Assembly (NCBI GenBank): GCA_963920575.1
Contig: OY986966.1
Coordinates: forward strand, 13,843,297 to 13,907,296
DNA: 64,000 nt
Source of the DNA: Narthecium ossifragum
Lineage: Eukaryota; Streptophyta; Magnoliopsida; Dioscoreales; Nartheciaceae
Reading direction: 5' to 3'
In this document: positions 1 through 64,000 of the stretch, piece after piece
How the letters are laid out: each line of letters begins with the position of its first letter
Position numbering within the stretch: the first letter of the stretch is position 1
Program-made: the position numbers and the translations under genes
The notes under the pieces: generated by a model
The model's database searches: none
What the model was told of the DNA's origin: nothing
What the model saw: only the letters and a program-made list of their open reading frames with translations

Positions 1-964
1 GCAAAAGGATGTGAGTCATGTGAAATGCATGGCCCATTGCATAGAGCACCATCTAGTGATATGTCGATCGTAATTAAACCGTGGCCATTTAGATGTTGGG
101 GGATCGACATTATAGGAAAGATATACCTTCCATCGTCTATGTTGGACAAGTTTGTTATTGTGGCAACAGATTATTTTACTAAGTGGGTAGAGGCTATTCC
201 ATTGAAAACAGTGTCTGATGACCAAGTGATAAGCTTTATTCGGTAAAACCTCATATGTAGATTCGGCATTTCACAAACAATAGTGTCCGATCAAGGGACA
301 ATGTTTGTAAGTACAAAGGTTAAGAATATTTTGACTGAGTTTGGAATTAACATGGCCAATTCTACACCATATTATACTGAATCTAATGGACAAGCTGAAG
401 CGTCCAATAAAAATAATCAAGTCAATCATAAGAAAGATGATGGATGATAACCCCAGACAATGGCATGAAGGGTTATTGAGAGCATTATGGGCACATATGA
501 CTACACCAAAGTCCAGTACTAAGGTTACACCTTACCAATTAGTATATGGTCAACTGGCAGTTCTGCCTGCTGAGATAAATGTTCTATCACCCAGAGTTTT
601 AGAACAAGATCGCTTAACTGATGAAGAATATCAAGAGGCATTAATATACAATCTTTTGGAGCTCGATGAGCAACGAGCTATTGCGTTAGAAAATATTGAA
701 ATACAAAAATTGAAAGTGGCCGATATATATAACAAAAGGATAGTGTCAAAAAGCTTTCAAGAAGGGGACTTAGTTTGGAAAACGATCTTGCCTATAGATC
801 CAAATGCCCCCAAATATGGAAAGTGGTCACCCAATTGGGAAGGACCATTCATGGTCGATCAAGTATTGCCGAATGGGTCATATGAACTAAGGACTATCGA
901 TGGTGGGTTTAATCGATCAATGATAAATGGTCGATACCTTAAAAAATACTACCCATCAATATAA
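1..964 (+). pseudogene. Tat-lineage Ty3 integrase, 3' end of pol
   Basis: This is the end of a retrotransposon pol gene, truncated by the window edge. The start shows the Cys pair of the integrase zinc finger (CESCE). It is followed by the core: first Asp in WGIDIIG, second Asp in SDQGTMF near 290, and Glu in NGQAEAS near 395. From 341 a long frame carries the C-terminal part (TPYQLVYG, then WEGPFMVDQVLPNGSYEL) and stops with TAA at 962-964. A TAA at 244 and a frame change near 400 break the gene. The same integrase is found on the - strand at 52236-52709, in the element with a Tat-type second RNase H, so I assign this fragment to Tat. The family is sure; the gene is dead. Confidence 0.88.
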
Positions 965-1071
965 AGCAAAATCATGGCAGTAGAAGGGACGTCCACATAA
1001 TGGATGATAGTAATTAAAAAAAATTTACAAAATTATCATGTTATCGGCCAACAACTATGAAAATTACAAAG

Positions 1072-2509
1072 CTATTTCCTCATAAAGAGATGTTGAGATA
1101 TGCGAGCGATGCCTTCTCTAATCTCTTTGTGTCGATGTTTGTTCTTGACCAGATCAGCATTGAGTTCGATTAGGTGGTCTTTTAAGGAATCGGCTTCAAG
1201 TGCATTCTATTCTTCAATATGTTTTCTACTCTCTTCAGCATTCCGAGCACTCTCTTTGATGAGATATTTCCTTCGAATTTTAAGTTGAAGAGCTTGAGCC
1301 TCCAACTCTTTGATTTGATCTTCAATTTTGGAAATGTCTGATTCTTTCTCGCCGATAGCATTCAAGTTTGTTAAGAGATCTTCAATGTTTTTGTCGACCA
1401 TATTATTTAGGAGTGTTCGCCGTTCTCAGCGTTCTCCAACAAGGAAAATTTCATTTGTGAGGTTTTTCCTTTCCACATCCAAACTTTCAATATTTAACTT
1501 TAAACTTTGGATGGCGTCCATCTCTCTGGACGAAAGACCTAACACTTCTTGGTTGATAGTCAAGAATACAGCTGTCGCTCTCTCAAGATTATCATATTCT
1601 GAGTTTGTAAGATCTTCTTCTGGCGATTTATCCAGAATGATCATACAATCGGCCAAAGCTCGTCTGATGTCACGATGTTGACCCTTTTGAATAATCTCAG
1701 GATCAAGAACTGTTTTCTTTCTAGATTTTTGAGCTCGTCATGAATCAGAAAGTGAACAAATGAAGTTGACCAATTGAGCCATATCGACCTAAATCAATAA
1801 ATGATTAGAAGTCATGATCGATAATGATCATCTATATATATCAAGTCTGAAATGACTCATACCTCATCTGAAGTCGAGGTGGATGTACCTGCTTGTGGAG
1901 TGCTGAACGATGTCGGCGTCATGGTAGTAGGCAGAACTACAAGAGTGCTATCGATCATCGTCACTTGTGGCATGATGGGAGTTGGAGTAGGCATAATGAT
2001 AAACATTTCCGTTGTTGAAATACTGGGGGGCACATTGGTGCTTGGCTCAGCATAGCTGGCCGATGGTTCTAGGACAGATGATGTCTCGACCATAGGTTGA
2101 GAGGTCGATACACCAGGGGGAGCTGTTTCAGATGATAGTTGAATATCACCAAGATCCCGCAAAAGATTATACGGACCATAAACAAGCATCTCACCATTAG
2201 ATGACAAACCTGGTTTAGATGGGGTAGAATTTAGAATGTTGTAAAAGAGCTTCGACGTCCTCATCTCATCAATCATGGAGAATGAATGTAATTAATTACT
2301 TTAGTCTCCCTGTGAACACAACGTTTCGTTCTTTTCTTGAGACGTACTTGTTCCACAAGTGGAAGGGAGCCCATCGACATTCCTTTCTCCTGACCGATTT
2401 TTTCAACTTGACTGGTCATAGCAGGAGGATCCTTCTCAAGTTCTTTAAGGGCAGATACTTCACCCATATTTGAAGGAGAACCGGAAAGAAGGTAAAGACG
2501 TGAAGGAGG
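1072..2509 (-). pseudogene. Antisense ORF of a Tat element (coiled-coil protein)
   Basis: Open frames on the strand opposite to pol lie between the pol stop and the LTR region. Going down the - strand: 2467-2273 (MGEVSALKELEKDPP, Lys/Glu rich), 2276-1857 (Ser/Thr/Pro-rich linker), 1656-1426 and 1401-1072 (long Glu/Lys/Leu heptad-like stretch typical of a coiled coil, with an in-frame TAG at 1207). Two frame changes separate the pieces. The frame stays open upstream to the solo LTR at 2510 and appears to resume near 4929-4955 beyond it. Extra antisense ORFs between pol and the 3' LTR are known in Tat-lineage elements, so position and strand fit. The product is unknown. No enzymatic motif is visible. 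Confidence 0.6.
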
Positions 2510-4928
2510 TGTGAGGACCTGTCCCTCTACCCCTGTGGCTCGTTGTGGACCGCAAGGGCAATTTGGTAAATTACGCCTTGTTGGTTTGTTTCACACCTGC
2601 GTGTGCACACACTGACCTTGTATGTGTTAGTGTTTGTTTCACACCCGCGAAAGCTTGCCTATGGGCAGCTGACGGTCCTTGAGCGATCGATCGCTCGTAG
2701 GAGCGATCGATCGGACTCGTGAGCGAGTCGGTGGGTTTTGACCCGCTCGGATCAATCTGACTTGGTGTTGGATCGATCCAGCCTGTGTCGGATCGATCCG
2801 ACTTGGTGTGGGATCGATCCGGGGCGCGAGCGATCGATCGCTTCTTGGAGCGATCGATCGGAATCGCGTCGGTGGCTTTTTCTGCTTCGCGAGGACGGCC
2901 TCCATTGGTCGTCGCTCTCTCCTGTCAGAAGGGGAGGACTTTCCCTCCCCTCCTTCACCTTTCTCCCCTCTTTCCCGGCTGTCCCCTCCCCCTTTTCTTC
3001 CTTTTTCTCCTTCCCCTCCTTCCTTCTTCTTCTTCTTCTTCTTTCTCCTCACCCGAAAGCTCTGTTTCTTCTCTTCTCCCGCCGGCAAGCTTCTTCTCTT
3101 CCTTTCTCCCTCCTCCGACCATCATTTTGGGTGTTCTAAGGCTCGTTGGATCCGTGGCAATGAGAGGAAGGCTCCTGGTGTGGTTTGGAGGCTTGTTGGT
3201 GACTGGTTGCGAGGGATCAGCCGAGGAAAGCGTTTTTCGGTAGGTTCTTCTACCTACTGTGTTCTTTAATGGGTTTCTTTAGATCTAGCCGTTGAATCTT
3301 GTTGGTCTTTGTCTTGTTGGATTCCTCATGCCTAGTAAAATTTCTGATATGAGTTTCATGATCTTTGGTTGAGATCTTAGTAGGTTTTATGCATGATTCA
3401 GCTCGGATTCTCTGTTTTCTGCTGTTCTTGAAGAATAGCCGGCTTGCGGCGCGTTTTTCGGCCGGTACGTACATGCTCTTGGGTTGTGATGAGCATAAAA
3501 GTTGTAGATTGTTGAATCTATTCTCTAACCCAACTGATTTCATAATTTTCTGATTTTCCTACGATTTGTTATGAATTGTTTACTGGAGGGCTGCATTGCA
3601 GCAATTAATTAGTAAGTTAGTTTGATTAACGGTTTTGATTAGTGTTTTCCCGTTAATCCAACCGTTGGATGATGATGGATTTTTGTATGTACACCTACTG
3701 ATGGTTAAGTTGGATCTTGAAGCCGACGTCGTTTGGATGTCGGATCGACGGGATCAATTAGCCTCTAGTAGAGAACTTTTGGGTGTTTGAATATAATATT
3801 ATATTTCGGAATATAATATTATATTGTTTACTGTTCATCATCGTTTTCGGGGTTGCTTCCCGTTGCAGGAGTCCGAGGTTGACGGTCGCGGTACCGTCGT
3901 AATACCGGGACCCGCTGCGGATCGGGTGGCAGCGGTCGGTAGTACCGTTGACTTTTATGATGCCTTATCATAGTGTTGCATGCCTATCTCGTGTTTGTGT
4001 ATGTCATAGCATGCATTGTTGATTTGTGCATTAGTTGCATTGGTTAGGGCGTAGGTGATCCTTGGGTCGTCGTCCCGAGGCTGGAAGCTCGGACTTAGCC
4101 CTAGGACCGGGGTTGGGTAGTTTGGACCAGATTTGAATTGTAGTGTCCAGTCAAACTTGATGATAGACTTAGATGACTGGTGCACTTATTGCTTGATGAT
4201 TGTAGAGGTCGTGTCGGCCTCGAGCCAGACGTTGTGGGTGCAACCGGTGTCCGGTTCTTTGTCTCTTGGGTGGTAGAGGTGCCTACTCAACGGTGTGGTT
4301 GGCCACCTAGTAGAGTCGGGTATCTGCTAGTGAGACGGCAGTGTGGTTTCCTGCCTCGCTGAGGGCAACCAAGTATGTGACCAGTTCGGCTGGAAGACCA
4401 TGACTGAGGCCTCCCTTCAGGGACACCGGCGAAGGGTTATGGGACCCTTGCTGCACACCCAAGTCTTGCTTGAGTGCGACACTGTTGCGTTTCCCTCTTC
4501 CTTCTGTGTGTCGTAGTGTAGATCCCTACTGAGCTTAGTGCTCACACCTACCCGGGCTGGTTTTGCAGGTGCAGGCGTCAGTTCTTCCTCTGTGGCCCCT
4601 ACCGGGCAGTTGGTCGGCAGTGCGGCGGCGCCTGGTGGACTTTGAGAGGTGGCGATATTTACTGCTTTTACCTTTGGTTAGTTAGTCTCCTACGGGAGTG
4701 ATGTTGTATTCGAATCTTTTCCTCTCCGAGGATATGTATATTAAACACTTTGAATTTTAAATCTGTGGTTCGATGTTGTTAAATTAATGTCTTTAAATTG
4801 GGGGTTTTTGATGAACTGTTAGGAAGACCAATAGGTTAGAGGGAACCCTCGCCGTCTTTTTCCGCGTTTTGTAGGTTCCGGTTCGCGTCGCCCGGCCCGG
4901 TTGGGCTTTCGTGAGTCGGGGCGCGACA
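2510..4928 (+). repeat. Solo LTR (copy A) of the Tekay/Del-type family
   Basis: The LTR starts TGTGAGGACC and ends GGGGCGCGACA, so it has TG...CA ends and is 2419 bp long. The same unit is found at 5869-8124 (+), 14506-16838 (-), 30722-33132 (-) and in part at 8398-9572, 29215-30292 and 56398-59125. Flanks GGAGG (2505-2509) and GGAAG (4929-4933) match at 4 of 5 bases, as expected for an aged target-site duplication. No PBS or PPT adjoins it, so it is a solo LTR inserted in the antisense ORF of the Tat element. A pyrimidine-rich (CTT)n stretch lies near 2975-3050. ORFs read inside it are Ser/Pro/Leu-rich and not conserved between copies. Confidence 0.85.
2685..2859. promoter_or_regulatory. Phased GATCGATC palindrome array in LTR A
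   Basis: GATCGATC cores start at 2685, 2705, 2771, 2791, 2812, 2832 and 2852. The last five are spaced 20, 21, 20 and 20 bp, about two helical turns each. The bases next to each core are also self-complementary but differ: GAGC/GCTC at 2681-2696 (16-bp perfect palindrome), TG/CA at 2769-2780, CG/CG at 2789-2800 and AGC/GCT at 2829-2842. The array lies in the 5' part of the LTR, where U3 is expected. A role as a protein-binding array is an inference. Confidence 0.6.
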
Positions 4929-5704
4929 GGAAGCGTCGACCAGCAGACATTAGGCTACCTCCCAATAGCCACTAAGACTAAGGTTCCAGAGAATCAATCA
5001 ATCCTCGAATGATAAAAATTTAATTCCTCTCATCCAATTTGGATTTCATAATCATTCTCCTAAACTCCTGATCGATCACGGGGACCACGTCCTCCCATAG
5101 TCACGATCGCAAGTTCCTAGACCCGACCTGACCTAGACTCATCTAGATCCGAGTTACTCGAGACCCTCGGATCGGTGATTTCCTCAATCACCCTGACCTA
5201 TTTTTGTCATATACACACATACCAATTCAACATTACATATTGCAATATCACAACAAGTAAGCATAGAATACATGCATGACATGTTAACCATAAAGGAGTA
5301 GGATAACATCAATTTATAACCTGTACATGATCATAGCTTGCGACATCACAGACAGCCAGGTATTTCATCAATGAATTGACCAAACAAATATTTATACATA
5401 AATCAAGTATTATGTATGCATCATAGGTAGTTCAACTACATACCATTAAGCAGTCCAACACAACATAGCCACAACTTACAACATCATAGGCAGCCATAAC
5501 TCTCATCAATAAATTGGTTAACAAGAATCATAATTAACTCAAGCATCCTGTGTAGTCGCCTACATCAACCAGTAGAGAAAATATGCTACCACAACTCCAA
5601 ATCCACCCTATACAAGCAACTACACCTCAACCTCCTCTGTTAACATCAACAAGACATCCTATTCAATTATAGGACTTCCTCAACTGAAGCCAATAGATCC
5701 AAGA
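4929..5704. other. Unassigned repeat-like DNA between LTRs
   Basis: The first 30 bases or so continue the interrupted antisense ORF. The rest has no convincing frame. Two loosely similar segments occur near 5336-5390 and 5460-5520 (both read like 'cgacatcacagacagcc' / 'aacatcataggcagcc'). The style resembles a decayed LTR in reverse orientation, but I could not match it to another part of the window. Confidence 0.4.
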
Positions 5705-5868
5705 TGTGAGGACCTTTCCCTCTACTCCTGGGTCGACCGTCTCGGTCGGGCGCATGGCTCATTTGCTTGTTTCGCGTCGAGTGTGCGATCCGATGGATCA
5801 CATTGTTTTTTTGTGCCGCAAGGGCAACTTGATAAATTGCACATTGTCGGTTTGTTTCACACCCGCGT
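5705..5868 (+). repeat. 5' fragment of an E-type LTR
   Basis: It starts TGTGAGGACC and then diverges from the main Tekay-type LTR. It shares the rest with the LTR at 37410-39076 (GGTCG...CGATC, then 'ccgcaagggcaact', 'tttgtttcacacccgcg'). It is cut after 164 bp by LTR B, so LTR B inserted into this related older LTR. Confidence 0.65.
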
Positions 5869-8124
5869 TGTGAGGACCTGCCCCTCTACCCCTGTGGCTC
5901 ATTGTAGACCACAAGGGTAATTTGGTAAATTACATCTTGTCAGTTTGTTTCACACCCTCGTGATGCACACACAACCCCAATATTTGATTTATGTGTTTTC
6001 TAGAACCCTAGGCGGGCTTGGGATCGAAAGATCCAAGCTCGGGCGCCAGAAGCCCGTTTTTGGGGCAGCTGGCGGCCCGTGTGCGATCGATCGCGATCGA
6101 TCGGCCTTGTGTCGGTGGTCAGTGTGGCGGACGTATCCAGATAAGGATGCGAACCGACTTAACTTGGTCCAGTCCGATCGATCGGTCCCTGGAGCGATCG
6201 ATCGGACTCGAGCCTATAAATAGCCCGCGACCTTCCCATGTTTTTCCGGTTTGCTCTCGTCTTCTTCTTCCCCTCCGTTCTCCCTCCTCCGGCCATCTTT
6301 TTGGGAGCTTGAAGGCTTGTTGGACTCATGACAACGAGAGGAAGATCCTTGGTTTGCTTGGACGCTGGTCTGGTGGTCGTACAGCGGGGAATCAGCCGAG
6401 GAGTGCGTTTCCGGTAGGTTTCTACCTACCTGAGTTAGTTTAGGGGTTTTCTTTGGATCCAGCCGGTAGATCGTGTTGTTCTTTGTATTATTGGCTTCCT
6501 CATGCTTAGTATAATTCCTGGTGTAAGTTTCATAAGCTTTAGTTGAGATTTTTGTTGGATTTAAGCATGTTTAATCTCGGATTTTCCGGTTTCTGTTGTT
6601 ATTGAAGAACAGCCGGTTTACGGTGAGTTTTCCGATAAGTACATGCATGTTCTTGGGTTGTGATGAACATAAGAGTGGTAGATCTTTGAATCTACTGTCA
6701 GACCCAACTGATATCATAATTTTCTAATTTTCCTACGATTTGTTATGAATTGCTTACTGGAGGGCTGCGTTGCAGCAAGTAATGGTAAGTTAGTTTGATT
6801 AGTGGTTTTGATTAGTGTTTTCCCGTTAATCTAGTTGTTGGATGTTTCCAGATTTTTGATATGTTGATCCCGACATGCTGATCTACTGGTGCCTAAGTTG
6901 GATCTCAAATCCGATGTCGTTTGGATGTCTGATCGACGGGGTCAATTAGCCCCTAACTAGAGGATTTTGGTGATTTAAATAATATTATATGTTCGAAACA
7001 TATAATATTATATTTTACTGTTCATCGAGGTTTTCGGGGTTGCTTCCCGTTACAGGAGTCCGCGGTTGACGGTCATGGTACCGTCGTAATGCCGGGACCC
7101 GCTGCGGATCGGATGACAGCGGTAGGTAGTACCGCTGCAGCGATCCAGTTCGATTTATATGATGTTTTATCATACTGTTGCATGCTTACCTCTTATCTGT
7201 GTATGTTCATAGCGTGCATTCTCCATTGTGGATTAGTTACATGGTTAGGGCGTGGGCGATCTGTGGGTCGCCATCCCGACGCTGGAAGCTCGGATTTAGC
7301 CTTAGAACCGGGGTTGGGTAGTTTGGATCTGGTTCGAATTGTAGTGTCTAATCAAACTTGATGATAGGCTTAGATGACTGGTACACCTGTTGCTTGGTGA
7401 TCGTGTCGGCCTCGAGTCGGATGCTGAGGTGTAGCCGGTGTTCCACTGTGTTGACTCTTGAGTAGAGGAGTTGCCTACTCAGTGGTGCCATTCCCCGCAT
7501 GCAGTGTCGTGTTCTTGCTTGTGAGTCAGCAGTGTTGTTTCCTGCTACTGAGCGTGACCTGACATGTGACCAGCTCGACTGGAAGACCATGATCATGGGC
7601 CTCAGGGACATACGGTGGGGTTATGGGACCCATGTATACACCCAGGTCTTACTTGAGGGCGACACTGTTGCGTTTCCCTCTTCCTTCTGTGTGTCGTAGT
7701 GTAGAACCCTACTGAGCTTTATGCTCACTCATACCCAGGCTGCGTTTTGCAGGTGCAGGCGTCAGTTCTTCTTCTGTGGCCCCTACCGGGCAGTTGGTCG
7801 GCGGTGCGGCGGCGCCAGGCGGAGTCTGAGAGGTGGTGATTTTTTATTGCTTTTTACCCTCTATTAGATAGCCTCCTATGGGAGTAATGTTGTATTTGAA
7901 TCTTCCCCTCTCCGAAGATATGTATATTAAATTCACTTGGGTTTTGTAATCTAAGGTTCGAGGCTTGTAATTTAATTATGTCTTTTTAAATTGAGGGTAT
8001 TTTGATGAATTGCTAGGGAGGCCAATAGGTTAGAGGGAATCCTCGCCAATATTTTTCCGCGGTTTGTTAGGTTTCGGTTCACGTCACCCGACCCGGTTGG
8101 GCTTTCGCGGGTCGGGGTGCGACA
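5869..8124 (+). repeat. 5' LTR (copy B) of a Tekay/Del-type element
   Basis: The LTR runs TGTGAGGACC...GGGTGCGACA, 2256 bp. Directly after it comes a PBS-like sequence and a leader homologous to that of the element at 59123-63536, so this is a true 5' LTR and not a solo LTR. A clear TATA box (TATAAATA, 6215-6222) lies about 12 bp after the last GATCGATC box. The 3' half carries the conserved family blocks 'ggagggctgcgttgcagcaa' near 6760 and a small AT-rich hairpin near 6977-7014. Confidence 0.85.
6085..6222 (+). promoter_or_regulatory. Core promoter of LTR B: GATCGATC pairs and TATA box
   Basis: GATCGATC cores start at 6085, 6095, 6176 and 6196. The first pair is 10 bp apart and the second 20 bp apart. 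The cores at 6174-6185 sit in CCGATCGATCGG. The last box ends 11 bases before TATAAATA at 6215-6222. Copy C repeats the layout with TATAAATA at 8493-8500, but its second box has decayed to GATTGATT. This placement makes a promoter-proximal role plausible. Confidence 0.6.
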
Positions 8125-8139
8125 GCTTCATATCAGAGC
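8125..8139 (+). other. Degenerate primer-binding site of element B
   Basis: The sequence after the LTR end is GCTTCATATCAGAGC. It matches the 3' end of initiator Met tRNA (TGGTATCAGAGC) except for CA in place of GG. The related element on the - strand has the intact form at 63438-63449. Confidence 0.75.
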
Positions 8140-8397
8140 ATAGGTTGTAGATCCCAGGGTTAGGATTAGGATTCGGTTGCGTTTGAGCGTGGAATGGGTT
8201 AGTTCTATGTTTAGAACATCCGTGCATGCTCCCTTTTATGTGTTATGCTTTTCTACTTTCTGTTTGTGTTGCCTTGTTTTGCAGCTTCTTACGAGTGAAC
8301 GCTCGTTTGTCATTGGAGATTGTGCAGATGGCAGGAGCTCGAGACCGGCCTTTGGTTATCGGTCGGGCAGGCTCCGTCAGGGGGAGGCCAAGATCAG
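8140..8397 (+). pseudogene. Leader and gag stub of element B
   Basis: About 190 bases of leader (starting 'aggttgtagatcccaggg') resemble the leader of the Tekay-type element at 63330-63437. An ATG at 8328 opens a basic, Arg/Gly-rich frame (MAGARDRPLVIGRAGSVRGR) as expected for a gag N-terminus. After about 23 codons the sequence jumps into the middle of an LTR at about 8398. All of gag and pol is missing. Confidence 0.7.
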
Positions 8398-9572
8398 CAG
8401 TGTGGCCGACGTGTCCCGATAAGGACGCGAACCGACTTAACCTGGCCCAGTCCGATCGATCGGTCCCTGGAGCGATTGATTGCACTCGAGCCTATAAATA
8501 GCCCGCGATCTTCCCCTGTTTTTCCGGTTTGCTCCCGTCTTCTTCTTCCCCTCCGTTCTCCCTCCTCCGGCCATCTTTTTGGGAGCTTGAAGGCTTGTTG
8601 GACTCGCGACAACGAGAGAAAGATCCTTGGCTTGCTTGGACGCCGGCTTGGTGATCGTACCTCGAAGAATCAGCCGAGGAGTGCGTTTCCGGTAGGTTTC
8701 TACCTACCTGAGTTAGTTTAGGGTTTTCCTTTGGATCTAGCCGGTAGATCTTGTTGTTCTTTGTGTTGTTGGTTTCCTCATGCTTAGTATAATTCATGGT
8801 GTAAGTTTTATAAGCTTTGGTTGAGATTTTAGTAGGATTTAAACATGTTTAATCTCCGATTTTCCTGTTTTTGCTGTTCTTGAAGAACATAAGAGTGGTA
8901 GATCTTTGAATTTACTCTCGATCTTTGATTTTAACCGGTAGATTTTTGCTGTTTTTTGCTGTTCATACTGACTTTTTCGATCAGTACGTGCCTGTTCTTG
9001 GGTTGTGATGAACATAAGAGTGGTAGATCTTTGAATTTACTCTCCGACCCAACTGATTTCATAATTTTCTGATTTGCCTATGATTTGTTATGAATTTCTT
9101 ACTGGAGGGCTGCGTTGCAGCAAGTAATGGTAAGTTAGTTTGATTAGTGGTTTTGATTAGTGTTTTACCATTAATCTAGTAATTGGATGTATCTAGCTTT
9201 TGGATATATTGATCCTGGCATGCTGAGCTACTGGTGGCTAAGTTGGATCTCGAATCCGACGCCGTTTGGACGTCATATCGACGGGGTCAATTAGCCCCTA
9301 AGTAGAGATGTTTGGTGATTTAAATAATATTATATGTTCAAAACATATAATATTATATTTTACTGTTCATCGAGGTTTTCGGGGTTGCTTCTCGTTACAG
9401 GAGTCCGCGGTTGACGGTCGTGGTACCGTCGTAATGCCGGGACCCGCTACGGATCGGTTGGCAGAGGTTGGTAGTACTGCTGCAGCGATCCAGTTCGACT
9501 TATATGATGTTTTATCATACTGTTGCATGCTTACCTCTTATTTGTGTATATTCATAGCATGCATTCTCCATT
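8398..9572 (+). repeat. Truncated LTR (copy C) of element B
   Basis: It aligns with LTR B from about 6130 to 7230, including the TATA box and the conserved splice-like and hairpin blocks. Its first 250 bases and its last 900 or so are missing. An internal duplication of the 'gtggtagatctttgaattt' block occurs at about 8893-8920 and 9015-9042. The right end (after 'catgcattctccatt') abuts unrelated Athila-type sequence, so an additional deletion or recombination happened there. Confidence 0.8.
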
Positions 9573-10206
9573 ACTTATGAAGGACGAGGAGAAGGCACAC
9601 CAATTATGCGAGGTAATAACATCTTTTAGCGTGCACAAATTCAGATGGACACATGAATTGGAAGAAGACGGGGTACTCCAGTATGGGCCGGTCAGCAACG
9701 AGGAAGATCCGGATGACTTCCAAGACCACCACGACAATGTATTCGTTGAACCTCCATCGGCTGAATTTCAAGTCATTCCTTCTAAGCCACGAGGTATATT
9801 TCCTGTTTTTATATCATTTTCTTGGATAGTTAGGAAGAACATGACCTTGATAGATACTTTTAGACTTCGACGTATTTATTTCAGATTTTGTGATCTTAGC
9901 ATCCTTGACCACGAGCATGATGACATTATTGATAGGTCATTGGATGAGTTACTGAAACTTGAGCATAATAAAGATACATATTTCTATTTGAGAGATCTAG
10001 CTACCTTGTTTATTGGTGTTAGAATGCAAAAGCTAGTTCTCCCACTTGTAATAAGCCACTTGGATTCACATGGTGAATCACCCTTGGTGATACTACTAAG
10101 GTTAACCCTTCAGGTCATTGCACTTACTGATTTTGCATATCATCGTGCTAGGGCACGGCCGCCAAGGGCGCGGTTAAAAATCCTTGTCTTATATATAGTA
10201 GTTTAG
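9573..10206 (+). pseudogene. Unrecognised ORF in env-like position
   Basis: About 210 codons are open from the junction to a TAG at 10204. I do not recognise the product. The first third is acidic (HELEEDGVLQYGPVSNEEDPD), the middle is basic, and the last third is hydrophobic with Leu/Val/Ile-rich stretches. No zinc knuckle, protease or transmembrane signature is clear. Athila elements often carry an env-like ORF between pol and the PPT. That is the only reason to suggest such a role. The 5' end is lost, so the real start cannot be seen. Confidence 0.35.
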
Positions 10207-10513
10207 TTTGCTCGATTTGTTTTCTTGTATGCTTGAGAATGCTTGAGTTATTTTTATGTTGTGTGCTTGCATGTTTGCTTTTGATTTCGGTTTGTTTTAC
10301 TTTTGTTTTTACATGCTCGAGCAGTCCCTGCCTTCCGTTGGAGATTTTGGCCAGCCATCATTGGGATGGAGATTTCGGCCACCATGAGAAGCTTTGAGGA
10401 GATATTCGTTTATTCTATCAGGTGGCCTCGTTCCTATTTCGATTTCCTATTCTTATTTATGCTATATATGAAAATTCGGCCAACACCTTTCTGCTTATTT
10501 ATATGATTAGCAC

Positions 10514-10549
10514 ACATTGAGGACAATCTGAATTTCAGGTTGGGGGGTG
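10514..10549 (+). other. Internal polypurine-like tract
   Basis: The block 'acattgaggacaat' is followed 10 bases later by 'aggttggggggtg'. The Athila element at 18825-34169 has the equivalent 'acattggggacaatg' ... 'caagtgtggg' on the - strand at about 21905-21940. It resembles the terminal PPT. Confidence 0.55.
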
Positions 10550-10896
10550 TAGGCATTCATGATCTCATGTATGCTACTTTATTGAGTTTAATAGTGTTGA
10601 ATTGAGTATGTTACTAGCGATTATACATGAGCTGAAATTTTTATGCTTATTATGCATGTTGCTTTCATATGGATTGGCCTATATATTGATTGCATGCGTG
10701 ATAATCTGAAGGTAGAACATTATGTGATTCACACACGAACACTTTATGTGCAGTGGCAATTATACTCACTAGAGGAATGAGCATGCTATTGTTAATCTAG
10801 ACCATGATTTCAGCATTAGCTAGTGTTGAGTATTGCATGCAGAAAAAAAGAAAAAAAAGAAAACGTTATGGAGCTTGATCAAGCTGTGCCTAAACG

Positions 10897-11356
10897 ACTA
10901 TTAAGTGATCTACTGAGTAACCGGATGTTCTTGCCTTAGGAAGTGGGGAGCTCGCCTAAAAAGGTAGAACCACTAATAGCTAAAAAAGAAAGGGTTAATA
11001 ACATCTTACTCCCCTATAGTTTGAAAATATGTCAATTTACCCCCTATATTTTAAAACGTGACAAAACACACCCTTAATTTATCAATGTGGTCATATTACA
11101 CCCAATTGACCCCCTATATATGGGGTGTGTTTTGTCACATTTGGGTGTAATACGACTACATTGATAAATTAAGGGTGAGTTTTGTCACGTTTTAAAATAT
11201 AGGGGGTAAATTAACATATTTTCAAACTATAGGGGAGTAAAATGTTATTAACCCTAGGAACTATTAAGTGTTTTGCTAAGTAACTGGGTCTCTGCGCCTC
11301 AAGAAGCGGAGAGTGCTCGTGTAAAAAGGCAAAGTATCTGATAGTTGAAAAAAAAG
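10897..11356 (+). repeat. Two diverged 90-bp direct repeats in the Athila 3' UTR
   Basis: Copy 1 (10897-10990) and copy 2 (11260-11356) both begin ACTATTAAGTG. Both contain 'gagtaac/aagtaac', 'gaag(t/c)gg(g/a)gag', 'taaaaaggtagaa/taaaaaggcaaag' and an A-rich end. The MITE sits exactly between them. Confidence 0.65.
10991..11255. mobile_element. Fold-back MITE, 265 bp
   Basis: The element starts AGGGTTAATAACATCTTACT and ends with its complement. The two arms (about 110 bases each) pair almost throughout, including 'cccctatagtttgaaaatatg' and 'acgtgacaaaac'. It encodes nothing. Flanks AAGAA (10986-10990) and AGGAA (11256-11260) are similar but not identical, so the target duplication and the superfamily are not settled. 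It is a non-autonomous DNA transposon or an inverted-repeat derivative. Confidence 0.8.
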
Positions 11357-11707
11357 GAGAAAGAAAGAAAAAAGCATGCTGTAGATTAAATGCGAGCGTT
11401 GGATGATTGGTCCGGAACATTGTGGTGTGTTTGGACTAATGGTGGGTAGAAGTTGCTTCTGTACGTAACATTTATTTGTCACGTCACATGTGTTCTACTG
11501 GATGGTGATTAGCATGTTTGATGTGTAGAAGTTGATTTCGTGTGTTGGTAGTATGTGTATGAGTATAAGAGGTTTTCATGCTCTGTATTGTATAGAACAC
11601 TATTGACTTGATAAAGCAGAATTTTTATCATGCATGTCTACATCCTTGAACCGTTACTGTGCTTAATTATATTTTATGCGTTTGGAGTTGATAGAGACTA
11701 GCAATAA

Positions 11708-11722
11708 GCTGGTTGGGGGGTG
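11708..11722 (+). other. Terminal polypurine tract
   Basis: GCTGGTTGGGGGGTG directly precedes the LTR start at 11723. It would prime plus-strand synthesis. Confidence 0.8.
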
Positions 11723-13527
11723 TGATGAGTGTATGAAAGTGCACTCTAAACATGACTAAGAGTAGCTTATTTGCTTAGTTTTCATGATTAATATAGATGA
11801 TGTCGTCTGTACATGTTGCTTCACAAAGTTATTTGTATTATGCAGGAAATTGAAGCAAAGATGGGTCTTTAACACCAAAACTGTACCTTCTCGGAACGAA
11901 CAAGATAAAATGGCATATATGGTTAGAAAGCTTTGGAAGTCTAATTTCTGAGAGTTTTTACGGTTCGTGATTTGGAGTTTCCTAGAGGAAGATATGCTAT
12001 TTTGAGTATGAGAGGTGCAGACAGAGCAGTTACGGAAGAAGAAGATCATCTTATGCTCAAAGGATCGATCTTACTCTATCAAAGGATCGATCCGACCCTG
12101 ACAGAATGCATACTTTTCAGATGATCACAGAAGGATCAATCCTACTATCCATCCTACTGAGAAGGATCGATCCTTTGCCTTACAAAGGATCGTTCTTAGT
12201 CGGGGCGACCCAGAACACAGAAAATGAGGAGAAATACAGTTTCATCGATTGGTAGGAAAATATTCGTAACATATTCTCTGAAATTCATAATATTCTGAAA
12301 TTTGAATATGTCATAGAAGGTTCAGAGATATATAACTTTTATGCTGGACATTGTATGAGATTCTGGATGGTGTGAGAGCAGATTGGAAGAATAGATGAAG
12401 TTAAACAAGCTGGAAAACTGTTCTGTCGAAGCTGAGAAGAATATTCTTCCAATATTCCAAATAACTCAGAATATTATGAAATCTTCAGGATCGGATAGAA
12501 GACTTCCAAATCTACAACTTTAGTGTTGAGCAAGTTTCTAAATTCTGACTGGATTGGACCCAACTGCGACCGAAATAGGGCTGCTAGGATTAACTCAGGA
12601 AATCCTAGTTGCACCATAAGTCCAACTCAACTAAAACCCTAATTTCGGGAGTTCCCCTATATATATGGTTATTTTAATCCAAAATTAGGCTGGTTCCAAG
12701 GGGGTGTTCTACAGAGCTTTGTAGGGGAGAAAAGCAAGAAAGAAGATGAAGAAATCTCCATCCATGGCCGACTAAGCCGCGTGCATGGCGGACGGATGAT
12801 CTAGCGAGGACTAGGGTTTCTTCTTCATCATGGTTCATAGATTTTCATCTTTATTGTTTAAACTCTATTTATGTATTGGATCTTTACAGATTGCTTTGTG
12901 GTTAAACATTATTATAAATCCAGTCATGCTTCTTTTATGATATTGTGATCCCATAGTTATCTCTTTTGATTCTCCTACCGAGTCTCGCGAAACCTTTGCT
13001 ATGCATTGCCCGTAATGACAGCTGGTATTGTGTATTTTTAGGGATATGGTAAGACAAGGTTGGGGCTCTATCCCAAGGAATCTTTGTTATGCGTTGCCTG
13101 TAGTGACAGCCGGTATCGTGTATTCTTAGGATCTGGTAGGACGGAGTTAGGGTTACAACGAGAAGAACCAAACAGAGAAAGAGACATTTATATTTTATAA
13201 GATTCATAATTCTATATCTTTCGGTTAAGGTGATTGGGATGTGAATCCCTTAACCGAGTATTATATGAACCGTTTGTAGAAGAAGAACCTAAATTCGAGT
13301 GAAGTGATTCCTGAAGCCTACCTTTATTAAAATCCTGATATCTCTAGTTAATCTTACATTATCATTAAATCCTTTGATCTAATTTAGTTAATTCTTAAGT
13401 TCTCGTTTGTCTTCAATTCATTGTTATTTGCGTTTTGGATATTTTCTGCTTGTCTCTCTGTGGGTTCGACCTCTCTTATGCTGTACTGCACCGTGACCGC
13501 TGTGCGTGACACATTTGAGCGACATCA
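11723..13527 (+). repeat. Athila-type 3' LTR
   Basis: This 1805-bp LTR starts TGATGAGTGTATGAAAGTGC and ends GAGCGACATCA, with TGATG/CATCA ends. The same LTR occurs on the - strand at 41346-41615 plus 50932-52235, next to an Athila PBS, and at 63537-64000. A TATA-like run (TATATATATG) lies at about 12657-12667. GATCGATC boxes occur 460-600 bp upstream of it. The 3' end lies directly against copia integrase sequence at 13528, so this element inserted into, or recombined with, the SIRE-like pol. Confidence 0.85.
12063..12200. promoter_or_regulatory. GATCGATC boxes in Athila LTR
   Basis: Cores start at 12063 and 12085 (22 bp apart) with arms AAG/CTT-like and AAG/CCG. Further boxes with one or two changes follow to 12190 (GATCAATC, GATCGATC, GATCGTTC). 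Most are flanked by purines on the left and pyrimidines on the right, so each box extends to a palindrome such as AGGATCGATCCT. Confidence 0.5.
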
Positions 13528-14505
13528 AAAAGTAGCTCATTTGGTTTTGTTTTAGTAGATGATTACACTAGATACACATGGGTGATTTTTCTTGCACACA
13601 AAGAGGAAGTCTTTGAGGAATTCACCAACTTTTGTATAAGAGTCTAAAATGAGAAAGGTATTCTCATTACATGCATTGGAAGTGACCATGGAAGAGAATT
13701 CAAGAACTCCCATCTAGAAAAGTTTTGCAATGACAACGAGATTTCCCATAACTTCTCCCCTCAAAAAAATGGTGTTGTTGATAGGAAAAATCGGATCCTA
13801 CAAGACATGACTAGAACTCTATTATGTGAGAATAATCTTCCTAAGTACTTTTGGGCTGAAGCGATTAATACTTCTTGCCATATGATTTATAGAGTAACCT
13901 TGAGACCTATTTTGAAGAAAACCTCCTATGAGCTTTGGAAAGGAAGAATTTCAAATATTGGGTACTGTAGAGCTTTTGTTTGCAAGTGCTTTATCTTAAA
14001 CAATTGCAAGGATAATGTTGGAGAATTTGATGCTAGATCCGATCAAGGAAAGTTATAGAATCTCCAATAAAAGGACCTTGATGGTTGAAGAATCAATGCA
14101 TGTTACATTTGATGAAATGATTATAGTTCCTAGTAAAATTGATCGTAAAGATGATGAAATTCCTAATGCCAAATCAAAAGATGTAGTAGATGAAACCCAA
14201 AACGACGTTGAAGATTTGAATGATAGATTTGAGGAAACCCTTGAAATTACACCTAGTGATCAACATCATGATTTACCTAAAGATTGGAAATATGCATCCT
14301 CACATCCAAAGGAATTGATAATGGGTGAACCATCAAAAGGAATCTAAACTAGATCTTCATTAAATGCATGTGCAAATCTAGCCTTCCTATCGCAAATTGA
14401 GCCCAAAACGATTGAGGAAGCACTAGAAGATGATCATTGGATCATAGCGATGCAAGAAGAGTTGAATCAATTTAAAAGAAATGAAGTTTGGAATTTGGTA
14501 CCGAG
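13528..14505 (+). pseudogene. SIRE-like Ty1 integrase fragment
   Basis: The copia integrase core starts in mid-domain (FGFVLVDDYTRYTW holds the first Asp). The second Asp is in GSDHGREF. The third catalytic position reads NGVVDRKNR, with Asp in place of the Glu normal in this family. An in-frame TAA (13645, probably from CAA) and a frame change near 14040 break it. The linker to reverse transcriptase follows (HVTFDEM, then acidic stretch). The frame ends at ...EVWNLV next to the inserted LTR at 14506. The missing 5' part lies beyond the Athila LTR and is not in the window. Confidence 0.88.
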
Positions 14506-16838
14506 TGTCGCGCCCCGACCCGCGTAGGCCCAACCGGGCCGGGCGACGCAAACCGGAACCTAACCTACTACGGAAATTTTGGCGAGGTTTTCCTCTAATC
14601 ATAGTAGTCTCCCTAGCAATTCATAATCATCCTGTATTATACAATCATTCACAACCTCAAACACTGAAACTGAAATATATACAAATCCTCAACAGGGTAA
14701 AAGTTATACAAAATCTCTCCCGTAGGAGGCTAACTAAACAAAAGGTATAGAACTGACGATCGCCACACCTCAAGCACCGCCAGACGCCGCCACGTCACCA
14801 AACACCGGCCCGGTAGGGGCGATCGAAGAGGAGCTAGCGCCAGCACCTGCAAAACACAGCCCGGGTAGAAGTGAGCACTAAGCTCAGCAGGGACACTACA
14901 CTACGACACTCACAAGGGAGGGGAATACAACAGTGTCGCCCACAAGCAAAGGCTGGGTGTACACATGGGTCCCATAACCCCACCGCGTGTCCCTGAAAGG
15001 TGGCCTCAGTCATAGTCCCCAGCCGAACTGGTCACATGCTGCGTCGCCCTCAGCGAGGCAGGAAACCGGCACTGCCATCTCACTAGCAGGAAACCAACAC
15101 TGCTAGGCGGGCAACCAACACCGCTGAGTAGGCACAACCTCTACCAAAGAGACAGTGAACCGGACACCGGCTACACCTCAACACTCGGCTCGATGCCGAC
15201 ACGAGCTCTAAACATCAAACCACATGTATTCAGGTCATCTAACCCTATCATCGAAAATCGACTGAATACTACAAATCGAGTCCTGGACCAAGCTACCCGC
15301 AACAGTCCTAGAGCTAGATCCGGACTACCTGAAAGCCCCGGATCGGCGATCAACCCATCGCCAACATCCTACACAGATGCAACTAATGCATAAAGCAATG
15401 CATGTTATGAGCACACGCAGGAATATACAGGTAAGCATGCAACAGTATGTGATTGTATATCAAACAAGATTTGGGCACGGCACCCTGCCGGCCCGGGGTG
15501 GTGAATAGGTAAATAAGGTCTAGGAGCTGCTACTGTGGTACCACCACCAACTGTCAGCAGTCCACCACAACACCTGCAACGGGAAGCAGCCCCGCAAACA
15601 ATAGCTCACAGATATCATAGATAAAGCCCTCATGCGCACGCCGGCATGCAAGGCTAAGGAAAGCTGTAGGGCTACCCGCCCATTTATTCTAAACATCCCG
15701 GGAGTCATTACTCCCCCGGTTCACCACTGCCCCTATTATAGGGCTAACATGCTTAAACATATGTACCATGTATAAGACAGTAAAGAAAACTGTACATGCA
15801 AAGCCCCGCGAGCAAAACCAAGAAGAATTTCTCTCTCTGGCGTAGACGGATTGATCCCTCCCCCCAAGGGAAGATCGATCCTTCTAATGGCAGAGAACAA
15901 TCTCTCCATATTGTGCCGAGTAAGATCGATCCGTCCCCCCAAGAGACGGTCTATCCTACTCGCGATAGGGAACATCCTCACTGCCGTGCCAAGGAGGATC
16001 GATCCTCCCCCCAAGGGACGAACGATCCTACTCACGACGAGGGGGATCCCGTGCTACCCAAGGCAAAAGGATCGATCGTCCTCACCCGAGAATGATCGAT
16101 CCTGCTCGGGTTCAACATGACCAACAAAGAAGGATCGATCGCGTTGGGTTCTCCGGCAACCCTCCGGTGAGAAATACCGTCAGAAAACTCCACCAAATCA
16201 CACAAAACCTTGGGATCTAGTCGTACGAAGGACCACGAGTCCAAAACCGGTGGAAATACTACAATCTAACAAGTATATATCAAGATCTAAGCAAAAGATC
16301 ATAGACAACTGGAAAAACTTCTAAAAACCCAAAAGAATTGTAGGTAGGATCCCTACCTATGCAATAGCAGCTTCAATCCCAGCTGCTAGGCCTTGGATCG
16401 TCCACAACCTCTTCGAAATCTAGAAAATCTCAGCTCAAGAACTTGGATTTCAAAAGTGATTCAAGGAAGAAGGTTACGTCCGTTTTATAGACAAACAAAC
16501 CGACCTAAGCAGGATCGATCCGTCCAAGAGGAGCGATCGATCCGTCCAAGAGAACGATCGATCCTTCTCAACGATCCGACTTCCTGGCATTGAACGATCG
16601 ATCGTTCTAGCAAGGAAGGATCGATCCTTCTTTCGCAAGAAGCTAGACTTGTGCTAAAACTTAAGCTCAAGCCCGGATCTTTCGATCTCGGGTCCCACTA
16701 ACCATTCTAGCCAAATATTAACACAACCATAGTCAGTGGGTGCACACACGGGTGTGAAACTAACCGACAAGGCGTAATTTACCAAATTGCCCTTGCGGTC
16801 CACAACGAGCCACAGGAGTAGAGGGACGGGTCCTCACA
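14506..16838 (-). repeat. Solo LTR (copy J), Tekay/Del-type, TSD CCGAG
   Basis: It reads TGTCGCGCCCCGACC...GGTCCTCACA on the + strand, the reverse complement of the family LTR, and is 2333 bp long. A perfect 5-bp duplication CCGAG flanks it (14501-14505 and 16839-16843). Copia reverse transcriptase coding resumes right after it, so the insertion split one pol gene. There is only one LTR and no internal sequence, so it is a solo LTR made by LTR-LTR recombination. Confidence 0.95.
16483..16625 (-). promoter_or_regulatory. TATA box and GATCGATC boxes of LTR J
   Basis: On the - strand a TATAAAA box (complement of 16483-16489) is preceded by GATCGATC cores at 16513, 16535 and 16556, spaced 22 and 21 bp, then more near 16594 and 16619. 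A second cluster with degenerate members lies at about 15850-16140. The nearest core is about 25 bp upstream of the TATA box. Confidence 0.6.
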
Positions 16839-18268
16839 CCGAGAGCTTATGATCATCCTGTCGTTGGCATTAAATGGGTGTTTAGAAATAAAATATATGA
16901 ATCGGGATAATTACAAGGAATAAAACTAGACTAGTTGCAAAAGGCTTCAATCAACAAGAAGGAATTGATTTTGATGAGACTTTTGCACCGGCTGCTAGAC
17001 TTGAGGCAATAGGAGTACTTCTAGCTTTTGCATCTTACAAAAATTTCAAATTATATCAAATGGATGTCAAAAGTGCTTTTTTTAATGGTTTCTTAAAGGA
17101 AGAAGTCTATGTTGAACAACCCCCCGGTTTTGAGGATCACAAGTTAGGGGATCATGTTTTTAAACTCATTAAAGCCTTGTATGGTTTGAAGCAAGCTCCT
17201 AGAGCTTGGTATGAAAGGCTTAGCAAATTCTTGATGGATAATGATTTTTATAGAGGAAAGATTGATACTAATCTTTTTACAAAATCAAAAGGAAAGGACC
17301 TTTTATTAGTTCAACTTTATGTGGATGATATCATCTTTGGATCCTCAAATGAAATGCTTTGTGCAGAATTTGCCTCTTGTATGCCAAGTGAATTTGAAAT
17401 GAGTTTGATGGGTGAACTCAATTATTTTCTTGGTTTACAAATCATGCAAACTTGGGGAGGGATCTTTGTTAGTCAAGCCAAATACACTAGAGACCTAATC
17501 AAGAAGTATGATTTTGTCCAATCCAAAATTTATAGAACCTCCATGTGTACAACACTCAAATTAGACAAGGATGAAGATGTGAAACCTTTTGATCAAACAC
17601 TTTATAGAGGGATGATTGGTTCTTTACTTTATTTGACCGCTAGTAGACCGGACATCATGTTTAGTCTCTGTCTATGTGCTAGATATCAATCTTGTCCTAA
17701 GGAATCTCATTTGGTTGCGGTCAAGAGGATCTTTAGATATCTATTAGGAACCCAAAACTATGGTTTGTGGTTTCCTGAAAGATCATCTTTTGACCTAATT
17801 GGCTAGTCCGATGTGGATTTTGCCGGATGTAGGCTTGATAGAAAAAGCACAAGTGGTACATGTCAATTTCTTGGTCATGCACTTGTTTCTTGTTTCTCCA
17901 AGAAGCAAAATTCAGTTGCTTTATCCACCGTCGAAGCGGAATACATTGCGGCGGGTAGTTGTTGTGCACAATTACTTTGGATGAAAATGCAATTGGTAGA
18001 TTACAAAATACATGTAGGCAAAATGCCCATTAGATGTGACAACTTTAGTGCCATAAGCCTATCCAAGAATCCCATCCTACATTCTAGAACAAAGCACATA
18101 AAAATTTGACACAATTTCCTTCGTGATCACACACAAAAAGGAGATATTGCACTTGAATTTGTTAGCTCCAAGCATCAAATATCGGACATTCTAACCAAAC
18201 CCTTGAGTAAAGACAGGTTTTTATATCTACTAAGGGAGCTCGGGATGTCCAATGGATGTCCAAAATGA
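16839..18268 (+). pseudogene. SIRE-like Ty1 reverse transcriptase and RNase H
   Basis: The reverse transcriptase resumes after the LTR (GIKWVFRNK, then [34 protein letters not shown]). The catalytic motif is LYVDDIIFG near 17320. RNase H follows (DFAGCRLDRKSTSGTC, STVEAEYIAA), and the end motif is ISDILTKPL with stop TGA at 18266-18268. Stops inside: TGA near 16908, TAG at 17804 and TGA at 18107 (probably CGA to TGA). Domain order IN-RT-RH is that of Ty1/copia. The extra ORF after pol and the PPT style place it near SIRE/Maximus. Confidence 0.9.
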
Positions 18269-18819
18269 AAAGCTAAAAGAAAAAGGTATGGTCACCTCTT
18301 TATCTGCTTTTTATACAATATCCTACTTGGGTGCTAAATTTTGGTTAATTGAGTGATTTTCATGATTGATGAGGTGTTTTTAGCTCATAATATTTGGTTA
18401 CATGTGTATGCAAAGTTTTGTGATGTTTTGATTTAAAAATGATTTTAAATTAAATTTCCAAATTATATTTCTGGAACGGACAATCGATCCAGATGTCCCA
18501 ACCACAGACCGTGAGTAAACTTTTGTTTTCCCATATCACGCCAGATGATCGACCGCCAACTTTGTAGGATCGACTGTGATATTTTCTTTCTACACATATT
18601 ATGCGTTGACGGTCAACCGCAAAGTTTGTAGGATCGACCGTGATATTTTCTTTTTACAGATATTATGCGTGATGGTCAACCGCCAACTTCTTAGGGTCGA
18701 CCGCCAGGGATCGTGTGACAACTTAAGTGAGGGCTTTTTAGTCATTTTCACGTCTCCTCCTTTTTAAGCCCCCCACTTGATCAAACCCACACCTTCTCCC
18801 TGGTTCAACCGTGCCCTAG
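18269..18819 (+). other. SIRE post-pol region with GGTCGACC boxes
   Basis: No coding frame is visible. Two direct repeats carry GATCGACxGTGATATTTTC followed by 'tacaxatattatgcg' (about 18570-18606 and 18633-18669). Boxes of the type seen in the LTRs recur here (18489, 18569, 18609-18640, 18673, 18697). 'ctttttaagccccccac' near 18759 could be a promoter for the following ORF. The corresponding region of the SIRE-like element at 44583-45720 has boxes at about 45231-45340. Confidence 0.45.
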
Positions 18820-18824
18820 CCCCT

Positions 18825-20584
18825 TGATGTGTTGTCGCAAGCAACCAAAAATAAAACCAATACTCTTTAAAATAAATGTAGTAGTGCGAGTATGAGTCGA
18901 TTCCAGGAGGAGTATCTAGCCTAAGTTTTGTGATATGTGAACAAAGATGGGGGATTTGAATATAACAAAAACAAATGAGAAATAATCTAAATTGAAGAAA
19001 CGGATTTAATCAAGAGAATAAACCTTGGTCTGAGTCAACATCTACCATCGGAATCTTTATAACTGATCATTGATACAAGTATATATTAATTCACACATTG
19101 AATATTCATCGTTCAAATTAAATTCGAATCTCTGTTGAATCATAGTTAACTAGAAACAAGTGATCCAATCAACCCTAACTACTAAACAACCTAAGACAAG
19201 CGCTATAGATTTAATCTAGTAGCAGCTTTAAGAATAGGGAGATCAATGAAGCTAAACAACACAAGCAAAAGCGGTTGTATTTAATTTAGTCGAACATTCT
19301 TTCTAAGATCTAACAATCTCTGAAACACAGTAAATCATTAAACCCTAGTTGCTTCACAGATTAGAGGGATCAAATAATTACGGATTTGATATCCAATCTA
19401 GCAGTAGATTGCAATGAATAATAAACTAGTAGGCCTCCTAGAAATTAGACAAAACAATCATGAAGATAATCACAGAAAAACATTCAATACTCAAATATGA
19501 ATTGAACGATAAAAATAGATTAGATTTCACAGTTCATGGATTCCAAGGTTTCAGTTTCCTCAATCAAGAATTAAGGTTTAGCCACGCAAGGCCATCAAGA
19601 ACAATCCAATCCTTTAAAGAAGAAAGAAGAACCCTAGAAATATAAAAGAAATTGAAAGTAGCAGCAAAAATCCTCTAGAATTCGTCTCCCTTAATCCCTA
19701 AAAAGAGTCATATTTATATCCCATAAGTTCCCTATCCTCGGATTAGATCTGAGCCCTTTATTCTGCAAAGTCGGTTAACAAAGAGCAATCTTTATGTAAA
19801 GAAGATCAATCTTTTCTTCCCAGATTGTGGCTGCGCCCTGACTCAGATCGATCTCTTCTGAAAAGAAGATCGACCTCTTTATTCCGGATTTCATATTTAT
19901 GCTCGCGGTCGATCCACGCATCGACCCTGAGAAAATATATTTTTAATAGAGGCTGACGGTTGATGCGGTGGTCGATGCGATGGTCGACCGTTGGCCTTTT
20001 TCATCTCTGGGTGCATAAAGGATCAATCTGTTATTGAAAGAAGATCGATCTTTGATTCTTGCATATTTCTTCTGCTATTCTGCCCTGTGCTGGTTGTAGT
20101 CAAAGCACTGTTACTTTCTCTAGGAAGCTCCAAATGATGAACCGTAAAATTGTCTAGAAACTAGACTTCCAGAGATTTTCAATCCTATATGAAGCTTCAT
20201 CTGGTTCTTCCTGAGTAGGTACAGTTTAATCTTTGAAGCTGACCCATCTTCTTTGCAGTCTTCTTTGTACCTTCTGGCTTCGATTTCCTTGATGCAATAA
20301 ACCAGAATCTCCCAAAACGCATAACATGAAAGTTGTAGAGATCTTCCTTGCCTTTCCATAGCATCTTGAATCATCGCAATCAGAGCTTGTATGGAAGAGT
20401 TATGCCCAGATTACAAACTGTTGTCAAAACTGTCTAGAATTGTCCATTTGGCTTCATTTCGCACTCAAGGTCTCCAATTGCATCCTAAACCAAAATATAA
20501 GAGTAATGAGTGTATTTCAGTACCAAATAAGCATAGAAGACTAGGCATTGTGAGATAAAAATATGACATTATACATTCTCATCA
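18825..20584 (-). repeat. 3' LTR of Athila B
   Basis: The + strand reads TGATGTGTTGTCGCAAGC...CATTCTCATCA, 1760 bp. On the - strand it starts TGATGAGAATG right after the PPT. The part 19461-20584 matches the 5' LTR remnant at 30663-30721 and 33133-34169. A TATA box on the - strand (TATAAATA, complement of 19711-19718) lies downstream of a box cluster. Confidence 0.9.
19790..20052 (-). promoter_or_regulatory. Mixed palindromic boxes in Athila B LTR
   Basis: Both box types occur here. The GATCGATC type is at 19846 with GATCGACC at 19868 (22 bp apart), plus decayed members near 19795, 19814, 20020 and 20043. The 20-mer GGTCGAT-N6-ATCGACC is at 19907-19926, and GGTTGATG / GGTCGATG / GGTCGACC half sites are at 19958-19989. 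The right LTR keeps the 20-mer at 33517-33536. The cluster ends about 75 bp upstream of the TATA box on the - strand. Confidence 0.55.
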
Positions 20585-22080
20585 AATTCCCCCACACTTA
20601 ACCTTTGCTCGTCCTCGGGCAAAACTAAAATTCAACTTACTCAAAAAAATCAAGGTTGGAACGCCATAAACAAAGAACAATCCAGCTCTTCAAAACTTGT
20701 AACAGAACATGAACAAACATTCCTGAACAGCTTAAAATCAATTAGTAAACATTTTCACTTGAATATTGAGCAAACCAACTAAGTAGACCCTCACGGAAAT
20801 TAACACTCAACTCTCATGTGTTTGAAGGGTATGTGTTTCATTCAAATTCATTTCAATGAAAATAATCTACCATAAGATTGCATATCTTCTCATTCTCTAC
20901 CACTAGAATCCCATGCATAACATGGATCAGAAGGACTTTCAAAGGTTGTAACGGGGTTTAGGATCAAGGTGAGAAATATTTGAGAATGTAGCTCAAAAAC
21001 CAACTGAACTAATGGAGCAAAAATGCATCAACTAGATATGTATAACCGATTACTCCATTCAACAACTTTCTTCAATTTCGCTACAAAATACTAAAACCAT
21101 GTAACATTTCTGCATTGGCAAAGAGATTGTTCAAAAGAATTCCTTTTAATTGCAGCAGGGAACAATCTTTTGCAAGAACTTCCACCTTTGTAGAAATCAT
21201 ACATAAACATACCCCTTTCTTGGAGTATTAGGAGGATTCATAAACATGTTTTTGTAACATGAAAAACAGTTTCCTCCACTTCCTTTCTTCTTCTTTTCTT
21301 CTTCTTCTTTTTTTTTCAAAAACAACATACTCACGAATTGAGTGTGGAAAACTCCACTTCACCAATCATAGCCATACGATGATTCCAAACACCCCTACAC
21401 TTGAAACTTGCACACCAATACATATCATAATGATGATCAATGCTCCACTAGTCCTATGGTTTGGGCATCAGTATTGTTTTTCAGGTTTAAAGCTTGTAAT
21501 GTGAGTTAACAATGAAGTCAATAAAGCTCAAAGGGGTTTAGCAAAAAGAAAAATTAATTACAAGGTAGGCTATTTGGCTTATGTAGCTTATAACAAAGAT
21601 GGCCTTAATCATATTCATGTACGCATGTGCCAATGTGGCCTCAAATAGAATCAAAGCAAGTTTTAGAGAAACAAATACATGGAAGAATATCTCTCATGAA
21701 AGAAAATAGTGAGACTGATATGAATGTGTCAGTCTAAAGGCTCAAGATCTTACCAGCTTTTGTCTTTTCATTTAGTCACTACCATCTCAAGGAAAATAAC
21801 TCAACTAATTAATTCCAAGTTGCAAGATTACTCATTCAATCATGTTATGAATATGTCAAGCTTAATTAATTCTTGCTCATGGCATATGCAACCTAGATCT
21901 CCTCGCCCACACTTGAAACTGACATTGTCCCCAATGTAAGGTGAAATGCAAAGAAAAGGTAAAACTAACTAAAATATAAATGCAAAAAAAATAAAAAGAG
22001 AAAGGAACGAACTCCCCTTGGGTTGCCTCCCAAGCAGCGCCTTTGTTTATTGTCATTGGCTCGACTTCATGCGTCCTTCT
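20585..22080 (-). other. Athila B 3' untranslated region with two purine tracts
   Basis: The terminal PPT is the complement of 20585-20603 (GGTTAAGTGTGGGGGAATT), directly before the LTR. A second tract, complement of about 21905-21940, contains GGGGACAATG and CAAGTGTGGG. Between them I see no convincing ORF. A (CTT)n/T-rich stretch lies at 21281-21318. If an env-like ORF was present it is no longer readable. Confidence 0.6.
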
Positions 22081-23324
22081 TCAGTCAGTATAAATCGGAT
22101 CCTCAAGTTCCAATTTGTCCACATTTTCTGTTTGAATTCCTTCATAGAGAGGTTTAAGTCTATGGCCATTCGCCGTAAACTTTTTGGATGTGGCTAAACT
22201 TTGAATTTCAATTGCACCATGAGAAAAAACATTAGTAACGATAAAAAGACCAATCCAATGAGAACGCAACTTACCTAAAAACAAACGCAAGCGTGATTGG
22301 TAGAGAAGGAAAAGCTTTTGTCTTTTCCTTGTAAATCCGCGCACTCTCATACGCATCATTGCGAATTTCCTCTAATTCTTGTATTTGTAACTTCCGTTGT
22401 TCTCCACTTTCATCCATCTTCATGTTGAAGCTTTTGATAGCCCAATAAGCCTTATGTTTTAACTCAACTGGAAGGTGGCATGGTTTCCAAAACACCAAAT
22501 GATAAGGTGACATACCAATGGGTGTCTTGGATGCAGTCCTATACGCCCATAAAGCGTCATTCAAACGCAAACTCCAATCTTTTCTATTTGAATTGACCGT
22601 CTTTGCAATGATGGACTTGATTTCTCGATTTGACACTTCCACTTGTCCACTAGTTTGCAAATGATAGGCAGTTGACACCTTGTGGGTCACATAGTACTTC
22701 CGTAGTAAAGCCTCCACTGTCCGATTGCAGAATTGAGTGCCTCGATCATTTATTAGAGCTCTTGGAATTCCAAACATGGATAAGATGTTATACTTTATAA
22801 AATCTGCAATAACTTTAGAATCGTCAGTCCTAATAGTTTTAGCTTCTACCCACTTTGAGACGTAATCTACAACAAGCAGAACATAAACATAACCAAAAGA
22901 TGTAAGGAACGGACCCATGAAATCGATGCCCCAAACATCAAAAATTTCACAAAATAATATGGGGGGTTTGTGGTATCTCATTCCTTTGGGATATATTACC
23001 TGTCTTTTGACAATTGTCGCATGACTTACAAAGAAAATATGAATATTGAAATAACAAAGGACAAAAGAAACCACATTCTTACACTTTTCTCGCCTTTCTC
23101 TTGGCTCCAAAGTGACCTCCACAAGCATAAGAATGACAAAAATTGAGTATGGAAATAGTTTCATTTTCAGGAACGCACATTCTTATTACTTGATCTACAC
23201 AATGCTTCCATAAATATGGGTCATCCCACACATAGTATTTAGCATCACTTTTGAGTTTATCTCTTTGAGTCTTAGATCAATCAATAGGTAACATATTAGT
23301 AACCAAATAATTAACAATATTTGC
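22081..23324 (-). pseudogene. Athila B integrase
   Basis: On the - strand the zinc-finger region lies at about 23324-23060 and is broken. The core follows in one long frame from 23164: first Asp in WGIDFMGPF, second Asp in NDRGTQF, Glu in SNREIKS. Then come [21 protein letters not shown] and the linker [23 protein letters not shown] (stated here in part). A frame change near 22300 separates the C-terminal tail (22359-22081). The motif set is that of Athila. The catalytic triad is intact in sequence, but the gene is broken. Confidence 0.88.
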
Positions 23325-25070
23325 TTACCAAGGTAATGTCACAATTGCGGAGAACAATTGCTCATCAGGAAATGTTTCCTGCAAATGAAGTTCATCCTCC
23401 ACGTGCACTAAATGACTCAAATGATCGGCAACCCGATTTTCTATCCCTCTTTTGTCTTTTATCTCCAAATCAAACTCACTCAAGAGAAGTATCCATCTTA
23501 TTAACATTAGTTTGGCCTCTTTCTTCGTCATCAAATAACGAAGAGCTGCATGATCAGAATAAACAATGACTTTAGTACCAAGCAAATAAGAAATAAACTT
23601 TTCTAAAGCAAAAACCACAGTTAAAAATTCTTTTTCAGTGGTAGTATAATTTCTCTGGGCATCATCAAAGGTCTTTGAAGCATAATAAATTACATGAGAT
23701 GCTTTTCCAATCTTTTGGCCCAAGACAGCGCCTACCGCGTAATCACTTGCGTCGCACATTATCTCGAAAGGAATGTTCCAGTCAGAGGGCTGGATTACTG
23801 GGGTAGAAGTCAACAATTCCTTCAGCTTATCAAACGCCTTTTTACATGCCACATCGACCTCAAAAATCGTATCCTTTTGCAATAACTTGCATAGTGGTAG
23901 TGCTATTTTGGAGAAGTCCTTGATAAATCTTCTGTAAAAACCTGCATGTCCAAGAAAAGAATGAACTTCCTGCACACTAGTGGGATAAGGTAAAGATTGA
24001 ATAACATCAACTTTAGTTTTATCTACCTCAATTCCTTTAGATGAAATTACATGACCCGAAACTATACCTTGCTCAACCATGAAATGACATTTCTCATAAT
24101 TTAACACAAGGCTAGTTTCTATGCATCTTTGAAGAATAAGTGTAAGGTTATGTAAACAATTGTCAAAGGAGTCTCCGTAAACTGTGAAATCATCCATAAA
24201 AACTTCTATAATGTGTTCAATAAAATCTGAAAATATACTAACAATACACCTTTGGAAAGTGGCTGGGGCGTTGCAAAGGCCAAAGGGCATGCGACGATAT
24301 GCAAAAGTTCCAAATGGGCGTGTGAACGTCGTCTTTTCTTAATCTTCAGGGGCAATTGCAATCTGAAAATAACCTGAATAACCAACAAGAAAGCAATAAT
24401 AAGAATGACCAGCTAACCTTTCAAGCATCTGATCAATAAAAGATAAAGGGAAGTGGTCCTTGCGGGTTATAGCATTTAATTTTCTATAATCTATACATAC
24501 CCTCCACCCATTCTGAACACGGGTGGGAACTAACTCATCTTTCTGATTTTTCACCACCGTGATTTCAGTCTTTTTATGTACCACTTGAACTGGGCTAACC
24601 CAAGTGCTATCCGAAATAGGATAGATCACTCCAATTTCAAGAAGTTTGAGGATCTCTTTCTTTACTACATCCATCATGGGTGGGTTCAACCTTCTTTGTG
24701 GTTGACGACAAGGTTTTGCTTCCTCTTCAAGCAAGATACGATGCATGCATGTACTCTGATTGATTCCCTTGATGTCGGCAATTGTCCAACCAATAGCTAT
24801 CTTATGTTTCTTAAGAACATGCACAAGCTTTTTTTCTTGTGGTGCACTAAGGTTATTAGAGATGATTTCCGGTAATATTCCTCCATCTCCAAGGAACACA
24901 TATTTGAGGTGACTAGGAAGAGGTTTCATATCTGGAATAGGTGCTTGCAGAACAAAAGGTAAAAATCTCTCACTAGAAATAGGTAATGGAGTATAAGAGA
25001 CGGTACCTGATTGACGAAGTGTTGAAAAATCATTCAGTGTTGCAACAGTTTGCTCCAAATTAGTACTCAA
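23325..25070 (-). pseudogene. Athila B reverse transcriptase and RNase H
   Basis: The N-terminal part (25070-24342) contains GVIYPISDSTWVSPVQVV and WRVCIDYRKLNAITRKDHFP. A single TAA at 24339-24341, in the same frame, stands where the family has a Gln (CAA). Downstream the frame continues with [15 protein letters not shown] and the catalytic FMDDFTVYG motif. RNase H follows, with [33 protein letters not shown] and [10 protein letters not shown]. The stop is the only break seen between 25070 and 23325. Confidence 0.92.
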
Positions 25071-25786
25071 GGATAGCTCCTCTTTTTTTTCTCAAGAGGC
25101 TTACTAATGGCAACTTCCAATTCATCTTTGTCATGAAGTTCAAAAACTTCTTGTGATAAATAATCAATCACATCAATTGAATACACAGCGCAATCATCAG
25201 CAGGATATTTCATGGCATCATAAATATTAAACTTAATAGTTTCACCATCAAATTCCATGGTAAGTGTGCCACTATGAACATCTATCTTAAGTCTTGGATG
25301 TCTTTAAGAAAGGTCTTCCCAACAAAATAGGAGTAGTGTGATCACCATTCTCCATATCAAGTACATAGAAAATAGCAGTGAAAACTAAATCATTAACTTG
25401 CACAAGAATCTCCTCAACCACACCTTCAGGATAGGTCCTCTTTTTTTTCTCAAGAGGCTTACTAATGGCAACTTCCAATTCATCTTTGTCATGAAGTTCA
25501 AAAACTTCTTGTGATAAATAATCAATCACATCAATTGAATACACAGCGCAATCATCAGCAGGATATTTCATGGCATCATAAATATTAAACTTAATAGTTT
25601 CACCATCAAATTCCATGGTAAGTGTGCCACTATGAACATCTATCTTAAGTCTTGGATGTCTTTAAGAAAGGTCTTCTCAACAAAATAGGAGTAGTGTGAT
25701 CAGCATTCTCCATATCAAGTACATAGAAAATAACAATGAAAACTAAATCATTAACTTGCACAAGAATCTCCTCAACCACACCTTCA
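25071..25786 (-). repeat. 358-bp tandem duplication between protease and RT
   Basis: The segment 25071-25428 is repeated at 25429-25786 with an exact offset of 358 bases (for example 'ctcaagaggc' at 25091 and 25449; 'taagtgtgcc' at 25261 and 25619). Only a few bases differ. Because 358 is not a multiple of 3 the duplication shifts the frame. Each copy encodes the linker MEFDGETIKFNIYDAMKY and the protease tail ending RPFLKTSKT. Confidence 0.93.
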
Positions 25787-26079
25787 GGATAGGCATTAGA
25801 TCTGTCAGCTAATTGAATCACAACACCAGTTTCATTCAAAGGTCCAAGTTTCAAAGAAGAATATAAAGAATATGGTATGACATTGATAGAAGCTCCTAAA
25901 TCTATCATGGCCCTTTCAAATTTAGTATTACCAATTGTACAAGGGATAGTAAACATACCTGGATCTTTGCACTTCGTAGGGATTTTTCTTTGAAGAACTG
26001 CAGAAACATTCTCACCTACTCTTACCTTCTCACATCCTTTAATTTTCTGTTTTCTCTTATTTGTACACAGTTCTTTCAA
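25645..26079 (-). pseudogene. Athila B protease region
   Basis: The frame holds the retroviral-type aspartic protease motif in the form AMIDLGASINVIP, preceded by PGMFTIPCTIG and followed by LLRRPFLKTSKT. Athila proteases commonly have Asp-Leu-Gly-Ala in place of Asp-Ser-Gly-Ala, so the residue change is not decay. The protein starts in a Lys-rich gag tail (LCTNKRKQK). Confidence 0.85.
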
Positions 26080-29000
26080 GAATTTAGCTTAACCCCTTGT
26101 TTAATAGCATCTAAGAGTGGAATATTTACCTCGCATCGGTGAAAAGTTTCATATAAATCTTTATTCTGCTCCTCTCTTTTACATCCTAATAAAGCCTGAG
26201 GAAAACGAGATACAGGTTTATAATCAGAAAGAGGTGGAAACTTACGCTTAGGTACATCCTCGTCATCAAGGGTATCCTTTTCCGCAACAATGTTTTGCCC
26301 TTTTTCTAGCTCCGACGATGCAGGGGTTTCCTTTACTGGAATCTCAACATCTTTACCACTTCTCAAAATGATTGCACTTGCATTTTCTCTTGGATTTACT
26401 ACTGTTTGAGAGGATAATTTTCCCGAACTTTGCGCCTCTAGCTTGCTGATTGCGGTCGCCATCTGACCCATCTTGCAGTCTAAACGTGGATACTAGCACG
26501 TGTTTCCTATTGAAATTGCAAAGTATTAGTAGCAAGAAATTTAACAATATCTTCTAAAGACATACCAGAATTAGAAGTTAGAATCGGTTGTTGTCTTGGA
26601 GGGTATGGCTGCCTATATTGTTGATATTGCTGGCCATTTGGTCGGTTTTGAGTCACGGACTGATTTCCTTGCGGATTCCCATAGCTGAAATTGAGGTGAT
26701 CCCTCCATCCAGGATTATATGTGTTCGAATAGGGATCATATTTCCTTTGCGATTGTCTAGGGAAACTACCAGCTGCATTCACTTGTTCAATGGACTCCTC
26801 TTGAAGAGTTGGGCACATATCGGTTTGATGTCCTACCACTGAACAAATTCCACAAGCCTTCGCCATTTGCATATTACCTACAGGCAATTGAAGTTAGACT
26901 CTTAATCTGTTGTTCAAGGGATGAAACATTTACCTCATTAACATATTTTGATAATGGATCAGGCCTAGTGCTAAATTGCTGAGAATTAGCTGCCATATTT
27001 GCAATCAAGTTCCTCACAGCTTCAGGAGTTTTGTCCACCAAAGCTCCTCCGCTAGCGGCATCAATCATGTTCCTGTCTGTGGGTAGAAGGCCCTCATAAA
27101 AATATTGATTAAGTAACTGCTCACTAATTTGATGATGGGGGCAGCTTGCACAAAGTTTCTTCTAACGTTCCCAATACTCGTGTAAAGACTCCCCATTGTA
27201 CTTCCTTACACCATAAATTACTTTTCGAATGTTTGTCGCTCTTGAAGCTGGAAAATATTTCTCCAAAAACACCATTTTCATCTCATTCCATGTGGTAATA
27301 CGTCCGAAGGGTAGATAATAAAGCCAATCCTTAGCCGAATCCTTCAAAGAAAATGGGAAAGCTCTTAAGTTAATTTGATCTTCAGTCACCCCCATGGGTT
27401 TCATACTTGTGCATTGATCGCTCACAAACGTTGTCGTTAAAACATTGCAAACTCAATCAAATATAAATTTATAATCCTTATTCAATCACTACACTATTAG
27501 GTAGAAATAGCGGTGAAGTCGGGAGTCGATCCACAGGGAAAACGTTGGAAACTGAAATCAATTCTCAAAACCCTAAAACTAAGGAAAAGAATCAAAGATA
27601 GAATAGAGTTATCTAAACTAATAAATAAAAGAGATAAAAGGTTAATCAATTTAAATCAATAGAGTAGTTACTTAGGAATTACTCAATCCGCCCTAGTTTC
27701 ATTATTAGTCTTCTCTAGTTATCATCTTGTTCCCTTCTCTCAACATTATGGATCATATAGCTACAAGCTCACATGAATCCCTAAAATAAAGTCAATGTTC
27801 CCAACGGCATAACCTATCTTTGCTTGGCATAGATTGTCTTTGGTCCTACAATTATCTTAAATTATACTACTCCTAATGACCTTGGCACAACCTATCTTCG
27901 CGTAGCATAGCTTATCTCAAAGGCAAACCAATAACTTCATGAAAACTATCTCATAAATCTCTACAATCAATCACAGAAATCATATAGGACTGAAAATACG
28001 TCAAGGGAACTCTGTTCCTTCAACTCTATTAACAATAAAATCATATTCATGAGATCATGCATCGAGAAGTTCACAAGAATCCAACTGAAGAAAAACCAAA
28101 ACTACACTAGGGTTTCATGAATAATCCTAAGTATAAGAATTAGCAACTCATCTTTTGGATGAAAGCCATCGGGTTGGATTAGAAAGCTGTCACCATCCAC
28201 ATCCTCTCCGTCTTCTTCTTCTTCCTCCAAAGATTGTCAAAACAATGCTTATTTTTTGCCAGCCAACACCTTCTTATAGGTGTATTCCCGGAAATAGGGG
28301 TTTGGGTTGAGTTGGACCTCTAGTGCAACTCGGATTTCCTAGTTTAATTTTGACAGTCTCTTCCGGTAGTGACTGGGTTCAACCCGTCCGGAATTAGAAA
28401 ATGTGCTCAACATAAAGGATGTAGATTAGGAAGCCTTCTCTCCTCTCCCGAAGATTGGACATTATTTGGACTTATATGGAATATTTGGTGAATATTCTCC
28501 TGAGCATCGACGGACCAGTTTCCCAGCATCTATTTATCTTCATATTCTTGAAAACTGCTATTAATTTGTCCAGAATCTAGCAAAGTGTCCAACATGAAAG
28601 TTGTAGGTCTTGAAGTCTTCTACTACGTAGTAAAGTTTCATAATCGTCTAACTTATACAGAATATATAGAGAATATTATCCTGACAGGCGACGAAACAAT
28701 CTTTATCATATAAATTCATCTTTTTAGCTGAATTCCTTGTATTTCTTCTCATATCATGATTAAATCTGAAATCAACTAACAAACAATTAACTACAACTAC
28801 TGTAGGCCTAACAAAGGTAATTTAAGGGGTTTAATTATGAATATTTACTGACTCATCATGCATACAACACGAAGTTCTTTTAAATGCTTGTGAGGATCTT
28901 CACCTACAAGACCATGAAAAATGGATAAGAGATGTAATAGTCCAGATTTCAATTCGAAAGTAGTAGTAGCATCCAAAGTAGGGAAAGTAATGCATAAAGG

Positions 29001-29214
29001 TTGTTGATTCAAATCAGGGGCGCCAAGCTCTTTCAAAGTTTGATTTCTGGTCATAACTTCTCCCTCTTCTAATTCTGAATCACTAGCAAATAGAGAATCA
29101 AGATCCAAATCGTTCTCCTCAGAGTTTCTCCGAGCTTCCCTCCTTGACATGTGCAAAGTTCTTTCTATCTCCGGATCGTACTGCAAATCGTCTTGATTAA
29201 AAGATCGGGTTATA
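26076..29214 (-). pseudogene. Athila B gag, split by LTR X
   Basis: The N-terminal part (29186-28859) reads YDPEIERTLHMSRREARRN and continues to GEDPHKHLKELRVVC. After the solo LTR at 27415-28858 the core continues with LRAFPFSLKDSAKDWLYYLP and KYFPASRATNIRK. A region with MIDAASGGALVDKTPEAV follows, then a zinc knuckle CGICSVVGHQTDMC (CX2CX4HX4C) near 26850, then a Gln/Asn/Pro-rich part. Frame changes occur near 27160, 26880, 26530 and 26470. It is a typical Athila gag. The 5' end is cut by LTR G at 29215. Confidence 0.9.
27415..28858 (-). repeat. Solo LTR X, TSD TGCAT
   Basis: A 1444-bp LTR lies on the - strand (starts TGATGAGTCAGTAAATATTC, ends GTTTGTGAGCGATCA). A perfect duplication TGCAT flanks it (27410-27414 and 28859-28863). 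The interrupted gag frame reads on across it. A second copy in the other orientation is at 39188-40642. The ends resemble Athila LTR ends, so it is probably an Athila subfamily. It lacks the GATCGATC clusters seen in most other LTRs here. Confidence 0.95.
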
Positions 29215-30292
29215 CTTGTCGCGCCTCGACCTGCGAAAGCCCAACCGGGTCGGGCGACGCGAACCAGAACCTAACAAACCGCGGAAAAATTGGCGACGGT
29301 TCCCTCTAACCTATTGGTCTCCCTAGCAATTCACCAAAACACCCTCAATTAAAAGACATAATTGAGAACAACATCGAACCCAAGATTTACAAAACCCAAG
29401 TGAATTTAATATACATATTCTCAGAGAGGGGAAGATTGAAATACAACATTACTCCCGTAGGAGACTAACTAACAAAGGTTTAAAGCTGTAAAAGATCGCC
29501 ACCTTTCAAACTCCGCCTGACACTGCTGCTCCACCAACCAACTGCCTAGTAGGGGCCACCAAAGAGGAGCTAACGCCTGCACCTACAAAACGCAGCCCGG
29601 GTAGGAGTGAGCAACTAAGCTCAGTAGGAAAACTATACTACGACACACAGAAGGAAGAGGGAACGCAACAATGTTGCCCTCAAATAAGAGCTTGGTGTAT
29701 ACAAAGCTCCAATAACCCCACCGCGTGTCCCTGAGGCCCACGATCATGGTCTTCCAAAAGAACTGGCCCATAAGCAGGGAATGACACTACAGGCGGGAAA
29801 AGGCACCGCTGAGTAGGCAAGCCCTCTACTCAAGGGTCAACACAATGGGACACCGGCTACACCTCAGCATCGGACTCGAGGTTGACACGACCTTTACAAT
29901 TATCAAGCAACAGGTGTACCAGTCATCTAAGCCTATCACCAAGTCCGACTGAACACAACAATTCAAACCGGGTCCAAACTACCCAATCCCTGTCCGAGGG
30001 CTAAATCCGAGCTTCCAGCCTCAGGACGGCGTCCCATAGATCGTCCACGCCCTAACCATGCAACTAATGCACAACGGAGAATGCATGCAATGAACATATG
30101 CATATAAAAAGTTAAGGCATGCAACAATATCTAATGATAGCATAACACAATCTGGGCTCGGCACACTGCTGGCCCGGGGTGGTGAACATATATTTAAGAA
30201 CATATATTTAAGGTCTGGAACTGCTGCAGTGGTGCACCACCAACTGCCAGCCTATATACCATCAACCTACAATGGAAAGCAGCCTCAGAAAC
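29215..30292 (-). repeat. Truncated Tekay-type LTR (copy G)
   Basis: It starts on the + strand with TGTCGCGCCTCGACC and follows the family LTR for 1078 bp up to 'ggaaagcagcctcagaaac', where the Cassandra LTR begins. The U3 half is missing. It inserted near the gag start of Athila B (preceding bases ATACT). Confidence 0.85.
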
Positions 30293-30662
30293 TGTAACGC
30301 CCCGGCCCTCCGCTGGGCCCCGGCCCGCGGGCTCCCGGTCCGACCAGGATCTGCCCAGCGGCGTCGGTCCCCGACACAATATTGTCCGCTTTTGGCTCAC
30401 CACAGAAATCTGGAAAAACTTCCCAATAGGTCACCTATCGTGTGACTAATCCAGGTTGAAAACGCTTAACCATGGAGTTTTCTGACGAATCACTGCCATC
30501 ACGGCTTTAAAACGCGTTGTGTCTGTTAAGGACTTACTATATACTTATATCGAACCCCGGACCATACCCAGGCGTTGTGGGATTGCTTACCCGGCTTCCC
30601 GACTCATTCCCGCCCTCCAAGCGAAGGCATCTTGTCCCATGATAGACCCAGCGGGCCTCACA
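30293..30662 (-). mobile_element. Solo LTR of Cassandra TRIM
   Basis: It reads TGTAACGCCCCGGCCC...GCGGGCCTCACA on the + strand. It contains the complement of a 5S-rRNA-like segment (control-region parts near 30423-30470: 'ggtcacctatcgtgtgactaatccagg', 'aaaacgcttaac'). Compared with the copies at 58254-58980 it has about 40 extra bases near 30330-30368. The flanks differ (GAAAC left, ATAAT right), and the left neighbour is LTR G while the right neighbour is the Athila LTR, so it marks a recombination joint. Confidence 0.88.
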
Positions 30663-33600
30663 ATAATCACAAAAAAACATTCAATACTCAAATATGAATT
30701 GAACGATAAAAATAGATTAGATGTCGCGCCCCGACCCGCGAAAGCCCAACCGAGCCGGGCGACGCGAACCGAAACCTAACAAACGCGGAAGAAAAGTTGG
30801 CGAGGGTTCCCTCTAACCTATTGGTCTCCCTAACAGTTCACCAAAAGCACCCCCAATTAAAACAACATTAATTTAATGAAACCTCGAACCACAGATTTAA
30901 GAACTTAAAAAGGTTTAATATACATATCCTCGGAGAGGGGGAAGTTCAAATACAACATTACTCCCGTAGGAGACTATCTAACATAGGATAAAAGCAGTAA
31001 ACGATCACCACCTCTCAAAGTCCACCAGGGCCGCCGCACAGCCGACCAACTGCCCGGTAGGGGCCATAGAAGAAGAACTGACGCCTGCACCTGCAAAACG
31101 GAACCCGGGTAGGTGTGAGCACTAAGCTCAGTAGGGATCTACACTACGCCACACAGAAGGAAGAGGGAAACGTAACAGTGTCGCCCTCAAGCCAGACTCG
31201 AGTGAGCTACAATGGTCCCATTATCATTCACCGGTGATCTCTAGGTATATCCAACCATGGTGACCCCAACGGACTGGGCCCATCCTGGATACACCTAGTG
31301 TCGCAGGGTGCCAGCTATGGTCACCCAACTCGCCATGGGCCCACACTGATCCCCTACTGGCAGGAACGGACACTGCCCAAAGAATAAGACCCGCCACCGG
31401 TGGCATCCTCAACACCTGACTTGAGGCCGACACGACCTATACAATCATCAAGCAACAGGTGTACCAGTCCTCTAAGCCTATCATCAAGTTGACTGGACAC
31501 CACAATTCAAACCGGGTCCAAACTACCCAACCCCGGTCCTAGGGCTAAGTTCGAGCTTCCAGCCTCGGGACGGCGACCCAAAGATCACCCACGCCCTAAC
31601 CAATGCAACTAATGCACAATTCAACAATGCATGCTATGACATACACAGATAAGAAGGAAAGCATGCAACATTATGACAAAAATCATATAAGTCAGCCGGA
31701 TCGCTGCAGCGGTACTACCGACCGCTGCCAGCCGATCCGCAGCGGGTCCCGGCATTACGACGGTACCACGACCGTCAACCGCGAACTCTTGCAACGGGAA
31801 GCAACCCCGAAAACCGCTGAATGAACAGTAAGCAATATAATATTATATTCCGAAATATAATATTATATTCAAACACTCAAAACCATTACTTAGGGGCTAA
31901 TTTATCCCATCGATCCGATGTCCAAATGACTTCGGATTCATGATCCAACTTAGCCATCAGTAGGTGTATATACCAGGATCATCATATCCAAAAGTGAAAA
32001 TCATCTAACGGTTGGATTAACGGGAAAATACAAATCAAAACCGCTAATCAACTCACTTACCAACTTAATTGCTGCAAAGCAGCCCTCCAGCAAACAATTC
32101 ATAACAAATCGTACATAAATCTGAAAATTTCGACATAAGATGGCATGGAAAGCTAACGAAGAGATCTACAACTCTTATGCTTATAAAAAGCCAAGATCAT
32201 GTACACGCCGGCCGAAAAACTCGCCGCAAGCCGGCTGTTCTTCATGAACAGCAGAAAACCAGAAATCCGAGACTAATCATGCATAAAACCTACTCAAATC
32301 TCAACTGATTAACATGGAACTTAAATCAGTAATTCTAATAGGCATAAGGAATCCAACAAAATAAGGATCAACAAGATCCAACGGCTAGATCTAAAGAAAA
32401 CCCAAAAACAACATCAGTAGGTATAACCCTACCTAGTTGCGCTTTCCTCGGCTGATACCCCGCGAAATGATCACCAACAAGCCTGTAAACTACCTCAGGG
32501 ATCTTCCTCTCGTTGTCACGAATCCAACGAGCCTTAGAACGTCGAAAAAGATGGTCGGAGGAGGGAGAACGGAGGTGATGAAGTGGGCTGCCGGAAACAG
32601 AGGAAGAGAAGCAGAGCTTCGGGAGAGAAAGAAAGAGGGAAGAAGAAAGGAGGAGAAGGAGGAAGAGGAGGGGAAGAAAAGAAGGGGAAAGGGGGAGGGG
32701 ACAGCCGAGAAAGAGGGGAAAAAGAGAGGGGAGGGGAGGGAAAGTCCTCCCCCTCTGACAGGGGAGAGCGACGGACAACGGCGGCCGTCCTCGTGAAGCA
32801 GAAAACCAATCGACATATGAATGATCGATCCTTCCTCAAGGGAGGATCAATCCTTCATGACGATTTCACAAGACTTTCTGGCACCACAAGGATCGATCTT
32901 CTAGCTAGGAAGGATCGATTCTCTTTGTGCTGAAAGCTAAACTTGGGCAAGAACTCAAGCCCAAGTCCGGATCTTTCGATCCCGGGTCCACCTAGCCATT
33001 CTAAGCAAACACAAACACAGACAAGGCCAGTGTGTGCACACGCGGGTGTGAAACAACCCAACAAGGCGTAATTTACCAAATTGCCCTTATGGTCTACGAC
33101 GAGCCACATGGGTAGAGGGGCAGGTCCTCACATTAGATCTCATAGTTCATGGATTCCGAGGTTTCAGTTTCCTCGACCAAGAATTATGGTTTAGCCATGC
33201 AAGGCCATCAAGAACAATCCAAGCATCTAAAGAAGAAAGAAGAACCCTAGAAATATAAAATAAATAGAAAGTAGCAGCAAAATTCTTCTAGAATTCGCCC
33301 CCCTTAGTCCCTAAAAAGAGTCCTTTTAGCCCATTAGTTCCCCATCCTCGGATTAGATCTGAGCCATTTATTCTGCAAAGCCGGTTAACAAAGATTGATC
33401 TTTATGTAAAGAAGATCGATCTTTTCGTCCCTGATTGTGGTTGCGCCCCGACTCAGATCGATCTCTTCTGAAAAGAAAATCGATCTCTTTATTCTGGATT
33501 TCAGATTTATGCTCGCGGTCGATCCTCGTATCGACCGTGAGAAAATATATTTTTAACAGAGGCTGACCGTCGATGCGGTGGTCGATGCGACGGTCGACCG

Positions 33601-34169
33601 TGGGTCTTTTTCATCTCTGGGTGCATAAAGGATCGATCTTTTATGGAAAGAAGATCAATCTTTGATTCTCTGTATATTTCTTTTGCTATTCTGCCCTGCG
33701 CTGGTTGTAGTCCAAGGACTGTAACTTTCTCTATGAAGCTCCAAATGACGAACCGTAAAATTTTCTAGAAACTAAACTTCCATAGCTTTTCAATCAAATA
33801 TGGAACTTCACATGGTTCTTCCCGAGTAGGTACAGTTTAATCTTTGAAGCTGACCCATCTTCTTTGCTATCTTCTTTGTACCTTCTGGCTTCGATTTCCT
33901 TGATGCAATAAACCAGAATCTCCCAAAACGCATAACATGAAAGTTGTAGTAGAGATCTTCCTTGCCTTTCCATAGCAACTTGAGTCATCGCAATCAGAGC
34001 TTGGATAGAAGAGTTATGCCAAGATTACAAATTTTCCATTTGGCTTCGTTTCGCACTCATGGTCTCCAATTGCATCCTAAACCAAAATATAAGAGTAATG
34101 AGTATATTTAGGTACCAAATAAGCACAGAAGACTAGGCATTGCAGATTACAAATTGTCCATTCTCATCA
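30663..34169 (-). repeat. 5' LTR remnant of Athila B, interrupted by LTR D
   Basis: 30663-30721 and 33133-34169 together align with 19459-20584 of the 3' LTR. The part matching 18825-19458 (the U5 end next to the PBS) is missing. The outer end CTCATCA at 34169 is intact and followed by the TSD CCCCT. The two LTRs differ at many positions, so the element is not recent. Confidence 0.9.
30722..33132 (-). repeat. Solo LTR (copy D), Tekay/Del-type, TSD TTAGA
   Basis: 2411 bp, TGTCGCGCCCCGACC...GGTCCTCACA on the + strand. A perfect 5-bp duplication TTAGA flanks it (30717-30721 and 33133-33137). It is the same family as copy A and similar in the (GAA)n/purine stretch near 32620-32760. GATCGATC boxes are few here (32823, 32891, 32920 with changes). 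Confidence 0.95.
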
Positions 34170-34248
34170 CCCCTCTCCATCGACCGTTGCTTCCCTGGCC
34201 TTCATCCGTTGCGCCTCTCCTCTCAAAACCCTAACCTAGCCGTGCACC

Positions 34249-35450
34249 ATGCCTCGCACCAAGAATGCCGGACCTCCTCCACCTCGAGCACCGACTCCTC
34301 CACCCAAGCTCTAACACAAGTTGAGAAGAGGAAGAAGAAAGCTACAGAAATGAGCGGGACGAAGAAGGTTAAAGGCTCACTTTGAGGGTCCTCATCTGCT
34401 CCTTCCTACGATGATTACTTCTTCCTAGATAGGGAAAGGTATAACTCTTGGCTTGAATTTAGGAAAAAATTTGTGATTTCGGGTAGAGCCCTTAAGATGC
34501 CCATAGGAAGAGAATTTGTTGTGGAAAGATTTTTTACAAATATGGGATGGAAGGACTTCTTAGATTTGCCCAAATACATGTATCCTGATATGGTCCGATA
34601 TTTTTATTGCAACATCACTGAGGATATTGATGATGAAGGAAATGTGATGATTAGTAGCTATGTGTATGGAAATGAAATAAAGATTACAATAGAATGGCTA
34701 AATGAGATACTAAATGCACCAAATCAAGGGGAGTGCACCTATTTTACTTCGTATGAGGATCTCCCAAGATTTGATAGGGATAAGCAAGGGAGAAATGCCA
34801 TCCTTAGATCTAGTCGAGTTGACAAAATTCCCATAGAATTAAATGACCTAAATCTACACTATAGGGAGCTTGCCCACTTTCTAGGAACAAACTTATTTCC
34901 CAAGGTTGGCCACCATGATCACTTGAAGCCCATTCATGCATACATCCTTTCGTGCATGGTTAGGGAGAAGCCTCAAAACTTAGGCTATATAATTATCAAA
35001 GAGATACTTAACCTTACGGCTAGGCAATCCCTACCCTTTGAAGGACTCTTAAGTAAAATCTTCCAAACCCTTACCCTCCACCTTGCTATTGATGACAGAA
35101 AACCCCTTTCTCAACCCTTTAGTAAATCCACCTATACAAGAATGTTGAAAACCAAACGTGCCTTAGGTTTTATTGTTCATGACCTTATGCTGAATGATGA
35201 GGAAGGAGAAAATCAAGGAGAACATGATGAGAAAGATGTGGGGGAAGAGGAAGGAGAGCCTAGACTTCAAGGACATCAAGGTGAATCCTCCCATAGCCGA
35301 GCTCATCGCACCACGGAACAAAGACTTGATGAGCTAGAAGCAAGATTGGAAAGGATGGAAGTCAATCAAGGTGAGATCAAGGCTTCTCAAGCACATATCA
35401 CTGAAGATCAAGCGAAGATGTGCAAGCAACTTGAAGACATTTTTACCTAA
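34249..35450 (+). pseudogene. SIRE extra ORF after pol (putative plant transposon protein type)
   Basis: An ATG at 34249 opens a Pro-rich N-terminus (MPRTKNAGPPPPRAPTPPPK) that stops at once; a second frame carries on with a TGA at 34383. The main frame runs from 34386 to TAA at 35448-35450 (about 354 codons). It holds YDDYFFLDRERYNSWLEFRK, then VVERFFTNMGWKDFL, ITIEWLNEILNAP and YRELAHFLGTNLFPKVGHHD. The last 100 residues are acidic and end in a coiled-coil-like stretch (TEQRLDELEARLERMEVNQ). I recognise the general type of the 'putative plant transposon protein' family often found in plant retroelements. Position matches the env-like ORF of SIRE elements, but no signal peptide or membrane segment is visible. 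Function unknown. Confidence 0.75.
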
Positions 35451-36052
35451 ATCAAAAATGAATTTCTACATTCCACACCTTCAGTTGATTGATCCTAAAT
35501 CCCCATCCATGTTACTTCTTTTTTATGATGCTCCAGGGGGAGAAAAAGTGTGATAAATGTTGAAAACAATTGCCCTACATTTCATTTCATATTTCTACTC
35601 TTGTATTTTGGAAAACCTTGTTTTTGAAATGAAACTCTTGTAATCCAAAGTTTGATGAATGTTTTGAATGGAAGGGTTGTAATGCAAGTGTTGGAATCTT
35701 TTGAATGAAAGGCAATGTTGTTAGAGATAGTTGATCATAATACAATGTTGTCATATAGTGTTAAGATGTATTGGTACATGATTTTTTATCTCAAATATCC
35801 ATATGAACTATTCCATGAAAGCTTACATTCATTCTTTGTAAAAGAAGTGAACATGCTAAAATTTAAGTTATCATGTCATTATATCTTAAAATTATCTTTT
35901 CCTATCCTTTTAGTGATATATGACTTGTGTGAATCTTGAGAATTCACTTTAGAACTCCTTTTAGGAAAGGAATGGATGCATAAATTAAGGGAGAGCTTAA
36001 AATATTTTATCATCATATTTAAAAGGGTTGTCATCATCAAAAAGGGGGAGAT
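35451..36052 (+). other. SIRE 3' untranslated region and PPT
   Basis: No gene is visible. 'gatgctccagggggagaaaaag' at about 35526-35547 is a purine tract like the terminal one. Its counterpart in the second SIRE-like element is at 45590-45612. The terminal PPT AAAAAGGGGGAGAT (36039-36052) directly precedes the LTR. Confidence 0.75.
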
Positions 36053-37120
36053 TGTTGATCCTAACCTTGTTTTGATGATGCCAATATACATTAAATGATA
36101 AAATATATGTTTAATACTTATCACCCCTTTAATTGGAAGCCTTAAATTCAATATTTGAGGAATTATTGTACTGACGGTCGATGCATAGAGACGGTCGATC
36201 CATGGATCGACCAAAGGGTTGCACTTTAGATGCACTAAACTTGACAAAATGAAATGTTGGCTCACGGTCGATCGGAGCATCGACCCTGAAAAGCTATTTT
36301 CTTGACAGAGCCTCATAGTCGATGTGACGGTCGATGGACTGGTCGACCGTGGCATTTGGATTTTGTGGTTTTAAATGTTGTAGGCTGATGGACGATCCGA
36401 CGGATGATGCGGCGATCGACCGTGGAGTATGATGATTGAAAGTGAAGAAGCGACGGTCGATCGGAACATCGATCCTGGGAAGCATTTTTCACAACAGAGG
36501 GTCACGGTCGATACGGCGGTCGATGGGTGGATCGACCGCTGCTCAAGAAGGCTGAGTTTTTGTACATGACGGTCGATGTGGCGGATGATGCATGGATCGA
36601 TCACAGCAATACGCAGAGTAAAAAACTAACCGTTAGAGAGTTACAGGGAGTCGTTGGAACTTCTTTTTGAGCTGGTTGAAGGCCAGAACTATTATTAATA
36701 TTTCTGAGATCATTTGAGCAAGTATAAGCAAGAGTTTACTATTAATTTCTTTTGAGTTACAACTTTTGTAAATCTTCTTCGAGTGTGAAGAAGTACATTG
36801 AGAGTAATCTAACAGCTGTTGGTTGTGATTGTAAGGTTATCAAGCACCAGGAAGCTAGGAGAAAAAACTTGTAAATATTTGTAAGTAGTGGAACCTCAAG
36901 GAGAACCTTGAGAGAAGTGGACGTAGACCAAGAGTTGGGTCGAACCACTATAAAATCGGTGCTATCTCTCTAACCCTTCTTGAATATAATTCTTGCATGC
37001 TGATTTACTTTAGTTTCGTCTCATTTACAAGCATTTAAGGTGTTAGATCTCTTCTACCTGATTTTTCCATTAATCTAGTTTTTCAAAAATAGTCCAATTC
37101 ACCCCCCTCTTGGACCTTCA
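36053..37120 (+). repeat. SIRE-like LTR shared by two element bodies
   Basis: The LTR starts TGTTGATCCTAACC and ends TTGGACCTTCA, 1068 bp. A PPT lies directly before it and a tRNA-Met-type PBS plus gag directly after it. It is thus the 3' LTR of the upstream body and the 5' LTR of the downstream one. It carries palindromic boxes at 36180-36600. Confidence 0.9.
36193..36600. promoter_or_regulatory. GGTCGAT-N6-ATCGACC boxes in SIRE LTR
   Basis: GGTCGATCCATGGATCGACC at 36193-36212 is a perfect 20-bp palindrome. Another full unit is at 36266-36285 (N6 = CGGAGC). Further half sites and units with changes occur to 36600 (36330, 36343, 36414, 36456, 36507, 36518, 36530). The cluster lies in the 5' half of the LTR. 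Confidence 0.55.
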
Positions 37121-37122
37121 AT

Positions 37123-37134
37123 TGGTATCAGAGC
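37123..37134 (+). other. Primer-binding site, initiator Met tRNA
   Basis: TGGTATCAGAGC, two bases after the LTR end. Confidence 0.9.
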
Positions 37135-37409
37135 TTGGTCTCTATTTTAGTGGTGTAACAACCCATAGAGGATCCTATTTAGAGATAGAAAACGTAGAGG
37201 GACAAGCTACCAATAGGCCACCATACTTCAATAGATCAAACTATACGTATTGGAAGGCCAAGATGGAAATATTCATCCAATCTATGGACTATGAGGCTTT
37301 GATGATGATAGAGGATGGACTCGTTACTCCTATGCAGATCATTGAGGGAAGGGAAGTTCCAAAATCCACGAGTGAGTATACCCCAGTTGACTTAAGGAGC
37401 CTCCAAATC
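37135..37409 (+). pseudogene. SIRE-like gag, 5' part
   Basis: The frame contains GQATNRPPYFNRSNYTYWKA, then KMEIFIQSMDYEALMMIEDG and KSTSEYTPVDLRSLQINA. That is the N-terminal gag region of SIRE-type elements and matches 42827-43060 and 48497-48276. It is cut after LQINA by other repeat DNA. Confidence 0.85.
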
Positions 37410-39076
37410 AATGCCCCAATGAAAGAACATGATCGGATCTAAGAATCAAAGATTCTATTCCATAATAAGTCACTGATATCAGCATCTCAGAACTCATTTG
37501 AACAAGCTTAAGAGCAGTGACGAAAACTCTACATGAATCAAAAAGATGAACAGAGGAATCCAACCCAGCCAAAACTACTGTGGCATAGAAGCAAATCATC
37601 GAGCACCCTACGTGCATACATAGAAGACCACCAATTTCAAAAGGAAAGATGCCAGCAAATGCCCAATACACAAAGGCCATATTCTCTAGTTTAGATCCAA
37701 AAATGGAGGCAACAAAATCGAATCCATGGACTAGCAGATGATCCAACAACAAACACCATGCATTCCATCTTTGAAATCCAGAAACAGAGAGGAGAAATAT
37801 TTTCTGATTCGACGTTCAAACATCATCGAATTGGAAATTAAACTTGGGTAGATGTAGCTCCGCATGTTAGGAACATGCAGACCAAGAATTGGATCAATTA
37901 CTTGATTAAATCTCCCGGAAATCACTAATCTGTTTGTTACTTGCTGTCTCATCGCAGGTTCGAAGGAAAACCACCACAAATCGTAAAAAACGCCAAAAAT
38001 TACAAAACTAGGTGGATCAGAAAGTAGATCCATAGATCTACAACTGCCCTGTTTATGATCAGCTGAGATCATGGACAAAAACCCCAGAAATCGAGGTTGA
38101 ACACGGCAGTTCCAGAGGAGACAGAAATCTAGAAAAGAATTTGCTAAAATATGATAAACATTGAAATCAATCCATTCCAAACACAAAACAACAATTAAAC
38201 TATCCTAGGAGCATGCTTTGGTGAGAAGAAATCAAGAGATTAATGATTCAACCACTAATCAACACTTAAACAAAGCCCTTGGTCAAGAACCCTACCTCTA
38301 TTAAGCCAATCTTCCCTTAATCCGCCATTAATCCATGCTAAGCCACCTCCTCCCTCGCCGTGGAGTGCCTCCAAGCCGTCAGGGAATGCCGGAGTTTCCC
38401 TCTCTCTCACTGCTTCACTCGCGACCAGAAGAAGAAGAAGGAGAGGAAGGAGAAAGGGGATCGGGTGGAGGAAAGAAAAGGAGGAGAAATGAAGGAGGGT
38501 ATTTATATTAAGTTAGAGATTAATGATTCAACAACTAATCAACACTTAAACAAAGCCCTAGGTCAAGAACCCTACCTTTGTTAAGCAAATCTTCCCTTAA
38601 TCCGCCGTTAATCCATGTTAACCCACCTCCCTCGCCGTGGAACGCCTCCAAGCCGTCGGGGAACGCCGGAGTTTCCCTCTCTCTCACTGCTTCGCTCGCG
38701 ACAGGAAGAAGAAGAAGGAGAGGAAGGAGAAAGGGGATCGAGAGGAGGAAAGAAAAGGAGGAGAAATGAAGGAGGGTATTTATATTAAATTATTCTCAAT
38801 CTCGACCGTCCGTCCGATCTTTCCCAATCGAGCTCTGATTTTCCCATCGAGAGCGCCTATAAGGATCTAATCAACCACACACCTCAATCCAAGGCCATGT
38901 GTGCACTACGTGGGTGTGAAACCGACCGCCAAGGCGCAATCTATCAAATTGCCCTTGGGGTCCAAAAGCAGTAATGCGATCAACCGATCGCAACCCAAGG
39001 CCAACCGAGTCAAGCCAACCAAACCAGATCCTCGACCTAACGCGGTCGGACCGGGTTAGAGGAATAGGTCCTCACA
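37410..39076 (-). repeat. Truncated E-type LTR (Tekay-related)
   Basis: On the - strand it starts TGTGAGGACC at 39076 and shares structure with the Tekay-type LTR ('ccccaagggcaattt', 'gtttcacacccacg', and near 38000 'gtagatctatggatctactttctgatcc'). The first 160 bases match 5705-5868. The 3' end is lost at the joint with SIRE gag. It lies within Athila A gag on its right side. A 280-bp tandem duplication (38236-38515 and 38516-38795) includes the TATA box. Confidence 0.7.
38236..38795 (-). repeat. 280-bp tandem duplication with the core promoter of LTR E
   Basis: 'gagattaatgattcaac' occurs at 38236 and 38516. The copies run in step to 'gaaggagggtatttatatta' at about 38493-38512 and 38772-38791. 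On the - strand each copy holds TATAAATAC followed by a purine/pyrimidine-biased leader. Confidence 0.9.
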
Positions 39077-41170
39077 TAATCCATCTTAAAAATAACTAAC
39101 AAGATGCCAACGCTCATACCCGTTGTGAGGACACAAGTTCAACATGTCTTTAAACCGTTCCCATGTCTGATACAGAGTCTCGTTGTCTTATCAGTCACTA
39201 AATATTCATAATTAAACCCCTTAAATTACCTTTATTAGGCTTAGAGTAGTTGTATTTAATTGTTTGTTAGTTGATTTCAGATTTAATCATGATATGAGAA
39301 GAAATACAAAAAATCAGCTAAAAAGATGAATTTATATGATAAAGACTGTTTCATCGCCTGTCAGGAGAATATTTCCCAGATATTCTTTATAAGTCCAAAT
39401 ATTCTGGAAATTTAGTATATAATAGAAGACTTCAAAAGCTACAATGTTCATGTTGGACACGTTGCGCGATTCCTGATGGATTGATTCCAGTTTTGAAGAA
39501 GATCAAGATACATAGCTGCTGAAAAACTGGTCTGTCGACGTTCAGATTAATAATCATTAAATATTTTCTATAAATCTAAATATTATAAAATCTTCGGGAT
39601 ATGACAGAAGACTTGAAGATCTAAAACTTTCCTGTTTAAGACGTTCTCAGATTCCAAGCCAATTAGCGCAAGAATTGAGTTAAAGTTGGAATCCTGAATA
39701 GGAGTTGAAATACGAAAAGCGGAAAGTCAAAGTTTAAGTCTAGATAGGACTCTTAAGTCCAAGTTTAAGATTTCCCTATTTAAAAGGCCTTTTCCAGCCG
39801 AATTTCTGATCTTTTTGACAATCTTTGGAGAGAGAATTAAGGAGAAGACAGTGAGGATGTGGATGGTGACAGCTTCCTATTCCAAGCCGATGGCGTTCAT
39901 CCAAAAGATGAGTTGCTAGTTATTGTACTTAGGATTATTCCTGAAACCCTAGCATAGTTTTCTATCTTCTTTGGTTTGAATCTTGTATTCTTCTCAAGAC
40001 ATGATCCTATGGATTTGCTTTTTATTGTTAATAGAGTTGAGGGAACATAGTTTCTTGACGTATTTTCAGTCCTACATGATTTCTGTGATTGATTGTAGAG
40101 ATTCATAGGATGGTTTTCATGTGATTTATGGTTTGCTAGTGAGATAGGCTATGCTAAGGTAGGATAGGTTGTGCCAAGGTCATTAGGAGTAGTATAATTT
40201 AAAATAATCGTAGGACCGAAGACAATCTATGCCAAGAAAGATAGGCTATGCCGTTAAGAACATAAATATTATTTTAGGGATTCATGTGAGCTTGTAGCCA
40301 TATGATCCATAATATTGAGAGAAGAGAACAAGAGGATAACTAGAGAAGATTGAAGGTGAAACTAGGGTGGATTGAGTAATTCCTAAGTCACTTATCCATT
40401 GATTCAAATTGATCAACCTTTTATTTCTTTTCTTTATTAGTTTAGATAACTCTATTCTATTTTTGATTATTTTCCTTAGTTTTAGGGTTTTGAGAATTGA
40501 TTTCAGTTTCCAACATTTTCCCTGTGGATCGACTCCTGACTTCACCGCTATTCTACCTAGTAGTGTAGTGATTGAATAAGGATTATAAATTTATATTTGA
40601 TTGAGTTTTTAACGTTTTAACGACAACGTTTGTGAGCGATCATTGTCCTTCTGTGTGAAGGTTGAGATTTGTCTCTTAAATGCATTGGTCTTGTGCTGTG
40701 GGAAATACTTGTTAAACAACATCTGTGTCATTTCAACCCAAGATCCTACCGATTCTGGCCTCAAGGAATATAACCAACTCTTCGCCTTGTCCTTCAGTGA
40801 GAAGGGAAAAACTTAAGTTGGATCATGTCTAGTGCGCCTGGTTGGCCATGGAAGGTCGCTACTATCTCATCAAACTCCTTAACATGTACATATGGACTTT
40901 CATTTTCCAACCAATGAAAGGTAGGAAGGAACTGAATCATGCCAGGTTTAAAGTCTACATGTGGTGCATTGGGTGGAAACATGATGCGTGAAGGTGTAGC
41001 GGTGCATGTGGGATTCAGATACTCTTGCAAACTCCTAGGAGCTTTCTATCCCTCGTGCTCAGCCATAGTCAAAGTATGTTGTGAAATCTGTTTTTGCGTC
41101 AAAGAGGTCAGCACTGCGTATGTCACTATCAGAGGTATCAGAATCACCCTCGGGACGTCTAACAAATCTG
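39077..41170 (-). pseudogene. Athila A gag, split by LTR X
   Basis: On the - strand from about 41170: a leader-proximal part, then PSRIMFPPNAPHVDFKPGM and FHWLENESPYVHVKEFDEIV (41030-40794). A frame change follows, then FPFSLKDKAKSWLYSL and NAFKRQISTFTQKD up to the LTR at 40642. It resumes beyond the LTR at 39187 with TLYQTWERFKDMLNLCPHNG. LTR E cuts it at 39076. All pol sequence of this element is missing from the window. Confidence 0.88.
39188..40642 (+). repeat. Solo LTR X, second copy, TSD TTGTC
   Basis: 1455 bp in + orientation, starting TTATCAGTCACTAAATATTC and ending GTTTGTGAGCGATCA. The usual TG start is changed to TT. A perfect TSD TTGTC flanks it (39183-39187, 40643-40647). It aligns along its length with the copy at 27415-28858. 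Confidence 0.95.
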
Positions 41171-41322
41171 CCTAATTCATTTCTATACCGAGTCATACAC
41201 CGACAATTACACAATTAAAATAGAAATAAGAAAAAGGAAACAAACAATAAGGAAGGGAACGAAGTTACAACCTTGATATCGTCAATCGTAGTCTGATGAT
41301 TTTAGCACTTCTCTGAACCGTC

Positions 41323-41340
41323 TCCCCGGCAACGCCGCCA
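41323..41340 (-). other. Athila primer-binding site
   Basis: The - strand reads TGGCGGCGTTGCCGGGGA. This is the Athila PBS (Asp tRNA type, TGGCGCCGTTGCCGGGGA) with one change. It lies five bases inside the LTR end at 41346. Confidence 0.9.
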
Positions 41341-41615
41341 AATTTTGATGTCATTCAAATGTGTCTCGCATATCGGTCACGGTGCAGTACAACACTAGTG
41401 AGGTCGATCCCACAAAAAGACGTGTAGAAAGCATCCAGAAACACAGATAATAATATATCGAAAATGATCAAGAGCGTAAGAGTTAAGAAAATTAGATCGA
41501 ATATTTAATGGTGATGGGAGATAAACAAACAAAATCAAAATTTAGAAAAGGCTAGGCTTCAGGAATCTCTCTCTTAGACTTGGGTTCTTCTCTTATCAAT
41601 GGTAGATGCAATACT

Positions 41616-42763
41616 TGTTAGTCCTAATAGTGTTTTAATGATGTTTTGATGATGCCAATGTGTTCCTAAATGTTAAAATATATATGTGATAAAATATATG
41701 TTGATAACAAGCTTTAACTTTCATATTTGATGTATTATTGAGTTGACGGTCAATGCGTGGATCAACCGTGAAGATTGGCGGATGCATCCGTGCATCATCC
41801 GTGGGATTGGCGGATGCATCCTTGGATCATCCGTGGGATTGGTGGATGCATCTGTGCATCATCCGTGGGATTGGCGGATGCATCCGTGGATCATCCGTGG
41901 GATTGACGGATGCATCCGTGGATCGACCGCGGAGGATAAAAGTAGCGACGGTCGATGGACCGATCGACAGTGGGCTATGTGACTCGGTATGAGGTGAAGC
42001 GACGGTCGAACGAGGCCTCGACCCTGGGAAGTGTTTTTCCTCACATAGCCTCACGAACGTTATGACGGTCGATGCGACGGTTGACCGTGAAGCTTGAAGG
42101 TCAATGCATGAATCGACTGCCGCTCAAGAAGATCGTGACGGACGATGTGGCGGACGATGCGACGGTCGACCGCCAGTCAGAAAACTAGCCATTAAAGAGC
42201 CGTTGCAGAAAAGCAAAGTGGCCGTTGAGAGCTGCTTTTAGAGGTCTCAAAGCTCAAGTATATATGGGAAGATACAGGAAACTTGGGGTAAGACTAAGGG
42301 AGATATCAGTTTACATTGTAACAAGTTTTAGTCTTCTTTTGAGAGCTTAAACTTTTGTAAACCTACTTCAAGTTGTGAAATAGACTTTGTGAGAAATCTC
42401 CAAGAGTTGGCGTGATTTGTAAGGTTCTCAAGCACCTGTAAGCTTGAGGGGGAGAGCTCCATCAGTTGTTAGAGGATTTGTAAGGTTGCCAAGCACCCGG
42501 AAGCTTGGTGGTAAAACTTGTAATGGAGAATTACAAGTAGTGGAACCTCAAGGAGGCCCTTGAGAGAGTGGACATAGGCAAGGTTTGTCGAACCATTATA
42601 AAATATGGTGAAAGTCTCCTAACTCTTTCTCTCATCCTTCATTACATGCTTCATTTATAGTTTTTATATCTAAACAAGCATACTAGTCTTCTAGCTTTCT
42701 AATTTGGTTTTCATCTATTGTATTTCAACAAAAGTGTCCAATTCAACCCCCCTTGGACATTCA
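41616..42763 (+). repeat. 5' LTR of SIRE-like element 2
   Basis: 1148 bp, TGTTAGTCCTAATAG...GGACATTCA. A TATA box (TATATAT) lies at 42259-42265. Upstream are the 32-bp repeat array (41774-41933) and GGTCGAT-type boxes to 42175. LTR ends agree with the 3' LTR. Confidence 0.93.
41774..41933 (+). repeat. Five 32-bp tandem units with CGGATGCATCCG palindrome
   Basis: The unit reads ATTGGCGGATGCATCCGTG followed by (C/G)ATCATCCGTGGG. Five units follow without gaps. The last ends GGATCGACCGCGG in place of GGATCATCCGTGG. CGGATGCATCCG is a 12-bp palindrome. The 3' LTR has five units at 49941-50100. Confidence 0.9.
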
Positions 42764-42765
42764 AT

Positions 42766-42777
42766 TGGTATCAGAGC
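42766..42777 (+). other. Primer-binding site, initiator Met tRNA
   Basis: TGGTATCAGAGC, two bases after the LTR. Confidence 0.92.
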
Positions 42778-42826
42778 CTTGTCTCTAAATTCAAGGTTTA
42801 ACAACCCTAGAGGATCCTAGGTATAG

Positions 42827-44582
42827 ATGGGAAACCAACAAGGACAATCTACCAATAGGCCTCCCTACTTTGATGGAGAAAACTATAATTATTAGACGAC
42901 TAGGATGGAAATTTTTATCCAATCCTTAGACTATGAAGCTTGGCTTCCCATTGAGGATGGACCATTCATTCCTAGCAAAACGCATGAAGGAAGGGATGTA
43001 CCCAAGCTTAAGAGTGAGTACACTCCATCCGACATAAGGAAATTGGAAATCAATGCTAAAACCAAATGCTTTCTTATTTATGCATTGAGCCCCAATGAAT
43101 TTAGTAGAATTTCAAGTTGTAAATTAGCCAAGGAAATATGGGAGAAGCTTGAGATTACATATGAGAGAACCAACCGAGTTAAGGAGACTAGGATAAGTAT
43201 GCTTGTTCATGACTATGAATTGTTTAGTATGAAGGCAAATGAGTCCATTAGTGAAATGTTTACACGCTTTAATAATATTTTGAATGTGCGTCAATCTCTT
43301 GGCAAATCTTATGCTAATGATGAAATTGGAAGAAAGATACTTAGGTGTCTACCTAAAGCATGGGATCCCAAGGTGACGGCGATTGAAGAAGCCAAAGACC
43401 TTTCCAAGCTATCACTTGATGAGCTCATGGGTTCACTCATGACCTATGAGATGAGTTTGAAGAAGAGGAACAATAAAGGAGAGAAGAAAGAAAAATCGGT
43501 TGCATTCAAGTCATCATACCAAGATTCATCAAGTTCAAGTGATGAAGAATCGGATTCAAGCGATGAAGAATTGGCATCAATCACAAGAAAAATCAAAAGT
43601 ATGCTCAATCGCCAAGGAGGAAAGAAAATTTTCAAGAAGAAAACCTCCGAAGGTGAAAAATCAAACTCTACCTCATCAAATTAAAATAACATTATATGTT
43701 ATGAGTGTAGAAAGCCCGGACATTACAAGCCCGATTGCCCTCGACTCAAGAAGCCAACAAAGAAGAATTTCAAGAAAAAGAAAGGCATGGTGGCAAATTG
43801 GAGTGAAAGCGATAAGGATTCTTCCTCCGATGAAAAAGACCAAGAAAAGGCAAATAAAATGTCTAATGGCCATCGCGGACAAGGAAGAAGATCATGAGGT
43901 AAATGATGAGTTAGCTTTTGATGAACTTTTTGAAGCTTATCATTCCTTAGCTAAAGATTTCAAGTTCCTTAAAAAGAAATATTATGCTTCATGTAAGGAC
44001 TTGAAGAAGCTAGAACAAGAAAAATTAGATGCCAAGCATAGAATTGACTTATTGGAAAATGAAAACAAATGCATGATGAGTAAGACATCCAATGATGATC
44101 ATGCCTCACTTAGAAAAGAATTTGAAAATTGCAAATGTGAGCATGACATTTTACAAAATAACTCAAGTAACTTACAAAAGGAAATCATCATTTTCAGAGT
44201 ATAAAAAAGGGATCTCACTCTTGAAAATAATGATTTAAAAATTACTCTTTCTAAGTTTATGAAGAGTAAGATCATACTTAATGAGATCCTTGATAGCCAA
44301 CGTAGTTCATTGAAAAAGAATGGAATTAGATATAACCCTAAGAAGATGAATAATTTTAAAAAGACAAGCTTTGTTAAAGCATCATCTCATCCTCCTAGAT
44401 TTGCAAATGCACCTACTTGTCACTATTGTTGTAAAATAGGACATATTGCTCCTAATTGCTATTTAATGAAGAATGCAAGTGCTAACATGTTTTGGATTCC
44501 AAAGCATTCATCTTATATGCACATTTCAAGAACTAACGATAGTGGACCCAAAAAGATTTGGGTACCAAAAATCAAGACATGA
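42827..44582 (+). pseudogene. SIRE-like gag of element 2
   Basis: Start ATG at 42827 (MGNQQGQSTNRPPYFDGENY). A TAG at 42893 stands at the Trp of the YxYW motif (TGG to TAG). The frame continues through MEIFIQSLDYEAWLPIEDG and ILRCLPKAWDPKVTAIEEAK to TAA at 43682. The first zinc knuckle CYECRKPGHYKPDC follows in the same frame. Then come a frame change, a long coiled-coil part (LEQEKLDAKHRIDLLENEN), a stop at 44204 and a second zinc knuckle CHYCCKIGHIAPNC. End TGA at 44580. Two knuckles with a coiled coil between them are usual for SIRE gag. Confidence 0.92.
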
Positions 44583-45720
44583 TTTGTGTTTGGAATGCTT
44601 GAGATCCATTTTGTCAAGACAAATTCAAAAGAAAAAGGTGATATCTTGATGGTGGATGCTCAAGACATATTGTGAGGACAAGAAAATGGTTCCAAGAAAA
44701 TGAGGTAAGCTAAATAATCATCAAATGATCCCTCCATTAATATGAAGTCTTGTTTCTCCATTTTCATTTGGTATTTCAAAATAGTTATAGTGAACTTTAT
44801 TCTATGATTTATTTTCCTTATGAAGTCTTGTTAATTTAAAAATGAATCCTTAAAAATATTTAATATCGATTAAAATCTTGTATCTTGATTGATTTTAAAA
44901 AGAGGTCATATCGTCATATTTTGCATTATAATGCTTGCTGATTTAAAATGAATTTTAATAATCTTTTATAAGATATTGTGACTTATATGCACCATAAGCC
45001 TCAAATTCTTCAAGTGTTTTCATGCAATGGAAAAGTGGCATGTGAGTTCTTAATACTCATTTTTCACAAACATACACTCATGTGCCATATCCATGATGAA
45101 ATGCATGAATTCCATGTTTAATGACTTGTTTTGGCTCATAATATTCAATTACATGTGCATGCAAAATTTCCTGAGATTATTGATTCAAAAATCATTTTAA
45201 ACTAAATTTCAAAATTCATTTTCTGGAAGTGACGGTCGACCGTGAGTTCACTTGGATCGACCGTGACTACGCAATATTTCATGAAATGCTCAAATCGTAC
45301 TTGATGGTCGACTGTGAACCTTTGAAGGTCGACCGCCACTTGTTGTGACACATTCTTTCATGAAATTTTTCATCGCATCTCATTTTAAAAAATAATTTTT
45401 CAATAATTTGTATATGGGGCAGATAAAGGAACTTATTGTTGGGGAGTACTGTATTTGATTGGATTTAAACATTTTTTTTAAAAATATATCCCCTACTTCT
45501 TTTAGTATTATGAATATTTTAATTGATTAGATATAAAGCCTCCATTAGTGATCAACTTCTTTTTCTTGCTCCATCACCACTTTTTGATGATGCCATAGGG
45601 GGAGAAAAAGTTGTGATGTGATCTATTGCTACCATCCATGATATTAGTTCAAGAAGAAATTATACTAAAAGATAAATTATCTTATCATAATATCATGGAT
45701 ATAACTTTTCAATATCATAT
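44583..45720 (+). other. Protease trace and post-pol region of SIRE-like element 2
   Basis: A protease trace (YLDGGCSRHI, Asp-Gly-Gly for the usual Asp-Ser-Gly) ends near 44700. What follows matches the post-pol region at 18300-18480 ('ttggctcataatattcaattacatgtgcatgcaaaat'). Boxes GGTCGACC/GGATCGACC lie at 45235-45340. A purine tract 'catagggggagaaaaag' is at 45594-45610. RT, RNase H and integrase are absent. Confidence 0.75.
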
Positions 45721-46775
45721 TGAACCTCTAAGAGGGGGGGCTTATCTTAGGCTTTAAACAATAAAATCAATTAAGGAAATCTTAGTAGGAGGAGTCTATC
45801 AAATAATATGCTTGCAATGATAAGAGAAGTAAATCTATGTTAAAGCAAGGATAAGAGATGAGAGATAGAGAGATTGCACCAGATTTATAGTGGTTCGGCA
45901 AACCTTGCCTATGTCCACTCTCTCAAGGCACTCCTTGAGGTTCCACTACTTGCAAGACCTCTTACAAGTTGTCCACCAAGCTTTCGGGTGCTTGGTAACC
46001 TATCCACCAAGCTTACGGGTGCTTGGCAACCTTACAATTTCTCCAAGCTCTCTCTTGGATATTTCTCTCAATGTCTACTTCACACTTGAAGTAGTTTTAC
46101 AAAGGTTTAGCTCACTAATAAGAGATAGAAACTTGCTAGAATATGATTACAATAATCTCTTAGCTCCATCTGAGTCCTTGGCAAGTTTGCTGGACTTTCT
46201 CTTTTATAGCTGAGCTTTCAACCCTTCCAAATAGCCTCCCAACGGCTATTTCTTTCTCCTGCAACGGCTCTTTAACGGCTCTTTTCTAGGCTCATGGTCG
46301 ACCGTCATATCGTCCGTGACATCGTCCGCCAGGCTTTCCTTGAGCCACGGTCGATCCACCTATCAACCGTCACGCCTCATGGTCGATCTACCTATCGACC
46401 GTCTCGCCTCACGGTCGACCGTCCCATCAACCGTGACATCGTCCGTCAGGCTCTGTCTAGAAAACAGCTTCCCACGGTCGATATACCGATCGACTGTCGC
46501 TCCCTTTGAGCCAAGTCACATAGGCCACGGTCGATCGGTCCATCGACCGTCACATCGACCGTCAGCCTATTTTCCCAGAACATCTTTCGCGGTCGATCCA
46601 CGCATCAACCGCCATTCCCACGGTCGATCCATGCATCGTCCGTCGCATCGACCGTAAGTACAAAAACTCATTAAATATGATTTTAATGCTTTCCAAATTA
46701 AAGGATAATAATATTAAATCATTGTTTTATCATCAATTATATATTGACATCATCAAAACAATATCTGGGCTAACA
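45721..46775 (-). repeat. 3' LTR of the TR-GAG element
   Basis: 1055 bp. On the + strand it starts TGAACCTCTAAGAGGGG and ends ATATCTGGGCTAACA. It carries two 32-bp box units (46349-46368 and 46381-46400). A TATA box on the - strand is the complement of 'ttttata' near 46203. Confidence 0.92.
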
Positions 46776-47430
46776 ATCTCCCTCTTTTTGATGATGGCAA
46801 CCTTTTAATTTGTGATGATAAAACCTTGAAAGCTCCCTCTTAATTTGTGCATCCTTTACCTCATAGAATATGTACTAAAATTAATTTCTCTGAGGTATGC
46901 ATGTCATATATTACTAAAAAGATATATCAGGCTTGATTATAGGTCAAAAGATATGAAGGTGCAAAATATGACCTATGTACCTCTTTGTATAGAAAAATGA
47001 GACATGATATTTGAGCATGAATTATATTCTCATGAAATCTCCAGTAAATCCTTTAAACATCAAAATGTTTCAAGTATGTAGAATATAAGGTTTTAAGAGC
47101 TTTCAAAAACTGATATCACAATATTTCTCCCTCTTTGACATTATCAAAAAGATTTGGTAGAGGGGGAAGAAGAATTAGTTTAAACCAGCAAAATATTTCT
47201 TAAGAGAATCAATAGAAAGTTTTCAAATCATTTCAAAAGAATATACCAAATGAAGATTTACAATCAAAACGGTCATTTGTAAAAAGCAATCACTTCTTCA
47301 CATAAAAGACTTTCTTAAACCATTTTTAAACACGAAATTTCTTTAAATAAAAAATGGAATAAGAAGATGTAATGGAGGAGGCATATATCGAAAATTAAGA
47401 CATACCTCCATTACCATTAACCGCATATTG
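46776..47430 (-). other. Non-coding 3' part of TR-GAG with PPT
   Basis: The PPT is the complement of 46776-46789 (AAAAAGAGGGAGAT), next to the 3' LTR. A second purine tract, complement of about 47125-47133, and a purine-rich + strand run at 47157-47171 are present. I see no ORF. Confidence 0.7.
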
Positions 47431-48497
47431 TTATCCTCCTTTAAATACCTTGTGCCTCCACTTGTCAATTTTATTTTTTTTTACTCCGAATGCAGTTAAA
47501 CAAAGATTTGCAGTTTCTTTTTCTTCTTCTTCTTCTTCTTCTTCTTCGGAGGTGGAGCTCGAGTCACTTTCTTCCTTGGCCTTCTTCTTCTTCTTTGTAG
47601 ATTTCTTGAGCTTTGGGCAATCCGACATGTAATGTCCGGGCTTTCTACACTCATAACAAGTAAGTTTATTTAAGTAAGAAGAGGAGTTTCCTTTTTCACC
47701 TTTGGAATTTTTATTTCCTTGATTCTTGATGATTCGTTGGATTCTTCTTGTTATTTTTTGCATCTCTTCATTATCATCTTCATCGCTTGAGTCGGATGAA
47801 TCCTTGTATGTTGACTTGAAAGCAATGGTTTTCTTTTTCTTCCTTTCTCCATCAATGCTCCTCTCCATGTTCATCTCATATGTCTTGAGAGAACCCATTG
47901 CTCATCAAGGGACAGCTTGGTCAAATCTTTAGCTTCTTCAATTGTTGTCACCCTGGGATCCCATGTCTTAGGTAGACATCTAAGGATCTTTCTTTCCATC
48001 TCATCATTAGTATAGCTTTTACCCAGAGAATCAAGAACATTTATGATATTGGTAAAGCGAATAAACATTTCATTTATATTCTCATCATCCTTCATGGAAA
48101 ATAACTCATAATCATTAACAAGCATGCTAATCTTAGACTCCTTGACACGGCTTGTTCCTTCATAGGTAACTTCAAGTTTTTCTCATATTTTCTTAGCCGT
48201 TTTACATGCAGAAATTCTATTAAATTCATCAGGGCTAAGGGCACAAAATAGAAAATTTTTTGCTTTGGCATTTACTTAAAGTTTCCTAAAATCAGTAGGA
48301 GTAAATTCATTCTTAGATTTTGGAACTTCTTTTCCGTCAATGATCTTGGAAGGGATAGAATCTCCATCTTCTATTATCAACCATGCATCATAATCCATGG
48401 ATTGAATGAAGATTTCCATTTTGGTTTTCCAATAGGTGTAATTAAAACCATTAAACTGGGGTGGCCTATTGGTAGATTGTCCCTCTATAATTTCCAT
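47431..48497 (-). pseudogene. gag of the TR-GAG element
   Basis: Start ATG at 48497 (MEIIEGQSTNRPPQFNGFNY, then WKTKMEIFIQSMDYDAWLI). TAA at 48276 replaces GAA of the conserved KLEINAK. The frame continues to 47900 (MLVNDYELFSMKDDENINEM, RKILRCLPKTWDPRVTTIEE), where a frame change follows. The C-terminal frame has one zinc knuckle CYECRKPGHYMSDC and an acidic run of nine Glu near 47525. End TGA/TAG at 47431. Identity with SIRE-like gag is high. Two breaks mean it is no longer functional. Confidence 0.93.
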
Positions 48498-48547
48498 ATT
48501 GATTTAGGATCCTCTAAGGGCTGTTACACCACAAAATTAGAGACCTA

Positions 48548-48559
48548 GCTCTGATACCA
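48548..48559 (-). other. Primer-binding site of TR-GAG
   Basis: GCTCTGATACCA on the + strand, the complement of TGGTATCAGAGC, two bases from the 5' LTR. Confidence 0.93.
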
Positions 48560-48561
48560 AT

Positions 48562-49647
48562 TGAAGCTCAAGAGGGGGGGCTTATCTTAGGCTTTAAACA
48601 ATAAAATCAATTAAGGAAATCTTAGTAGGAGGAGTCTATCAAATAATATGCTTGCAATGATAAGAGAAGTAAATCTATGTTAAAACAAGGATAAGAGATG
48701 AGAGATAGAGAGATTGCACCAGATTTATAGTGGTTCGATAAACCTTGCCTACGTCCACTCTCTCAAGGCACTCCTTGAGGTTCCACTACTTACAAGACCT
48801 CTTACAAGTTGTCCACCAAGCTTCCGGGTGCTTGGCAACCTATCCACCAAGCTTACGGGTGCTTGGTAACCTTACAATTTCTCTAAGCTCTCTCTTGGAT
48901 ATTTCTCTCAATGTCTACTTCACACTTGAAGTAGTTTTACAAAGGTTTAGCTCACTAATAAGAGATAGAAACTTGCTAGAATATGATTACAATAATATCT
49001 TAGCTCCCTCTGAGTCATTGTCAAGTTTGCTGGACTTTCTCTTTTATAGCTGAACTTCCAACCCTTCCAAATAGCCTCCCAACGGCTATTTCTTTCTCCT
49101 GCAACGGCTCTTTAACGGCTCTTTTCTGGGCTCACGATCGACCGTCGTATTGTCAGTGACATCGTCCGCTAGGCTTTCCTTGAGCCATGGTCGATCCACC
49201 TATCGACCGTCACGCCTCACGGTCGATCCACCTATCGACCGTCACGCCTCACGGTAGATCCACCTATCGACCGTCACGCCTCACGGTCGACCGTCCCATC
49301 AACCGTAACGTCCTCCGTCAGGCTCTGTTTAGAAAACAGCTTCCCACGGTCGATACACCGATCGACCGTCGCTCCTTTTGAGCCAAGTCAGATAGGCCAC
49401 GGTCGATCGGTCCATCGACCATCACATCGACCGTCAGCCTATTTTCCCAGAACATCTTCCGCGGTCGATCCACGCATCAACCGCCATTCCCACGGTCGAT
49501 CCATGCATCGTCCGTCGCATCGACCGTCAGTAGAAAAACTCATTAAATATGATTTTAATACTTTCCAAATTAAAGGATAATAATATTAAATCATTTTTTT
49601 ATCATCAATTATATATTGACATCATCAAAACAATATCTGGGCTAACA
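48562..49647 (-). repeat. 5' LTR of the TR-GAG element
   Basis: 1086 bp, 31 bp longer than the 3' LTR. It has three 32-bp box units (20-mer cores at 49189-49208, 49221-49240 and 49253-49272), where the 3' LTR has two. Other box 20-mers: 49348-49367 (N6 = ACACCG) and near 49402. TATA box on the - strand near 49050. Confidence 0.93.
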
Positions 49648-50931
49648 ATATGACTAGTGTGCATCCTTAGTATTCATCTTAGAACACCTTTTATCAAAGA
49701 AATGGATGCAAAGATTTAGGGGGAGCAATAGATATTTTATCATCACATATAAATAGATTGCCATCATAAAAAAGGGAGAGATTGTTAGTCCTAATAGTGT
49801 TTTAATGATGTTTTGATGATGCCAATATGTTCCTAAATGTTAAAATATATATGTGATAAAATATATGTTGATAACAAGCTTTAACTTTCATATTTGAGCT
49901 ATTATTCAGTTGGCGGTCGATGCGTTGATCAACCGTGAAGATTGACGGATGCATCCGTGCATCATCCGTGGTATTGGCGGATGCATCCGTGGATCATCCG
50001 TGGGATTGACGGATGCATCCGTACATCATCCGTGGGAATGGCGGATGCATCCGTGGATCATCCGTGGGATTGGCGAATGCATCCGTGGATCGATCGCGGA
50101 GGATAAAAGTAGTGACTGTTGATGGACCAATCGACCGTGGGCTATGTGACATGGTATGAGGTGAAGCGATGGTCGAACGAAGCATCGACACTAGGAAGTG
50201 TTTTTCCTCACAGAGCTTCACGGATGATGTGACGATCAATGCGACGGTCGACCGTGAAGCTTGAAGGTCGATGCGTGGATCGACCGTGGCTCAAGAAGAT
50301 CGTGATGGACGATGTGGCGAACGATGCGACGGTCGACCGCCAGTCAGAAAACTAGCCGTTAAAGAGCCGTTGCAGAAAAGCAAAGTGGCTCTTGAGAGCT
50401 GCTTTTAGAGGTCTCAAAGCTCAAGTATATATGGGAAGAAGCAGGAAACTTTGGGTAAGACTAAGAGAGATATTAGTTTACATTGTAACAAGTTTTAGTC
50501 TTCTTTTGAGAGCTTAAACATTTGTAATCCTACTTCAAGTTGTGAAGTTGACTTTGTGAGAAATCTCCAAGAGTTGCTTGGAGTGATTTGTAAGGTTCTC
50601 ATGCACCCGTAAGCTTGAGGGGGAGCTCCATCAGTTGTTGGAGGATTTGTAAGGTTGCCAAGCACCCGGAAGCTTGGTGGGAAAACTTATTAGGGAGAAT
50701 TACAAGTAGTGAAACCTCAAGGAGGCTCTTGAGAGAGTGGACGTAAGCAAGGTTTGCCGAACCACTATAAAATATGGTGCAAGTCTCCTAATTCTTTCTC
50801 TGATCCTTCATTACATGCTTTATTTATAGTTTTCATATCTAAACAAGCATACTAGTCTTCTAGCTTTCTATCTTGGTTTTCATCTATTGTATTTCCACAA
50901 AAGTGTCCAATTCACCCCCCCTGGACCTTCA
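49648..50931 (+). repeat. 3' end and 3' LTR of SIRE-like element 2
   Basis: 49648-49777 continues the 3' untranslated region interrupted by TR-GAG. PPT AAAAAAGGGAGAGAT is at 49778-49792. The LTR 49793-50931 (1139 bp) starts TGTTAGTCCTAATAG and ends CTGGACCTTCA. It carries five 32-bp units at 49941-50100. Confidence 0.93.
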
Positions 50932-52235
50932 GTCCTCAGTTGAGGAATTCACATTCCAATCACCTCAACTAGAAGATATGGAACTATGAATCTAGCAGAA
51001 TATGAATGTCTCTTCCTATGTTCGGTTCTTCCTCGTTACAGCACTAACTCTGTCCTACAAGAACCTAAGAATACACGATACCGGCTGTCACTACAGGCAG
51101 CGTGGAGCAGAGGTTTCACGGGATAAAGCCCTAACCTTGTCTTACCAGATCCCTAAGAGTATGCAATACCGGCTGTCATGACAGGCAATGCATAGAAAAG
51201 GTTTCATGAGACTAGGTAGGAAACAAAAGAGATAACTATGGTATCACAATATCATAAAAGAAGCATGACTGGATTTATAATAATGTTCAACCACATAGCA
51301 TTCTGTAAAGATCCAATACATATATAGAGTTTAAACAATAAAGATCAAAACATGAACCATCGATGAAGAAGAAACCCTCGGCCTTGCTCAGTCATCCGTC
51401 TGCCATGCCTTGAAGATCTACTCGGCCATGGAGATGAAGATTCTCCTCTATCCTCTGCTTTCAATTGCTCTCCAACGTCCCATTTGAATAACCAATTGGT
51501 CTCAAACTCAAATTAAATTTGGGCTCTTTATTTTTCTCTTCCGAAAAACAAAGATCAATCTTTTTGGGATGAAAATCGATCTTTTCATCCCGTATAGTTG
51601 CCTGCGCCCGAGGAAGATCGATCTTCTTAAAGGAAAAGAACGATCTTTCGAAAATGTACTCTTTGTCATATTCAGCCACATAAAAGATCGATCTTCTTAT
51701 CTCAAATATCACTTTAGCTTCAGAAGAGATCGATCTTCTATAGGGAGAGGATCGATCTTTGCAAACATAGCTCTCTGTCAAATTAAAGATCGATCTTTTT
51801 AAAGGAGAAGATCAATCTTCTTAAACATTGCTCTCTGTAATTTCTGGCGCACAGAAGATCGATCTTTTAATTCTAAAATTTCAGCTTCTTTCTCAGCACA
51901 CTGCGCCATTGGTATTAAAAATCCCGTAATTTCCTCTAGTAAACTCGGAATCACGAACCGTAAAATTCTCCAGAATATAGACTTCCAGAGCTTTCCATGA
52001 ATATATGGAAAATCATCTGGTTCTTCTTGAGAAGGTACAGGTTAATCTTTGAAGTTGACACATGTAATCTTTTCATCTTCTTTGCTCATTTTGACTCCTA
52101 TTTCCAGCACTTTTCAACAAGCTTTGTGAAACAGCATATAAGTGTAAAAATACTAAAGTGGATAATTAAAGATTAAGAATCCGACAATTGGGTTGGGGAT
52201 AAGGCTATTCAGAGTGCACTTTCATTCACTCATAA

Positions 52236-52928
52236 GTTATCATCCATCATCTTTCTTATGATGGATTTAATCATCTTGGTAGACACTTCTGCTTGTCCAT
52301 TTGACTGGGCGTAATAAGGTGGAGAGTTCACCATATTAATTTTGTATTCAGCCAAAAAATGTTTTACTCTAGCACTAGCAAACACTGTCCCTTGATCAGA
52401 CACTATTGTTTGTGGGATACAAAATCTGCATATAATATGATCCCATATAAAGTTTATAACTTGATCGTCGGACATTGTTTTTAAAGGGATAGCCTCGACC
52501 CATTTTGTAAAATAATTTGTTGCCACAATAACAAACTTGTGCAACACGGACGATGGGGGGTGTATTTTTCCAATGATATCAATCACCCAACATCTAAATG
52601 GCCATTGTTTGACTATAATCCATAGGCCACTTGCTGGTGCTTGGTGTAAAAGACTATGCTTTTGACAAGCTTCATATCCTTTTGCATATCTGGCACATTC
52701 GTCCCCCATGTTCGTAAAATAATAGACACTGCATATTATGAGCCAGCGTATTTTAATGGCAGATTGGTGTGCACCACAAACACCATTTTGAATTTAGGTC
52801 ATTATTATGCTAGCTTCATCTGGACTTAGCCATCTTAATAAGATTGCATCTGGCCGACATTTGTATAAGATATTATTTTGTAATAAATAATGAATGGCTT
52901 TTAGACGAACCTTTCGATCAATTTCGAG
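52236..52928 (-). pseudogene. Tat integrase
   Basis: On the - strand the N-terminal part is broken (52928-52710). The frame from 52709 holds CARYAKGYEACQKH (zinc-finger Cys pair), first Asp in WVIDIIGK, second Asp in SDQGTVF and Glu in NGQAEVSTK. It ends in RKMMDDN at the LTR of Athila A. The sequence is close to 1-460 of this window. The C-terminal domain is missing here. Confidence 0.9.
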
Positions 52929-53660
52929 CTATGGGTTTTGTAAGAAGGTAATGATAGGGCCACACCAATCATGGCAATCATTTAGTTTACCAATTTCTAG
53001 GGATTGAGATGAGCTCTCTATTACCGAGCAGATTCTACCATGTGTAAAGTCGGCCATGCCCCCCAAGTGTTTTAAAATTTTATATCCATAAGCTATTTGG
53101 GCTAATGTATTAGCTTCATCGTTCTGTAGCCTTGGTACAAATTCTATATTAAAATCGTCAAAACGATTTAGCAAATGTAGAGCGACTTTATGAAATGGGA
53201 TTAAAGTATCGCTTTGGCATTTATATGAACCAACTATGTGATTTATAACCAATTGTGAATCACCTTTGATTCTTACACTGGTTACACCTAAGTCCAATAA
53301 TATCTCTAGGCCAATGATTAATGCCTTATATTCGGCCTCATTGTTTGTGCATAACTGTTCTAATGTGTAAGCAAACTTATATTGGTGGCCAATTGGCAAT
53401 ATGATCAATATTCCAAGGCATGCACCTTGAACTATTTTAGAGCCATCAAAGTACATCGTCCATGGGGTGATCGCTACGATGTCTATTTCTTGTTCTAACT
53501 CTTTTGGTATATCTACACAAAGATGATATGTGAGAAAATCGGCCAATGTTTGGCCTTTTACTGCTTTTTGAGAAACAAATTGTATATAAAATTCAGCGAG
53601 AGTTAAAACCCAATATCCAATACGATGATGTAAGATTGGATGAGAGAACAAAAATTTCAT
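52929..53660 (-). pseudogene. Tat second (archaeal-type) RNase H
   Basis: About 243 codons. The motifs MYFDGSKIVQGACLG, LCTNNEAEYKALIIGLE, RIKGDSQLVINHIVG and RLQNDEANTLAQIAYG hold the Asp-Glu-Asp-Asp set of the extra RNase H that defines Tat-lineage elements, located between the ordinary RNase H and integrase. The N-terminal 60 residues are the end of the first RNase H (RIGYWVLTLAEFYIQFV). The catalytic set looks intact. Confidence 0.93.
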
Positions 53661-55086
53661 GACATTAAATTTGGATACAAGATAGACAGTTACATGCTTT
53701 AATTAAGCTCTTAGTTTCGTACACATGAAATATAGGGCCGAACATAAGTTTTCTATGACCGAGTACTTTTGCTCCTAAGTTAACAACTGTCTACTTAAAT
53801 AATAAATTGCTCGCTCTATGCTATCTTTACCATCTTGCACTTAGAGACCTCCTATCGATCGGTCTTCTGCAGTGATGTACAGCTTCAATGGATCGCCCAT
53901 TCTTGGTGATGCCATAACTTGTGGCATTGTTAAATACTTCTTCAAGCATTCAAATGCTCTCTGATGTTTTTCTTCCCAGATGAAACTATCTTCACTCTTC
54001 CGCTTTAAGAGAGATGAGAAAGCTTGGGTTTTTCCTGCGCAATTGGAAATAAACCTTCTTAAAAAATTCACTTGGCCAAGGAACTTTTGCAGTTCTTTCT
54101 TGGTAACTGGAGGTTTAGCATCTATAATTGATTTAACTTTATTTTTGTCTAATTCAATGCCATGCTGATGGACGAGGAAACCTAAAAAGTTTCCTGCTTG
54201 TACTCCAAATGCACACTTTAAGGGATTTAACTTCAATCTGTATTCTCTCAATCTTTTAAAAGTCTTAAGTAATTGATTGAAATGATCGGTTATTACCGGT
54301 GATGTAATCACGATATCATCAACATAAACCTCTGTAAATTGGCCGGCCATGTCATGAAAAATCATGTTCATCGCTCTTTGGTAGGTCGCACTAGCGGTTT
54401 TTAACCCAAATAGCATGACTACCCACTCATAATATCCAAGTGCTCCTGGACATCTAAATATTGTTTTATGGACATCATTCTCAGCGATATATATTTTATT
54501 ATAATCTGAGTAACCGTCCATAAAAGAATAAATCTCATGTCCAGGAGTAGAATCGACCAAACTATCACCAGATGGCATAGGGTATTCATTTTTTGGTGTT
54601 GCTAAATTCAAATTCCTAAAGTCAATACTGGTACAATATTTGAAAGCCATTTTTCTTCAACATTGGTACAATATTTGAAAGCCATTCTACATATTTGTTC
54701 GTTCTAATAAACTTTGCATGTAGCAATCGTTCAATTGCCTTTTCTATTTCTGGTATTACATTTGGAGCAAAACACATTGGTGTTTGCTTATAAGGTTTAA
54801 AATTTGACCGAGTAGGAAGTTCATGCTCTACAACACTTCTATCTAGGCCAGGCATTTCTTCATAATCCCAAGCAAAACAATCTTTATATGAACGAAGAAT
54901 AAAAATTAATTCGTACCTGATGTCTTGGTCGAGAAGCTTACTTATGAATGTTGGTCGATGTTCTCCTTCATCACCAATGTTCACTTCTTCTAACGGGCCT
55001 TGAGCTTGCATATTTCCATGCTTCCCATAAGAAACTTCTTCTTCTTCTTCTTGAGGGAGTTCTTTCAAACAATCAATCTTGTTCAT
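53661..55086 (-). pseudogene. Tat reverse transcriptase and first RNase H
   Basis: From 55086: N-terminal part with HELPTRSNFKPYKQTPMCFA and VEWLSNIVPMLKKNG. Then a local duplication breaks the frame near 54650. The second part has IDFRNLNLATPKNEYPMP, VVMLFGLKTASATYQRAMN, the catalytic YVDDIVIT and KKELQKFLGQVNFLRRFIS. The first RNase H is decayed between 53840 and 53661 (AIYYLSRQL, then stops). Confidence 0.9.
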
Positions 55087-55173
55087 ATCTAGTCATGAAC
55101 GTTTCCAAATGATAAGCCACTAATTTGGCTTTTAAGGCCGTAACAGCGGCCTAATCTCGTTTATCTTTAGTAT

Positions 55174-56019
55174 TCATTGTTTAAATTTCATAGCAGCTGA
55201 TCGACCAAATCTTGGGGCAAAGACCACAGAGGTTGGTCTCACAGGGTCAAACAATTCGGCTACACAATGCTTCATTACATCACCATTTTCTGACACCACA
55301 TTGAAAGCAACTTTCATCTCCATGAACTCTAGAGGTCCATAGTTACAATCATAGAAGGAGGCTTCCACTGCGTGCATTTCAGCATTGTATGGCATGTTAT
55401 CGGCCATAAAAGATTCCACGTTCCCTTATCCAATCCATAGAAATAAGGACTGATGCAGAGATGACGACACACATTTACTGTCGTGGATCCAATCTTGACC
55501 AAGTAAAATGTTATAACTGGTCAATGAATCTATAACAAAGAACGTTGTCATTCTTTTGACGCTCCCAACCTTGAAATCTAAAGGGTGAATCCCTTTGGTT
55601 GGAGCAGGTATACCACTGAACCCTGTCAGTGTTATATCAGTAGGGATCAGGTCAACTTCCGTCTTGTTGAGCCTCTTCATCATCTTGACCGGGATGACAT
55701 TGACTACAACTCCTGTGTCAATTAAGACTTTGCTCACAGGGACACCATTCATCTCGGCCTTGATGTGGAGAGGTCTAAGATGTAGTGTCATGGCATCTGG
55801 TGGCCTATCAAATATGACCTTTCCTTCTGGTTCTCGATTTTCATTTTGTTGCTTGGTTGATTGCCCAGTTGCTCCTTGAACTGCCTTGCCATTAGACTTT
55901 GCCTCAACATGGGTTACCTCCTGGTTTTCAAGCCCAAACCAATCTGGTAGAACTTGCTTATTGGCCTTGTGATGTATCTGCTGACCATCTTCCTCTTCCT
56001 CGCTCCAACCAGTTGGCAT
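55174..56019 (-). pseudogene. Tat protease region
   Basis: From 56019: linker of Gln/Glu-rich sequence, then RPPDAMTLHLRPLHIKAEMN and the active-site motif VLIDTGVVVNVIP. Val follows the Asp-Thr-Gly where Ala is usual. YNILLGQDWIH is the second conserved block. A frame change near 55426 leads to the tail (55419-55174: AVEASFYDCNYGPLEFMEM). Confidence 0.85.
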
Positions 56020-56397
56020 AACTTGTTACTCCTCTGGTTGCTGAGTATACTCACTTGGCCTCAAATATGAGTTAGCTTATACTCCCAAGCGTAGGAGTTG
56101 TCAAAGTTAACAAGGACGAGTCCCAAGATCATTTACCACAGGGAGCGGATGGAATCCAAAACATGAAACTTTTAAAGGTTTGCAAAGTTAAGGCGATTTT
56201 GAAAATAGTAAAGAAGATGTTTTGGGGTTTTTGAAATAAAGGTTTGCAAAGTTAAAAACATAAATAAAGTGGATAAAGGTGGGATAACAACTGGAGGAAG
56301 GTGTAGTATCAACCTTCACTATCCTTCAAATCAGATGTACTTATGGATCGTCAAACACACACTAGCTAGAATTTCTGTCACTAAAACTGTCGCGCCC
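56020..56397. other. Unassigned stretch between Tat protease and LTR F
   Basis: No ORF. 'acgagtcccaagatcatttaccacagggagcgg' style sequence at about 56113-56150 resembles the U5 end of a plant LTR, so another decayed element may start here. Tat gag is not recognisable. Confidence 0.4.
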
Positions 56398-57701
56398 CGA
56401 CCCGCGTAGGCCCAACCGGGCCGGGCGACGCGAAGCGGAACCTAACCTACTACGGAAATTTTGGCGAGGTTTCCCTCTAATCGTAGTGGTTACCCTAACA
56501 AATCATAATCATCCTGTATTCACACAAATTTCAAACTCAAAGACTGAACTGATATAATATTACAAGCCTCAAACAGGGAAACTATACATTTATCACTCCC
56601 GTGGGAGACTATCTAAAACAAAAAGGTACAAAGCTGGAAGATCGCCACCTCTCAAGCACCGCCAGACACCGCAACGTCACCAAACACTGGCCCGGTAGGA
56701 GCGACCGAAGAAGAGCTAGCGCTAGCACCTGCAAAACGCAGCCCGGGTAGGAGTGAGCACTAAGCTCAGTAGGGACACTACACTACGACGCTCACAAGAG
56801 AGGGAACACAACAGTGTCTCCCTCGAGCAAGACTTGGGTGTGCAGCAAGGGTCCCATAACCCTTTGCCGGTGTCCCTAGGTATATCCAACCATGGTCACC
56901 CTCAAGAACTGGGCCCATCCCGAGTACACCTAGTGTCGCAGGGTTCCAGCTGTGGTCACCCTAACGAACTGGGCCCACACTGGTAGCCGCTGCGGGCAGG
57001 AACAGACACTGCCTGGGCGGGACCCCTCCGAAGGCCCCCCAAGGAAAAGGACTGACACCGGTTGCACCCACAACATCTGGCTCGAGGCAGACACGACCTC
57101 TAAAGATCAAACATCATGTATTCAGGTCAAACTAATCCTATCATCGAAACGACTGAATACTATCGATCGGATCCTGGGCCACGCTACCCGCAACGGCCCT
57201 AGAGCTATATCCGGGCTACCCGAAAACCCCGGATCGGCAACGCCCTACACAGATGCAACTAATGCACAACACAATGCATGTATGAAGATGCGCAGGATAA
57301 CACAGATAGACATGCAACAGTATGTGATGATATACAATAGCAAGGTCTGGGCACGGCACCCTGCCGGCCCGGGGTGGTGAACAGATAAATAAGGTCTACG
57401 GACTGCTGCAGTGGTACCACCACCAACTGCCAGCAGTCCACCACAAAACCTGCACCAAGAGACAACCCCGCAAACAACAGCTCACATGTATCACAAATCA
57501 AGCCCTCGGAGCACGCCGGCATGCAAGGCTAGGGAAAGCTATAGGGCTAACATCCCGGGAGTCATCACTCCCCTGGTTCACCACTGCCCTATTATAGGGC
57601 TAACATGCTTGAACATATGTACAAGGTAATAAAGCGGTAAGAAAAACCGACATACCAAGCCCCACGGGCAAAAACCATGAAAAACCCTCTCTGCTACTGA
57701 A

Positions 57702-58005
57702 GGATCGATCCTTCCTAACAAAAGGATCGATCTTTTAACTAACAGTGAGCTTCCCTCACTGTCGAGAGAAAGAAGATCGATCCTTCCTCCCAGGAAGATC
57801 GATCTTTCTCGAGACAGAGGGCACCCTTCGCGTCGCACCAAGAAAGATCGATCCTTCCTCCCAGGAAGATCGATCTTCTTCGCGACGAAGGGTAACCATG
57901 CTACCCAAGAACCAGGATCGATCTTCTCCAAGCAGGAGATCGATCCCTCATCGGGCGTAGCATGACCAACCCAGAGAGATCGATCCTCCCTCGAGAAGGA
58001 TCGAT
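57702..58005. promoter_or_regulatory. GATCGATC pairs in LTR F
   Basis: Cores start at 57775 and 57797, and at 57846 and 57868. Both pairs are 22 bp apart and have the same spacer style (CTTCCTCCCAGGAA). More boxes: 57704, 57725, 57915, 57939, 57981 and 58000. Each box has purines on the left and pyrimidines on the right, and each pair as a whole is also an inverted repeat. Confidence 0.55.
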
Positions 58006-58253
58006 CCCGATGGGTTCTCCGGCGTCCTTCCGGTGAGAAATACCGCCGGAAGAGACATCCAAACATCAAGAAACTCTGGATCTGATAGATCATGATCCCA
58101 TGAGTCCAAAACCGGTGAAAACTCAGCAAACAAACAAGTGTATTGAGAGATCTAACTAAAAGAACACGATCAAACCGGAAACTCCAAAAACCTGGAATAA
58201 AAGTAGGTAGGAATCCTTACCGGAGCAAGAGCAGCTTAGATCCAAGCAGCTAG

Positions 58254-58980
58254 TGTAACATCCCGGCCCTCCACTGGACCCCGGCCCGCAGGCCCCAGAC
58301 CCAATATTGTCCGCTTTTGGCTCACCCCAGAAATCCGGGAAAAGTTCCCAGTAGGTCACCCATCGTGTCGAGCACGCTTAACACTGAAGTTTTCTGGCGG
58401 ATCACTGCCATCACGGCTTTAAAACGCGTTGTATCTATTAAGGGCTTACTATATACTTATATCGAACCCCGGACCATACCCAGGCGTTGTGGGATTGCTT
58501 ACCCGGCTACCCGACTCAGCCCCGCCCTCCAGGCGCAGGCATCTTGTCCCACGGTAGATCCAGCGGGCCTCACAATCCACCCCCCTAGAGGGCCCAGCGT
58601 CCTCACTGACACAATTTCCGGCTGGGAACCGGCTCTGATACCATAGTGTAACATCCCGGCCCTCCACTGGGCCCCGGCCCGCAGGCCCCAGACACAATAT
58701 TGTCCGCTTTTGGCTCACCGCAGAAATCCGAAAAAACTTCCTAGTGGGTCACCCATCGTGTGACTACTCCAGGTCGAGCACGCTTAACCCTGGAGTTTTC
58801 TGGCGGATCACTGCCAGCACGGCTTTAAAACGCGTTGTATCTATTAAGGGCTTACTATATACTTATATCGAACCCCGGACCATACCCAGGCGTTGTGGGA
58901 TTGCTTACCCGGCTAACCGACTCAGCCCCGCCCTCCAGGCGCAGGCATCTTGTCCCACGGTAGACCCAGCGGGCCTCACA
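58254..58980 (-). mobile_element. Complete Cassandra TRIM, TSD GCTAG
   Basis: LTRs 58254-58574 and 58647-58980 flank a 72-bp internal region. A PBS (complement of 58632-58643, TGGTATCAGAGC) adjoins the right LTR and a PPT (complement of 58575-58590) adjoins the left LTR, so the element lies on the - strand. A perfect TSD GCTAG flanks it (58249-58253 and 58981-58985). On the - strand each LTR contains a 5S-rRNA-like part: TTAAGCGTGCTCG (box A) and GATGGGTGACC (box C). The right LTR also has GGAGTAGTC between them (intermediate element). The left LTR lacks 13 bases there. No protein is encoded. Movement would depend on other elements. Confidence 0.97.
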
Positions 58981-59122
58981 GCTAGGCCTTGGATCGTCCT
59001 CAAATACCTTCAAAAATCGCAAGATCTGAGCTCAAATCTCCGGATTTCAAAAGGAATTCAAGGAAGCAAATCTCGTCTGCTTTATAGGCAAACGAACCGA
59101 CTTATGAATGATCGATCCTTCC

Positions 59123-60390
59123 CTAAAGAATCGACACGTGAAAATTCGGGTGCACAGCAGACATGTGCTGAGGAAGGTCCAAGCGGTAGGCTACCTCGCC
59201 GACCCTCTCTAAGATCTCAAACGGCCCGACGAACCTCGGGGCCAACTTGCCCCCGCTGCCAAACCTGACAGAACCCCTGTACGGTGCTTCCCGCAGGAAC
59301 ACACTGTCGCCAACTGCGAACTCAAGCGGTCGTCGCCTCTGATCTGCTAGCTCTTCTGCCGGCTCTGAGCCGTCAGAAGTCTCTGCCTGATCTGCACTAA
59401 CCTCTCTGACGACCTCCTGACGATGTCTGGACCGGTGAGTGGAGCCTCTCCAACCTCTGTCCAGCAAACTGGGGAACGACACGGCCTACCGTACAACGCC
59501 TCTAAAGGTGCTACTCCAAAACTGGACTGGTAGCTGTTGTTGTAGGCGAACTCCACCAAGGAAACGTGCTCCTCCCAGCTGCCTCCTGTGTTGAGGACAC
59601 ATGCTCTCAGCATGTCCTCCAAGATCTGGATCGTCCGCTCTGACTGCCCGTCTGTCTGCGGATGAAACGCCGTACTGAAGGTCAGGAGTGTGCCAACTGC
59701 CTCCTGAAAGCCCCGCCAGACCCTGCTGGTGAACCTGGGGTCACGGTCTGACATGATAGATACAGGAACCCCATGTAGTCTGACTATCTCTTTGACGTAC
59801 AAACCACCCAACTTGTCAGATGTGTCTGTCGTCCGCATAGGCAGGAAGTGCGCCGATTTGGTCAATCGATCAACGATGACTCAAATCGCGTCATTCCCCC
59901 TAGGAGACCTCGGTAGCCTGGTCACGAAGTCCATCGTGATGTGCTCCCACTTCCACTCAGCTAGTGGAAGCGGCTGTAGTAACCCCGGAGTCCGCTGGTG
60001 CTCTGCCTTAACCTTCTGACAGGTAAGGCAGCGCGATACGAACTCCGTCACTGCCCTCTTCATCCCGCGCCACCAGAACTGTCGCCGAAGATCCTGGTAC
60101 ATCTTGGTGCCGCCGAGATGAACTGCAAAGCGAGAGTGATGGAACTCTCGTAGGACGTCTTCTCGAAGAACTAGATCTGCTGGAACTGCTACTCTGATCC
60201 GGAACCGTAGCCCTCCGTCTGGCGATACTGTCCAGTCTCCGTCTGCACCCTCTGTGACCGCTGTTGTGCGTAACTCTTCGAACTCTGGGTCACTGTGTTG
60301 TGCCTCTAACACTCTGGCTAGAACTGCTGGCATACTCTGCACTGCGTAGAGGAAGCTGCTGGATCCCCGATCCTCAAACTCGAGCCCCAA
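59123..60390 (-). pseudogene. Integrase of Tekay-type element H, chromodomain lost
   Basis: From 60390: zinc finger with FHHSRFAVHLGGTKM and CLTCQKVKAEHQ, first Asp in ITMDFVTRLPRS, a TGA at 59881-59883 in the same frame (Trp in the family), second Asp in MSDRDPRF and Glu in GQSERTIQ. The C-terminal domain after a frame change near 59400 reads [19 protein letters not shown] and HPNFHVSIL. In Tekay/Del-type chromoviruses a chromodomain follows. Here the sequence passes into LTR after about 30 residues, so the chromodomain is missing. Confidence 0.92.
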
Positions 60391-62549
60391 TTGGCCCGCC
60401 GTCTCTAGAGCCTGCCACTGTCACGCTGACAACCCTGCAACTGCTACTCTGGTGTCTCTCACCTGTCTGCTCAGCGCGTCTGCTACGACGTTTGCCTTAC
60501 CAGGATGGTAATGCAACTCGAAGTCGTAGTCCTCCAGTAGCTCCATCCAGCGTCGCTGCCTCAGGTTGAGATCACGTTGGGTGAAAACGTGCCTCAAACT
60601 CTTATGGTCCGAGAAGACAGAAAACTTCTCGCCATAGAGGTAGTGCAGCCATGTCTTCAGGGCGAAGACCACTGCTGCAAGCTCCAAGTCATGGGTCGAG
60701 TAGTTCCTCTCATGGTTCTTCAGCTAGCGAGAACCATAGGAAACTGCGTGGCCCTCTTGCATGAGGACACACCCCAAACCCTCTCCACTAGCGTCGCAGT
60801 AGACACTATAACCAATGCCTCGCTCGGGGACGATCAGCATCGGTGCACTGGTCAACCTGGTCCTCAGCTCCACGAAGGCTCGCTCACAAGCATCATCCCA
60901 CACGAACAGGACGGCCTTCTGTGTCAGTCTGGTCAACGGCCCGGCGACTCTGGAGAAGTCCCGCACGAACCACCTGTAGTACCCGCCAAGCCCAGGAAAC
61001 TGCGGACCTCGAACACTGTCCTCGGTCTCTGCCACTGTACCACTGCCTCGACCTTGGCGGGGTCGACTGAGATCCCTGCTGCCGACACTACGTGTCCAAG
61101 GAACCCCACCTGTGCAAGCCAGAACTAGCACTTGGAAGGCTTGGAATAAAGCCGATGCTCCCTAAGTAGCTGCAACACTTTCGCCAAGTGTCGCTCGTGC
61201 TCCACCTCTGACCGGGAGTAGATAAGAATGTCGTCGACGAACACCACCACGAAATCGTCTAGGAAGGGCCGGAAGATCCTCTGCATGAGATCCATGAACG
61301 CTGCTGGCGCGTTCGTCAGCCCAAACGGCATCACCACGAACTCGTACAGGCCGTATCGAGTCCGGAATGCCGTCTTCGGGATGTCGCAATCCCGAACCCT
61401 CAACTGGTGGTAGCCGGTACGGAGGTCGATCTTCGAGAATACTGAAGATCCTCTCAACTGGTCAAACAGGTCGTCGATCCGCAGCATTGGATACCTGTTC
61501 TTCACCGTCACCCTGTTGAGCCGCCTGTAGTCTATGCAAAGTCGAAGGGTACCATCCTTCTTCTTTGCGAACAACACTGGCGCCCCCCAGGGAGACATGC
61601 TGGGATGGATGAAGCCTCTGCTGGTAAGCTCGTCTAACTGGGTCCTCAACTCACTCTGCTCTGCTGGTGCCATCCTGAAAGCTGGGAGAGAGATCAGTGC
61701 GGTACCTGGTACTAGGTCGATCTCAAAATCGACCTCTCTGGTTGGTGGAAGCCCTGGCAACACCTCGGGAAACACGTCGGTGTAGTCGCACATGATCCTG
61801 GGAAAACTGCGATGCCGCACTCCCTCAGAACCGGACATGGACAGGCTGGCCAACAAGGCTGAGAGCTCGCTGCCACGCCTCCCTACACCACAAGCAAAGG
61901 AATCGGCGGAGAACCGATCCCCCAACAACACAAACCGTGTCCCGTCGGGTGTGCAAGCGACCACCCTCCGGCGACCACAGTCAATGACGGCCCGGTATGC
62001 TGCCAACCAGTCCATACCGAGTATCACGTCAAAGCCGGTCATGTTTAGCACCCGCAGGTCTAGACAGACCTGGAGGCCTCCAACCTCCAAGGAACAAGAT
62101 CGGCAGACCCTGTCCACCCTGACCGCTCCGCCGATCGGTGAGTCTACAGACTGTGCCACCTCTAGCCGACTCGTCTCTAACCCTAGCGATGCCACGCACA
62201 TGCTAGCAATGTAGGAGTGAGACGCCCCTGAATCTATCAGCACATCTACTAAAGAACTGGAAAGCTGAAAGATACCTCTGAGGACGGATGGCTCTGCCGC
62301 TGCCTGCTCATACTGCTGCGACTGCTGGTACTGCTGCGGCTGCGGGTACTGCTGTGGCTGCTGGCACTGTAACGGCTGCTGGTACTGTGGTGGCGGCTGG
62401 TACAGCTGAACGGTGTCCTGCCGCTCACGAACTGGGAGGGCAAACACCTGCCCCCACTGGCCGCCTCTGCCCCTGGGACGCCCCGGCCCACGTCCACCCC
62501 CGCTCCCCTGCCAGGCCACGGACCCTCCGTCTCTACTGCCTTGCGGCAT
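60391..62549 (-). pseudogene. Protease, reverse transcriptase, RNase H of element H
   Basis: One open frame of 474 codons runs from 62549 to 61125. It contains a Gln/Tyr/Pro-rich linker (CAG/CTG-rich DNA at 62300-62400), protease [12 protein letters not shown] and VILGMDWL, then RT with [29 protein letters not shown] and the catalytic [13 protein letters not shown] at 61125 (Cys-stop-Phe-Trp) follows. The connection and RNase H ([46 protein letters not shown]) are in pieces to 60421. Composition is distinctly GC-rich compared with the Athila and SIRE regions. Confidence 0.93.
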
Positions 62550-63437
62550 AGCGCTCTGCGCTCCTCGCGAAGGACAGTCTATACGGTAGTGTCCCGGCTG
62601 CCCGCAGTGGTATCAAGTGGGTGACGCACCGCCAGGCTTCCGTCCCTGGCTTCCCCCTGACGAAGCCTGCCCAGATGGCCCGGCCGTCAGTAGTAACGGG
62701 GCTGGTGGGCTCGGTAGTGGCTACTGGAACTGCGATGCACGCTGCGGCCGCTGCTGAAAAGGCCGCTGACGCCACGACTGCCCCCTACCGAACCCCCCTC
62801 TGCCCTGGGGTCGCTGCTGCGTACTGGTGAGGGGTGCCGGTGGAACTGCCTGGCACCTATCGTCCCGCAACTGAGCCTCCACTGACAAGGCACCGTCCAG
62901 GATCGCTGAGTACGACTGGAAGCAGTGTGAGCTCGTCTGCCGCCGTATATCTGGCCGAAGTCCCCACTCGAACTGACGCACCCTGGCTGCCTGCTCTGCT
63001 GCAACTGACCCCGCAAACCGAACAAGGTGCGTGAACCGGGAGGCGTACTGCGGAACTGAGCGAGTACCCTGCAAGAGGGACTGGTACTCGCGGGTCAGGG
63101 CGTCACGTGCACTAGCTGGAAAGTGCACGTCCAAGAACATTGCCCTGAACTCCTCCCACAGTGGCACCTCTCCGTCACTGGTGTGCTGGGCGGTGCACCA
63201 CCAGTCACGAGTGTCTCCATTGAGTTGGAACACTGCGAGGGTGACCCGAACCCGGTCGTCCTCGACGAAGAGAGCCTCAAGGACGCGCGAGACTCCGTCG
63301 AGCCAGTCGTCCGCTGCAGTCGGATCTCTAGACGGACCGCTGAACAGCAAAACAACCAACACATCAATAAAGCGGAAAAGCAATAACACATCGCAAAGAG
63401 AGCCTGATCCTAACACCCTGGGATCTACACCGCCTAA
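62550..63437 (-). pseudogene. gag of element H
   Basis: Reading on the - strand, the leader resembles 8140-8300. The gag core follows without an evident N-terminus: DPTAADDWLDGVSRVLEALF, VPLWEEFRAMFLDVHFP and RFTHLVRFAGSVAAEQAARV to 62721. After a frame change a zinc knuckle reads [14 protein letters not shown]. Its first Cys codon is a TGA (62613-62615). Only about 100 bases separate the PBS from the gag core, so the start of gag is deleted. Confidence 0.88.
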
Positions 63438-63449
63438 GCTCTGATACCA
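63438..63449 (-). other. Primer-binding site of element H
   Basis: GCTCTGATACCA on the + strand, complement of TGGTATCAGAGC, three bases from the LTR end. Confidence 0.93.
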
Positions 63450-63452
63450 AGT

Positions 63453-63536
63453 TGTCACGCCCCGACCAGCGTAGGCCCAACCGGGCCGGGCGACGCGAAG
63501 CGGAACCTAACCTACTGCGGAAATTTTGATGAGTGC
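63453..63536 (-). repeat. 5' LTR end of element H
   Basis: TGTCACGCCCCGACC followed by 'gcgtaggcccaaccgggccgg', as in LTR F. It is cut after 84 bp by the Athila LTR. Confidence 0.9.
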
Positions 63537-64000
63537 ATGAAAGTGCACTCTGAACGACCTTATAACCATCTCAATTGCTAGATTATTATCCTTAATCAAC
63601 ATCTCTACTACTATTTTTATATCTATATGTTGCTTCACATAGTTGTTTGGAAAATGCAGGAAATTTGAGCTAAAAAAAGCTGAAAAGAGTATATGGATCA
63701 ACTTCAAAAATTAAACTGTACCTGCTCATGAAGAACCAGATGATGTGCCATATATGGTTGGAAAGCTCTTGAAGTCTAGATTCTGGAGAATTTCACGATT
63801 CGTTATTCCGAGTTTCCTAGAGGAAGTTACTGCGATTTTAGTACCAATGGCGCAGTCTGAATGGTAGAACAAAAAATACGCTGGAAGTCCGATCGATCGG
63901 ACTACGCAGAAACGTGACAGAACATATATTTTTCAGCTATACACAGTCCGATCGATCCCTCCATCCATCCTACGGAGTCCGATCGATCCGACACCCATAG
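63537..64000 (+). repeat. Athila LTR, start only
   Basis: It starts TGATGAGTGCATGAAAGTGCACTC, as at 11723, and runs off the window. Boxes: GTCCGATCGATCGGAC at 63887-63902 (16-bp perfect palindrome), GATCGATC at 63950 and 63981. It inserted in the 5' LTR of element H. Confidence 0.88.

Follow-up and report, generated by a model that had tools for sequence, protein, structure and literature searches.

The closest described counterpart of the sequences studied here is the repeated motif (RM) of Sireviruses, a palindromic motif clustered in the LTR upstream of the TATA box, which the available portion of the source paper reports as Sirevirus-specific and, apart from Tnd-1, as built on a CGG-CCG core (Bousios et al. 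2010, PMC2829016). Excerpts on maize Sireviruses describe variable palindrome clusters in the regulatory region of the LTR, which, unlike the boxes below, have the form CACCGGAC-N3-GTCCGGTG and are linked to small RNAs (PMC5311732, PMC10760457). In the excerpted account of VANDAL elements, VANC targets are dense arrays of short motifs in non-coding TE DNA that evolve as tandem repeats and occur in variants, and VANC6 motifs are also present in the unrelated AT9TSD1 (PMC5735166).

Here we analyzed a 64,000-nucleotide stretch of Narthecium ossifragum DNA (the window), in which GATCGATC boxes and 20-mers of the form GGTCGAT-N6-ATCGACC lie in T-type and A-type Ty3 LTRs, labeled Tekay and Athila in an initial annotation, and in S-type Ty1 LTRs. 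We take the S elements as Sireviruses on the basis of their label in that annotation and a copia-type gag. The annotation held that no LTR element of this sort had been described; because palindromic arrays upstream of TATA are already published for Sireviruses, the kind is in fact known (PMC2829016, portion available). Like the RM as excerpted there, the boxes are dyad-symmetric palindromic repeats clustered in LTRs upstream of TATA; the Vitis RM CGGTCGACCG contains the palindrome GGTCGACC, which we counted 13 times in the window, and the Tnd-1 RM ACAATCGATTGT has an ATCGAT core, as does GATCGATC. Unlike it, the boxes also occur in Ty3 LTRs, have a GATCGATC core, form pairs 19–23 bp apart and are accompanied by phased GACAGA. 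Of the 12 LTR 20-mers, 5 carry the CGG-CCG signature on both sides and 7 on a single side; GATCGATC does not include it. The restriction to Sireviruses, or to Ty1, does not hold for this DNA: the 20-mer and a larger module occur in A-type Ty3 LTRs, and therefore at most the S-type boxes count as RM. What is new here is the spread to Ty3 LTRs, the 19–23-bp pair rule, the LTR-specific arms and the phased GACAGA, with the same spacing rules across Ty1 and Ty3. As in VANC arrays, the units of clusters c15 and c14 form arrays of motifs in non-coding TE DNA and grow by tandem repeats; the VANC arrays differ, in the text available, in belonging to DNA transposons, in having a known element-encoded binding protein and in a motif that is not palindromic (PMC5735166).

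Palindromic boxes are concentrated in LTR DNA

The boxes are real and occur far above chance expectation. The window holds 56 GATCGATC boxes, against a mean of 1.19 and a maximum of 5 in 200 dinucleotide shuffles, together with 17 adjacent pairs at 20–24 bp and 13 of the 20-mers, each with a mean of 0 in the same shuffles. LTR DNA, which by our own delimitation makes up 20,736 bp of the window, contains 53 of the 56 boxes and 12 of the 13 20-mers. The comparison with shuffled LTRs proposed in the initial annotation bore it out, as shuffling the LTR DNA alone left 0.51 boxes (maximum 3) and no 20–24-bp pairs or 20-mers, far below the 53 boxes of the real LTRs. The boxes it had placed were recovered as GATCGATC, except for those at 19868 (GATCGACC) and 51638 (GAACGATC), changes for which it had allowed. 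Outside the LTRs, homology to T-type LTRs surrounds boxes 8454 and 59110 but not box 5070, and the 20-mer at 61715 sits within a pol reading frame. Across the whole genome (379 Mb), GATCGATC pairs at exactly 22 bp number 33,313, compared with 3 in the control, and pairs 9–38 bp apart number 84,390, compared with 140 in the reversed control. The T-type features of the window are as follows.

2510..4928, + strand: T-type LTR; starts TGTGAGGACC, ends GCGCGACA
2685..2860, + strand: box cluster c0; 7 GATCGATC in runs at 20–21 bp, GAGC/GGAC arms; no TATA-like site within 400 bp downstream
5869..8124, + strand: T-type LTR; PBS-like ATCAGAGC at 8132
6085..6204, + strand: box cluster c1; 4 GATCGATC, TATAAAT ~10 bp downstream
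14506..16838, − strand: T-type LTR
16513..16627, − strand: promoter-side cluster c4 of that LTR; 5 boxes, TATAAAA 23 bp downstream
15873..16141, − strand: second cluster c3 of that LTR; 6 boxes, beginning 342 bp downstream of the TATA of c4
30722..33132, − strand: T-type LTR; cluster c6 at 32823–32920
57703..58007, − strand: cluster c15, inside a T-type LTR; 10 boxes forming five 21–22-bp pairs
57813..57818, + strand: GACAGA, 8 bp past box 57797

A-type and S-type LTRs share a longer module

It had also been claimed that these LTRs share no other sequence. For T-type against A-type LTRs this is nearly so, boxes and arms apart: their longest exact match is 18 bp and centered on a box, and with boxes masked the T–A scores have a median of 16, against 17 in controls, and a best value of 24 against 22. 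For A-type against S-type LTRs the claim is wrong, because a module of ~87 bp is common to both, spacer included, with 16–23 of 30 spacer bases identical and a shuffle p of ≤0.0007 in 18 of 18 comparisons.

11810..12200, + strand: part of an A-type LTR; boxes 12063, 12085, 12165; GACAGA 12100–12105
19519..20584, − strand: A-type LTR; boxes 19846, 20043; 20-mer 19907; TATAAAT 127 bp past the last box
33140..34160, − strand: A-type LTR; boxes 33414, 33456, 33631; 20-mer 33517
33511..33603, + strand: ~87-bp module of that LTR, antisense to it and homologous to S-type LTRs
51400..52233, − strand: A-type LTR adjoining a Ty3 pol that carries RVT_3 RNase H; cluster c14 51575–51865; GACAGA 51774–51779
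63529..64000, + strand: A-type LTR, truncated where the window ends; boxes 63891, 63950, 63981; AGTCC-type arms; GACAGA 63916–63921
35903..37121, + strand: S-type LTR (Ty1); PBS-like TGGTATCAGAG at 37123; 20-mers 36193, 36266, 36518
36260..36352, + strand: ~87-bp module in an S-type LTR, in LTR sense; GACAGA 36304–36309
41615..42763, + strand: S-type 5′ LTR; PBS at 42766; copia-type gag (PF14223) frame 42896–43681
49782..50931, + strand: S-type LTR, partner of 41615–42763 (92%); 20-mer 50266
48560..49649, − strand: S-type LTR; PBS at 48559; 20-mers 49189, 49221, 49348, 49401; TATA 87 bp past the last box
45719..46777, − strand: S-type LTR, partner of 48560–49649 (93%); 20-mers 46381, 46529; TATA 87 bp past the last box

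The module, with its spacer identity, favors passive spread, in which recombination or template switching would have carried the boxes between families without any shared function. As a general account we find this very unlikely, since the T-type and A-type LTRs have only the short box-centered match and masked scores at control level, and the arms differ inside a family while the core persists. The explanation that we favor does include the transfer of one module between A-type LTRs of Ty3 and S-type LTRs of Ty1.

Box pairs lie two helical turns apart

Among the matches listed from the first 2–8 Mb of contig C1, the source of all our genome listings of pairs and gaps, 96 of 100 box pairs lie at 19–23 bp. 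A helical fit of raw box distances was dropped as proof, as its peak at 10.2 bp (R 0.42) was nearly equaled at 12.2 bp (R 0.38). Box pairs in some LTRs recur about every 61–72 bp, and tandem units are 73–76% identical in two clusters, with units of ~72 bp in c15 (73% between neighbors) and a 98-bp repeat in c14. The arms vary inside one family and the core is kept; T-type arms are also found among A-type arms (70 of 114, against 16.6 expected).

An alternative is that the pairs act as structures rather than as protein sites, forming hairpins or cruciforms that work in DNA or RNA or that feed small RNAs against the LTRs. Perfect stems of at least 9 bp number 107 in the window and 20 samples, against 11–21 in five shuffles, and 27 of the 107 contain GATCGATC; the folding energy of 30-mers has a z of −10.5 relative to recombined halves; and arms are complementary across pairs with a global z of 10.5 in the 93 of 96 listed 19–23-bp rows taken into the permutation test. 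Sirevirus LTR palindromes are also reported, in the excerpts available, as small-RNA hotspots (PMC5311732, PMC10760457). The arm symmetry, however, is mostly LTR-wide, because permutation within loci gives 197.9 of the observed 215; a small pair-specific excess is left (24 of 5000 permutations), and pair-level covariation was rejected as proof of hairpins. In 45 window and sample pairs, inner position 1 is hardly above expectation (18 vs 14.3) and outer position 1 is above it (33 vs 13.1). A G:U strand bias is absent in oriented LTRs (11 vs 12, small numbers), so this wobble test gives no support to an RNA hairpin as the main function, and structures of this kind do not account for the phased GACAGA outside the stems. 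We therefore consider a purely structural role unlikely.

GACAGA lies at phased gaps from the boxes

A second element, GACAGA, is found between boxes at helically phased gaps. Box–GACAGA combinations within 30 bp number 14,782 in the genome, against 77 in the reversed control, and combinations on the other side number 13,211, against 82. Among the matches listed from the same part of contig C1, 74 of 79 distinct spacers have gaps of 8–11 or 17–21 bp, 5 have other gaps and none has 12–16 or 22–25 bp, the classes having been picked after the data were seen; other-side gaps are 15–20 or 25–29 bp in 96 of 100 listed rows, which were not de-duplicated. In the window and samples a gap of 12 also occurs, and looser boxes are followed by GACAGA at gaps of 33 and 42. 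When 59 letter permutations of GACAGA were scored, CAGAGA (20) and ACAGAG (17), both overlapping GACAGAGA, matched GACAGA (18), and two further hexamers are more enriched in the spacers. A longer motif common to the surroundings of GACAGA was defined post hoc and set aside.

Part of the clusters lie upstream of TATA

That the clusters lie mostly upstream of TATA, as initially annotated, is true of part of the LTRs. Of 22 oriented T/A clusters, 9 have a TATA-like site no more than 100 bp from their last box, against a background of 0.081 per 100 bp; T/A clusters with a nearby TATA are 10–127 bp upstream of it, and TATA is 87 bp past the last box in 3 of 4 S-type LTRs examined. The other 13 T/A clusters comprise 4 that lie downstream of TATA, 1 truncated where the window ends, and others for which TATA is farther off or was not recognized. 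In T-type LTRs a further cluster follows on the downstream side of TATA, at 342 bp in the LTR at 14506–16838 and also in L001.

A composite promoter element is the favored reading

A function at the DNA level is well supported by the spacing; the protein involved and what it does are inferred. The observations agree best with a site for a dimeric DNA-binding protein, given the two-turn spacing, GACAGA gaps one turn apart, TATA near many clusters and the lack of G:U bias. The initial annotation, which offered such a site or a small-RNA target, is partly supported; against it, Ty1 and Ty3 LTRs have the 20-mer in common as a piece of a larger module. On balance we favor a composite promoter or enhancer, bound by a dimeric protein and a partner and spread through tandem duplication, convergence and a degree of module transfer. 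The boxes would be one half of this cis-regulatory element in LTR promoters, with each palindromic box, of the GATCGATC or GGTCGAT/ATCGACC type, a putative dimer site. Between the observed pairs, whose boxes are two helical turns apart at 19–23 bp, a second factor would sit on GACAGA at a fixed face of the helix, as the phased gaps suggest. Because clusters lie 10–127 bp upstream of TATA in some LTRs, the element would most likely turn on LTR transcription or prevent its silencing. Tandem duplication would grow the arrays and keep them alike inside one LTR, and for this reason each LTR would have its own arms, or dialect; unrelated families, by exploiting the same protein or proteins, would retain a common core and spacing.

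The recognizing protein could instead be a host repressor or silencing factor, rather than an activator exploited by the elements. The presence of boxes in unrelated families agrees with this, and arm changes between relatives are compatible with an arms race, yet an element would be expected to shed such sites, and tandem duplication multiplies them, some beside TATA; we regard repression as quite improbable. Returning to the composite promoter, a more tentative and rather doubtful extension is that one trans-acting protein family reads a shared code of core palindrome, helical spacing and GACAGA, with the arms as dialects. Such a family might be host-encoded, or be one element's VANC-like anti-silencing protein hijacked by the rest, and many LTR retrotransposons would then form one Ty1/Ty3 regulatory network. 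More generally, the boxes would show that a single host's unrelated retrotransposons have converged on one promoter grammar and exchange it. The exact sequence code offers a handle for finding the protein, of host or element, by which the boxes are read, and makes it testable whether the role of LTR palindromes is in transcription, in small RNAs or in both.

Elsewhere, GATCGATC is described, in the portions available, upstream of rice sperm-expressed genes (PMC3224587) and of iron-response genes (PMC8207140), in both cases without a tie to LTRs. Its occurrence in PMC5288721 is a library junction and was discarded. A search with one host gene produced 2 hits, of which the better is 45% identical and comes from Ananas comosus. 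Pattern matches were also seen in 34 viral-contig stretches.

Boxes are concentrated in the LTRs of three homology groups

The window (C4:13843297-13907296; plant genome 379.4 Mb) consists of nested LTR retrotransposons. LTRs were delimited and grouped by self-comparison, LTR ends and primer-site patterns, with reading frames scanned unmended against Pfam; this gave three homology groups (family labels are those of the initial annotation):

T LTRs: Ty3, ends TGTGAGGACC...GCGCGACA; Tekay, a candidate label only
A LTRs: Ty3, one copy adjoined by an RVT_3 RNase H pol; Athila
S LTRs: Ty1, copia-type gag PF14223 behind LTR 41615-42763; SIRE and TR-GAG

The TCGA-core palindrome GATCGATC, here called the box, occurs 56 times in the window against a shuffle mean of 1.19, and 53 of the 56 fall in delimited LTRs. 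Adjacent box pairs at 20-24 bp number 17, and the related 20-mer GGTCGAT-N6-ATCGACC occurs 13 times, each against a shuffle mean of 0; these elements far exceed chance. Twenty spaced 10-kb genome samples hold 77 boxes: 55 inside or within 400 bp of T-, A- or S-LTR-related sequence, and 18 grouped into four other clusters; the 4 left over stand singly elsewhere, about the number predicted by the window shuffle rate at that length. Two of those four clusters, X1 (sample L011) and X2 (sample L015), score 30 and 29 against A-type clusters when boxes are masked (controls 22 and 24), so they could be remote relatives of A instead of additional families.

Other features were seen in the window and samples:

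41756-41924 and 49923-50091: S-type LTR pair with a 32-bp tandem array, GGATGCATCC-type palindromes, beside TCGA boxes
3790-3825, 31834-31869 and L022:1139-1174 (a sample): AT hairpin AATATAATATTATATT, 16-bp stem, recurrent in T-type LTRs
25070-25793: 358-bp unit, tandemly duplicated (98% matches), adjoining a minus-strand Ty3 pol region
58251-58980: 406-bp tandem repeat (92%), adjoining T-type LTR pieces; a related stretch at 30366-30664
L021:7941-9965 (a sample): long frame of the plant mobile domain type (PF10536), with an A-type box cluster ~1.8 kb away on the opposite strand

Box pairs follow a spacing rule linked to their arms

Genome-wide pattern counts are lower bounds: box pairs spaced 9-38 bp number at least 84,390 (140 in the reversed control), and those at exactly 22 bp at least 33,313 (control, 3). 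Among the matches listed, 96 of 100 pairs are spaced at 19-23 bp, the remaining four at 9, 30, 30 and 38. Spacing correlates with the arms, the bases flanking the core. Outer bases C..G accompany 20 or 23 bp in 12 of 12 cases (window and samples), and C..G pairs make up only 106 of the at least 33,313 pairs at 22 bp. Pair centres are often 60-74 bp apart, and adjacent units in two clusters are 73-76% identical and are therefore tandem duplications.

Complementarity between arms is seen within single boxes (at position 1, in 72 of 142 against 39.1 expected) and also across pairs (global z 10.5). Permutation within loci, run on 93 of the 96 pairs listed at 19-23 bp, leaves a small excess (215 observed against 197.9; 74 pairs, 20 loci; 24 of 5000), and therefore most of the symmetry reflects a dialect common to the whole LTR. 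Dialects recur between T and A families, with 70 of 114 T arms found among A arms (16.6 expected). Single box changes in oriented clusters kept G:U pairing in 11 cases and broke it in 12, an even split on small numbers.

A- and S-type LTRs have a module in common

Cross-group longest exact matches of at least 13 bp contain TCGA in 96 of 96 cases, the longest between T and A being 18 bp, and T-A scores with boxes masked match controls closely (median 16 against 17; best 24 against 22). The statement that these LTRs share no other sequence thus largely survives for T and A, which share little beyond boxes and arms, but not for A and S. The 20-mer of the A-type LTRs lies, at the three sites below, within a module of ~87 bp that aligns almost gap-free with S-type LTRs:

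19890: A-type LTR
33500: A-type LTR
L018:3040 (a sample): A-type LTR

Across the 30-column spacer of the module, 16-23 bases are identical (shuffle p <=0.0007 in 18 of 18 comparisons), and the module was either transferred between Ty3 and Ty1 LTRs or goes back to an ancient shared origin. It is antisense to the LTR in A (oriented by the TATA side and minus-strand pol frames) and sense in S (oriented by primer sites), as an orientation-free enhancer cassette could be.

The initial annotation had also placed the clusters of most LTRs upstream of a TATA box. Of the oriented T and A clusters, 22 in all, 9 have a TATA-like site no more than 100 bp past the last box (background 0.081 per 100 bp), at 10-25 bp in five T clusters and 53-64 bp in four A clusters; TATA lies at 87 bp in three of four S LTRs examined and at 64 bp in X1. 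One further A cluster has its site at 127 bp. The remaining clusters lack a nearby site; four of these are T-type clusters that lie downstream of TATA, and one is truncated by the window end.

GACAGA is phased relative to the boxes

With TCGA boxes masked in 29 clusters, GACAGA occurs 16 times (1.9 expected), in 12 of the 29 and in all three LTR groups; CGGACG and ATCGTC outranked it, both only in S and T. Close to boxes, the window and samples hold 18 copies of GACAGA. Its 59 letter permutations average 5.7 there, and two of them, CAGAGA (20) and ACAGAG (17), both overlapping GACAGAGA, are as frequent. Genome-wide, GATCGATC-N1-30-GACAGA gives at least 14,782 combinations, with nested matches counted twice; reversing the pattern yields 77. 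Among 100 matches listed, the distance between GACAGA and its nearest box is 8-11 or 17-21 bp, classes picked post hoc, in 74 of 79 distinct spacers and 5 or 26-29 bp in the other 5, with no gap of 12-16 or 22-25 bp in these 79. After collapse into same-length families, which covered 68 of the 79 strings, 25 of 30 families (60% identity) or 19 of 24 (50%) among the matches listed fall in the two classes. The window and samples add gaps of 7, 12, 33 and 42. On the other strand, box-N1-30-TCTGTC gives at least 13,211 matches (control, 82), and 100 matches listed, not de-duplicated, have gaps of 15-20 bp (50), 25-29 bp (46) or elsewhere (4).

A protein complex on DNA requires gaps separated by one turn. 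We infer that a putative dimeric DNA-binding protein occupies the boxes and a putative partner factor GACAGA, and that together they would act as a promoter/enhancer or anti-silencing complex. Tandem duplication would keep each LTR uniform, as described for VANC targets (PMC5735166).

Relation to known LTR palindromes

The initial annotation knew of no described LTR element like this; however, Sirevirus LTR palindromes were already published. In PMC2829016 these repeats lie upstream of TATA, are built on a CGG-CCG core (among them CGGTCGACCG in Vitis), with ACAATCGATTGT in Tnd-1, and are termed Sirevirus-specific; in maize, Sirevirus-type palindrome regions are described, in PMC5311732 and PMC10760457, as fast-varying small-RNA hotspots. 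Among open-licence literature, titles yielded none on GATCGATC grammar in LTRs or transposable elements, including longer box strings, and no open-licence paper was found with GATCGATC plus GACAGA. S-type boxes look like the Sirevirus repeats, and beyond those repeats as given in PMC2829016, the LTRs of this plant add Ty3 arrays, the pair rule and GACAGA phasing.
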